Part shown: positions 1-34,458 of the stretch, one piece after another | Layout: each line of letters begins with the position of its first letter | Numbering within the stretch: position 1 is the stretch's first letter | Origin: a virus | Strand: one strand, 5' to 3' | IMG/VR virus record: IMGVR_UViG_3300046010_007035 | Coordinates: 1-34,458 of that record | DNA length: 34,458 nt | Program-made: the position numbers and the translations under genes | Notes under the pieces: generated by a model | Told to the model about the DNA's origin: nothing | Seen by the model: the letters and a program-made list of their open reading frames with translations, nothing else | Database searches by the model: none

Positions 1-359
1 GGAGCTTTTATAAAAGGATTCGTGGATGTCTTTGCCATGTCTGCTAATTTGTTTAATAGACCAGGAAGTGCATTACCAGCAGTAGTTACTGACCGATTGT
101 ATTGCAGAGAAGTGAGCGATTCGTATGCTGTTGGTGCTGGAACATAAATCTGTGCTTTCAGATTTGAAAGTCCAGGAACATTTGCAAGATTCTGGGATCT
201 TAAATACGAAGCAACCCTATTGAGTGCGGTGTTTGAATACTCAAAACAATAGAATTTCATCCATAATGGTATGCTACTGACCAATTCTCCATCATTAGGA
301 AAAACAAATGTTCCAGTTGATTCTTGAAGCGATGCTACGTTTGATACATAACCTGGCAT
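1..359 (-). CDS. Virion protein, possibly gp48-like tail tube cap (3' end outside window)
   Basis: An open frame of 119 codons runs off the left edge. It starts at an ATG preceded by AGGAG seven bases upstream. The protein begins MPGYVSNVASLQESTGTF and continues through SSIPLWMKFYCFEYS and later QIYVPAP. A short N-terminal strand, an aromatic-rich segment and an IYVPAP-type motif remind me of T4-like baseplate tail-tube cap proteins (gp48), and the neighbours are gp4 and a gp54-like gene. The match is from memory only. It is divergent from the gp4 gene, with about 20 bases between the two starts. Another baseplate or tail protein is equally possible. Confidence 0.55.
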   Translation of the reverse strand, partial: MPGYVSNVASLQESTGTFVFPNDGELVSSIPLWMKFYCFEYSNTALNRVASYLRSQNLANVPGLSNLKAQIYVPAPTAYESLTSLQYNRSVTTAGNALPGLLNKLADMAKTSTNPFIKA

Positions 360-380
360 TATTTTCTCCTAAATATTTTG

Positions 381-827
381 ATGCCCTACAAAACTAGATT
401 TACACCAAAGAATACTACAAAATATATAGGTGATCCAAATAATATTATCTGTAGGTCGTTGTGGGAAAGAAAATTTTGCAAATTCTTAGACGAGAATGTA
501 AATATCCTAAGATGGTCATTTGAGACTCTTCGTATACCCTATAAATCACCCGTAGACAATCTAGTACACCAATACATTCCAGACTTTATTGTCGAGAAAA
601 GAAGTAAAGGCGGTGAAGTAGAAACAATGATTGTCGAGATCAAACCAGCAAAACAAACAAAAAAACCAGAAATGGGCAAAAGAAAATCAAAAAGATCTTT
701 TATTAATGAAAATATTACTTATGCTATAAATACCAGTAAGTGGGAAGCAGCAAAACAGTTTTGCGAATCTAATTCATGGAAGTTTATAATACTTACAGAA
801 AAAGAGCTATTCGATGGCAACAAGTAA
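381..827 (+). CDS. 4: Head completion protein, gp4-type TnsA-like nuclease fold
   Basis: The 148-residue protein resembles T4 gp4 (gp50/gp4 head completion), which acts on the filled head before tail joining. Visible features are SLWERKFCKFLDEN near residue 25, a central IPDFIVE with the PD of a PD-(D/E)xK nuclease, then MIVEIKP, which supplies the E-x-K. These suit the TnsA/endonuclease-like fold of this family. The ATG at 381 is preferred over a TTG three bases earlier. There is no clear ribosome site. A CCTAAATA box ends five bases before the ATG, so the mRNA may be leaderless. The 3' end overlaps the next gene by 14 bases. Confidence 0.85.
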   Translation: MPYKTRFTPKNTTKYIGDPNNIICRSLWERKFCKFLDENVNILRWSFETLRIPYKSPVDNLVHQYIPDFIVEKRSKGGEVETMIVEIKPAKQTKKPEMGKRKSKRSFINENITYAINTSKWEAAKQFCESNSWKFIILTEKELFDGNK

Positions 828-1491
828 AGTAAGCGAAACCATAACTCAATTCAGAGAAGACGTTCTGTCTAGGGGCGGTCCACAGATATCTGGTATGTAT
901 GAGGTGGTTCTTGCTCAAGGTAATGGAACACCAATAATCTGCTATCCCATGAATGTTGTTCTTCCTGGAAGATTATTCATTACATACGACCATGATATAT
1001 GGGGAGCCATTCGTAAAGTGCCATATAAAAGAGGTTATACCCAATGCAGTATGTCTTTTATAGTATATCAGGATTGGGCAGAAAGAACATATATCGAGTC
1101 TTGGATGAATACCATAATTCGCAATGATTCAAGAACGGTTGAGCAACAAATTGCACTGGATACACAACAAAATTCAACAAGTGAACCAACTGTACCACAA
1201 CTAACTGGTCAACAATTTAATACAATAACACAAAGTCTTTCCAGTGGTGGTGTACAAGATAAGAATGCCAACTTTGGAAATTCTAAATTTAATGACTATG
1301 TTGACTATTATGGTGGAGTTGGGACTGTTGTCATAAATTGCTTGAACAGTCAAACCAAGCAACCAAACAGAACAGTAGTATTAAAGGAAGCATATCCAGC
1401 AACAATTAGTCCACTGACATTAGCATCAGACGGATCTGGATATCCAACTTTTACCGTATCATTTCAGTATAAAGAGTATATTTACATATGA
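814..1491 (+). CDS. 54: Baseplate tail tube initiator (gp54/gp19 tail-tube fold)
   Basis: The 225-residue protein has a typical tail-tube beta-barrel layout. An N-terminal GMYEVVLAQGNGTP strand is followed by YPMNVVLPGRLFITYDHD, VPYKRGYTQCSMSFIVYQDW, a central Gln/Ser/Thr-rich insertion (about residues 105-150), then DYVDYYGGVGTVVINCLN and a C-terminal LKEAYPATISPLTLASDGS. This pattern is shared by T4-like gp54 and tube protein gp19. The length and the position next to gp4 and gp26 favour gp54, the protein that starts tube polymerisation on the baseplate. The start lies inside the gp4 gene, suggesting translational coupling. T4 gp54 is longer (about 320 residues). Confidence 0.75.
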   Translation: MATSKVSETITQFREDVLSRGGPQISGMYEVVLAQGNGTPIICYPMNVVLPGRLFITYDHDIWGAIRKVPYKRGYTQCSMSFIVYQDWAERTYIESWMNTIIRNDSRTVEQQIALDTQQNSTSEPTVPQLTGQQFNTITQSLSSGGVQDKNANFGNSKFNDYVDYYGGVGTVVINCLNSQTKQPNRTVVLKEAYPATISPLTLASDGSGYPTFTVSFQYKEYIYI

Positions 1492-1498
1492 GGTAATC

Positions 1499-2215
1499 AT
1501 GAGAGAATTTTTAGATAATTTGAGGAATTCGCTGCCTAAGTACAACACAATTCAACCTTCTACTGGAAAGAAAATAAAATTCAGACCCTTTACAGTTAAG
1601 GAAGAAAAAGCACTACTGATGGCAAACAGCACAGGAAACACTCAAGATTTCCTGACTACTTTGGGATCGGTGATAGAGTCTTGCTTTGAGATGAAGGATG
1701 TGGAAAAGTTACCAATATTTGATATCGAATATTTCTTTGTCAAACTAAGATGCAAATCGATAGGAGAAATAATAGAACCAACTATTGTGTGTCCACACAC
1801 AAAGGAAAAGATTACTTTATATTTGAATCTGGAAGACATAAAACCAGTTTTAAATAAAAACCACACAAACGAAATAAATTTAGATAATTTTATAGTTAAA
1901 TTAAGATATCCAAATTTAAGAGACTTTATCGACAAAGAAGAAACTGATGATTATTATGACATGATGCTCAAATGCATAGAATCAATCCAGACTCAAAAGG
2001 AACTAATAGAAACAAAAAATGCATCTAAAGAAGAAATTCAAGAATTTGTAGAATTACTAACAAAGATTCAATTTAATAAACTGATTGACTTCTTCAAGAC
2101 CATGCCAAAGATTCAACATGAAATAAAATATAAAACATCAGATCAGGTTGAAAGAACATTAATGCTAAAGGGGATTCGTGATTTTTTTCAATCTGCCTCA
2201 GCTACACAAGTCTAA
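1499..2215 (+). CDS. 26: Baseplate hub subunit, gp26-like (T4_baseplate family)
   Basis: The 238-residue protein follows gp54 after seven bases and has an AGG ribosome site before its ATG. It resembles the T4 baseplate hub family (gp26/gp51): N-terminal KKIKFRPFTVKEEKALLMA, a middle FFVKLRCKSIGEIIEP and CPHTKEKI, and an alpha-helical C-terminus rich in Lys and Glu. Such proteins take part in hub assembly and are the phage-myovirus counterpart of tail assembly chaperones. Assignment to gp26 rather than gp51 rests on general similarity and position. Confidence 0.75.
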   Translation: MREFLDNLRNSLPKYNTIQPSTGKKIKFRPFTVKEEKALLMANSTGNTQDFLTTLGSVIESCFEMKDVEKLPIFDIEYFFVKLRCKSIGEIIEPTIVCPHTKEKITLYLNLEDIKPVLNKNHTNEINLDNFIVKLRYPNLRDFIDKEETDDYYDMMLKCIESIQTQKELIETKNASKEEIQEFVELLTKIQFNKLIDFFKTMPKIQHEIKYKTSDQVERTLMLKGIRDFFQSASATQV

Positions 2216-2244
2216 ACAGCATATTTAAGTTAAACTTTAATTTG

Positions 2245-2388
2245 ATGTATATACAAAAACAAAGTTTAACAGACATAGAAAATATGATCCCATGGGAAAG
2301 GGACATTTTTGTAGAACAACTGAGGCAGCATATTGAGGATCAGAATCTAAAGAAACTACAAGAAAAGGCAAACAGACATGGACGATAA
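2245..2388 (+). CDS. Small protein with IPWERDIF motif, probable tail/hub assembly partner
   Basis: A 47-residue frame lies between the gp26-like gene and the next structural gene, which it overlaps by 11 bases. The centre reads MIPWERDIFVEQLRQHIED and the tail is Lys/Gln-rich. Short proteins with a (I/L)PWERD(I/V)(F/Y) motif are common directly after tail-assembly or baseplate-hub genes in many phages. I infer a chaperone-type partner of the preceding gene. No Shine-Dalgarno site is obvious. The motif and tight packing support reality more than length does. Confidence 0.65.
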   Translation: MYIQKQSLTDIENMIPWERDIFVEQLRQHIEDQNLKKLQEKANRHGR

Positions 2389-3346
2389 CAGATCAATTGC
2401 AAATAAAGAATTGGGTGATGCCTTTGATGGCAACATGGTTGCAATCAATTCTGGTGGTTCTCAAATAAATGAAAATTTACCACAACAGGAAGAGCAATCA
2501 GAAAATGCATCTGGTGTCGTGAATAATAATTTTAATGTTAATGTGACTGTAAACCCAAGAGGATCTTCGTCATCAACCAGAATGCAAGAAAATACTACAA
2601 ACCAAATAGTAAACAATGCTCTAGCATCTGGTACAACGAATCCAGAAGAATTAAAAAAAAACTCATCCACGGATTCCAAACCAAGTGGAGAGTCTGAATT
2701 AATTTTCTTGGAAAGTGGAAACGATAAAATTAAGTTGATGGAGCAAGCAGTAAATTCTGGTCCAATACAACCAGTATTGGATATAAGACGAATCGACACC
2801 TTCTTGCCGTCTGTTCCTTCTGATTATTCGTATTCGGAATCTCAAGTCAAATCTAAAAATATAGATCTTAAGAGATCATATGATGTGTTACACGATCTAA
2901 CACAGGGTGCGTTGTCGAATTACGCTGAAATGTCATATCTCCCAAAGACTGTACTGAATACGGAATTTGATGCACGACTCAAAGAAAACACCATCAATTT
3001 CTATGAGTCTGAAAATATTAAAATAGAACAGAATCAAACTCTTTACGATAGTGCAGCAGAAATATCAGAGAACAATGAAAGATTAGTTCAAACCCGTGAG
3101 AGAGAAAGAGATGAAGCACTGATGGTCATGGCAAAAAATCAAACTGGAAAACCAACCGATGGTCAACAAGAATTTGTTGAAATGCGTGATGGTCAAATCA
3201 TAGCAGGAAATTCGATTCCAGCAGCAACCACATTAAATACCAGTGGTGCAAGGGATTTCAATAATATCACCACCAGATCAACAACCATAGAATCATTTGT
3301 TGATAAAATGAACAGTCCTCCAAACTGGAGGACTGTTTTAGGTTAA
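2378..3346 (+). CDS. Predicted structural protein of the baseplate hub region
   Basis: The 322-residue protein is not recognised. The first 100 residues are low-complexity and polar (Asn, Ser, Gln, Glu). Then comes an ordered-looking part (LIFLESGNDKIKLMEQAV, VLDIRRIDTFLPSVPSDYSY) and a helical Glu/Arg-rich stretch near residues 215-245. Its place directly after gp26 and the small WERD protein suggests a hub or tail component; T4 has gp28 and gp51 among its hub genes. The last codons form one arm of a terminator hairpin. Confidence 0.6.
   Translation: MDDNRSIANKELGDAFDGNMVAINSGGSQINENLPQQEEQSENASGVVNNNFNVNVTVNPRGSSSSTRMQENTTNQIVNNALASGTTNPEELKKNSSTDSKPSGESELIFLESGNDKIKLMEQAVNSGPIQPVLDIRRIDTFLPSVPSDYSYSESQVKSKNIDLKRSYDVLHDLTQGALSNYAEMSYLPKTVLNTEFDARLKENTINFYESENIKIEQNQTLYDSAAEISENNERLVQTRERERDEALMVMAKNQTGKPTDGQQEFVEMRDGQIIAGNSIPAATTLNTSGARDFNNITTRSTTIESFVDKMNSPPNWRTVLG
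3311..3337. terminator. Bidirectional hairpin terminator between convergent genes
   Basis: A perfect 11-bp stem (3311-3321 with 3327-3337) has a 5-nt loop and is followed by TTTTA on the plus strand. The other flank is ATTTTATC-like when read on the minus strand. It lies inside the last codons of the plus gene and just past the stop of gp32, so it can end both transcripts. Confidence 0.75.
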
Positions 3347-3359
3347 AGGTTGTCTAAAT

Positions 3360-4232
3360 TTACTCTTGTGCTAGTCTCTGAAAGTACGAGAGAGCATCTG
3401 ATTCATCATCAACGTCTTGCTCTACTGGTTTTTTCGACTTGAGAGATGGTTTCTTCTCTACCAGTTCGTCTGCAACATCTTCAGCGGTTTTCTGAGGTGA
3501 AGCAACACCACGAACGTCACCACCAAGAACTTCGTTCATTCGTGCCTTGAGTTCATCGTAAGACTTGAAGTTTGATGCGTCATTGAATGGTTTCAATGCA
3601 TATTGAGACTTCAGAATACGACTCTTTGCAGATTCATCTTGTGAAAGAGCGTTCTGTGAATCAAACTTACTGTACTTGTAAGTGATGTATCCGTTCTCTC
3701 GCTTGATCTTGATTCGGAAGTTTGCACCATCAGCATCAATGCTGAAAGGATTGATTGCATCATCTTGCTCAAATTCGGGTTTCATTGCATTGAGAAGCAT
3801 GTCCTTGATTTGTGCTCCAAACTTGAAAAGGAATACCTTTCCTTCGTTTTGTGGATTTGTTGGATCTGAAACCACATAGATGTTGGCAATCCAGTGCTTC
3901 TTGATCTTTCGCTGACGAGCGATATCCTTGTCAGAATCAAGACCAGAATTCCAAAGCATGGTATTGAGTTCAACAACTGGATCCTTTTGACCAATTGTTG
4001 TTAGGCAGTTTTCGATATACCAACCACCTGGACCTTGGAATGCGTGTGAATTTAGTGGAATAAGAGGGATGTCGTTTTCAACACCTGGAAGGAAACGAAC
4101 GATTGCGAATCCGTTTCCTGACTTATCTTGTTCTGGACGCCAGAAGCGATCATCCTTGTAATTCTTGGTGTCTGACTTTTCTTCTAGAAGACCAATCAAC
4201 TTATCAATATTGCTTTTCGTATTATTCTTCAT
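3360..4232 (-). CDS. 32: Single-stranded DNA-binding protein gp32
   Basis: The 290-residue protein coats single-stranded DNA during replication and recombination. Typical gp32 features are the DRFWRPEQDKSGNGFAIVRF start of the OB-fold core (residues 28-47), PLNSHAFQGPGGWYIENCL (59-77), the WNSGLDSDKDIARQRKIK segment, and an acidic C-terminus (about residues 255-290) of the kind that recruits replication partners. In T4 the zinc is held by H64, C77, C87 and C90. Here H63 and C76 remain, but the following CPxC is replaced by DPVV, so zinc binding is probably lost, as I recall for some marine T4-like phages. The gene has its own strong promoter and a structured leader. Confidence 0.93.
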   Translation of the reverse strand: MKNNTKSNIDKLIGLLEEKSDTKNYKDDRFWRPEQDKSGNGFAIVRFLPGVENDIPLIPLNSHAFQGPGGWYIENCLTTIGQKDPVVELNTMLWNSGLDSDKDIARQRKIKKHWIANIYVVSDPTNPQNEGKVFLFKFGAQIKDMLLNAMKPEFEQDDAINPFSIDADGANFRIKIKRENGYITYKYSKFDSQNALSQDESAKSRILKSQYALKPFNDASNFKSYDELKARMNEVLGGDVRGVASPQKTAEDVADELVEKKPSLKSKKPVEQDVDDESDALSYFQRLAQE

Positions 4233-4247
4233 ATCCTTTTACTTTCC

Positions 4248-4293
4248 CCGAAGATCTCCTTCGGACTTGTTTGTGTAGTGGGTACTCCCCACT
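4248..4293 (-). promoter_or_regulatory. Two-hairpin 5' leader of the gp32 mRNA
   Basis: Between the predicted transcription start (near 4292) and the gp32 ATG there are two short stems. The first is a 6-bp stem AGTGGG/CCCACT (4277-4282 with 4288-4293). The second is a 6-bp stem CCGAAG/CTTCGG (4248-4253 with 4259-4264). Both have 5-nt loops starting GAG. T4 gp32 represses its own translation through a structured leader. By analogy this leader may be an autogenous operator, which is inference. Confidence 0.45.
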
Positions 4294-4298
4294 TCTCT

Positions 4299-4326
4299 AT
4301 TATACACTAGTTATGCCACTTGTCAA
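4299..4326 (-). promoter_or_regulatory. Consensus sigma70-type promoter for gp32
   Basis: Read on the minus strand, TTGACA (4326-4321) is followed after 16 bases by TATAAT (4304-4299). Both boxes are exact consensus. The -35 box overlaps the end of the gp33-like gene. Confidence 0.85.
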
Positions 4327-4550
4327 CCAAATGGCAATTTATTTTTAATTTTTGGTAAAAAGTTTAAATCTCTTGCCTCTTGCTCTATTTTTTCAACAAG
4401 TGGTTTTGTCAATAATTTTGGAGCAAGTGAAAAATCAAAAGAGTATTCTTCGAAAAAATGAATAACTGAATCTAAATAAGAACAATTATTCTCTTTAACA
4501 TAATTTTCAACTCGTCTGGAAAATTCTTCTTTGGTTATGTGGAATATCAT
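4323..4550 (-). CDS. 33: gp33-like late transcription coactivator (candidate)
   Basis: The 75-residue protein starts MIFHITKEEFSRRVENYV and ends EQEARDLNFLPKIKNKLPF. A small, helical, charged protein next to gene 32 with a conserved hydrophobic C-terminal LNFLPK patch matches the gp33-like proteins of marine T4-like phages. These bridge RNA polymerase, the late sigma gp55 and the sliding clamp. In T4 gene 33 also lies close to gene 32. The -10 box of its promoter ends six bases before the ATG and there is no ribosome site, so the mRNA is probably leaderless. Confidence 0.6.
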   Translation of the reverse strand: MIFHITKEEFSRRVENYVKENNCSYLDSVIHFFEEYSFDFSLAPKLLTKPLVEKIEQEARDLNFLPKIKNKLPFG

Positions 4551-4556
4551 AATAAC

Positions 4557-4584
4557 AGTATATCGACCTTTAGATACATGTCAA
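4557..4584 (-). promoter_or_regulatory. Strong promoter of the gp33-like gene
   Basis: On the minus strand TTGACA (4584-4579), a 16-base spacer and TATACT (4562-4557) precede the ATG at 4550 by only six bases. Confidence 0.8.
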
Positions 4585-4618
4585 TATAATAGTATATATA
4601 TTTGAAAGGAAATAATTT

Positions 4619-5863
4619 ATGCCATATACTGCTGACAACATTGAGATTACGATTGCTTCTGGTACTGCCGTTATCGCTACCGATTACGGAACAAGTGGAG
4701 CAATTGGTTTTAGTGCAGCACACGCTCAGATTGCAAAGCTTGCATGGGGTGACGAAAATAGCACTTATAGAGTCACCGAATCATATCCAACGCCAGTAAA
4801 GATTTATGGTTCTACTGGATCAGCAGTTGGTGTATCTGGTACAATATCTGGAACTGGCGATTTCTATGTTCGAACCAATCCAACAGTACCACTGATTGTG
4901 AAGGGATCAACCTTTACTACCGATTCTCCAGTTAGTATATCTGGTAGAGTCCAGGGAATAACAGATGGAACAACAATTGGTATAACTGGTACTGTTGCAG
5001 TTTTAAATACCATTGGTGTATTTGGCATAAGTGGTGCTACTGCGATAGGTATTACTGGTGGAAGAAGATTAAGTTCTTCTACTGACAGTGTTACAGTATA
5101 TGGAAACGTAGGAATCAGCGGTGGATTCCAATTACTCGCAGTCGATGATTCGATATCTGTTTATGGTCCAGGTGGATCAACATACGTCGAAACAAACTTA
5201 AACGTAAATGGTACACGACTTGGTATTTCTGGTGATGCTTTGAAGGTAGCACTCACCAACGCAGGAATGACATTCAGTGTAAGTTTATCATCGACAATTG
5301 GTGTAACAAACGATAACGTAAATAACGCACTTAAGGTTCAAGGTCTATCTGGTGGTATTCCATTAACAATACAAGGAAGTCTTGCTGGTGGTGCTGTTGA
5401 AATCGGAGCATACAGTGCAGTTCCAGTTGGTGTATCTGGATCAGTTACAATTGATGATACAGATCTAATTTCTGCAATTGAAGACCTCAAGACAAATATA
5501 GATGCCGTTGGAACAAATGCAGGATACGGTTTAGATATTCTAAATCTAGTAAATGCCTCTGGTGCTGGTGCAAAAGTAAACGTAGCATCAACTACCAGAC
5601 CAACTAGATTCCAACACGGTCAAAGAACTCTTACCACCACACCAGTCCTACTAGGAAACGACCAATTAAGAGTTGGAATAACTCTAAAATCGCCATCTAC
5701 AAACACAGTAGACATTTACATTGGAAATTCTTTAGCAGTCTCTCCGACCACTGGATACATTCTAAGTCCAGGAGAGGTCATCTTCCTAGAAGTCTCCTCA
5801 ATAGCAACAATCGTTGCTAGAAGTGCATCAAGCACAGCAACAATAACATTCATTGGATCGTGA
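4619..5863 (+). CDS. Large beta-repeat virion structural protein
   Basis: The 414-residue protein has an AAAGGA ribosome site. About residues 60-290 are built from loose repeats of the form (V/I)G(V/I)SG, for example VGVSGTISGTG, IGITGTVAV and VGISGG, the composition of a beta-helix or beta-solenoid fibre. A distinct C-terminal domain (about residues 330-414) reads TTTPVLLGNDQLRVGITLK, VDIYIGNSLAVS, YILSPGEVIFLEV. It is likely a late virion protein, possibly a fibre or head decoration. I do not know the exact family. Its stop overlaps the next start (GTGA). Confidence 0.6.
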   Translation: MPYTADNIEITIASGTAVIATDYGTSGAIGFSAAHAQIAKLAWGDENSTYRVTESYPTPVKIYGSTGSAVGVSGTISGTGDFYVRTNPTVPLIVKGSTFTTDSPVSISGRVQGITDGTTIGITGTVAVLNTIGVFGISGATAIGITGGRRLSSSTDSVTVYGNVGISGGFQLLAVDDSISVYGPGGSTYVETNLNVNGTRLGISGDALKVALTNAGMTFSVSLSSTIGVTNDNVNNALKVQGLSGGIPLTIQGSLAGGAVEIGAYSAVPVGVSGSVTIDDTDLISAIEDLKTNIDAVGTNAGYGLDILNLVNASGAGAKVNVASTTRPTRFQHGQRTLTTTPVLLGNDQLRVGITLKSPSTNTVDIYIGNSLAVSPTTGYILSPGEVIFLEVSSIATIVARSASSTATITFIGS

Positions 5864-6903
5864 TACACAGAAAACTAAACATATCCAATAAAAAATCTCA
5901 AGTCAAACAAGAAAAATTAATTCTTGTTCGTGAGGGGTTTTTATATGGTCTGAAGGTTGAAAAATACAAATCAGAAACAAGTTCTCTGAATAGAGGAATT
6001 ACTTCAACTCCAAGTTTTGTATTCTATAGTAGTAATACTAAAGTTCTAATTGACTTCACAAATCAAACAAATTCTGATCTAGAAAAACCAATATTTGATT
6101 TTTTCAATCAGATACAATCTGGAACAAACATTACGATAACCAACGGAATTTATAATGATCCTAATTTGAATGTGACTGCAAATGTGAGTGGTGTTTATAG
6201 ATTCCGAGGTTATTTCAATGGCATCGTTGAAGCAGATGTGATATCTGGTACAATTTTATCAAACAAAATAAACCGATATGATAAAACTAGATTTGAACAA
6301 ATTCCATATATCGTAGCAACCACCTTCAAATCAACAACTGATAAAACTGTCATCAAAAACAGATTTGGTAAGAACACAAAAAATTCATTTAATTATCTTG
6401 GTGTCAAGGTTGGAGACTACATCAAGATAACAGACATGGATAAATCTGCCAAAATACTGGAAATTGATGTAGATACGGACGGCAACGAATATATTGTCAT
6501 TGATCGTGACATCAGTGCAATAGATTTGACAAACATTAAGACCACAGTATTGGTTTATGTTTCAGTAGTAGATGCATATTCAACCGAACCCAATGTAAGT
6601 GAAACTGATGTTGGATCTTGCATCGAATATGCAAATGGTGTTGTTGTTTCCTGTACGGATAACAACACGATATCTCAGTGCAGAATGAGATCAAGTAATT
6701 CTAAAGGAATCACGACTGAAATAACAGTTGGAACATTTTGTTCGACTCCAGAAACTGATGCAGCAGTTCAAACAGATACAACCACTGGCATTATTCAAAT
6801 AACAAATAACCTAGCAAATGCCATATCCAGTATCAATACCATTTCTGGTCCAGTCCTTAAAAACAACAACAGCAAAAATAGTTTTTATGGAAGACCATTC
6901 TAA
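5860..6903 (+). CDS. Predicted virion structural protein
   Basis: The 347-residue protein starts at GTG and overlaps the previous stop by four bases, so translation is coupled. It is rich in beta-forming and Asn/Thr residues (for example TSTPSFVFYSSNTKVLIDF, YRFRGYFNGIVEADVISG, DYIKITDMDKSAKILEIDVD). Pairing with the beta-repeat protein suggests they assemble together. I do not recognise a family. It ends in a 4-base convergent overlap with the next gene. Confidence 0.55.
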   Translation: MIHRKLNISNKKSQVKQEKLILVREGFLYGLKVEKYKSETSSLNRGITSTPSFVFYSSNTKVLIDFTNQTNSDLEKPIFDFFNQIQSGTNITITNGIYNDPNLNVTANVSGVYRFRGYFNGIVEADVISGTILSNKINRYDKTRFEQIPYIVATTFKSTTDKTVIKNRFGKNTKNSFNYLGVKVGDYIKITDMDKSAKILEIDVDTDGNEYIVIDRDISAIDLTNIKTTVLVYVSVVDAYSTEPNVSETDVGSCIEYANGVVVSCTDNNTISQCRMRSSNSKGITTEITVGTFCSTPETDAAVQTDTTTGIIQITNNLANAISSINTISGPVLKNNNSKNSFYGRPF

Positions 6904-7118
6904 ACAGTTTTGATCTGTTTTGGTTTTAATTTAAATTTAGTTTTTAATTCGTTATTCAATCGTACAAACGACTCGTTTGTCTCGTATAAAACAGAAAGGG
7001 TTACGGTGTCCATTGAAACACCGTAACCCAAAATTTTGCAATCTGTCTTAGATTCTAAGAATCTTTTAGGTTTTCCACTTAATTCATCAAATGAATAAGT
7101 GTATGTAACTTTTATCAT
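6900..7118 (-). CDS. Small hypothetical protein
   Basis: 72 residues, MIKVTYTYSFDELSGKP, with alternating hydrophobic beta strands (VTLSVLYET) and a basic C-terminus (KTKFKLKPKQIK). Not recognised. The middle of the gene holds a perfect 12-bp hairpin (6998-7029). Its convergent 4-base overlap with the plus-strand gene is typical of tight phage packing. Confidence 0.6.
   Translation of the reverse strand: MIKVTYTYSFDELSGKPKRFLESKTDCKILGYGVSMDTVTLSVLYETNESFVRLNNELKTKFKLKPKQIKTV
6998..7029. repeat. Perfect 12-bp inverted repeat inside a small gene
   Basis: GGGTTACGGTGT (6998-7009) pairs with ACACCGTAACCC (7018-7029) across an 8-nt loop. On the plus strand it is followed by AAAATTTT, on the minus strand by TTTCTGTTTT. 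It may act as a terminator for transcripts entering from either side while also being coding sequence. Confidence 0.6.
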
Positions 7119-7130
7119 CTACTCAAACAA

Positions 7131-7466
7131 TCACTTTCGTGAATTTTTCGAACAGTGAGAGTCAGAGGCATTGCGATCAGAATCACGAATCTCATCGCGA
7201 AGATCGCGAGCAACATCATCGATGTAACGATATACTGATTCCATGTCGCGGTAGATCTCTGAACGATTCTTCTCGTTGGCATCTGCCGATGGTTGATCTA
7301 GAACATACCAAACAAAAGATACAAAGAGTGCAAGAGAACCAAATGCATTGAAGACATTTGCATAATTTGCAGCAAGAGCATCACCACAAATTAGTACAAA
7401 TGTTTGAGTAGCAAAACCAACAGAAGCAAGGGCGATTACAAGATTACGATTTGAATTGTTTGTCAT
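7131..7466 (-). CDS. Small membrane protein with two transmembrane segments
   Basis: 111 residues starting MTNNSNRNLVIALASVG; the ATG at 7466 has GGAG nine bases upstream, so the longer frame upstream is not used. Two hydrophobic helices (about residues 8-30 and 37-57, the latter FNAFGSLALFVSFVWYVLD) are followed by a charged helical tail (EIYRDMESVYRYIDDVARDLRDE). A class II holin or an inner-membrane exclusion protein are possible, but nothing specific identifies it. Confidence 0.6.
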   Translation of the reverse strand: MTNNSNRNLVIALASVGFATQTFVLICGDALAANYANVFNAFGSLALFVSFVWYVLDQPSADANEKNRSEIYRDMESVYRYIDDVARDLRDEIRDSDRNASDSHCSKNSRK

Positions 7467-7537
7467 TTTTTTTCTCCAATTATAATAAGGTAGACCGTTT
7501 AGACTATAAACACGAATTCTGCTTTTATTCATATAAG

Positions 7538-7611
7538 CATTCCCGAGTGGACTCGAACCACTGACCAACGGTTTAGAAAACCGTTGCTCTATCCAACTGA
7601 GCTACGGGAAT
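7538..7611 (-). tRNA. tRNA-Arg (anticodon UCU)
   Basis: A full cloverleaf is visible on the minus strand: acceptor ATTCCCG/CGGGAAT, D-arm GCTCAGTTGGATAGAGC, anticodon loop TTTCTAA between ACGGT/ACCGT-type arms, and T-arm with TTCGAGT. CCA is not encoded. It reads AGA codons, which suits an AT-rich phage in a host that may use them rarely. A strong promoter lies directly upstream. Confidence 0.92.
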
Positions 7612-7614
7612 ATA

Positions 7615-7647
7615 CCACAATTATATCACATAATTGTGGGTTGTCAA
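7615..7647 (-). promoter_or_regulatory. tRNA promoter overlapped by a 10-bp inverted repeat
   Basis: On the minus strand TTGACA (7647-7642), a 16-base spacer and TATAAT (7625-7620). The inverted repeat CCACAATTAT/ATAATTGTGG (7615-7624 with 7630-7639) covers the -10 box and half the spacer, which is the placement of an operator. Confidence 0.75.
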
Positions 7648-7649
7648 GC

Positions 7650-7967
7650 TCAAACTGACAGTTTTAGACCACTAGTTGATGGATCAATTAACTTCTTACC
7701 AGGAACCACTAGATTATTGACGACCACATTTGTGAAATGGTCTGAAAGTTCCTTCTGAGGATCAACAGTGAATATAATATTCCTGGTATTAATGGTAATA
7801 CCATCCTGTACATTGCCATATGGAATCCACTTAGCAAGTAGAAGTTTGCCCTCTGGGGATGGAATAAGAATCGATGGATCCTTTACAGTCACGGTGTCAT
7901 TATTATTTACAGTTAGGTTACAAATAATTTCTTCACCACTCAATAGACGAATAATTTTCACAGACAT
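7650..7967 (-). CDS. Conserved phage protein with probable Sm-like fold
   Basis: 105 residues beginning MSVKIIRLLSGEEIICNLTV, followed by DTVTVKDPSILIPSPEGK and LLLAKWIPYGN. The start, with LLSGEEI(I/V) then a second strand pair around VKDP, is the pattern of a small LSm-like barrel common in marine T4-like phages. Its role is unknown; RNA binding would be an inference from the fold only. An AGGAGT ribosome site lies upstream. Confidence 0.6.
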   Translation of the reverse strand: MSVKIIRLLSGEEIICNLTVNNNDTVTVKDPSILIPSPEGKLLLAKWIPYGNVQDGITINTRNIIFTVDPQKELSDHFTNVVVNNLVVPGKKLIDPSTSGLKLSV

Positions 7968-7980
7968 TATATTAACTCCT

Positions 7981-8211
7981 TTATTTCTCTGAACAACGAT
8001 ATAAAATACGATCCCAAAATGTACATTTTGGTGGTTTTTCCACGGGCCAGCAAGTGGAGCAATTTGCAGAAATCATGTTAGCATTCTTTGGATCAACTGC
8101 ACGATCAACTCCGCGTTCTATTTCCTTTAGCGTTAAAAGCATATCTATGCAACGACCATCTTTTGTCGTTTGAACATGAATAAGTTCGCTTCTATTTACT
8201 TCCTTTGTCAT
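7981..8211 (-). CDS. Small cysteine-containing hypothetical protein
   Basis: 76 residues, MTKEVNRSELIHVQTTKDG, with a C-terminal half holding five Cys (CSTCWPVEKPPKCTFWDRIL plus two others). The CxxC pair could bind zinc. Not recognised. GGAG lies eight bases before the ATG and a consensus promoter directly upstream. Confidence 0.6.
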   Translation of the reverse strand: MTKEVNRSELIHVQTTKDGRCIDMLLTLKEIERGVDRAVDPKNANMISANCSTCWPVEKPPKCTFWDRILYRCSEK

Positions 8212-8222
8212 GGGTGATCTCC

Positions 8223-8250
8223 ATTATATCTTGTATTTATGATTTGTCAA
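8223..8250 (-). promoter_or_regulatory. Consensus promoter for the 7650-8211 genes
   Basis: Minus strand TTGACA (8250-8245), 16-base spacer, TATAAT (8228-8223). Confidence 0.82.
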
Positions 8251-8259
8251 TGACTACTT

Positions 8260-8589
8260 TTATTTTTTCGTCGCAATCTTTGCTTTGAGATAATCAGTTA
8301 TCATATCAATTATAAATTCAAGACCCTTTAATCCCATATAACCCATCATAAAGGCAACTGCATATTTTCCTTTTTCCTGTATCGATATTGGAGCAAAATT
8401 CAATATGAGGGGTGTTAAATAATTTGCTGAAAGGGTTCCTGCGATAATACAAGAAATCGATTTGCTTATTTTTTGTTTTTTGTTTTTAAACGAGAGCAAT
8501 AATGCCCCGAAAAAACCAGATACCAAAAATCCTAAATCTAAACCATATCTTAACAATTGTGTGTGGAAGTCGTCTTGTGGGTTGTTCAT
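8260..8589 (-). CDS. Holin-like small membrane protein
   Basis: 109 residues with three hydrophobic segments (about 13-33, 44-66 and 75-97) separated by a basic loop (KNKKQKISKS) and ending in a lysine-rich tail. This layout, small size and GLKGLEFII motif near the last helix fit phage holins, which form the membrane lesions that start lysis. No endolysin gene is in the window, so the role is a suggestion. Confidence 0.55.
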   Translation of the reverse strand: MNNPQDDFHTQLLRYGLDLGFLVSGFFGALLLSFKNKKQKISKSISCIIAGTLSANYLTPLILNFAPISIQEKGKYAVAFMMGYMGLKGLEFIIDMITDYLKAKIATKK

Positions 8590-8687
8590 ACAGATTCCTT
8601 ATATAACATGCTCTTATGAAAAATTATGAATAAGAGATAATATAAGCAAACTATAGATATCACGAACGCCATCCTACTACTATGTAT

Positions 8688-8714
8688 ATAAAAAACCCAC
8701 CATCACTGGTGGGT
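8688..8714 (-). terminator. Intrinsic terminator of the tmRNA
   Basis: Minus strand ACCCACCA-GTGA-TGGTGGGT (8714-8695) followed by six T residues. Confidence 0.88.
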
Positions 8715-8920
8715 AGTTCATTCAGATGCGGGAGAACCATTCCCCACTGCTTCAAGCAGCCATCCGCATTGGTGCGGCATTTATGTTGCCAACTTTGGCA
8801 TTTAACGAGGGTTGTTGACGACCTCTCGAATATCTCCCTATTGCTTACACACCCATGTCGATTCTGTTCATCCCCGTCGAATGGAGATGGGGGGATTCGC
8901 ACCCCCGTGCATTAGGTTAG
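8690..8920 (-). ncRNA. ssrA: Circularly permuted (two-piece) tmRNA
   Basis: Read on the minus strand the acceptor piece comes first: a P2 strand CCTAATGC (8916-8909), a T-arm GGGGG-TGCGAAT-CCCCC (8906-8890), and acceptor CATCTCC plus A (8889-8882). After a linker of about six bases comes the other acceptor strand GGGGATG (8875-8869), the tmRNA-like GAACAGAATCGACATGGG, and a P2 strand GCAATAGG (8844-8837). The acceptor pairs fully and has G3-U70, the alanine identity pair of tmRNA. A candidate tag frame AKVGNINAAPMRMAA (8799-8755, stop 8754-8752) ends in the degradation-type AA. A stem covering the stop codon and a terminator follow. Confidence 0.85.
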
Positions 8921-8939
8921 TTCACAAAGATCAACGATA

Positions 8940-9254
8940 TCAAGGATTATTTAGTGTATTTTGAATTGCAGAACTAAGTTTGCTGAGACTTGAATTCACT
9001 AGAATTGCTTGACCAGCGATTCTTTGAAGTTCCTTATTTGTTTCACCAATGAGAATTCCCTTATCCTTGTGGGAATTCTCAAACATTGTTTCTAGTTCTT
9101 GAATTTCAAAGTCCATCGGAAAATGCTTCAAGCATTCAGATGCTCGCTTACGAATTTCCTTGGGAACCTTCGGTGTCTTTGTTGGATCAAGAAGATCAAA
9201 CAAGAACTGACGATTCTTTTTCATTGAGATGAACCATTCATTTGGTAATGTCAT
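8940..9254 (-). CDS. Conserved hypothetical phage protein (LPNEWF family)
   Basis: 104 residues starting MTLPNEWFISMKKNRQFLFD; the ATG at 9254 follows GGAG by six bases, which decides it over an upstream TTG. The body holds DLLDPTKTPKVPKEIRKRAS and LKHFPMDFEIQELE, a pattern I recall from small phage and bacterial proteins of unknown function (BPSL0761-like). It lies between tRNA genes and the tmRNA in one minus-strand unit. A perfect 10-bp hairpin sits inside it. Confidence 0.65.
   Translation of the reverse strand: MTLPNEWFISMKKNRQFLFDLLDPTKTPKVPKEIRKRASECLKHFPMDFEIQELETMFENSHKDKGILIGETNKELQRIAGQAILVNSSLSKLSSAIQNTLNNP
9051..9080. repeat. Perfect 10-bp inverted repeat inside a gene
   Basis: GAGAATTCCC (9051-9060) and GGGAATTCTC (9071-9080) with a 10-nt loop, entirely within coding sequence. 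No T-run follows on either strand, so it is not a standard terminator. Confidence 0.55.
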
Positions 9255-9267
9255 GTTATACTCCAAA

Positions 9268-9360
9268 AGCGTAGTGGGGGACTTGAACCCCTTCTCAGTT
9301 ATTGCTTATAAGTCAATAACTCTAGTGTGCCTCCGAGTGCGCTCTCGACTGATCCTACGC
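9268..9360 (-). tRNA. tRNA-like gene with extended D region (anticodon-like UAU)
   Basis: Acceptor strands GCGTAGG and ACTACGC pair except at the innermost position. A T-arm GGGG-TTCAAGT-CCCC is clear. An anticodon-type arm holds loop CTTATAA (UAU, Ile) on an AT-rich stem that can extend to eight pairs (AGTTATTG/CAATAACT) with a mismatch next to the loop. A D-stem ACTC/GAGT is present, but about 15 bases instead of two separate the acceptor from it, and they can form their own CGAG/CTCG hairpin. At 92 nt it is as long as a class II tRNA, yet the variable arm is short. It may be a decayed or modified tRNA. Confidence 0.55.
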
Positions 9361-9363
9361 AAA

Positions 9364-9437
9364 TACCCTAACGGGGACTCGAACCCCGACTCACTGCCTT
9401 GAAAGGGCAGGGATTTAGCCGGTTAATCTATTAGGGC
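9364..9437 (-). tRNA. tRNA-Glu (anticodon UUC)
   Basis: Minus strand acceptor GCCCTAA/TTAGGGT, D-arm GATT...AATC, anticodon stem CTGCC/GGCAG with loop CTTTCAA, T-arm CGGGG-TTCGAGT-CCCCG. CCA is not encoded. Confidence 0.93.
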
Positions 9438-9441
9438 GTAA

Positions 9442-9516
9442 TACGCTGCCTTGGATTCGAACCAAGTCTTACTCGATTATAAGTCGAGCTGAGATAACCA
9501 AGACCTCCCGCAGCGC
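9442..9516 (-). tRNA. tRNA-Ile (anticodon UAU, reads AUA)
   Basis: Minus strand acceptor GCGCTGC/GCAGCGT, D-arm GAG...CTC, anticodon stem CTCGA/TCGAG with loop CTTATAA, T-arm CTTGG-TTCGAAT-CCAAG. An unmodified-UAU tRNA for AUA fits AT-rich phage codon use. It is the promoter-proximal member of the tRNA cluster. Confidence 0.92.
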
Positions 9517-9521
9517 GTTGA

Positions 9522-9556
9522 TGCATCTATTATATCAGATGCACTTCAGATGTCAA
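9522..9556 (-). promoter_or_regulatory. tRNA-cluster promoter with inverted repeat over the -10 box
   Basis: Minus strand TTGACA (9556-9551), 16-base spacer, TATAAT (9534-9529). TGCATCT (9522-9528) and AGATGCA (9537-9543) form an inverted repeat centred on the -10 box, as at the tRNA-Arg promoter. Confidence 0.8.
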
Positions 9557-9574
9557 GCCTTCATACATATTTTT

Positions 9575-10000
9575 ATGAAGACTTTTAAAACTCTTATTTC
9601 CGAAATTGTTGACATAGATCAACAATCAACAGAAAACATATCACCCTCTGATGAAAAAATAATACCTGGGGTATCTTTGTCTAGAACTTATAGATCTAAA
9701 GTTGGAGATAATGAAATCTTAACTAAGATTGATCACAGTTTCTTTTCAGACAAATCAGATATTAAATTTTTCGTAAATGGTTCGCTTGAAAGACTTGAAA
9801 AACCAAGATCTACAAGTGAAGCACTACAAGTTTACAATACCGTCTTATCTCACATCAAACATCACGTTGAAAATTCTCCAAGTGAAATTAAAGCAATCAA
9901 GTATTCATACAAAGACGATGAAGGTGGAAAAAAGAAACATAAACTTTACCAATCGTTTGGTAGGAAGTTCAATATTCCATTAGAACCTAGAGTTGCGTAG
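9575..10000 (+). CDS. Small protein with capsid-targeting-like N-terminus
   Basis: 141 residues starting MKTFKTLISEIVDIDQQ. The first ten residues closely match the T4 internal-protein targeting sequence MKTYQEFIAE, and I-S-E provides an (I/L)-x-E prohead-protease site. The mature part is mixed charged (SFFSDKSDIKFFVNGSLERL, SHIKHHVENS) and ends with a basic segment. I infer a protein packaged in the head. The upstream frame extension is rejected because the tag start fits. No ribosome site or clear late promoter precedes it. Confidence 0.65.
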   Translation: MKTFKTLISEIVDIDQQSTENISPSDEKIIPGVSLSRTYRSKVGDNEILTKIDHSFFSDKSDIKFFVNGSLERLEKPRSTSEALQVYNTVLSHIKHHVENSPSEIKAIKYSYKDDEGGKKKHKLYQSFGRKFNIPLEPRVA

Positions 10001-10247
10001 TCTTTGGAACAACAATTTTTGACTTCTTGTTGTTTACATGACCATTTGCGTCTTTGATGAAGTAATTGCTCTTTTGTCGGTCGTCATCATGACCAAGACG
10101 ATAATTGATTTCTTCGATACCAATTGCATTGAGAATCAATGCATCAGTTTCTTCATCAGCAAGAATGCCTAGGATTTGACGAGAAGCAATCAATGCTTCA
10201 TCTTCACTCATGTTGAGTGGAATATCAATATGAAGACGATATGGCAT
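9987..10247 (-). CDS. Small hypothetical protein
   Basis: 86 residues, MPYRLHIDIPLNMSEDEALI, with an alpha/beta N-terminal half (HIDIPLNM then a helix EDEALIASRQILGILA) and a basic C-terminus. Not recognised. It starts two bases after the stop of the 50-residue gene upstream and shares its transcript. Its end overlaps the convergent plus gene by 14 bases. Confidence 0.6.
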   Translation of the reverse strand: MPYRLHIDIPLNMSEDEALIASRQILGILADEETDALILNAIGIEEINYRLGHDDDRQKSNYFIKDANGHVNNKKSKIVVPKTTQL

Positions 10248-10249
10248 GA

Positions 10250-10402
10250 TTAATCCTGTAAAAAGTGAGCAAGATCAGACTCTTCCACTTCCATGATGTT
10301 TCCCGATTCGGTTTTGATCTTGCACATTTTGTTACCGAACAGATCAACATAACGATCTACAATTTGGCATGTTTCTTTTGTTTCTTTTAGAACATATTTC
10401 AT
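10250..10402 (-). CDS. 50-residue hypothetical protein
   Basis: Encodes MKYVLKETKETCQIVDRYVD and ends ESDLAHFLQD. A GGAG ribosome site lies six bases before the ATG. A short beta-rich protein packed between two other minus-strand genes. Function unknown. Confidence 0.6.
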   Translation of the reverse strand: MKYVLKETKETCQIVDRYVDLFGNKMCKIKTESGNIMEVEESDLAHFLQD

Positions 10403-10405
10403 AAT

Positions 10406-10774
10406 TCACTCCATTCTCCGAATTCCTTCGTTGTCTGTATAGTATATATCGTCAAATACTTCAAGACACCAAGGGGTACACAGTTCACACGGTTTCGACA
10501 TTCTTAGTTGTCGAAATCTATTGAATCTTACGTTCACCAAACAAAGTTTCAACCCACGATACTTGTGTGGAAGTTTGCGGTATGCATCCAATTCAGAATG
10601 CATCTCTTCGTATGGGTATCCAATTTCCTTTGCCTTTGGATGTGTCTTGAAACAGTTTCTGCCAATTGAAAGAAGTCTATTCTTATGAAATATCAAAGAA
10701 ATGTGCTTCTTTTGACGAGGAATTTCCATACACAATGGAAACGTAAAATTCAAAAGATTATCAAAGTCTGTCAT
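10406..10774 (-). CDS. Cytidine/deoxycytidylate deaminase-like protein
   Basis: 122 residues. The zinc and catalytic signature of the deaminase superfamily is visible: H59-S-E61 and P95-C96-E-L-C99, followed by TPWC. In dCMP and cytidine deaminases the His and two Cys bind zinc and the Glu shuttles the proton during hydrolytic deamination. The protein is short, and T4 Cd is about 190 residues, so substrate (dCMP, free base, or nucleic acid) is uncertain. The ATG at 10774 is chosen over a TTG nine bases upstream. A terminator hairpin ends only a few bases before it. Confidence 0.7.
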   Translation of the reverse strand: MTDFDNLLNFTFPLCMEIPRQKKHISLIFHKNRLLSIGRNCFKTHPKAKEIGYPYEEMHSELDAYRKLPHKYRGLKLCLVNVRFNRFRQLRMSKPCELCTPWCLEVFDDIYYTDNEGIRRME

Positions 10775-10775
10775 A

Positions 10776-10808
10776 AAAAACAAAGATGTGATGTTTCCAC
10801 CACATCTT
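10776..10808 (-). terminator. Intrinsic terminator with GAAA tetraloop
   Basis: Minus strand stem AAGATGTG...CACATCTT (10808-10801 with 10790-10783), extended inward by three pairs to a GAAA loop, followed by TGTTTTTT. It ends the 10830-11111 transcript just before the deaminase gene. Confidence 0.85.
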
Positions 10809-10829
10809 CGCGGGTATTGAATTGTCAGA

Positions 10830-11111
10830 TCAACCGTTGGTGATCATGTAACGAGTGCCATCCTTACGGAAGGCATAGGTGCGACGACCTGGGTGAGTGT
10901 CGCGCATGAAGTAACGGGTGTTGCTTCCGTTCTCGACAGTCTCAATCTCCCAGTTGCCGTATGCCTCGACCTGCTCACGGATGTCGCTCATGGTTGCACG
11001 GAGGTTCTGAACGCCGTACTTGTTGAGTGCTTCACGGGCATCGATGCCCCAACCGCGAGAGAGATGATTGATGACCTGACGCTTCTTGCTGAGAGTGTTG
11101 GTGTTTGCCAT
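10830..11111 (-). CDS. Small HTH-like protein
   Basis: 93 residues, MANTNTLSKKRQVINHLSRG. The N-terminal part (KKRQVINHLSRGWGIDAREALNKYGVQNLRATMSDIR) looks like a winged-helix unit, with one helix, a turn GID, and a recognition-type helix. It resembles small phage helix-turn-helix proteins of unknown target. The C-terminal part NTRYFMRDTHPGRRTYAF supplies a basic beta hairpin. It has its own strong promoter, an 80-base structured leader and a strong terminator, so it is a monocistronic early gene. Confidence 0.65.
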   Translation of the reverse strand: MANTNTLSKKRQVINHLSRGWGIDAREALNKYGVQNLRATMSDIREQVEAYGNWEIETVENGSNTRYFMRDTHPGRRTYAFRKDGTRYMITNG

Positions 11112-11157
11112 AACGATTTTCTGAAACCTTTCTAAACTTTTGCAACCTTTTAACCAT

Positions 11158-11187
11158 CCGACTCGCACAGGTTGCGGGTGCTGTCGG
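11158..11187 (-). promoter_or_regulatory. Leader hairpin of the HTH-like gene
   Basis: On the minus strand CCGAC/GTCGG (outer) and GCAC/GTGC (inner) form an interrupted stem of nine pairs, flanked by AACC/GGTT that can extend it. It lies between the transcription start and the ATG at 11111. Confidence 0.5.
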
Positions 11188-11199
11188 TTAACTGCATAT

Positions 11200-11227
11200 A
11201 GTATATCAGAAAATGGATGGTTGTCAA
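11200..11227 (-). promoter_or_regulatory. Promoter of the HTH-like gene
   Basis: Minus strand TTGACA (11227-11222), 16-base spacer, TATACT (11205-11200) with an upstream TG (TGATATACT). Confidence 0.82.
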
Positions 11228-11275
11228 GCCCCCTTGACGACATTCTTGGAAGAATCTTTTGATAAATAAAAATAT

Positions 11276-11845
11276 ATGATATTAGAACCATTTTCCGAAC
11301 ATTTAAAATCAAATAATAAAGATGCGCTATTAGCCTCAACATCCGAACATGGTAATATCCAACCTGTAAGAATCGGTAGCATGGGCGGAATTGATCTGAA
11401 TCATTACAAGGTACAAATTCCAGGAATGGAAGGTAAACCCGATAGATGGGAAGTTTCTCTTGCAACGATGCAACATAGACCAAATGAACATATAACTTTG
11501 CTTGGGTTTGGAAGAAATGGTGACTATACTGGAACCTCTACAGATTTTGCAGCAAGCGGTGCAAACTTTTTACGACACGCACTCCCCAAGATCCTTGCCC
11601 ACCATAAGAAAACGTTCAGAGAGCAAGGAAAAAATATTACGACCTTTACTATGGGTGCTGAGGATGTTAGACCTGATATGGTTCAACGAAAACAACGGGT
11701 GTACCAGTCTATGTTCAGTAATTTTGAACAAGACAATACACCCGATTCGCAGCAAGCAGGAAATGTATTTAAAATGATGGCAGGGAAACCAGAAAACATG
11801 CCAATGTTTTCATTTAGAATTCCCAGACATCTTACGATAATTTAA
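11276..11845 (+). CDS. Hypothetical late protein
   Basis: 189 residues, MILEPFSEHLKSNNKDALLA. I do not recognise it. It has a mixed globular look (DLNHYKVQIPGMEGKPDRWEV, HITLLGFGRNGDYTGTS, FLRHALPKILAHHKKTFREQ). Its short hydrophobic-acidic N-terminus resembles the tagged proteins, but no clear (I/L)-x-E site followed by a small residue is present. A GATAAATA late-type box (11261-11268) ends seven bases before the ATG and there is no ribosome site. The end overlaps the convergent metalloprotease-like gene by 36 bases. Confidence 0.6.
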   Translation: MILEPFSEHLKSNNKDALLASTSEHGNIQPVRIGSMGGIDLNHYKVQIPGMEGKPDRWEVSLATMQHRPNEHITLLGFGRNGDYTGTSTDFAASGANFLRHALPKILAHHKKTFREQGKNITTFTMGAEDVRPDMVQRKQRVYQSMFSNFEQDNTPDSQQAGNVFKMMAGKPENMPMFSFRIPRHLTII

Positions 11846-12112
11846 TTTCCATAATGCCTTAGCAACTGTCGTAGCAGTTTCTAAAACTGCCTCCTCAGAT
11901 AATTCTGGTCGAATAGCATGTAAAACCTCATGGATAATTGTATCCATGAGGTCAATTGGTTTTTGACTTCGTTTCACCCAAATTTCGGGTTTGGCATATT
12001 TTGGATCATCACATTCCCCAAGAGAATAAGGCGACATTTCAGTAGATTTTACAATTCGAATCTTCCAAATTTTATTGTTGATTTTTAATGTAATTTCCTC
12101 TTCAGGAACCAT
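11810..12112 (-). CDS. Small HExxH zinc-metallopeptidase-like protein
   Basis: 100 residues. A helix TIIHEVLHAIRPELSEEAVL carries H61-E62-x-x-H65 and acidic residues E73/E74 as third-ligand candidates, the arrangement of minimal gluzincin-type peptidases found in phages and integrative elements. The N-terminal half is a beta sheet (EITLKINNKIWKIRIVKS) and an exposed edge strand PEIWVKRSQ that could hold a peptide. GGAGG five bases before the ATG at 12112 sets the start. Substrate unknown; a catalytically dead relative is possible. Confidence 0.65.
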   Translation of the reverse strand: MVPEEEITLKINNKIWKIRIVKSTEMSPYSLGECDDPKYAKPEIWVKRSQKPIDLMDTIIHEVLHAIRPELSEEAVLETATTVAKALWKLNYRKMSGNSK

Positions 12113-12132
12113 AGAATCCTCCATGTTATGTA

Positions 12133-12441
12133 TCAATCAGCACCACATGGAATAGGACGGGTATCATCCCATACCGTTATTTTGTAGATCGGGTCTGGTG
12201 AAAGAACGGGTTTACATTCACTCCACTTTACCCAAAGACCGCGACGAATCAAATCTTGCATCGCGTTCAATTGATACCCTCGAAAATAATCTATAATATA
12301 TCGATCATTTTCAAGAATGCCACGAAGAACATGATACTCTATGTTAATAAACCAATATGCAGACATATGATCTTCCGAATACTTGGAGATCGCGTCTGTA
12401 GTGATTTCATAGAGACATTTCATCTCATATTCAATTGGCAT
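12133..12441 (-). CDS. Hypothetical protein
   Basis: 102 residues, MPIEYEMKCLYEITTDAISK, ending WDDTRPIPCGAD. Aromatic- and Asp-rich; not recognised. Its start overlaps the end of the upstream 44-residue gene by 11 bases, and it belongs to the minus-strand unit that includes two tRNA genes. Confidence 0.6.
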   Translation of the reverse strand: MPIEYEMKCLYEITTDAISKYSEDHMSAYWFINIEYHVLRGILENDRYIIDYFRGYQLNAMQDLIRRGLWVKWSECKPVLSPDPIYKITVWDDTRPIPCGAD

Positions 12442-12565
12442 TTTTCTTTACTTTCTTTTTCTTCTTCTTACCAAAGATACGATCCCAGTTGTCTGACCAC
12501 TTTTTGTAGTCAACAGGTCTGGGTTTATCACCTTTGCCAGCAGAATGTTGTCTGTTATCACTCAT
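12431..12565 (-). CDS. 44-residue lysine-rich phage protein
   Basis: MSDNRQHSAGKGDKPRPVDY begins the frame, followed by KKWSDNWDRIFGKK and a basic tail. The motif SAGKGDKPRPVDYKKW is common among short phage proteins of unknown function, which supports reality despite the length. It starts one base after the tRNA-Gly gene. Confidence 0.7.
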   Translation of the reverse strand: MSDNRQHSAGKGDKPRPVDYKKWSDNWDRIFGKKKKKKVKKNAN

Positions 12566-12566
12566 A

Positions 12567-12637
12567 AGCGGAATACGGGAATCGAACCCGTTTTACTGGA
12601 TTGGAAATCCAGGGCATCACCAATATGCTAATCCCGC
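12567..12637 (-). tRNA. tRNA-Gly (anticodon UCC)
   Basis: Minus strand acceptor GCGGGAT/ATTCCGC, D-arm with GCATATTGGTGATGC, anticodon stem CTGGA/TCCAG with loop TTTCCAA, T-arm ACGGG-TTCGATT-CCCGT. No encoded CCA. Confidence 0.92.
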
Positions 12638-12653
12638 ACACTCTTATCTATAA

Positions 12654-12726
12654 TGCCCCCGACAGGGATCGAACCTGTGACCGTCGGCTTAAAAGGCTGC
12701 TGCTCTACCATCTGAGCTACGAGGGC
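12654..12726 (-). tRNA. tRNA-Lys (anticodon UUU) with mismatched anticodon stem
   Basis: Acceptor GCCCTCG/CGGGGGC, D-arm GCTCAGATGGTAGAGC and T-arm ACAGG-TTCGATC-CCTGT are sound. The anticodon loop CTTTTAA reads AAA. Its stem GCAGC/GCCGA has two mismatches in five pairs, which is unusual. The 3' strand GCCGAC would pair perfectly with GTCGGC, so the 5' strand looks mutated. Confidence 0.75.
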
Positions 12727-12992
12727 GACGAAACGGGGGGATGGCGAGTCCCCCCGATTGTTTAACGCCTAGTTTCGTAGGTAAGAGCGTATTAGAAACT
12801 ATAAGGATACGCAATGATAATTTTTTCTAAATCATCAAACTCTCATAATATAATAATATTCTTCCAATATACATCTGACATTTTTAACTAATCATTTGTA
12901 TCTCCGTATGTATTATTACAATACAAGTTTATACCATTTCCAGTAGACCTGTCAGGAACCCCCGCCTGCGATGTGGGGGAATTCACTTGTAT
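12727..12992 (-). other. Gene-free structured leader upstream of the tRNA-Lys/Gly unit
   Basis: About 265 bases run from a strong promoter to tRNA-Lys with no convincing gene. It holds three stem-loops: CCCCCGC/GTGGGGG-type (7 bp, near 12960-12980), GCGTAT/ATACGC with an inner TAG-AAA-CTA (near 12788-12813), and CGGGGGGA/TCCCCCCG (near 12735-12757) enclosed by ACGAAAC/GTTTCGT. A minus-strand mini-frame MSDVYWKNIIIL then stop then EFDDLEKIIIAYPYSF may be a broken gene. Confidence 0.45.
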
Positions 12993-12998
12993 GCGTAT

Positions 12999-13027
12999 AG
13001 TATACCATAAGGGGTGTGCTTTGTCAA
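12999..13027 (-). promoter_or_regulatory. Promoter of the tRNA-Lys/Gly unit
   Basis: Minus strand TTGACA (13027-13022), 17-base spacer, TATACT (13004-12999). Confidence 0.82.
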
Positions 13028-13105
13028 GGGTCTTGGTCAAGAATTCTAATTTTTATAATAGTGAGATGTAGCACAATATTGATAGTATTAGTTCTTCCCT
13101 AGTCA

Positions 13106-13612
13106 TTAGATAACCACCATATTATTTGCCAGTGCGTCAGAGTACCACTTTGGTGGGTCTGTATATTTCCATTTGGCAATTTTAGACTTTGCCCCAATAT
13201 AATATTTACGGTAGGCAGCGACACCATCACCAGGAACTTTAAATTCCTCTGGCATTGCCTGAGCAAATGGTGTAAGTTTTCCACTACCTAGCGGATGAAA
13301 AAGAAACCACTCTGCCATTTGTTTACACGAATGAACTTTATTGTACCTATGCTTATATTCATTGCACAATTCGTGTGTGTGATTTGCCAACCACATGTAA
13401 TTCTCATACGACTGCCTTGCCCATATTGTGCATGGGTGGTTCATAAATGATTGTTTGTAAAGATGCACAGGAGCATATACAATATGCGATCCTGCCAGAC
13501 GATGATTCGTGGAAAGCATTTGGCATCCCTCCACGATCATCTTTACTACATGTTTATCACAGAGATCTTGTGCTGCAACAACAGGATTCTCATGCACTAC
13601 AAAAATATTCAA
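13106..13612 (-). CDS. Conserved T4-like phage protein of unknown function
   Basis: 168 residues. MNIFVVHENPVVAAQDLCDK, then HVVKMIVEGCQMLSTNH, NHPCTIWARQSYENYMWLAN, HELCNEYKHRYNK and FAQAMPEEFKVPGDGVAAYR are a strongly conserved motif series I recall from many T4-like phages, where the protein is unassigned. Many His, Cys, Trp and Tyr residues suggest a nucleic acid or metal site. The start codon is TTG at 13612, supported by AGGAA about nine bases upstream and by MNIFV being the family start. Confidence 0.75.
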   Translation of the reverse strand: MNIFVVHENPVVAAQDLCDKHVVKMIVEGCQMLSTNHRLAGSHIVYAPVHLYKQSFMNHPCTIWARQSYENYMWLANHTHELCNEYKHRYNKVHSCKQMAEWFLFHPLGSGKLTPFAQAMPEEFKVPGDGVAAYRKYYIGAKSKIAKWKYTDPPKWYSDALANNMVVI

Positions 13613-13636
13613 TTTAAATGTTTCCTAAATAGTTTT

Positions 13637-14395
13637 ATGAAAAAATTATCAGATATATATCGTTTAATATTGGAAGAAGAAAAACCACCCGAAGAAATAG
13701 TAGATGATTTACCAGATATTGGTGATTATTTTGAGCCTGAACCTATAGATCCAAGAATTAGACCAGGGCCTCTTCCATATGATCCTATAACAAATCCAAG
13801 AGTACCACCAATACCAGCATGGTTTGGTGGAACAATAACACAATGGATTCGATATCTAACAATTCTTGCACCTTGGTTATTTTTTACACAACAAGCAGGT
13901 GGAGGACTTGGAAATGGTGGATATGGTTGGTATGGAAATGATGATCAAGGATGGATTCCTATGCCTCCACCAACGAATTGGCAAGGACCAGATATTGAAT
14001 GGTATAGAGACATATTAGGAATAAAACCAAGCGAATTCCCAGGACTTGGACTTCAATTTGATAGAGAAGGAAATGAAATAAGAGATGATATTTCAGACGC
14101 TCCTGTTACTCCAACTAGACCAGATCCTCCACCACCACCATCAGATCCTAATATAGTAGATGAAAATGGATATTTGCTTCCAGATTATGCCTATAAGTGG
14201 AATAAACAGAGACAAAGATATGAAATTGTTCCAAGACCACCAAATATTATAAATCTTCCATCGTATTATTATGATGTAAATACAGGAAGATGGGTAGTGT
14301 ATGTACCCGAACCAGTATCTCAAAATCCACCAACAGTGGATCAACCAAAACCAGTACCAGTACAGTTACCAGCAACCCCAACTAGGTATTATTAA
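13637..14395 (+). CDS. Tagged Pro-rich internal-protein candidate with hydrophobic helix
   Basis: 252 residues. N-terminal MKKLSDIYRLILEEEKPPEE is an amphipathic helix ending in an L-E-E-type site (residues 12-15). Next a Pro-rich linker, a hydrophobic helix WIRYLTILAPWLFF (70-83), TQQAGGG, then GNDDQGW.PMPP and EWYRDILGIKPSEFPGLGLQ (121-140), and a Pro-rich tail. The 65-150 module recurs in the 19568-20872 protein. A membrane-active protein delivered with the DNA is an inference. CCTAAATA five bases before the ATG and no ribosome site suggest a leaderless late mRNA. Confidence 0.7.
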   Translation: MKKLSDIYRLILEEEKPPEEIVDDLPDIGDYFEPEPIDPRIRPGPLPYDPITNPRVPPIPAWFGGTITQWIRYLTILAPWLFFTQQAGGGLGNGGYGWYGNDDQGWIPMPPPTNWQGPDIEWYRDILGIKPSEFPGLGLQFDREGNEIRDDISDAPVTPTRPDPPPPPSDPNIVDENGYLLPDYAYKWNKQRQRYEIVPRPPNIINLPSYYYDVNTGRWVVYVPEPVSQNPPTVDQPKPVPVQLPATPTRYY

Positions 14396-14559
14396 ATACC
14401 TAGTCGATGATAAAGAGACTTTGGAAGACGACCCAACTTATGGAGTTCTTCCAAAGTTTTCTTTTTGGCATTTGCCAACATTGCTTGTTGCTTGGCAGTC
14501 CACTTCTTCTTCTTTACACGATGCTTGTGTGCTACTTCACGATCAGTTGTATTTGCCAT
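14392..14559 (-). CDS. 55-residue basic protein
   Basis: MANTTDREVAHKHRVKKKKW, then TAKQQAMLANAKKKTLEELH. A small highly basic helical protein, possibly nucleic-acid binding. It overlaps the plus gene by four bases and contains a terminator hairpin for it. Two bases separate it from the upstream 39-residue gene. Confidence 0.6.
   Translation of the reverse strand: MANTTDREVAHKHRVKKKKWTAKQQAMLANAKKKTLEELHKLGRLPKSLYHRLGI
14418..14466 (+). terminator. Terminator of the plus gene, embedded in the opposing gene
   Basis: ACTTTGGAAGA (14418-14428) pairs with TCTTCCAAAGT (14447-14457), followed by TTTTCTTTTT. It lies inside the 55-residue minus-strand gene. A second inverted repeat ACTAGGTATT/AATACCTAGT (14381-14404) spans the stop codon. 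Confidence 0.7.
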
Positions 14560-14561
14560 AA

Positions 14562-14681
14562 TTAACCCTTTTTCTTACTTGAAGTTCCCTTAAGATTTTG
14601 ACTTCTATGAACATTCTTCATGAACATAGACTCTTTTGTTTTACGATTTCCACTGTGACTAAAGTTGCGTTTAATTTTCAT
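14562..14681 (-). CDS. 39-residue basic protein
   Basis: MKIKRNFSHSGNRKTKESMF and ends GTSSKKKG. Strongly basic, no acidic patch. An AGAGG site lies upstream and the start overlaps the previous gene by 11 bases. Unknown function. Confidence 0.55.
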   Translation of the reverse strand: MKIKRNFSHSGNRKTKESMFMKNVHRSQNLKGTSSKKKG

Positions 14682-15147
14682 TTTGAATACCTCTAAGTTT
14701 GTTGACTATTGATCGTGCTTTATCTAGATTCTCTTTAGACTTTTGTGCTTGTTCTTTTTGTTTTTGAACACGCTTTTCGAAACTTTGTTTTGCTGTTTGT
14801 TTTCTTTTCTCAAGAATTTCTTTCTGACTGGATTCTACATCCTGCCCTTCTTTGTCATTGTTCACCAATTCGTCGGGTGTTCTAAATGAAACAATCTTAG
14901 AGATTCTAAAACTTTTCCATTTGCCTTCTGTGACATCCCAGACAGGAAGTAGATCTTCGTCTACTGCTGGTCTATAGATACCTTCTATTGCCTTTTCAAA
15001 TTTTGCAGGAAGTTGATCTGCCTTGAGTGTACAAAGCATAACACGATTTGTGTTATCCTTGACCTTTGTGAAAGAAACCTGGCATATTCCCTCTCCTAGA
15101 AATTTTAGGAGAATTTGGCGGTCTATATTGTTTTGTTGAAGTATCAT
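14671..15147 (-). CDS. WYL_2 (DUF2693)-like protein with coiled-coil tail
   Basis: 158 residues from the ATG at 15147, which has AGGAG upstream. The N-terminal barrel (ILLKFLGEGICQVSFTKVKD, NRVMLCTLKADQLPA, LLPVWDVTEGKWKSFRISKI) has the layout of the phage WYL_2/DUF2693 family, a small Sm-like fold. Residues about 95-158 are Lys/Gln/Glu-rich and helical (KQSFEKRVQKQKEQAQKSKE). Function unknown in the family. Confidence 0.65.
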   Translation of the reverse strand: MILQQNNIDRQILLKFLGEGICQVSFTKVKDNTNRVMLCTLKADQLPAKFEKAIEGIYRPAVDEDLLPVWDVTEGKWKSFRISKIVSFRTPDELVNNDKEGQDVESSQKEILEKRKQTAKQSFEKRVQKQKEQAQKSKENLDKARSIVNKLRGIQNEN

Positions 15148-15277
15148 TTTTTTCTCCTGGAAGTAAATTAGGAATACCAATCATTTGACGAAGCAAAGTT
15201 CTGTAGTATTCTGGACTACCATGAGTATAATCGCTTGCTACCTTGTAATCAAGTTCTTGCCAATTAGATTCTTGCAT
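15053..15277 (-). CDS. Possible small protein overlapping the WYL_2-like gene
   Basis: A 74-residue frame, MQESNWQELDYKVASDYTHG then SPEYYRTLLRQMIGIPNLLP. The first 45 residues look like a real phage protein. The last 32 lie in another frame over the start of the WYL_2-like gene and look unstructured. No clear ribosome site. Either a true overlap of 95 bases or a gene whose end has frameshifted. Confidence 0.45.
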   Translation of the reverse strand: MQESNWQELDYKVASDYTHGSPEYYRTLLRQMIGIPNLLPGEKNDTSTKQYRPPNSPKISRRGNMPGFFHKGQG

Positions 15278-15304
15278 ATATAATATATATTATGGAGAAT
15301 AATA

Positions 15305-15544
15305 ATGGCTGATTCATATCAAAAAGCAATTGCTGTACCAGCAGGTACAGGATTAACTGGATTTTTTCTTGGGTTTTTAAATGGAGCAACTGCACAGAAT
15401 GTTGCAATTGCTAGTCCAAGAATTTACAACTCAAGTAAAGTCATTACTGATGTTACAATTTCAGTGGCAGCTGGTCAAGAAGTCAAAGTCACATGCAATA
15501 AAATTGTACCAGCATCGCATCCAGTTTTAGCATTTCCATATTAA
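15305..15544 (+). CDS. Small beta-rich structural protein
   Basis: 79 residues, MADSYQKAIAVPAGTGLTGF, then VITDVTISVAAGQEVKVTCN and HPVLAFPY. An all-beta small domain in late orientation with GGAG before its ATG. It resembles in style the C-terminal domain of the large beta-repeat protein. A small capsid decoration or fibre-tip protein is possible. Confidence 0.55.
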   Translation: MADSYQKAIAVPAGTGLTGFFLGFLNGATAQNVAIASPRIYNSSKVITDVTISVAAGQEVKVTCNKIVPASHPVLAFPY

Positions 15545-15918
15545 GACTTACTCTTTGAGAGTTGGTAATCTAACCAATGCTCTTTCCAATCGTAACGAGA
15601 TCTATTTCGGAATCGATAATTATCAGAACCGATAGAAATATATGAATCGTCTACATCGTGAAAGTGGCAGTAATAATATGGACGATGTGATGTTGGATCT
15701 CCATGCTCTCTAGTTTGAGCAGATCCAGTACCCCTATCCACATACTCCTTCAATGTTCCTGGAAGAGCATGAATGTTAAAGTAAAACTTAATGACATCTG
15801 ATTCTGCCAGATTTTCCCACCACGACACAAATTCGTCTTGTGTCATGTTTGGTCGCCAGATCCATTTACGATATCCATATTCTTCATTCAGAAAAATCTC
15901 AATAGTATTTTCACGCAT
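15541..15918 (-). CDS. Hypothetical protein rich in aromatic residues
   Basis: 125 residues, MRENTIEIFLNEEYGYRKWI, with many Trp, Tyr and His (PYYYCHFHDVDDSYISIG). Its stop overlaps the plus gene by four bases and its start shares one base with the upstream stop (TAATG). Not recognised. Confidence 0.6.
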   Translation of the reverse strand: MRENTIEIFLNEEYGYRKWIWRPNMTQDEFVSWWENLAESDVIKFYFNIHALPGTLKEYVDRGTGSAQTREHGDPTSHRPYYYCHFHDVDDSYISIGSDNYRFRNRSRYDWKEHWLDYQLSKSKS

Positions 15919-16151
15919 TAATTTTCATCTTTCTCGTTAAAGTGTTCTGTAATGTACTTAAGAAATTTGTATTCTTCTTCTAAAAAAGAAGCATGAGAAT
16001 TATCATCTAACAAACCTATAGCAAGAGATGCTGCTCTCTTCCAATAGAAAGAACTGTCACCATAAGCACCAACTGACGCTGACTTCTCTGCCAGCGAAAC
16101 ATATTCGCGGCAATCTTCTATCTTTTTAGTAATCAGCATTTTCTCAGTCAT
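15918..16151 (-). CDS. Small helical hypothetical protein
   Basis: 77 residues, MTEKMLITKKIEDCREYVSL, with a TPR-like helix pair (AEKSASVGAYGDSSFYWKRA, ASLAIGLLDD). The start overlaps the end of the hyperacidic gene by eight bases, so both are probably translated from one mRNA. Confidence 0.6.
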   Translation of the reverse strand: MTEKMLITKKIEDCREYVSLAEKSASVGAYGDSSFYWKRAASLAIGLLDDNSHASFLEEEYKFLKYITEHFNEKDEN

Positions 16152-16476
16152 CCAACTCGTCTTCGTCGTCGGTTTCAATCTCGTAATCTTGCTGTTCATC
16201 GTCATCGTATACGCCATCGTCATCATCTTCGATGTCGTCGTCATCGATGTCTTCATCGTCTTCCCAATCATCCTCATCGTCCCAGTCGTCATCGTCTAGA
16301 TCATCATCCAGATCATCGTCGTCATCGATGTCTTCATTTAGATCATCTTCGTCATCAAAGTCATCTTCTTCGATATCTTCGAAGTCTTCCTCTTCAAAAT
16401 CTTTATCATCGAAAAGAACAATTTCTGTATTGCTAAAGTTTACAGGAAAATAAATCATTTTTTCTTCGCTTAACAT
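16144..16476 (-). CDS. Hyperacidic protein, possible DNA mimic
   Basis: 110 residues. After an ordinary N-terminus (MLSEEKMIYFPVNFSNTEIV), roughly three quarters of the remaining 87 residues are Asp or Glu, spaced by isolated Ile, Leu, Phe and Trp (DDDWDDEDDWEDDEDIDDDD). Such charge is seen in phage DNA mimics that block restriction or nucleoid proteins. A low-complexity, disordered histone- or polymerase-binding tail is an alternative. GGAG precedes the ATG and a near-perfect early promoter drives it. Confidence 0.65.
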   Translation of the reverse strand: MLSEEKMIYFPVNFSNTEIVLFDDKDFEEEDFEDIEEDDFDDEDDLNEDIDDDDDLDDDLDDDDWDDEDDWEDDEDIDDDDIEDDDDGVYDDDEQQDYEIETDDEDELDD

Positions 16477-16494
16477 TTTGACTCCGTTTCATCT

Positions 16495-16522
16495 ATTATA
16501 CCACACACCCTATGTATGTCAA
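16495..16522 (-). promoter_or_regulatory. Promoter of the hyperacidic gene
   Basis: Minus strand TTGACA (16522-16517), 16-base spacer, TATAAT (16500-16495). Confidence 0.83.
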
Positions 16523-16541
16523 GTCCCAGTTTTCGGTATTA

Positions 16542-16549
16542 TATAAATA
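16542..16549 (+). promoter_or_regulatory. T4-type late promoter
   Basis: TATAAATA, the exact T4 late consensus, ten bases before the ATG of the tagged protein at 16560. Confidence 0.75.
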
Positions 16550-16559
16550 ATTTAAGCAT

Positions 16560-17438
16560 ATGAAAAAATTTAAAGAATACATTATCGAATCAGCGGGTGG
16601 AGGAAATAAAGGAGAACCTGGTGTTAATGATCTTCCACCTGGATTAGATTATACAAGCGCAGCATATCTTTCTGCAACTCCCATGTCAACTGCAAAGGGT
16701 TATGTTGCTGCATTGGAACCAGTTACATTTACACCATACATGTATAGATCAGTATACAGTCCTTATGTGTCTGGTGGATTGGATCCTGGTCAAGACAGAA
16801 ATAATGGAAGAGTAAGCGGTGGTGGTGGATTTGAAATCGAAAAACAATCTCGGGATTATTTGATTGCTCTTGCAAAAAGATATGGTATAGACATCGAAAC
16901 ACCAGAATCGATGCAGAAAAAGCAGCAACAACAAATGGGTGGTCAGCAACAACAAATGCCTATGGGTGGAATGGGTGGTCAACAACAACAAGGCATGGAC
17001 CATTATCTTTACAATCAAGTCAAGAAACACCCAGCAATGTATTTACTTAATCAAGATCAAGGTCTACAAAAAGAATTCGACAAAGCATTCAAATCGATGT
17101 TGGATTGGAAAACAACAACTAAAAATCCAGACGAAGGAAAAGATTGGTACACTCTTTGGAAAGAAAAGAAGAAGAAAGAAGAAGATCAACACAAAGTCAA
17201 TCTGGGTAGAATGGCAACACAACTGAGATTTAAAGAATTTTCCACAGGTGTACACAATAGATTGAATCATATGGGATTGGCATCTGATGACCTTCCACAT
17301 ATTAAGAATTATCTTGATCCATCAAATCATCCTATGACACATGATCAAGAACAAAATCAACAATCAATGAATCAAGATCAGAATTATGGATATCCTGATG
17401 ATTCATATACAAATTTAGATTACGGAACTATGGAATAA
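16560..17438 (+). CDS. Tagged internal-protein candidate with Gln/Met/Gly-rich centre
   Basis: 292 residues. MKKFKEYIIESAGGGNKGEP matches the T4 capsid-targeting sequence, with I-I-E at 8-10 followed by Ser. Next a Pro/Tyr region, a helical patch SRDYLIALAKRYGIDIETPE, a glutamine/methionine/glycine run (about 120-145, QQQQM and GGMGG repeats), then a basic helical domain (DWYTLWKEKKKKEEDQHK, HNRLNHMGLASDDLPHIKNY) and an Asn/Gln/Asp tail. It has its own late promoter and terminator. Packaging in the head is inferred from the tag. Confidence 0.7.
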   Translation: MKKFKEYIIESAGGGNKGEPGVNDLPPGLDYTSAAYLSATPMSTAKGYVAALEPVTFTPYMYRSVYSPYVSGGLDPGQDRNNGRVSGGGGFEIEKQSRDYLIALAKRYGIDIETPESMQKKQQQQMGGQQQQMPMGGMGGQQQQGMDHYLYNQVKKHPAMYLLNQDQGLQKEFDKAFKSMLDWKTTTKNPDEGKDWYTLWKEKKKKEEDQHKVNLGRMATQLRFKEFSTGVHNRLNHMGLASDDLPHIKNYLDPSNHPMTHDQEQNQQSMNQDQNYGYPDDSYTNLDYGTME

Positions 17439-17466
17439 AAAAACCCCCTTTCGGGGGTTTTTCTTT
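17439..17466. terminator. Bidirectional terminator
   Basis: AAAAACCCCC-TTTC-GGGGGTTTTT (17439-17462) with T-runs on both strands. It separates convergent tagged genes. Confidence 0.9.
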
Positions 17467-17467
17467 T

Positions 17468-18076
17468 TTACCAAACAGGCATTCCGTGTCTCCATCTCCA
17501 CCAAAATGGTATCTGTGGGTTATCACGACTATTTGGATCATCACCATCAGCTGGTGGTTGCAATCTGAGTTGACCAGTTCTCGGATCCCAGAAAAACTGC
17601 CCAGGTCTTACTGGCCATGTCATCCACCCATCATTATGTCGAACAAATCCCCAACCAACAAGTCCTGGTCGTTTTTCTAAAAGTCTCCATTGATTATTTT
17701 CGTGGTCCCACCACCAAATTCTAGTTCCATCTGGGAAATTCTCAAATGGTGGAGGATCCCATGCTGGTTCATCGAGTGGTTCTGTTGGTGTTGTTTCTGG
17801 TTCTCGTTCTGGATCTGGTTCTAGTTCGATTGGTGTATTTGGTGGAAACTGAGAATCGGGGAGTGATGGAATTGGTTGATTTGATATTGGACCACTAGGA
17901 GGTGGTAGATCCTGACCAGTTGGTCTTGGACCCTGTGGGGGTTCTGGTGGATCCCATGGACTTCTTAAATCCCATAAAGATGGAGGTCTATATGGTGGAG
18001 ATGCTTCATTAATAACTCTTTTATTAATGTTCTGTTCTAATTTTTTATACAGTTGTTCTTTTAAATATTTTCTCAT
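17468..18076 (-). CDS. Tagged Pro/Trp-rich internal-protein candidate
   Basis: 202 residues. N-terminal MRKYLKEQLYKKLEQNINKR is a basic amphipathic helix, and I-N-E at 22-24 followed by Ala is a cleavage-type site. The mature part is extremely proline-rich (PPEPPQGPRP, LEPDPEREPETTPTEP) and then tryptophan-rich: a WW-like unit TRIWWWDHENNQWRLLEKRP, later WMTWPVRPGQFFWDPRTGQL and FWWRWRHGMPVW at the end. No known domain. The FFWDPRTGQL unit has a relative in the next gene (WWWDPVAKKW). Eight bases from the upstream gene. Confidence 0.65.
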   Translation of the reverse strand: MRKYLKEQLYKKLEQNINKRVINEASPPYRPPSLWDLRSPWDPPEPPQGPRPTGQDLPPPSGPISNQPIPSLPDSQFPPNTPIELEPDPEREPETTPTEPLDEPAWDPPPFENFPDGTRIWWWDHENNQWRLLEKRPGLVGWGFVRHNDGWMTWPVRPGQFFWDPRTGQLRLQPPADGDDPNSRDNPQIPFWWRWRHGMPVW

Positions 18077-18084
18077 ATAATATC

Positions 18085-18732
18085 CTATGCCATAGGCATG
18101 GTATCTCTTGTTCTTGAAAGATTAGGCCAGTTACCCATGGGATATCCTCTCCAATCGCCTTGTGTCCATTTCTTTGCTACTGGATCCCACCACCAACCAA
18201 AATTCCATGGGTGGTACATTTCTGGATTAAGTTCCAAAGGTCCAGTTGGTGCTCCTGCTTGTCTTTCGAATGGACTAAACAGAACCCATCCGACTGAGGG
18301 GAACCAACGCCATATAGATCTAAGACCATTTAAAATTCTGGTGACAATAGATTCGTCTTGTTGTGCGTCGATATACTCCCAAGAATAAATTGGCATACCG
18401 TTAGCATCTCTGCGTTCTACTAGTATCAGAATTCTACCTGGTCTTTCTTCTGGTCTAGGTGGAATCGTTGTTTCTCTACCGTGCATTGTTATGTCACCAG
18501 GTTCTACCTGTCTTGGATCCATCACATCATCGATTGTGATTTCATCTGGTAGATCTGGTGGTATAATTCGATCTATTTCACCTGTTTCCCAGTTCCATTC
18601 AAATCCAGGTGGAATGTTTCCTGGATTTGGTGGGGGTGGAGTATATGATCCGTAAGTTGCAGTTGGACTATAACTCGCCTCAGAAATTGAGTTATAATAG
18701 TTTTCTAGTAGTAGTTTATTGAATGAGCTCAT
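18085..18732 (-). CDS. Tagged Pro/Trp-rich internal-protein candidate
   Basis: 215 residues. MSSFNKLLLENYYNSISEAS has the helix and I-S-E (16-18) before Ala. Then a Pro/Gly stretch (YTPPPPNPGNIPPGFEWNWE), a compact middle (RILILVERRDANGMPIYSWE, LNGLRSIWRWFPSVGWVLFS) and a WWWDPVAKKWTQGDWRGY unit. The AFDKLLVENYRKSLNEA segment of the 19568 protein is a clear relative of its N-terminus. An AATAAATA box ends five bases before the ATG, with no ribosome site. Confidence 0.65.
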   Translation of the reverse strand: MSSFNKLLLENYYNSISEASYSPTATYGSYTPPPPNPGNIPPGFEWNWETGEIDRIIPPDLPDEITIDDVMDPRQVEPGDITMHGRETTIPPRPEERPGRILILVERRDANGMPIYSWEYIDAQQDESIVTRILNGLRSIWRWFPSVGWVLFSPFERQAGAPTGPLELNPEMYHPWNFGWWWDPVAKKWTQGDWRGYPMGNWPNLSRTRDTMPMA

Positions 18733-18740
18733 GATATTAT

Positions 18741-19550
18741 TTATTGTCGTATTAATGGAAGAATATCTCTGTAGTAAAAGTCACCAGCTGGTGTGTTGTA
18801 GTAGGCAGGACGATCAAATCCAGTTGGTGGTTCTCCAGTAAAAGGATTCCAACCAGGATATAGGTAATCAAGAGGAGTATTCCATCCATACCCAGGATAA
18901 ACATTACCATTCTGATCCATTCTAAATTGCTGACTGGGAATCTGTTGTAATCCTTCTCTATTGAAGTTTGGTGGTAAATTTGGATATACTGTAAAGTTAT
19001 GTGGGGGCCCTACTACTACTGTAATGGTTCCATCTTCATTTGTTATTACTCTTATCTGACGACCTTCCGAATCAGTATAGTCTGGTGGGAATTCAAATAC
19101 TTTAGGATTGATTGGTAAATCTTCATAAGGAATTGGTAAATCCTCTGCATCTTCTTCGGTTGATTCTGTGTCATTTATATCAAGGTTTTCATAATCATCC
19201 TCAGTTGGTTCACTCGCAGATGGTGTATTTCTTAAATAAGGATTAGTAATTATTTGCAAAACGCCATTATCGTCATAAAACTGAATTGGAGAAGCATTCC
19301 AATTATCAAATGGTGGTATTAATACCCCTGGAGTTCCATAAGGTGGAACATCATATGATGATCTATAGGTTGGTGTTTGTTGCTGATATGGTTGATTGTA
19401 TGATGATTGATAATTTTGTCTTTGATTACGAACATCAAATTTTTCAGCACCAATAGTTTCTTTTGGTGTTGTAGTGTCGATGCTTCCTGTTACCATTTCA
19501 TTCAATTTGGTACGAAGACGATTTTTAATATGTTCTTTTATATTTATCAT
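18741..19550 (-). CDS. Tagged Pro/Tyr/Asn-rich internal-protein candidate
   Basis: 269 residues. MINIKEHIKNRLRTKLNEMV gives a basic amphipathic helix and L-N-E at 16-18. Then a Tyr/Gln/Ser run (RQNYQSSYNQPYQQQTPTYR), an acidic linker (about 115-145), a small ordered domain (RQIRVITNEDGTITVVVGPP), and a Pro/Asn/Tyr tail with YLYPGWNPFTGEPPTGFDRP. A TATAAATA late box ends five bases before the ATG and no ribosome site is present. Confidence 0.65.
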   Translation of the reverse strand: MINIKEHIKNRLRTKLNEMVTGSIDTTTPKETIGAEKFDVRNQRQNYQSSYNQPYQQQTPTYRSSYDVPPYGTPGVLIPPFDNWNASPIQFYDDNGVLQIITNPYLRNTPSASEPTEDDYENLDINDTESTEEDAEDLPIPYEDLPINPKVFEFPPDYTDSEGRQIRVITNEDGTITVVVGPPHNFTVYPNLPPNFNREGLQQIPSQQFRMDQNGNVYPGYGWNTPLDYLYPGWNPFTGEPPTGFDRPAYYNTPAGDFYYRDILPLIRQ

Positions 19551-19567
19551 GATAATATTTATATTTT

Positions 19568-20872
19568 TTATTGATCAACGTATGGATAGGTATCATTTGT
19601 GTATAGAGGATATCTTGGTCTTCTTGTTGGGAGTTGAATTGGTTGGTTTGCAACTGGACCATCTACAGCAGGAACTAGTTCATTTCCGTCCTGATCGAAT
19701 TGCAATCCAAGACCTGGGAATTCACTTGGTTTGATTCCGAGAACATCTCTGTACCATTCCATATCGCTTCCTCTCCACCAAGTTCCATCGGGTGGCATTG
19801 GATACCAACCCTGATCGTCATTTCCTACGAAACCAGGTCTGGGTGATCCACCACCTGCTTGTTGAGTAAATATCCATGGAGCAACAGCACCAAGAAGTTG
19901 TAACCATCCAGCAAGACCACCAGTCCACCAAGATGGTGGATTTTGTATAATGGGTCTTGGTGTTCTTGGTGGATTGATTGGATTTCTATATCTATCGTAT
20001 GTGTCATTTGGACCATAGACTGTTGGTCTTCTAAGGTCGGGATCAGGATCATTGTATGGACCAACATCGACTATATTGTGACCAATTGGTTTTGGACGAA
20101 GACGATCAATTGGAGTAGATGTAGGATTATATCGATTGGGATGATAACGAGGATCAAGTGGATTCTGCCATATGTCACCGAAACCGTCTTGTGGTCGAGC
20201 TTCGTTTAATGATTTTCTATAATTTTCTACGAGTAGTTTATCAAATGCTCCTGGCATATATGAGTCTCCAAGTCCTTTTCTTCTCCAGAAATTCCATTCT
20301 GCTTTTGTCATGTCACCCTGACCCATTCTTGGTTCCTTACCAATTTGAGAAGACATCTTTTGTTCGATCTCTCTCCGCGAAATTTTTTTAACGGGTCTTG
20401 TCTCTGCTTTTGTTTTAATACCAGCAAATTTTTCTATGTCACTCAGGGAAGTCAAATAAGAACCACCACCAGTTACATCTTTGGTATATTTGGTCAATTC
20501 GTCATCGGCATCAAGGTCATCCGAGAGAACAGTTATTTGAAACTTGCTATTTGGATTTTTGCTGTAGTGATTAAGTAATGTTCTAAGAGCGCGTGTGAAA
20601 TTCCAGGGTTTGGTCTTTTGTGCTTCGTGTGTCAGAGTATGATGATGTACATTCCCCTCATCACCCGATTCGAGATCATATTCACCTCGAATGAATCCCT
20701 TTCCCATTGCTCTTTGATATAATTCTCTGTCACTAAATGATTCGGCATGATTTCTATCTTTATATCCAAACAAATTTGGATTGTCCACGATATAATCTAG
20801 ATGCAAGTCCGTCTTATGGATTGGATGAAATTCACCCTGTGGTCCAAAAAAATGACGACTTGTGAAATTCAT
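19568..20872 (-). CDS. Two-part protein: globular domain, internal tag, Pro/Trp module
   Basis: 434 residues from the ATG at 20872, two bases after the upstream stop. Residues 1-200 form a globular domain (FGYKDRNHAESFSDRELYQR, WNFTRALRTLLNHYSK, FQITVLSDDLDADDELTKYT). Residues 206-224 (MPGAFDKLLVENYRKSLNE) are a second capsid-targeting-like segment with L-N-E before Ala. Residues 225-434 are Pro/Trp-rich and repeat the module of the 13637 gene (APWIFTQQAGGG, GNDDQGWYPMPP, EWYRDVLGIKPSEFPGLGLQ). Cleavage at 224 would release two products. It looks like a fusion of two genes or a polyprotein. Confidence 0.65.
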   Translation of the reverse strand: MNFTSRHFFGPQGEFHPIHKTDLHLDYIVDNPNLFGYKDRNHAESFSDRELYQRAMGKGFIRGEYDLESGDEGNVHHHTLTHEAQKTKPWNFTRALRTLLNHYSKNPNSKFQITVLSDDLDADDELTKYTKDVTGGGSYLTSLSDIEKFAGIKTKAETRPVKKISRREIEQKMSSQIGKEPRMGQGDMTKAEWNFWRRKGLGDSYMPGAFDKLLVENYRKSLNEARPQDGFGDIWQNPLDPRYHPNRYNPTSTPIDRLRPKPIGHNIVDVGPYNDPDPDLRRPTVYGPNDTYDRYRNPINPPRTPRPIIQNPPSWWTGGLAGWLQLLGAVAPWIFTQQAGGGSPRPGFVGNDDQGWYPMPPDGTWWRGSDMEWYRDVLGIKPSEFPGLGLQFDQDGNELVPAVDGPVANQPIQLPTRRPRYPLYTNDTYPYVDQ

Positions 20873-20874
20873 TG

Positions 20875-21870
20875 TTATGCCCACCAACCTGGTGTTACTT
20901 GATACTCTGGATCAATTGATTCTGGATATTGAAGAGGAGAGAATGGTTGTGGTTTTGGTCCTTGCCTCCAACGTTGATATCTTCCCCACAATTCCTTCAC
21001 TGCTCCCCTAAAGGCAGGAGTCATCCAAAAAGGAGTATGCCATGGATTCATTCCCGATGGCACATTTTGCCATGGGTTCCATCCAAGAATGGGATCCCAG
21101 TTTTGTGGTGGGCCGTAATAGAATTCAAGTATTTTCCATAATTCTTTGGTGACCCACGGTATATGATTTGGAGGAATATTATCTCTCATCCACTCAGGAA
21201 TCGCATACCATATATCGACAATACTCGGGGGTATATATGGTTGTGTTTGATCATATGAATCATTTGGAGACTGCATAGGATCACTCCATTGACCAGAATT
21301 CGGATCAAATGCTGTAGGCCATTGATCGGGTGGATCTACTTTTGGTTCAATTGCAGACTCTTTTAATTCGGTATCCATCTGCGACATCAAAAATTTTTCA
21401 TACTCGGGTAATGACAATACCATATGATTAGGATGACCAGAAACTTCGATTCTATATCCAGGATGTTTTTCATGAACTGCTCTTGCAGTATGCAACCGAT
21501 TATAGACATCATTTTCTACATCTTTTTTACGCATAAGAGTATAGTCTGGACGACCATATTGTTCTTTACCTTCTGGTTGACCCTTTGCTTGACTAATAAT
21601 ATAGAACATCTTATTCTTATGATCGATTCTTCCGAAAGATAAAGGTCGTGGTTTATGTTTATTTTCTTCAGTAGTATCATTATCGTTCATTGCGTAGTTG
21701 AACTGTGGTAATACATCATCATGTTCTATGAAGACATCAAATCCTTTATCTTCTTCTGGTGTGTGCACAATGTGTAATTTCTTATTTGAATTAACAACAA
21801 AGAGTGAATTATCCTTGAAGTCAAATTTATTCTTTGCCGATTCGATGATGAATTGTTTAAAGGGTTTCAT
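20875..21870 (-). CDS. Two-part tagged protein with Pro/Trp-rich C-terminal module
   Basis: 331 residues. MKPFKQFIIESAKNKFDFKD matches the T4 targeting sequence, with I-I-E at 8-10 before Ser. A globular domain follows (SLFVVNSNKKLHIVHTPEED, FYIISQAKGQPEGKEQYGR, VENDVYNRLHTARAVHEKHP), then T-E-L-K-E (167-171) before Ser, a second cleavage-type site. The C-terminal part is Pro/Trp-rich (IPEWMRDNIPPNHIPWVTKE, WDPILGWNPWQNVPSGMNPW). TATAAATA lies 18 bases before the ATG. It heads the minus-strand cluster of tagged genes. Confidence 0.68.
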   Translation of the reverse strand: MKPFKQFIIESAKNKFDFKDNSLFVVNSNKKLHIVHTPEEDKGFDVFIEHDDVLPQFNYAMNDNDTTEENKHKPRPLSFGRIDHKNKMFYIISQAKGQPEGKEQYGRPDYTLMRKKDVENDVYNRLHTARAVHEKHPGYRIEVSGHPNHMVLSLPEYEKFLMSQMDTELKESAIEPKVDPPDQWPTAFDPNSGQWSDPMQSPNDSYDQTQPYIPPSIVDIWYAIPEWMRDNIPPNHIPWVTKELWKILEFYYGPPQNWDPILGWNPWQNVPSGMNPWHTPFWMTPAFRGAVKELWGRYQRWRQGPKPQPFSPLQYPESIDPEYQVTPGWWA

Positions 21871-21888
21871 ATGCGACTTTATAGAAAG

Positions 21889-21896
21889 TATTTATA
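21889..21896 (-). promoter_or_regulatory. T4-type late promoter of the tagged-gene cluster
   Basis: Minus strand TATAAATA, 18 bases upstream of the ATG at 21870. The leader between them has no strong ribosome site. Confidence 0.75.
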
Positions 21897-21945
21897 TACC
21901 GCGAAAATTTTAGATATTCGAGGGATTCGATTTATTATAGAGAAT

Positions 21946-21956
21946 GGGGGGGGGGG
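21946..21956. repeat. Run of eleven G residues in the boundary region 21871-22127
   Basis: A homopolymer in noncoding sequence at the change from AT-rich to GC-rich DNA. The 257-base stretch holds this run, the late promoter of the minus-strand cluster and the promoter of the plus-strand gene at 22128. I see no gene in it. Confidence 0.7.
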
Positions 21957-22093
21957 ATGAACTTTGGGGACTTTTTGAGTATGGTGGGGAAAATTGCTAG
22001 CCCCTGACACCCCTAACATCCTCCTAACCTGATTTCACTGTGTGATGACCGATATAGGCCGCACAAATCTACCAAGAAATCTCGTCAAGGGGC

Positions 22094-22121
22094 TTGCATT
22101 TGGCGCGTCATACCATATACT
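22094..22121 (+). promoter_or_regulatory. Promoter of the first gene of the GC-rich block
   Basis: TTGCAT (22094-22099), 16-base spacer, TATACT (22116-22121). The ATG follows after six bases. Confidence 0.7.
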
Positions 22122-22127
22122 TATAGC

Positions 22128-22526
22128 ATGAACAGCAAGACCAACAACGCCAACGCGACCCGCCCCGAAACCATGGCTCAGAAGCACGCCCGTCTGTACC
22201 GCGCGCTCCCGCTCATCGACTTCATCGCGGAAGTGCGCGCTGACTGGCAGAGTGGAGACATGGCCCTTTCCCGCATGGAAACGGTCGTGACTTCCGAGCT
22301 CGGGTTCCTCACGCGCGTTGCCGGCTATGACAAGTTCTTCGGCAAGCAGGAGCGCATCGGTCGCCTGGGCAAGGGCAACGGATGGAATCCGTCGATGGGC
22401 AAGGTTACGCCGAACGAAATCACCGCGTACCTTACGCGCTGCATCGAGTTCGTTGAAGAGAAGGGATGGGATACCATGACTGCGCAGGGGATCTACGATA
22501 CGCTCCTCGCGAATCCCAAGGCCTGA
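22128..22526 (+). CDS. Hypothetical protein, GC-rich block
   Basis: 132 residues, MNSKTNNANATRPETMAQKH. After a polar leader the protein is helical and globular (RLYRALPLIDFIAEVRADWQ, MALSRMETVVTSELGFLTRV, PNEITAYLTRCIEFVEEKGW). Codon use is strongly G/C-ending, unlike the preceding genes. The -10 box lies six bases before the ATG, so translation is probably leaderless. Function unknown. Confidence 0.65.
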   Translation: MNSKTNNANATRPETMAQKHARLYRALPLIDFIAEVRADWQSGDMALSRMETVVTSELGFLTRVAGYDKFFGKQERIGRLGKGNGWNPSMGKVTPNEITAYLTRCIEFVEEKGWDTMTAQGIYDTLLANPKA

Positions 22527-22563
22527 CTTATCCACAATCAGTCCACAATCGTAAACGGCCGGC

Positions 22564-22592
22564 TTGACAACAACAACGATCTAAGGTAGAAT
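22564..22592 (+). promoter_or_regulatory. Promoter of the MSNK-family gene
   Basis: TTGACA (22564-22569), 17-base spacer, TAGAAT (22587-22592). An ATG inside the -10 box at 22591 cannot be used; the ATG at 22600 is seven bases downstream. Confidence 0.75.
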
Positions 22593-22599
22593 GACACAC

Positions 22600-22860
22600 A
22601 TGAGCAACAAGAGCAACAACGGTGCAAACAAGTCCGCCTCCAACAAGGGTCGCAAGGGTCCGCGTCCGATCGTGACCGTCGCCCAGCTGCGTGAGAAGCT
22701 GCTGCGCGAGATGATGATCAAGGAGATGAAGAAGATCGACCGCAAGATGACGAAGCTCATCCGCCGCGAGGCGCTGCTGCGTGACAAGCTCCTCAGCACG
22801 CAGACGCAGCTGGACGGTCTGCGCGAGGTCCGCGCGGAATACGCTGCGGAGGCGAACTAA
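22600..22860 (+). CDS. Basic coiled-coil protein, paralog of the 24118-24402 protein
   Basis: 86 residues, MSNKSNNGANKSASNKGRKG, then GPRPIVTVAQLREKLLREMM and a helical C-terminus. The paralog on the other strand shares MSNK, NKSASN, GPRPI-x-TVAQLRE-x-LLR, and the same helical length. The N-terminus is basic and disordered, the rest a coiled coil. Nucleic-acid binding is possible but unproven. Probably leaderless. Confidence 0.65.
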   Translation: MSNKSNNGANKSASNKGRKGPRPIVTVAQLREKLLREMMIKEMKKIDRKMTKLIRREALLRDKLLSTQTQLDGLREVRAEYAAEAN

Positions 22861-22861
22861 C

Positions 22862-23044
22862 ATGGCATACCCACACAACAACGACGACGACGGCTGGTAC
22901 TACGGGAATGGGGATCGTGACTCGCGCTACAATCCTCACGACGATGACGATTTCGATCTCTCCGACATCGACGGCGATTTCGGAGACTTCAACGACATCG
23001 AAGCGCCAGAGGGCGAAACGGAAGACGAGGATGACGATGGGTGA
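22862..23044 (+). CDS. Small acidic protein
   Basis: 60 residues, MAYPHNNDDDGWYYGNGDRD, rich in Asp and Glu, ending ETEDEDDDG. It starts one base after the stop of the previous gene. Acidic and disordered; function unknown. Confidence 0.55.
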   Translation: MAYPHNNDDDGWYYGNGDRDSRYNPHDDDDFDLSDIDGDFGDFNDIEAPEGETEDEDDDG

Positions 23045-23111
23045 CCGATACGAACCGAATCCCGCAACCGACATCGACTTTCTCAACATCAACGACCAAA
23101 CGAGCATCTGA
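23037..23111 (+). CDS. Possible 24-residue peptide
   Basis: ATG at 23037 overlaps the end of the acidic gene and reads MGDRYEPNPATDIDFLNIND. Its codon positions follow the block style, and the stop lies two bases before the next ATG, so it fills the gap exactly. Too short for certainty. Confidence 0.4.
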   Translation: MGDRYEPNPATDIDFLNINDQTSI

Positions 23112-23113
23112 AC

Positions 23114-23359
23114 ATGAACACTCCCGCAACGAACAATACCATCGCGTTCCTCATGGCATCCAACAACGAAGACATCGCGCAGGATCTCGCGAATGAGATC
23201 ACCGCAATGAAGCTCGAGCTCGAGCGGTTGCGGCAAGAGATCATGGATCGACGCGAGCGCCATCAGCTCAAGGCGATCGAGCTCGAGCGCGTCAAGCGCA
23301 TTGCAGCGAATCGGCTCGAGGAGCTCACCCGATTGAAGACTCCGCACCCGATTCGCTAG
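23114..23359 (+). CDS. Small coiled-coil protein
   Basis: 81 residues, MNTPATNNTIAFLMASNNED, then heptad-like Leu, Glu and Arg (MKLELERLRQEIMDRRERHQ, IELERVKRIAANRLEELTRL). A long single helix is predicted. Last gene of the plus-strand unit. Confidence 0.6.
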   Translation: MNTPATNNTIAFLMASNNEDIAQDLANEITAMKLELERLRQEIMDRRERHQLKAIELERVKRIAANRLEELTRLKTPHPIR

Positions 23360-23387
23360 TCGCACTCTGATCCGATAACCCCCCCGC

Positions 23388-23429
23388 GTTGATAGTATCA
23401 TTTGTTGATAGTAAATGTCAATATTGACA
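23388..23429. repeat. GTTGATAGTA pair and a 14-bp palindrome
   Basis: GTTGATAGTA occurs at 23388-23397 and 23404-23413 (16-base period), followed by the palindrome TGTCAATATTGACA (23416-23429). The same 10-mer recurs at 24.5-24.6 and 31.36-31.46 kb. Confidence 0.75.
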
Positions 23430-23459
23430 ATTGATATTTACATAAACATCAAATGTAAA

Positions 23460-23490
23460 GCCCCCCGTAAGCGTATTACTTACGGGGGGC
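23460..23490. terminator. Strong hairpin terminator between convergent genes
   Basis: GCCCCCCGTAAG (23460-23471) pairs with CTTACGGGGGGC (23479-23490), a 12-bp stem and 7-nt loop. TTTACATTT follows on the minus strand. Confidence 0.8.
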
Positions 23491-23510
23491 CAAGAGAGAG
23501 CAACGATTGT

Positions 23511-23957
23511 TTAGCCGATGATTCCATCGGCGCGGAGCGAGTCGAGCAGCGCATCCGCAGTAGTGGCAGCATCCGGCTTGGGGCGGAACTCAGGCGGAAC
23601 CATGTCCATCGGGAATCCCGCAGCCAGCATCGCCTTGACGATGGTTTCAGCACGACGCTCCGAAGTCTCACGCGACTCCCGCATGATCGTGGGAACCATG
23701 TTGGCCTGGTTCTCGTTGAACCAATCGGTATCGACTCCGATGTTGTTGCGAATCATGCGAAGCGTCTGGAGAACGCAGTCGAGATCCGCCTTCGAGTCAT
23801 CGGGAATCGCGTCGAGGAGCTCAGGGTTCGCCTTGAGATCCTGAAAGGTGCGAGTGAGGATCATGCCGATGCTATCCACCAGCGCAGCGACCACGCGCGG
23901 ATTGTCACAGTTCACGGAACCATCGGGACGGACGAGAGTGTTGTTGTTGTTGCTCAT
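23511..23957 (-). CDS. Hypothetical helical protein
   Basis: 148 residues, MSNNNNTLVRPDGSVNCDNP, then VVAALVDSIGMILTRTFQDL, LDCVLQTLRMIRNNIGVDTD and PTIMRESRETSERRAETIVK. All-alpha after a polar start. GAGATC precedes the ATG. Not recognised. Confidence 0.62.
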   Translation of the reverse strand: MSNNNNTLVRPDGSVNCDNPRVVAALVDSIGMILTRTFQDLKANPELLDAIPDDSKADLDCVLQTLRMIRNNIGVDTDWFNENQANMVPTIMRESRETSERRAETIVKAMLAAGFPMDMVPPEFRPKPDAATTADALLDSLRADGIIG

Positions 23958-24031
23958 GTTGATCTCTTTCGTTTGACTTGACTGAAATGGAGCGGGAGGG
24001 GATTCTCCTCTTACCTTTGAAAGACTCCGAA

Positions 24032-24101
24032 AGATTCGAGCGGGATTCGAACCCGCATTGCTACCCGATATGGGTGCTCCTTCCATTTGGATGATCGAAT
24101 C
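24032..24101 (-). tRNA. Degenerate tRNA-like gene, anticodon uncertain
   Basis: Minus strand acceptor GATTCGA/TCGAATC is perfect and the T-arm GCGGG-TTCGAAT-CCCGC is perfect. At 70 nt it is about three bases short. The anticodon region is ACCC-ATATC-GGGT, leaving a 5-nt loop unless a pair opens, so an anticodon cannot be assigned with confidence (CAU, UAU and AUC were considered, and none has a proper U33 and stem). It lies between two protein genes. Confidence 0.55.
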
Positions 24102-24117
24102 TCGCACGCGAACCGAA

Positions 24118-24402
24118 TCAGGCCTTCTTAGGGGCGAGATTCGACTCCGCAAGGAACTCCGCACGAATGCGGTTCAGGTTCTCGAGCGCAGCATTCGCAT
24201 CGTTGACGCGAACCTGAGCAGCGGAACGCTTGCGCGTATTCACCGCGATCTTGCGGTCGATCTTCTTGATCTCACGCGCGAGCGCATCACGGAGCAGGTT
24301 CTCACGAAGCTGTGCGACCGTCTGAATCGGACGCGGACCACGCGAACCCTTGCGGTTGTTGGAGGCGGACTTGTTCATGCCGTTGAGAGTCTTGTTGCTC
24401 AT
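24118..24402 (-). CDS. Basic coiled-coil protein, paralog of the 22600-22860 protein
   Basis: 94 residues, MSNKTLNGMNKSASNNRKGS, GPRPIQTVAQLRENLLRDAL, then helical KKIDRKIAVNTRKRSAAQ and a tail LAPKKA. Its -10 box lies six bases before the ATG with no ribosome site, so it is probably leaderless. The two copies are in opposite orientation about 1.5 kb apart. Confidence 0.65.
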   Translation of the reverse strand: MSNKTLNGMNKSASNNRKGSRGPRPIQTVAQLRENLLRDALAREIKKIDRKIAVNTRKRSAAQVRVNDANAALENLNRIRAEFLAESNLAPKKA

Positions 24403-24408
24403 GCATAT

Positions 24409-24437
24409 AGTATATCATAGGTCGATCCGCATTGCAA
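24409..24437 (-). promoter_or_regulatory. Promoter of the second MSNK-family gene
   Basis: Minus strand TTGCAA (24437-24432), 17-base spacer, TATACT (24414-24409). Confidence 0.72.
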
Positions 24438-24495
24438 GCCCCTTGAACGATATTCCCGCGAATATCACGTTATCGACCCATGGTTATCACTCTCA

Positions 24496-24551
24496 CATGG
24501 TCTGATAATATCCAGCATAGCCGGTCTGTTGATAGTTATTATCGGACCATG
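24496..24551. repeat. 15-bp inverted repeat, CATGGTCTGATAATA type
   Basis: CATGGTCTGATAATA (24496-24510) and TATTATCGGACCATG (24537-24551) are complementary except one G-T position. The 17-mer CATGGTCTGATAATATC recurs exactly at 31392-31408 beside a similar inverted repeat. Confidence 0.8.
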
Positions 24552-24641
24552 TTATCGGACTATTATTGCGCTAGACCACAAAGGCTGTCTAACTCTACTA
24601 GGCTGACCATACCCCGTTGATAGTATTGATTGTTGATAGTA
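24528..24641. repeat. GTTGATAGT(A/T) motifs in the 24403-24921 gene-free region
   Basis: Copies at 24528-24537, 24616-24625 and 24632-24641, the last two with 16-base spacing as at 23.39 kb. The surrounding 520-base stretch has no convincing gene. It holds these motifs, the inverted repeat, G/T-rich ATTGTGA-type repeats, an 11-bp tandem array and a pyrimidine tract near 24889-24920. Confidence 0.7.
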
Positions 24642-24794
24642 TCCCTGTGTAATTGTCAATCTCTGAATGATTTATTGTTATTTACGGTTTGTTGTGCGGG
24701 TTGTGGTTTATTGTGAGCGATTGTGAATCATTGTGGTTGGTGGGGAATGGGCTTAGCCTCACATTCCCTGATACCTTATTCCGCACCTTCCTAG

Positions 24795-24838
24795 TCACCC
24801 ATTCCTCACCCATTCCTCACCCATTCCTCACCTATTCC
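24795..24838. repeat. 11-bp tandem repeat, four units
   Basis: TCACCCATTCC repeated three times exactly and a fourth time with one change (TCACCTATTCC). Confidence 0.88.
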
Positions 24839-24848
24839 CATGCTATTG

Positions 24849-24880
24849 AGACTGTATTTCCACTCACATACATACAGTCT
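24849..24880. terminator. Inverted repeat past the end of the long minus-strand unit
   Basis: AGACTGTAT (24849-24857) and ATACAGTCT (24872-24880), perfect 9-bp stem with a 14-nt loop. No clear T-run on the minus strand, so terminator function is uncertain. Confidence 0.4.
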
Positions 24881-24921
24881 TTGATGTACTCTTCTCTTCT
24901 CTCTTCTTTCCTCTTTATTTG

Positions 24922-25212
24922 TTATTTGAAAGCTTTTCGAAACTTCTCTAAATACCGCATTGCGATTGTCCGATTCGGAAATACATGAACCGTATCGTTC
25001 TCACATGGAAGAAACCGATCTTGAATCAGGTCGTATTCGATGGAGAGAATGCGCGCATCTTTGGTCGTTTCGATCAGCGCATGAACCTTCTTATCCTTCT
25101 GTGGGTGAAAGAGAATGAAGTCGTACTTGTGATCGTTCGCATATGACAGAGTGATCTTGTACTCTGTCTCATTGTAGTAGTGAGTAGAAGATGGAAGAAA
25201 TGCGTTGGTCAT
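24922..25212 (-). CDS. Hypothetical protein, last gene of the minus-strand operon
   Basis: 96 residues, MTNAFLPSSTHYYNETEYKI, beta-rich then a basic helix (NRTIAMRYLEKFRKAFK). The ATG at 25212 overlaps the upstream stop (ATGA) and follows GAGG. Not recognised. Confidence 0.6.
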   Translation of the reverse strand: MTNAFLPSSTHYYNETEYKITLSYANDHKYDFILFHPQKDKKVHALIETTKDARILSIEYDLIQDRFLPCENDTVHVFPNRTIAMRYLEKFRKAFK

Positions 25213-25592
25213 TTGATCCTCTTGCATCCGCAGTCTTTGACAAGGAAACGCCAGTAGTCACGCGCGAGTTCGACGGGAATCCATTGATCGTATTCCACGA
25301 TCATGTTGGTATTGCGAATGGCATCACTAGTGTGCCTACGATGTTTGCCGTCACGGAATCCGACGATGAATGCCTCTGCTGCGAATGGGTAGTAGAAGAA
25401 AGAGACTTCCCATCCGTCACCATTCGTAAGAGCAAACCGATTTGGACTGTTCTCAAGAACAGCAGGAAATCCATTTGCGAATGGCGTATACGGTGGCACG
25501 GTGTATGCCACAGTATCGTCGGAAAGTGCTTGTATTTCGTCAGCTAGCGTATTCAAGAATCGCTTCCTTATCGTAGACCTTCTGAATGTCAT
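25209..25592 (-). CDS. Hypothetical protein
   Basis: 127 residues, MTFRRSTIRKRFLNTLADEI, followed by beta structure (NRFALTNGDGWEVSFFYYPF, AAEAFIVGFRDGKHRRHTSD) and a C-terminal KDCGCKRIK. It overlaps the upstream gene by 53 bases. Both frames have the codon character of the block, so the overlap looks real. Function unknown. Confidence 0.6.
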   Translation of the reverse strand: MTFRRSTIRKRFLNTLADEIQALSDDTVAYTVPPYTPFANGFPAVLENSPNRFALTNGDGWEVSFFYYPFAAEAFIVGFRDGKHRRHTSDAIRNTNMIVEYDQWIPVELARDYWRFLVKDCGCKRIK

Positions 25593-25902
25593 CGGGACGG
25601 TATTTGTAGTGATTCTTGAGAGAAAGGTAGATTCTGCGTCCGTATTCCAACGAGTACCCCATTACGCCATCTGCGGTGAAGTACCATTCGGATCGTAAGT
25701 TGGTATCGACAACACCACTTGGCGGACAATACACCACACGCTGACACGAACTCATCATCCTCTTGTTCTTGCCGTCCCAAAACACCTCACGAATCCTGAC
25801 ACAATCTCCGTCTGCGCGAAACACGAATCCCTGAAACGAATCGGGTGCGGTATTGAAATGACTGTGTGCCGTGATGCTAGCGGAAAGAAAGTGCTCTTTC
25901 AT
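25540..25902 (-). CDS. Hypothetical protein
   Basis: 120 residues, MKEHFLSASITAHSHFNTAP, with beta-rich middle (GFVFRADGDCVRIREVFWDG, SEWYFTADGVMGYSLEYGRR). In style it resembles its downstream neighbour. Not recognised. Confidence 0.6.
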   Translation of the reverse strand: MKEHFLSASITAHSHFNTAPDSFQGFVFRADGDCVRIREVFWDGKNKRMMSSCQRVVYCPPSGVVDTNLRSEWYFTADGVMGYSLEYGRRIYLSLKNHYKYRPDDIQKVYDKEAILEYAS

Positions 25903-25909
25903 GTGGTAT

Positions 25910-26002
25910 TCATTCCCTGTCTTTGTTCTCTTGTGATACCATCACAAGGATTGCGATTGTGCATCCGATGAACGATGCTGATGCGACGAGAAAGAGAATC
26001 AT
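25910..26002 (-). CDS. 30-residue single-pass membrane peptide
   Basis: MILFLVASASFIGCTIAILV followed by MVSQENKDRE. A signal-like hydrophobic helix then a charged tail. The ATG overlaps the upstream stop (ATGA). Small size lowers certainty, but the tight coupling on both sides supports it. Confidence 0.55.
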   Translation of the reverse strand: MILFLVASASFIGCTIAILVMVSQENKDRE

Positions 26003-26103
26003 TTCTTCTTTCCCATTTCATTATCGAAGGTGTAGATCATCAGAAACACAACCAATCCCACGAACAGACCACCGATGATGTCGATTACGGTATGCGCGTT
26101 CAA
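25999..26103 (-). CDS. 34-residue single-pass membrane peptide with TTG start
   Basis: MNAHTVIDIIGGLFVGLVVF then LMIYTFDNEMGKKK. One hydrophobic helix with a basic tail. The TTG overlaps the upstream stop (TTGA), indicating translational coupling. It may act with its neighbour peptide. Confidence 0.5.
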   Translation of the reverse strand: MNAHTVIDIIGGLFVGLVVFLMIYTFDNEMGKKK

Positions 26104-26378
26104 GTGAGATCCCCGTATTCGATACCCGTTTCGGGGTCTGCGTCTGCGAGTCCTGCGATGAGGACTTCATCACGCTGAATCGCGGAGATTGCGCGACCAA
26201 GACGAGTTTCGTACTGGAGATGCGGTTCGTTGTGTGTGACGGGAATGGTATTGTCCGTGAGAATGTAGTACCCGTCGATGCTTCCACGATTGAATCCCTC
26301 TTCCATCAGCTCGAGGAAGTTGTCTCGCTGATCGTCGGGAAGATCAATGCGAACGATGAGAGTCCTGCTTCCGTCCAT
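26100..26378 (-). CDS. Hypothetical protein
   Basis: 92 residues from the ATG at 26378 that shares one base with the upstream stop (TAATG). MDGSRTLIVRIDLPDDQRDN, a ferredoxin-like alternation (IVRIDLP, helix NFLELMEEGFNR, YYILTDNTIPV), and an acidic tail. Follows the kinase-like gene. Unknown function. Confidence 0.6.
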   Translation of the reverse strand: MDGSRTLIVRIDLPDDQRDNFLELMEEGFNRGSIDGYYILTDNTIPVTHNEPHLQYETRLGRAISAIQRDEVLIAGLADADPETGIEYGDLT

Positions 26379-27226
26379 TACACTGCCACCTTTCCCCAAT
26401 GGTTGGTGATGATTTCCAGTCTGTCGTAGTCGCGGTATTCGGGAACCGCGATATGGTATCCGAAGTCGATCACAACGAGATTGCCCTTCCACAGAGCAAT
26501 ATTGCCACGGTGCAGATCATTCGCCATCATCATGTCATCGTTGGCAGTCACCTTCTGCCCCAGGCGAAGTTTGATGTTGTCTGCCCACACGCAACCGTCA
26601 TCAATCACCGAAGCGAGATTGTCGTACTGCGTACCCGTGAGGTCGATTTGCATGAGTCGAACGCGAAGCGAACCATCCACGGTGGTATTGCTTGCACAAG
26701 AGAACGAATCGAAATACTTGCCGTTCACATTCTCGTACTCTTCGCCCTCCGCGTGGTCGAGAAACATCTCCATGCTGTTCGCGGAGAACATCTTGAGATT
26801 GTTGCTGTGGACATAATCCACATACCAGCGCGTGACTTGAGGACACGACAGAATCGTTGCCTTGATTCGAGCAATCGGAGAGCAGTCTGCAATCCCAGTT
26901 TCGTATCCCCAACGATTGACTGTGCGACCATTGGTGGACTTGACGATCCAACGAATCATCTTACCCGTAGGCGGTGCGATTCCTGCCTTTGCTGCGAGTG
27001 TCTGACGCTGATACGCAGCGAATGCTTCGACGCTGGTATTGAACATCTTGAACCCGAACTGGCGCGCATTGTCCACTTCCGCATTGTTGTGAAAGAACGA
27101 AGTTTGGCATCCATCATCATCGGGAGTGGGATACTTCCCGATATCGTAAACCTTGACCTTTCCAAGAATCGGATGATTGTCGGTGCGAGTGGGGGAGAAA
27201 CGAGGGTACTTCTTGCTCTTGCTCAT
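26378..27226 (-). CDS. Protein-kinase-like protein
   Basis: 282 residues. Kinase-fold signatures are visible: a possible beta-3 lysine in GFKMF (K60), a helix VEAFAAYQRQTLAAKAGIAP resembling alpha-C (E68), a catalytic-loop NDLHRGNI (D237 to N242, the canonical five-residue spacing) and a metal-binding VVIDFG (D254) twelve residues later. The loop form D-L-H-x-G-N occurs in atypical and small-molecule kinases. A glycine-rich loop is not obvious, so substrate could be protein, nucleotide or small molecule. The gene follows a tail-anchored membrane protein by two bases. Confidence 0.65.
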   Translation of the reverse strand: MSKSKKYPRFSPTRTDNHPILGKVKVYDIGKYPTPDDDGCQTSFFHNNAEVDNARQFGFKMFNTSVEAFAAYQRQTLAAKAGIAPPTGKMIRWIVKSTNGRTVNRWGYETGIADCSPIARIKATILSCPQVTRWYVDYVHSNNLKMFSANSMEMFLDHAEGEEYENVNGKYFDSFSCASNTTVDGSLRVRLMQIDLTGTQYDNLASVIDDGCVWADNIKLRLGQKVTANDDMMMANDLHRGNIALWKGNLVVIDFGYHIAVPEYRDYDRLEIITNHWGKVAV

Positions 27227-27228
27227 GT

Positions 27229-27588
27229 TCAGGATCCGTACTTGCTGACAAGGTACACGAAACACGCAATGGCGATCACGGAGAGCATCAATGGAATGAT
27301 GCTGTTGGAGGATTCGTTGTTCTCAGTTTCCATGTCTTTGATTCCAAGATTCTCGTACATCTTGTGCTCATCACCGTCAAGTGCGATTGGGTCATCACCA
27401 ACGGGGTTTCGTCCACCGTTTGTGTATTCCCATTGCTTGCGATCTTGTTCGCGGATGCGTTCGAGTTCTAGTACAGCGCGTTCGTCTTGCTTTCGCTGTT
27501 TCTTGACTTGCTTGTCGATTTCACGCGCTCGAGCGGAGAGTTCATCGAATGATATTCGTTTCTCATCTTCGGGGTAGTGGTCGATCAT
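27229..27588 (-). CDS. Tail-anchored membrane protein with coiled coil
   Basis: 119 residues. The N-terminal half is a charged coiled coil (AREIDKQVKKQRKQDERAVL, ELERIREQDRKQWEY). After a flexible linker a C-terminal hydrophobic segment IIPLMLSVIAIACFVYLVSK anchors it with only YGS beyond. It could act as a membrane platform for the neighbouring kinase-like protein, which is inference from adjacency. Confidence 0.65.
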   Translation of the reverse strand: MIDHYPEDEKRISFDELSARAREIDKQVKKQRKQDERAVLELERIREQDRKQWEYTNGGRNPVGDDPIALDGDEHKMYENLGIKDMETENNESSNSIIPLMLSVIAIACFVYLVSKYGS

Positions 27589-27794
27589 TCACAGTCTGAC
27601 TGGCGACCAGTCACGAAGATCCGAAACAGATTCGGGTAGTCGCCATTGTCGTCAATGAAACTCGCATTGTCGCAATGGTTCACGATGAAGTCCTCGAGCT
27701 CGACTGATTCACAATCCGTGAGTTCGTCAAGCATTTCGAGAATCGACTGCTTGATCGCATCACGATTTGCCTTCGGGATGGATTCAGAAGTCAT
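27585..27794 (-). CDS. Small acidic helical protein
   Basis: 69 residues from the ATG at 27794 with GGAGG upstream. MTSESIPKANRDAIKQSILE, then MLDELTDCESVELEDFIVNH. The stop overlaps the next start by four bases. Function unknown. Confidence 0.6.
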   Translation of the reverse strand: MTSESIPKANRDAIKQSILEMLDELTDCESVELEDFIVNHCDNASFIDDNGDYPNLFRIFVTGRQSDCE

Positions 27795-28116
27795 TGTGAT
27801 CCTCCGCACGAATCCACTCCGCCTTGCGCGCAGCATTCACGCGCTTCTTGTCATCCTCCCATTGCAGCATTCCACGCAGCTGAGCAAGCTCAATGGACTG
27901 CGAGATAACCGCACGCTCGAGCTCACGCTTGCGCTCCTTGAGCGTATCCATCTCCTCGTATGCAGCGCGAATGTCCTCGCGCAGATTCTCGACATGAATG
28001 CGATAACTCTCGCACTCCTCGGACATCGAATCCAACGCAGACTCCAGTGTAGCACGATCAGGCGCAGTATACGTCACAGTTTCAGTCTTGTTCTTCTTGT
28101 TCTTACGCTTGCTCAT
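27784..28116 (-). CDS. Coiled-coil protein, first gene of the kinase operon
   Basis: 110 residues. A basic start MSKRKNKKNKTETVTYTAPD and a long coiled coil (CESYRIHVENLREDIRAAYE, EMDTLKERKRELERAVISQS). AGGAG precedes the ATG and a strong promoter lies upstream. It heads a tightly overlapping unit that runs to 24922. Confidence 0.62.
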   Translation of the reverse strand: MSKRKNKKNKTETVTYTAPDRATLESALDSMSEECESYRIHVENLREDIRAAYEEMDTLKERKRELERAVISQSIELAQLRGMLQWEDDKKRVNAARKAEWIRAEDHNDF

Positions 28117-28143
28117 TACGCGATCTCCTTGTGTGAGTTGTGT

Positions 28144-28172
28144 ATTGTACCACAAATGGTATTTCTTGTCAA
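28144..28172 (-). promoter_or_regulatory. Promoter of the kinase operon (repeat-type A)
   Basis: Minus strand TTGACA (28172-28167), 17-base spacer, TACAAT (28149-28144). The -35 box overlaps the stop of the upstream gene. Spacer nearly identical to two other promoters (29568-29596, 30506-30534). Confidence 0.8.
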
Positions 28173-28627
28173 GCCGTTTGCCCGTACTGGTCATCTTCCG
28201 CATCACGACGAATCGTATTGCACGCCATGCATTCGGTGCGATGGTGTCTAGAAGATGCATCGCAGTCGCCACGGTTGCCGCAGTTCTCGCACACATGGTA
28301 CGAGTAGAGTTCCGCCATGCGAATCACACCGTCAACGATGCCAAGTCCACGCGCAGTCGAGGGAAGATCGTAGGGATTGTCCACGGTAGCACTCTCCGCG
28401 AACGAATCGTAGTAGAAACGCAGTCCGCCGAACTTCTCCTTGATCTGCGCGACGACGATGTTGTACTTCACCTGCTCGTAGTTCTCGCGGGAAGTGATTT
28501 CGGAGTTGATCGCACGACACGCAAGGTCGATGAGATCGTACCAACCATCTCCGCACTCAATCGAAGTCTGATCCTTGAGCAGATTCGGCCAACGCTTCCT
28601 GAGCTTGGTTTCAAGATCCTGGTTCAC
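28169..28627 (-). CDS. Conserved phage protein with zinc-ribbon C-terminus
   Basis: 152 residues, MNQDLETKLRKRWPNLLKDQ, with a central QIKEKFGGLRFYYDSFAES, a motif I recall as common in phage and bacterial small proteins, and a four-cysteine C-terminal ribbon CENCGNRGDCDASS...CMAC. Probably binds zinc. Function unknown. Confidence 0.65.
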   Translation of the reverse strand: MNQDLETKLRKRWPNLLKDQTSIECGDGWYDLIDLACRAINSEITSRENYEQVKYNIVVAQIKEKFGGLRFYYDSFAESATVDNPYDLPSTARGLGIVDGVIRMAELYSYHVCENCGNRGDCDASSRHHRTECMACNTIRRDAEDDQYGQTA

Positions 28628-28818
28628 TCGTCAGTCTCCTTCACATCGAACTCATGGAGTCCGATTTCGGTAATCGGAATCAGGTCGTTCGCAGAGATGC
28701 GGTCGTCGCAGAGATCACGAAACTGATCGTCGCTGATGACCATGATGCTGCAACCCGAAATGGTATTCCAAGTTTCTCCGTCCGAAAGCACGATGATTGT
28801 GTGTGTCTTGCTGCTCAT
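28624..28818 (-). CDS. Small hypothetical protein
   Basis: 64 residues, MSSKTHTIIVLSDGETWNTI, then SGCSIMVISDDQFRDLCDDR. A short alpha/beta protein of the sort common in phage early regions. Start and stop overlap neighbours by four bases each. Confidence 0.6.
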   Translation of the reverse strand: MSSKTHTIIVLSDGETWNTISGCSIMVISDDQFRDLCDDRISANDLIPITEIGLHEFDVKETDE

Positions 28819-29057
28819 TCGTCACTCTCCTTGAGATTGCGGGAAACGATATCCCCGAAGTCTGCCCAGTCGCCATCGCTGGGCTTGTTCTTGTTGAAGT
28901 CCGCGCAAATGCGTTCCCACTCCGCATCGGTAACAGACTCTTCTCGGAGCGCGGGAAGGAATCCCTCCGCATCACCGCGACTAAAGACGAGAATGCAGAG
29001 ATCCTCATTCTCGGGGAAAGCCTGAATAAAGCGAATCATGTGTTCCTTGTGTGTCAT
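28815..29057 (-). CDS. Small acidic hypothetical protein
   Basis: 80 residues, MTHKEHMIRFIQAFPENEDL, then FSRGDAEGFLPALREESVTD. Start shares one base with the previous stop. Unknown. Confidence 0.6.
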   Translation of the reverse strand: MTHKEHMIRFIQAFPENEDLCILVFSRGDAEGFLPALREESVTDAEWERICADFNKNKPSDGDWADFGDIVSRNLKESDE

Positions 29058-29323
29058 TACTGCTCAACCTCCACGCGAATCTTGAAGTTGCCTTCCTCTG
29101 ACTTCTCAACGAAGATTTCGGTGATCGTACCGAATCCGTAATCGCTACCCACGCTGATGAACGGTCCACCTTCGGGATCGAAATACCCGATCTTGGTGTT
29201 GTCGTCGTCCATTCCAACGCGGTAGTAGTGCGTCTTGCCCTCAATCGTGTAGATGCCGTGACCATTTGCAGTCACGGTACGCTTGTCGCCGTAGCGAGAA
29301 TGAAGTGTGAGATTCTTTGTCAT
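29057..29323 (-). CDS. Small beta-rich hypothetical protein
   Basis: 88 residues, MTKNLTLHSRYGDKRTVTAN, with repeated beta hairpins (THYYRVGMDDDNTKIGYFDP, FISVGSDYGFGTITEIFVEK). It lies in the same unit as its neighbours. Unknown. Confidence 0.6.
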   Translation of the reverse strand: MTKNLTLHSRYGDKRTVTANGHGIYTIEGKTHYYRVGMDDDNTKIGYFDPEGGPFISVGSDYGFGTITEIFVEKSEEGNFKIRVEVEQ

Positions 29324-29326
29324 GGT

Positions 29327-29539
29327 TTACCTTGCCCTTGCGTATTCGCGGTTGAGACGGCGCGCATCCTCGGGACTACGCGCAATGAACAGTTCACAGT
29401 CAGCCTTGTGAGAGTAGATGATTCGCGCAACAGACTTGAAAGTGTGCTTGTCCGCGCAATCGACGCAGTATTCCGTATCGGGAATAAACTCGAGGCGCGC
29501 AGCGGGAATCTCATTGCCACAGTCGAAACACTTACACAT
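29327..29539 (-). CDS. Small C4 zinc-finger protein, DksA/TraR-like
   Basis: 70 residues from the ATG at 29539 with AGGAGG upstream. MCKCFDCGNEIPAARLEFIP continues to DTEYCVDCADKH: CxxC, 17 residues, CxxC, the spacing of the DksA/TraR zinc finger. DksA-family proteins bind RNA polymerase, and phage TraR relatives redirect host transcription. Here the coiled coil of DksA is missing, so the finger may serve another role. Confidence 0.65.
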   Translation of the reverse strand: MCKCFDCGNEIPAARLEFIPDTEYCVDCADKHTFKSVARIIYSHKADCELFIARSPEDARRLNREYARAR

Positions 29540-29567
29540 CGGACGCAATCCTCCTTTGGGTGCGTGT

Positions 29568-29596
29568 ATTATACCACAAATGGGTATTTCTGTCAA
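29568..29596 (-). promoter_or_regulatory. Early promoter, repeat-type B
   Basis: Minus strand TTGACA (29596-29591), 17-base spacer, TATAAT (29573-29568). Spacer and boxes identical to those at 30506-30534. Confidence 0.85.
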
Positions 29597-29616
29597 GTGA
29601 ATAAAGAACCACCGCG

Positions 29617-30033
29617 TTAGCGGTGATTCTTCTTGAAGTATTCGTTGTTCGCATCCGCGTCCATCATCTCTTCCGATGAGAAGAGATACTCCCATCCGCG
29701 CTTGATCGCAGCTTCGCGCTGGTGGTATTCGTAGTCCGCGTTTGGAACTTCGGGATCGAACACGGAGAGAAAGCAAACCTCTTTCCGTGCTTCGTCCCGA
29801 TCATCACGGTACAGTTTCGCGTTTGCGTTTGCTTCGTCGCGTTCCTTCATCATCTTCTCAGCCCTATCGTACTGAACGCCGTACTGCGACTCAAGGCGGT
29901 AGATCGTGCTTTCGTTCGCAATGATCTCACCGTAAGCGCGCGCAAGCAGCCGGATGATGTCATCGGGAAGATCGGTGCGCTTGGTAGCAGCGCGGAGTTC
30001 GTAGTCAAGATGATTGATGTTGTTGTTGGTCAT
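29617..30033 (-). CDS. Hypothetical coiled-coil protein
   Basis: 138 residues, MTNNNINHLDYELRAATKRT, then a charged helix (YDRAEKMMKERDEANANAKL) and an acidic tail. The downstream promoter lies between it and the zinc-finger gene. Unknown. Confidence 0.62.
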   Translation of the reverse strand: MTNNNINHLDYELRAATKRTDLPDDIIRLLARAYGEIIANESTIYRLESQYGVQYDRAEKMMKERDEANANAKLYRDDRDEARKEVCFLSVFDPEVPNADYEYHQREAAIKRGWEYLFSSEEMMDADANNEYFKKNHR

Positions 30034-30230
30034 GCGTACCTCGTCTGTGCGAATGATTGCTTGATGGTTCGTCGTTCAATGAATGCTTCGCCGTCTGCGC
30101 GAGCATTTCGTTCCTTCGTGATCTTCTTTCCGATTCCGAATGGTTTGCAGATCGTGCGATTGTGCTTCACTACTGCTGCACCTTCGCGTTCTGCTTCCAA
30201 ATCGAAACGATCAAGGATTCGTTTGGGCAT
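30030..30230 (-). CDS. Small basic hypothetical protein
   Basis: 66 residues from the ATG at 30230, preceded by AAGGAG. MPKRILDRFDLEAEREGAAV and a basic C-terminus (GIGKKITKERNARADG). Start lies inside the upstream gene (20-base overlap). Possibly nucleic-acid binding. Confidence 0.58.
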   Translation of the reverse strand: MPKRILDRFDLEAEREGAAVVKHNRTICKPFGIGKKITKERNARADGEAFIERRTIKQSFAQTRYA

Positions 30231-30498
30231 TGTCGCGCTCCTTGAGAAGTTCCTGATTGCGAAGCGCGACAACCTCACACACATGGCAACCGCCTTCGTA
30301 TCCATTCTTGTAGCGGTCAATCTGCGCGTAGGCATCGTCGCGCTCCTTGACAAGTTTATCAACCGCCTCGTCGAGAACGACAATCGCAACCGCTGCCTGA
30401 TTCAAGTAATCAATCTGCTCGGGAGCGAACGAATCCGCGTTCGCATCTGCGAAGTCACGGAGAAAGTTCATCAGTTTCAGTATGTGTGGATTCGTCAT
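30211..30498 (-). CDS. Hypothetical helical protein
   Basis: 95 residues, MTNPHILKLMNFLRDFADAN, then DYLNQAAVAIVVLDEAVDKL and a coiled-coil with GGCHVCEVVAL. Its -10 box ends seven bases before the ATG with no ribosome site, so the mRNA is probably leaderless. Confidence 0.6.
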   Translation of the reverse strand: MTNPHILKLMNFLRDFADANADSFAPEQIDYLNQAAVAIVVLDEAVDKLVKERDDAYAQIDRYKNGYEGGCHVCEVVALRNQELLKERDNAQTNP

Positions 30499-30505
30499 GG
30501 TGTGT

Positions 30506-30534
30506 ATTATACCACAAATGGGTATTTCTGTCAA
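30506..30534 (-). promoter_or_regulatory. Early promoter, repeat-type B
   Basis: Minus strand TTGACA (30534-30529), 17-base spacer, TATAAT (30511-30506), sequence-identical to the 29568-29596 promoter. Confidence 0.85.
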
Positions 30535-30538
30535 GTGA

Positions 30539-31255
30539 TTAGTGCTTGTGGTATGTCACGGTTGCGACATTGCGATCCCAACACGCACGGCAATCGCGGC
30601 ATTCGTTGTCCTGAGTAGGAGCAACACACGCAACACCACCACGAGCTCGAGAGCGATTCATTGCCGAATCATCGGTTGCGACTTCCGAAGTAATCTCGAA
30701 ATCAGACGGAGCAGCAGAGTCGAGCATGGCAGCGGAAACGCGCACGGTGAGATTCGCGGGAAACTCACCGAACATTTCGCGGTACTTGCGAACGATTGCG
30801 TATTCGCGAGTGGGCAACCAGTGCTGCACATTCGGAGTCATCGTACACACTTGCACGATGTTGATGAGATGCGAGAGCGACTGCAAATCACCCGAATCGT
30901 GCCAACGGAAGTACGCAACCTTCTTGCACTTCTTTCCGATCACGAATGCCATTGCTGCCACCCAGCGCGAATCGAACAGCGCATTGTAACGGCGCTCCAT
31001 TGCATCGACCACATTCGGGAAGTTGTACATTCCCTTGCAAGCGTAACACTTCTCGCAAGTAGAACCCTTCACCTTGCGGAGAGCGGAACCGACATGGCAA
31101 CGCTTCGCGGAAATGCTCGTACTCCAGCCTGGCATCTTCGACGGCTTCGAAAGACCACCGACGATATCCTCGGCTTCGGAATGAACGAAACTAGTTTCGG
31201 GAGAGTGAATCGGAATCGTGCGCGCGGGAGCTTGTGCAAGAGCGAAGGTAGCCAT
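30539..31255 (-). CDS. GP88-family phage protein
   Basis: 238 residues from the ATG at 31255. KMPGWSTSISAKRCHVGSAL, GSTCEKCYACKGMYNFPNVV, AMERRYNAL, FRWHDSGDLQSLSHLINIVQ and HWLPTREYAIVRKY match the phage gene-product-88 family known from mycobacteriophages and others. C-x2-C-x2-C and a C-terminal DNECRDCRACW cluster could bind metal or an iron-sulfur centre. No established function. TATCTT ends seven bases before the ATG. Confidence 0.78.
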   Translation of the reverse strand: MATFALAQAPARTIPIHSPETSFVHSEAEDIVGGLSKPSKMPGWSTSISAKRCHVGSALRKVKGSTCEKCYACKGMYNFPNVVDAMERRYNALFDSRWVAAMAFVIGKKCKKVAYFRWHDSGDLQSLSHLINIVQVCTMTPNVQHWLPTREYAIVRKYREMFGEFPANLTVRVSAAMLDSAAPSDFEITSEVATDDSAMNRSRARGGVACVAPTQDNECRDCRACWDRNVATVTYHKH

Positions 31256-31262
31256 AGCGTAT

Positions 31263-31290
31263 AAGATATCACAAATCTGAAACATTGCAA
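31263..31290 (-). promoter_or_regulatory. Promoter of the GP88-like gene
   Basis: Minus strand TTGCAA (31290-31285), 16-base spacer, TATCTT (31268-31263). Confidence 0.65.
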
Positions 31291-31359
31291 GCCTTCGGGA
31301 AAGATATTTGTACAAATACTTTGTTATCGGTCCTTTCGTTATCGGACCCTGGGCGTCGC

Positions 31360-31460
31360 GTTGATAGTATTTATCGGACCATGGAAAGTTGCATGGTCTG
31401 ATAATATCACAGGACGGTTGATAGTAACGATTTGTTGATAGTACCCCGATGTTGATAGTA
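31360..31460. repeat. GTTGATAGTA array with inverted repeat at the right edge of the block
   Basis: GTTGATAGTA at 31360-31369, 31417-31426, 31434-31443 and 31451-31460 (17-base period for the last three). Between them TTATCGGACCATG (31371-31383) and CATGGTCTGATAA (31392-31404) form a 13-bp inverted repeat with one G-T. The region 31256-31513 contains no gene. Confidence 0.8.
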
Positions 31461-31513
31461 CCCACCTTGTGGCGTATATACAAATATAACTATATAATAT
31501 AATAGGAGATAAT

Positions 31514-32080
31514 ATGGAAAGTTTAAACGAATCAATCAAAAGAATACTTTTGAATGAAACCGACAGTCTCTGGCTGTCAAAAGCGGGGACAGCAGATTAT
31601 AACCCAAGAGGTCAACAAAGCACATCTATGGGGTATAATCCACAACAACAATCATACGGTAGACTACAACCAAGAAGACCAATGTATAAACCACCAGCAA
31701 TGGGTGATAGATACAATCAGCAACAGTATCGTGGTATGAATGTTGCTGGAGATACAAGAAACGCATCATACGGTGGACGAGTAAGAAGATCACCCTATTC
31801 ATACGACAGTTTCATTCGTAGCAACGATCAGAACAACAATCTTAGATCGACTACTAGAAGAAGAGATGATTCTGATTACAGTTCGAATCTTAGTGGAAAC
31901 AACAGAAGACAAGATTTTGATTACAGTTCAAATCTAACTGGTGTTCCATTTGGAAGAAACTTCAGAAGTGGAACCAATAACAACAGTCAGTATGGAGACA
32001 ACCTTGCTCGACAACTAAATAATTGGAGTCAGGGTGGATATAATCCCGAAGCACACGCAAGATTTTTAAATCAACAATGA
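31514..32080 (+). CDS. Tagged basic internal-protein candidate
   Basis: 188 residues. MESLNESIKRILLNETDSLW has the amphipathic helix and L-N-E at 13-15 before Thr. The mature part is disordered, rich in Asn, Gln, Arg, Tyr and Ser, and basic, with a repeated DYSSNL motif (SDYSSNLSGN, FDYSSNLTGV). T4 internal proteins are likewise small and basic. AGGAG precedes the ATG. First gene after the GC-rich block. Confidence 0.68.
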   Translation: MESLNESIKRILLNETDSLWLSKAGTADYNPRGQQSTSMGYNPQQQSYGRLQPRRPMYKPPAMGDRYNQQQYRGMNVAGDTRNASYGGRVRRSPYSYDSFIRSNDQNNNLRSTTRRRDDSDYSSNLSGNNRRQDFDYSSNLTGVPFGRNFRSGTNNNSQYGDNLARQLNNWSQGGYNPEAHARFLNQQ

Positions 32081-32091
32081 AAGGAAATAAT

Positions 32092-32835
32092 ATGAACAGA
32101 AATTTAAAAGAAGCGTATAAAAGAGTATTAAAAAGTAAGATAATTAATGAAAATTCACAGTTATTGAATGAAGGCACTGGCGGTTTGATTGGTAGACTTT
32201 TACGCCAAGCATATGGTAGAAGGTATCCAAGCTTGGATCGTTATTTCCCAGGCAGACCACAAAGTGATTGGATGGCGAATACAGAGGAAGGCGGCCGCCT
32301 TCTTCGAATTTGGAGGAATACTGCAAGAAGCCTAAATACTATGATCCCTAGGAATATGTCAAGATCGCTTTATGATAGTTTACGCGAACAATTTCCGAAA
32401 TTTTATAGGGTTTTGCCAGAACACGAAATAATTGATACTTTAGTTACGCCTGGTAATTCAAATATAATAATTATAAAAACTAGAGATGGTGGTTATATTT
32501 ATCAATATATTGATGGGAATGGAATGCGAATATTAGACGGCACAAAAATACCTCGACCTGAACCAGATGGTAGTTATATTTTCCCAGATGGTTTCTTTCA
32601 AAACAATGACAATTTCATAAGAGACTTAGATGGTCAATTTCCACCCACGGACATGGAAAAATATAAACAATTGTTCGGAACAATTGGAATTGTTCTGGGC
32701 GGTGCATTTGCATATGATGCAACAGCAGATGATGAATCGGATGATATAATTGCTGAACCACCACCAGCACCTGTAGAACAAACACCAGAATTTTTAACAA
32801 GGCCTGGAAGAGAATGGCATCCGCCAATGAAATGA
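32092..32835 (+). CDS. Tagged internal-protein candidate, relative of the tandem-module protein
   Basis: 247 residues. The upstream ATG at 32077 is rejected because AAAGGA lies between it and the ATG at 32092. MNRNLKEAYKRVLKSKIINE and then LLNEG (L-N-E at 25-27 before Gly) give two site candidates. The body (IIIIKTRDGGYIYQYIDGNG) and C-terminus (IIAEPP... TRPGREWHPPMK) parallel the modules of the 32888 protein (AEPPQ... VRPEENWSPPMR). Likely a diverged paralog. Confidence 0.65.
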   Translation: MNRNLKEAYKRVLKSKIINENSQLLNEGTGGLIGRLLRQAYGRRYPSLDRYFPGRPQSDWMANTEEGGRLLRIWRNTARSLNTMIPRNMSRSLYDSLREQFPKFYRVLPEHEIIDTLVTPGNSNIIIIKTRDGGYIYQYIDGNGMRILDGTKIPRPEPDGSYIFPDGFFQNNDNFIRDLDGQFPPTDMEKYKQLFGTIGIVLGGAFAYDATADDESDDIIAEPPPAPVEQTPEFLTRPGREWHPPMK

Positions 32836-32860
32836 GTTGAAAAATACACATTTATAAAAA

Positions 32861-32886
32861 AACAAACCCCCGTAAGGGGGTTTGTT
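32861..32886. terminator. Bidirectional terminator
   Basis: AACAAACCCCC-GTAA-GGGGGTTTGTT (32861-32886), 11-bp stem, with an A-run upstream that becomes a T-run on the minus strand. It separates convergent paralogous genes. Confidence 0.88.
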
Positions 32887-32887
32887 G

Positions 32888-34156
32888 TTATCTCATAGGA
32901 GGTGACCAATTTTCTTCTGGTCTTACTAAAAGTGGAGGTATTGACTGAGGTGGTTCAGCAACGAATTCATCTTCTGGATTCGCGCCTGGATCTAAAAGAC
33001 CTGGCAGTCCTAAAATTGGAGCAACACCAAATTCAATATTGTCGATCGGACTTCTGTATCCTGGATCTGCCCAGTTTTCATGGCCATATACATCAGGAAT
33101 TGAATCTGTATTTGGATTCCAACCTTCTGGGAGTCTCATAAATCCATCTTCTGGGTGCATGTAATAATATCTACCATTTTCTGCAAGAATAACCCAAGCA
33201 CCTTCATCATTAACAATTATTTCGCGAGCACTAGAACCATCTAAACGAGGATGATTTCTATATTGACTTAACCATTTTCTATAGAATTTATCTGCATCAG
33301 AACTAACCGAATATCCTGGCTTGGCATTAAGTCTTATGACAATTCTTTGACTCGCGCCTGGCGGATTTGCATATCTTTCCATGAATTCGCGAAAAGTCCA
33401 CCTGTGTCCTTGTTGGGGATAAAGCATCCTCATCAGCACTCTCCACCATCTAGGTTCTACTGATTCATTTAGTTGATATGATTCATATTTCATAGATCTC
33501 ATAGGAGGTGACCAATTTTCTTCTGGTCTTACTAAAAGTGGAGGTATTGACTGAGGTGGTTCAGCAACGAATTCATCTTCTGGATTCGCGCCTGGATCTA
33601 AAAGACCTGGCAGTCCTAAAATTGGAATTATTCCAAAGAATGGATCATTGTCAATGGGACTTCTGTATCCTTCATCTGCCCAATTCTGATGACCAAATGA
33701 TTCGGGTATAGAATCTCTATATGGATCCCAGTCTTGAGGCAATCTCATGGGGCCCACGGCGCTGTCTGGATGCAGGTAGTAATATCTACCATCCTCACCT
33801 AAAACAATAAATGCACCTTCATCATTAATGAGTAACTGTCTTACTCTGGTTCCACCCATTCCTGTACTTCCATCAAGTTGCTCCAACCAACGACGAATAT
33901 TATCATTATTTCCCCAAGGGTGACTACCACTTCTGTTTATTCTGATAATTCTTCTTGGCCATCCGCCTGGTGGGTTAGCATATCGTTCCATGAACTCTGG
34001 GAATTTTTGTCTTCTAGTAAATCGAGGACCAAACATTCTTTTAATTGCTCTCCACCATAATGGTTCTGCCATCTCATTTAACTCGCGCTTTGGAGTTTTA
34101 TTTTGACCGTTGTTTAAAAAATTTAAATTTTCCTTTGCAATACGACTGTAGTCCAT
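32888..34156 (-). CDS. Tandem-module tagged protein, probable polyprotein
   Basis: 422 residues. N-terminal MDYSRIAKENLNFLNNGQNK and L-N-E at 26-28, then module A (29-220) and module B (232-422). Each module starts ...EP(L/R)WWR, has FMERYANPPG, NDEGA, GRYYY(L/M)HP, PI(L)GLPGLLDPGANPEDEF and ends PEENWSPPMR. Module B is preceded by Y-Q-L-N-E (227-231) before Ser, a second cleavage-type site. If the prohead protease cuts both, two paralogous mature proteins result. AAGGAG precedes the ATG. Confidence 0.7.
   Translation of the reverse strand: MDYSRIAKENLNFLNNGQNKTPKRELNEMAEPLWWRAIKRMFGPRFTRRQKFPEFMERYANPPGGWPRRIIRINRSGSHPWGNNDNIRRWLEQLDGSTGMGGTRVRQLLINDEGAFIVLGEDGRYYYLHPDSAVGPMRLPQDWDPYRDSIPESFGHQNWADEGYRSPIDNDPFFGIIPILGLPGLLDPGANPEDEFVAEPPQSIPPLLVRPEENWSPPMRSMKYESYQLNESVEPRWWRVLMRMLYPQQGHRWTFREFMERYANPPGASQRIVIRLNAKPGYSVSSDADKFYRKWLSQYRNHPRLDGSSAREIIVNDEGAWVILAENGRYYYMHPEDGFMRLPEGWNPNTDSIPDVYGHENWADPGYRSPIDNIEFGVAPILGLPGLLDPGANPEDEFVAEPPQSIPPLLVRPEENWSPPMR
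32890..33020. repeat. 131-bp direct repeat, copy 1
   Basis: Identical over 131 bases to 33496-33626, at an in-frame offset of 606 bases (202 codons). It encodes the C-terminal ends of module B. Confidence 0.95.
33496..33626. repeat. 131-bp direct repeat, copy 2
   Basis: Exact copy of 32890-33020; encodes the end of module A. The rest of the modules has diverged clearly. Confidence 0.95.
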
Positions 34157-34188
34157 GGAATCTCCTTTAATTTATAGATTCATACTTC

Positions 34189-34200
34189 TATTTATAAATA
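34189..34200. promoter_or_regulatory. Overlapping divergent late promoters
   Basis: TATAAATA reads on the minus strand from 34196 to 34189 and on the plus strand from 34193 to 34200, sharing four bases. They face the 34156 minus gene and the 34219 plus gene. Confidence 0.7.
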
Positions 34201-34218
34201 CAAATATCAGAGGATATA

Positions 34219-34458
34219 ATGAGAAATAAACTGATAACACAGATAATTCTAAACAGAATAAACAAAAAACACCAAACTTTGTTTGAAAATAAAGATCTTT
34301 GGTTTCTAGTCGAAGACCGTATTCCTTCTTTGATTTCCAAATACAGCGGAACAAAGGAAGTTCCAACCGAAAATATTGCTGCACACCACATAATCGGTGG
34401 CAAAAAACCACCAACAAGATTTATTCGAAAACTAAGTTCAGAGCATGATTTTAATCCT
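34219..34458 (+). CDS. Late protein, 5' part only
   Basis: 80 codons reach the window end. MRNKLITQIILNRINKKHQT begins a basic amphipathic helix, then LFENKDLWFLVEDRIPSLIS. The helix resembles the tag helices of the neighbours (an L-F-E could be a site), but the partial sequence cannot decide. AGAGG precedes the ATG and a late promoter ends 18 bases upstream. Confidence 0.6.
   Translation, partial: MRNKLITQIILNRINKKHQTLFENKDLWFLVEDRIPSLISKYSGTKEVPTENIAAHHIIGGKKPPTRFIRKLSSEHDFNP

Follow-up and report, generated by a model that had tools for sequence, protein, structure and literature searches.

A probable T4 internal-protein-type payload encoded by an island of tagged genes in a cyanophage-like virus

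The internal proteins IPI, IPII and IPIII of phage T4, the products of three genes, are a variable set of unrelated bodies exchanged behind a conserved tag of 10 residues, with an aromatic residue at position 4, hydrophobic residues at positions 7-8 and glutamate at position 10, in a lineage that has a gp21-type protease. Experimental mapping of this tag assigned positions 4 and 7 to targeting and positions 8 and 10 to processing (PMC9026906), and the T4 internal proteins inhibit restriction enzymes (PMC12373910). T4 also packages Alt, an ADP-ribosyltransferase delivered with the DNA. The head protease of the giant phages phiKZ and SPN3US is a distant one, and their propeptides are different. 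In these phages a large mass of processed head proteins enters the cell (PMC10052503, PMC5694885). Polyvalent proteins are predicted to be virion-packaged effectors of mobile elements (PMC5512222).

We analysed a 34,458-nucleotide stretch of viral DNA (IMG/VR record IMGVR_UViG_3300046010_007035; hereafter the window), a T4-superfamily fragment with genes for gp4, the tail tube, gp26, gp32 and gp33, whose branch is cyanophage-like and not T-even. Eleven of its genes (A, C, D, E, F, G, H, I, J, K and L) form an island that, with a probability of about 0.85, encodes a payload of the T4 internal-protein type: tagged, core-bound, cut by the protease and delivered with the DNA. They sum to 9.0 kb, less than the 11 kb or so that a first-pass annotation had taken them to fill, and lie in two parts, at 9.6-21.9 kb and 31.5-34.2 kb, with a GC-rich block of other genes between. 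This block (22-31 kb) had suggested an assembly chimera, which we rejected because homologues of its genes adjoin tagged islands in four relatives. The plus-strand gene at 11276 was left out of the island, its start (MILEPFSEHLK) being unlike a tag. The features are as follows, tags being predicted capsid-targeting sequences.

Gene A, 9575..10000, plus strand: tag MKTFKTLISE at 9575-9604, 131-residue mature part, motif score 17.5.
Gene C, 13637..14395, plus strand: tag MKKLSDIYRLILEE, Pro-rich module common to H.
Swapped segment in the gene C body, 13690..14397, plus strand: from comparison with strain G001.
T4-type late promoter TATAAATA, 16542..16549, plus strand: 10 nt upstream of gene D.
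Gene D, 16560..17438, plus strand: tag MKKFKEYIIE at 16560-16589, motif score 20.6.
Gene E, 17468..18076, minus strand: long tag MRKYLKEQLYKKLEQNINKRVINE at 18005-18076.
Gene F, 18085..18732, minus strand: MSSFNKLLLE and a second site, NYYNSISE, at 18679-18732.
Gene G, 18741..19550, minus strand: long tag MINIKEHIKNRLRTKLNE at 19497-19550, LNE leader class.
Gene H, 19568..20887, minus strand: untagged N-terminal domain, internal tag MPGAFDKLLVENYRKSLNE at 20201-20257, Pro-rich module.
Gene I, 20875..21870, minus strand: tag MKPFKQFIIE at 21841-21870, motif score 22.4.
Gene J, 31514..32080, plus strand: long tag MESLNESIKRILLNE, basic mature part of pI 10.1.
Gene K, 32092..32835 (ORF from 32077), plus strand: long tag MNRNLKEAYKRVLKSKIINE, second site SQLLNE.
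Gene L, 32888..34156, minus strand: long tag MDYSRIAKENLNFLNNGQNKTPKRELNE, two tandem copies of one module.

A short-tag motif trained on 54 unrelated environmental tags was applied to the 354 ORFs of the window. Genes A, D and I took the top three scores, on a scale on which T4's own tag, MKTYQEFIAE, reaches 16.6; the sole other window ORF above 4 was F (6.0). None of 45,564 internal peptides scored above 12, and only 0.2 motif matches are expected in shuffled sequence; chance alone is rejected for the short tags. The three sequences MKTFKTLISE, MKKFKEYIIE and MKPFKQFIIE are genuine ORF starts, as originally proposed, and on their residues A, D and I unmistakably carry a T4-type capsid-targeting sequence, F being a weaker, borderline candidate. 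The short tag has 10 residues (F4/F7/I8/E10), in agreement with the T4 experimental map at positions 4, 7, 8 and 10. It persists as the proteins diverge: M1, K2, F4 and E10 are invariant in orthologues of gene A with 27-62% overall identity, and the orthologues of gene D begin with MKSFKQYLKE and MISFKKFILE. The same tag precedes 81 unrelated protein families in public virus contigs, a count whose weight rests on the diversity of the bodies, because several positions of the tag were already set by the pattern used for the search.

Six genes (C, E, G, J, K and L) have longer putative tags of 13-28 residues ending in L/I-x-E. An (I/L)-x-E triplet lies within the first 30 residues of 10 of the 11 island genes, against 16 of the 45 other window genes (Fisher p=0.001). 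Contrary to the proposed N-terminal tags, H has none, its putative tag being internal only. Taken alone, the triplet is poor evidence for a tag, as it falls by chance within the first 30 residues of 30% of arbitrary segments. For single long tags, chance is not fully rejected. A helical-moment threshold of 0.40, set beforehand for the long leaders, proved far too strict and did not set these leaders apart, most tags failing it, MKTFKTLISE included; it was relaxed once this failure was seen and replaced by charge, absence of proline and motif counts.

It could be that only the short-tag genes A, D, I and perhaps F encode payload. The longer tags assigned to C, E, G, H, J, K and L would on this view be ordinary N-terminal helices, and the Pro/Trp-rich proteins of these genes structural, scaffold or host-expressed neighbours. 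The commonness of the triplet is in keeping with this, as is the fact that the long and internal tags of these 7 of 11 genes are not recognised by the short-tag motif. We nevertheless consider it unlikely, since in the relative G006 an [LI]NE triplet near the N-terminus is found in 6 of 17 island genes versus 2 of 99 genes elsewhere (p=1e-4), and since the L/I-x-E leaders are kept across orthologues and paralogues. The orthologue of gene J in G006 retains MESL..I...LNE, and the leader of the gene E orthologue in G002 likewise ends in LNE. In the C/H and K/L alignments, L-x-E is kept at the exact module starts, its L and E invariant though the flanking sequence diverges, and its position at module boundaries recurs within H and L.

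The sharing of modules reported at first pass is borne out by these alignments. The modules of C and H are 53% identical, with the tag L and E invariant among 4 sequences, and gene K is a paralogue of both repeats of L (24-59% among the three), the L-x-E column again being invariant. The two copies in L are 59% identical and each is preceded by LNE (34073-34156; 33464-33493); the product is possibly a polyprotein. In H, the internal tag MPGAFDKLLVENYRKSLNE stands at residue ~211 and has its own ATG at 20257 with a Shine-Dalgarno sequence (GGAG) ahead. By alignment, the N-terminal domain of gene I occurs on its own in G003 and L069, where it bears a tag of the same kind; in gene I a Pro/Trp module follows it after TELKESAIE. 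Exchange is seen at gene C: the 99%-identical strain G001 has another gene C body, whereas the promoter, the tag and the DNA downstream retain 96-98% identity.

The promoters suggest, by their sequence, that the island genes would be expressed late. An exact TATAAATA lies no more than 60 nt upstream of D, G (19556-19563), I (21889-21896) and L (34189-34196); F, A and C have near matches, AATAAATA being 5 nt upstream of F, and this promoter was not found upstream of E, H and K. No Shine-Dalgarno sequence was found upstream of the start of gene D.

The mature parts are rich in proline and tryptophan, as first described: proline reaches 23% and tryptophan 8.4%, where a cyanophage proteome has 3.9% and 1.2% (gene E, 23% Pro and 8% Trp). 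They are not basic, as had been claimed, being mostly acidic (pI 4.1-6.5) with only the products of 31514+ (10.1) and 9575+ (8.7) basic. The proposed hydrophobic helix likewise fell away: the best Kyte-Doolittle 19-mer reaches 1.36, no protein of the window has a convincing transmembrane helix, and membrane action was rejected on hydrophobicity too low for it, with weak hydrophobic segments at most. The recommended profile searches of the mature parts yielded nothing useful, Pfam and PHROG scans of the window cargo giving no confident domain in the proteins scanned and no recognisable multiple effector domains of the polyvalent type. Distant searches with families A, D and I returned 1-4 loci each, and no homologue of gene I was found in the phage collection. 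The predicted structure of gene A is globular alpha/beta (pLDDT 79); against the PDB it has no match below E 0.001, its viral matches are weak only, and its resemblance to a portion of large, multidomain phage proteins is weak too. That of the gene I N-terminal domain is poor (pLDDT 64).

A cargo lacking Pfam or PHROG assignment, behind basic amphipathic N-terminal helices able to bind membranes, might instead be a set of unrelated membrane-associated or unknown proteins whose resemblance to the T4 tag is coincidental. We regard this as very improbable in view of the specificity of the motif, the shuffled controls, the tag positions conserved in orthologues and the tagged relatives detected, according to the published proteome data, in virions.

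The gp21 protease gene was not found in the window, a 34-kb fragment that lacks head genes; the protease is present in five long relatives as an S77 (gp21-type) enzyme (E 2e-33 to 2e-40). The gp23 proteins of relatives have L-x-E sites, such as GMLTE/APAN (G005) and NLFE/NSMG (G006). In cultured cyanophages, the published virion data, obtained by mass spectrometry, include tagged proteins: the 52-protein proteome of S-CREM2 contains the tagged gp6 SAM lyase, gp14 kinase, gp154 cytidylyltransferase and gp136, and those of S-SCSM1 and S-SM1 contain a tagged NMNAT and a tagged cytidylyltransferase, respectively. For two whole genomes, these proteomes contain 5 of 7 tagged proteins against a base rate of 19% (p=0.004), the motif-positive S-CREM2 gp175 and S-SCSM1 gp30 being undetected in them. 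The authors of the S-CREM2 study caution that its non-structural proteins may be carry-over. The packaged-payload interpretation is supported in part, by its T4-type tag ahead of many unrelated late proteins, the protease and gp23 sites of relatives and the tagged enzymes in relatives' virions, and lost its basic and membrane-acting components.

The tag might also address proteins to the prohead core solely for its assembly, as scaffold, core or length-determining parts with no role in the next host. Some tagged families do adjoin portal and capsid genes (loci L203, L215 and L230; S-SCSM1 gp30), and T4 IPIII affects assembly (PMC9026906). Many tagged cargoes, however, are enzymes without an assembly role (NUDIX, HD phosphohydrolase, ART and RNA-ligase-like proteins elsewhere, and the SAM lyase), and fast turnover with cassette exchange fits an accessory payload better than assembly parts. 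We judge assembly-only addressing to be quite improbable.

Under the payload reading, the capsid-targeting sequence on each protein, short (10 residues) or longer (13-28, ending in L/I-x-E), would attach it to the scaffolding core during prohead assembly late in infection, and a gp21-type protease would cleave after (I/L)-x-E to remove the tag, the same cleavage probably splitting the fused modules of H, I and L. The mature proteins would remain beside the DNA inside the head and then enter the next host cell. Cargo bodies would be replaced in cassette fashion, the promoter and tag ahead of them being conserved. Their role may lie in the first minutes of infection, in host take-over or counter-defence. 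An anti-defence role of such cargo is plausible in general, because the tagged proteins in the published S-CREM2 virion data include a SAM lyase, which is an enzyme of anti-restriction, and the T4 internal proteins inhibit restriction enzymes.

The island resembles the T4 internal proteins in its 10-residue tag, its unrelated bodies exchanged behind a conserved tag and the protease of its lineage. It differs in the number of its genes, some eleven spread over 9 kb of a single fragment, and in a further class of longer leaders ending in LNE/INE. Tags within proteins, where modules meet, and Pro/Trp-rich, mostly acidic bodies also distinguish it. Its likeness to Alt and to polyvalent proteins lies in an ART-PolyVal protein behind the same short tag at another locus, L221, and, for the latter, in the weak resemblance of the gene A model; no ART domain was recognised in the window proteins, which are small and without recognised domains. 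The phiKZ and SPN3US ejection proteins are alike as processed head cargo, by published description. Virion enzymes of S-CREM2, S-SCSM1 and S-SM1 belong to the same short-tag class, with recognisable enzymes as cargo, and the passages on them in those reports make no mention of a tag. In the literature searched, which includes few subscription papers, the tag strings do not occur and 'capsid targeting' and 'cyanophage' appear together in one T4 review only.

It is an evenly balanced possibility that these features reflect a code for payload loading that is general to the wider T4 superfamily, in which two interchangeable tag types, short (F4/F7/I8/E10) and long (LNE/INE), load a large, fast-exchanged set of proteins into the head and the prohead protease splits some tagged polyproteins into several payload modules; virion cargo would therefore be predictable from sequence alone across uncultured phages. 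If the tag is reliable, the virion-delivered effectors of uncultured T4-like phages could be listed without homology, and there would be a reason for the recurrence of SAM lyase, kinase and NMNAT-like enzymes in cyanophage virions, which the authors of those studies were unsure whether to regard as contaminants. It would also provide a stock of first-minute effectors, including candidate anti-restriction proteins, that could be tested in the laboratory.

The tag is a T4-type capsid-targeting sequence ending in (L/I)-x-E, either short (10 residues) or, as a putative second class, a longer leader. It is carried by these genes of the window, which form an island in two halves (9.6-21.9 and 31.5-34.2 kb):

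9575, plus strand: gene A
13637, plus strand: gene C
16560, plus strand: gene D
18076, minus strand: gene E
18732, minus strand: gene F
19550, minus strand: gene G
19568-20887, minus strand: gene H, tag internal
21870, minus strand: gene I
31514, plus strand: gene J
32092, plus strand: gene K
34156, minus strand: gene L, a two-module repeat

A degenerate DNA pattern based on the T4 tag was run against unrelated public viral contigs, and 54 of the collected tags, with each cargo family contributing one or a few, were used to build a 10-residue motif. Of the window's 354 ATG-initiated ORFs, genes I (22.4), D (20.6), A (17.5) and F (6.0) scored best; the T4 tag MKTYQEFIAE, kept out of training, scored 16.6, no internal 10-mer of the Synechococcus phage S-CREM2 proteome reached 12, and the shuffled window sequence gave a mean of 0.2 hits. 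Judged by these scores, three to four of the tags are certain each on its own. The first-pass annotation had counted at least eleven tagged genes; the remaining tags are supported as a class, (I/L)-x-E being enriched in the islands of the window and of two relatives, G002 and G006, and [LI]NE in that of G006. The first of these motifs, looked for within 30 residues of the start, is found in 30% of arbitrary segments; the counts are 10 of 11 for island genes versus 16 of 45 for the rest of the window's genes, and 22 of 23 for the corresponding islands of the two relatives. [LI]NE lies near the start of 6/17 island genes versus 2/99 others in G006.

In orthologues of A and D, residues 1, 4 and 10 are kept, with identity of the remainder down to 27-62%. 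When the profiles of families A and I are compared, the alignment is confined to the tag plus a few following residues, and the N-terminal domain of I occurs alone in other genomes with its own MKSFNQF(I/L)xE tag. The leader L and E are invariant in four sequences of the module common to H and C, as is L-x-E at the start of the module that K has in common with each half of L and with two individual genes of G006; J and E have leaders that can still be recognised in relatives.

The near-identical strain G001 matches the window at 99.3% identity across 12.6 kb. At gene C, promoter and tag are 96% identical up to base 13,689, identity is lost across the body, and it returns (97.5%) from 14,398, directly past the stop codon. 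In G001 the body is that of another, different protein, also Pro/Trp-rich, with an in-frame stop shortly past the tag (a broken gene or a sequence error). This pattern matches that described for T-even internal-protein genes, which retain only the tag (PMC3012670). An HNH-endonuclease-like ORF of G001 (L112 2188-2550) lies at a break in window similarity near base 12,637-12,650.

TATAAATA stands in exact form ahead of D, G, I and L, and in near-matching form ahead of F, A and C. In five of these genes (A, C, D, F and G) it ends 5-10 nt short of the ATG and a Shine-Dalgarno sequence is missing, an arrangement suggestive of late messages that are almost leaderless. The gp4 gene at 381 likewise has a late-promoter-like (N)(A/T)TAAATA 5-10 nt before its ATG, without a Shine-Dalgarno sequence.

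PHROG profiles assign the window to the T4 superfamily, with hits to head closure (gp4), tail tube, baseplate hub (gp26), gp32 and gp33, and the closest relatives of its gp26 are cyanophages, at about 38% identity. Since the 34,458-bp window is an IMG/VR virus fragment with no head genes, absence of the gp21-type prohead protease from it is uninformative. In a search of nine relatives, a gene for an S77 (gp21-type) protease is present in five (G003, G004, G005, G006 and G008) and was not found in the other four, which are fragments. The gp23 capsid proteins of the protease-bearing relatives carry L-x-E in the region where it is expected, for example GMLTE/APAN in G005 and NLFE/NSMG in G006, and cleavage would be placed there.

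Between the island halves lies a GC-rich block of small genes (22000-31400; 47-57% versus 33-43% elsewhere). A chimera was considered and set aside, because several of its genes have homologues adjoining tagged islands in G004, G005, G006 and G007; the block looks like a conserved neighbour. Beside gene D, 16144-16476 (minus strand) encodes an extremely acidic, poly-D/E protein, and similar ORFs occupy the same place in G002 (L105 5171), G006 (L106 17476) and G003 (L094 10086).

Virion proteomes of cultured cyanophages were compared with the motif scores. Five of the 219 S-CREM2 genes score above 4: gp14 (kinase-like), gp6 (SAM lyase, Pfam E 2e-19), gp154 (cytidylyltransferase), gp175 and gp136. 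All except the 55-residue gp175 are among the 52 listed virion proteins (Table 3, PMC10665884), as are gp13 (MKDLHSFLTE) and gp12 (L243 7704-10313), which has a tag-like LRFASFMAE at residue ~25. The annotation of gp12 as Cas9/Csn1 may be doubtful; a scan returned no Pfam domain. In S-SCSM1, the two high-scoring ORFs are NMNAT, detected in virions (PMC9602691), and gp30, not detected. Across these two whole genomes, 5/7 motif-positive proteins are virion-detected versus a 19% base rate (p=0.004), in proteomes that record presence rather than N-termini and with carry-over possible for each single protein. In 25 kb of S-SM1, the sole scoring ORF is the cytidylyltransferase T4-GC190, whose virion detection has been reported (PMC3037559).

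Beyond the window, at least 151 tagged genes were gathered from public viral contigs, and their bodies, tag removed, fall into at least 81 unrelated clusters; the search pattern fixed several tag positions, so that the conserved tag here is a product of the search, which the diversity of bodies is not. Among the bodies that could be recognised are NUDIX, HD phosphohydrolase, ADP-ribosyltransferase (ART-PolyVal), a lytic transglycosylase-type barrel and a DnaJ-containing protein, together with a methyltransferase and an RNA-ligase-like protein matched below the Pfam cut-off. Tagged genes are clustered in relatives (in G003, 12 of 13 within the first 17 kb). Two tagged HD-domain proteins of the RelA/SpoT-hydrolase type (L147 279-842, HD_4 in Pfam; L181 1226-1783) are possible packaged alarmone hydrolases. 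A widespread tagged family of ~106 aa (MKSFKQFISESVNISGDFNGN; L203, L215, L230 and S-SCSM1 gp30 at 44215), encoded near portal and capsid genes, is perhaps a core protein undergoing degradation.

None of the window bodies had a confident match in profile searches of databases. Several, as first described, stand out for their Pro and Trp content (23% and 8% in E); most are acidic, not basic as had been proposed. The predicted model of gene A has an alpha/beta fold; it found no confident counterpart in the PDB and resembles, weakly, parts of large phage proteins.

The finding is a real one: a variant form, much enlarged, of the T4 internal-protein system, found in the cyanophage-like branch, with a putative long-leader class and possibly polyprotein payloads in addition. 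All three T4 internal proteins inhibit GmrSD restriction enzymes (PMC12373910). By analogy with these, and also with S-CREM2's tagged SAM lyase, the likeliest role of at least some window cargoes would be to counter host defences during the first minutes of an infection.
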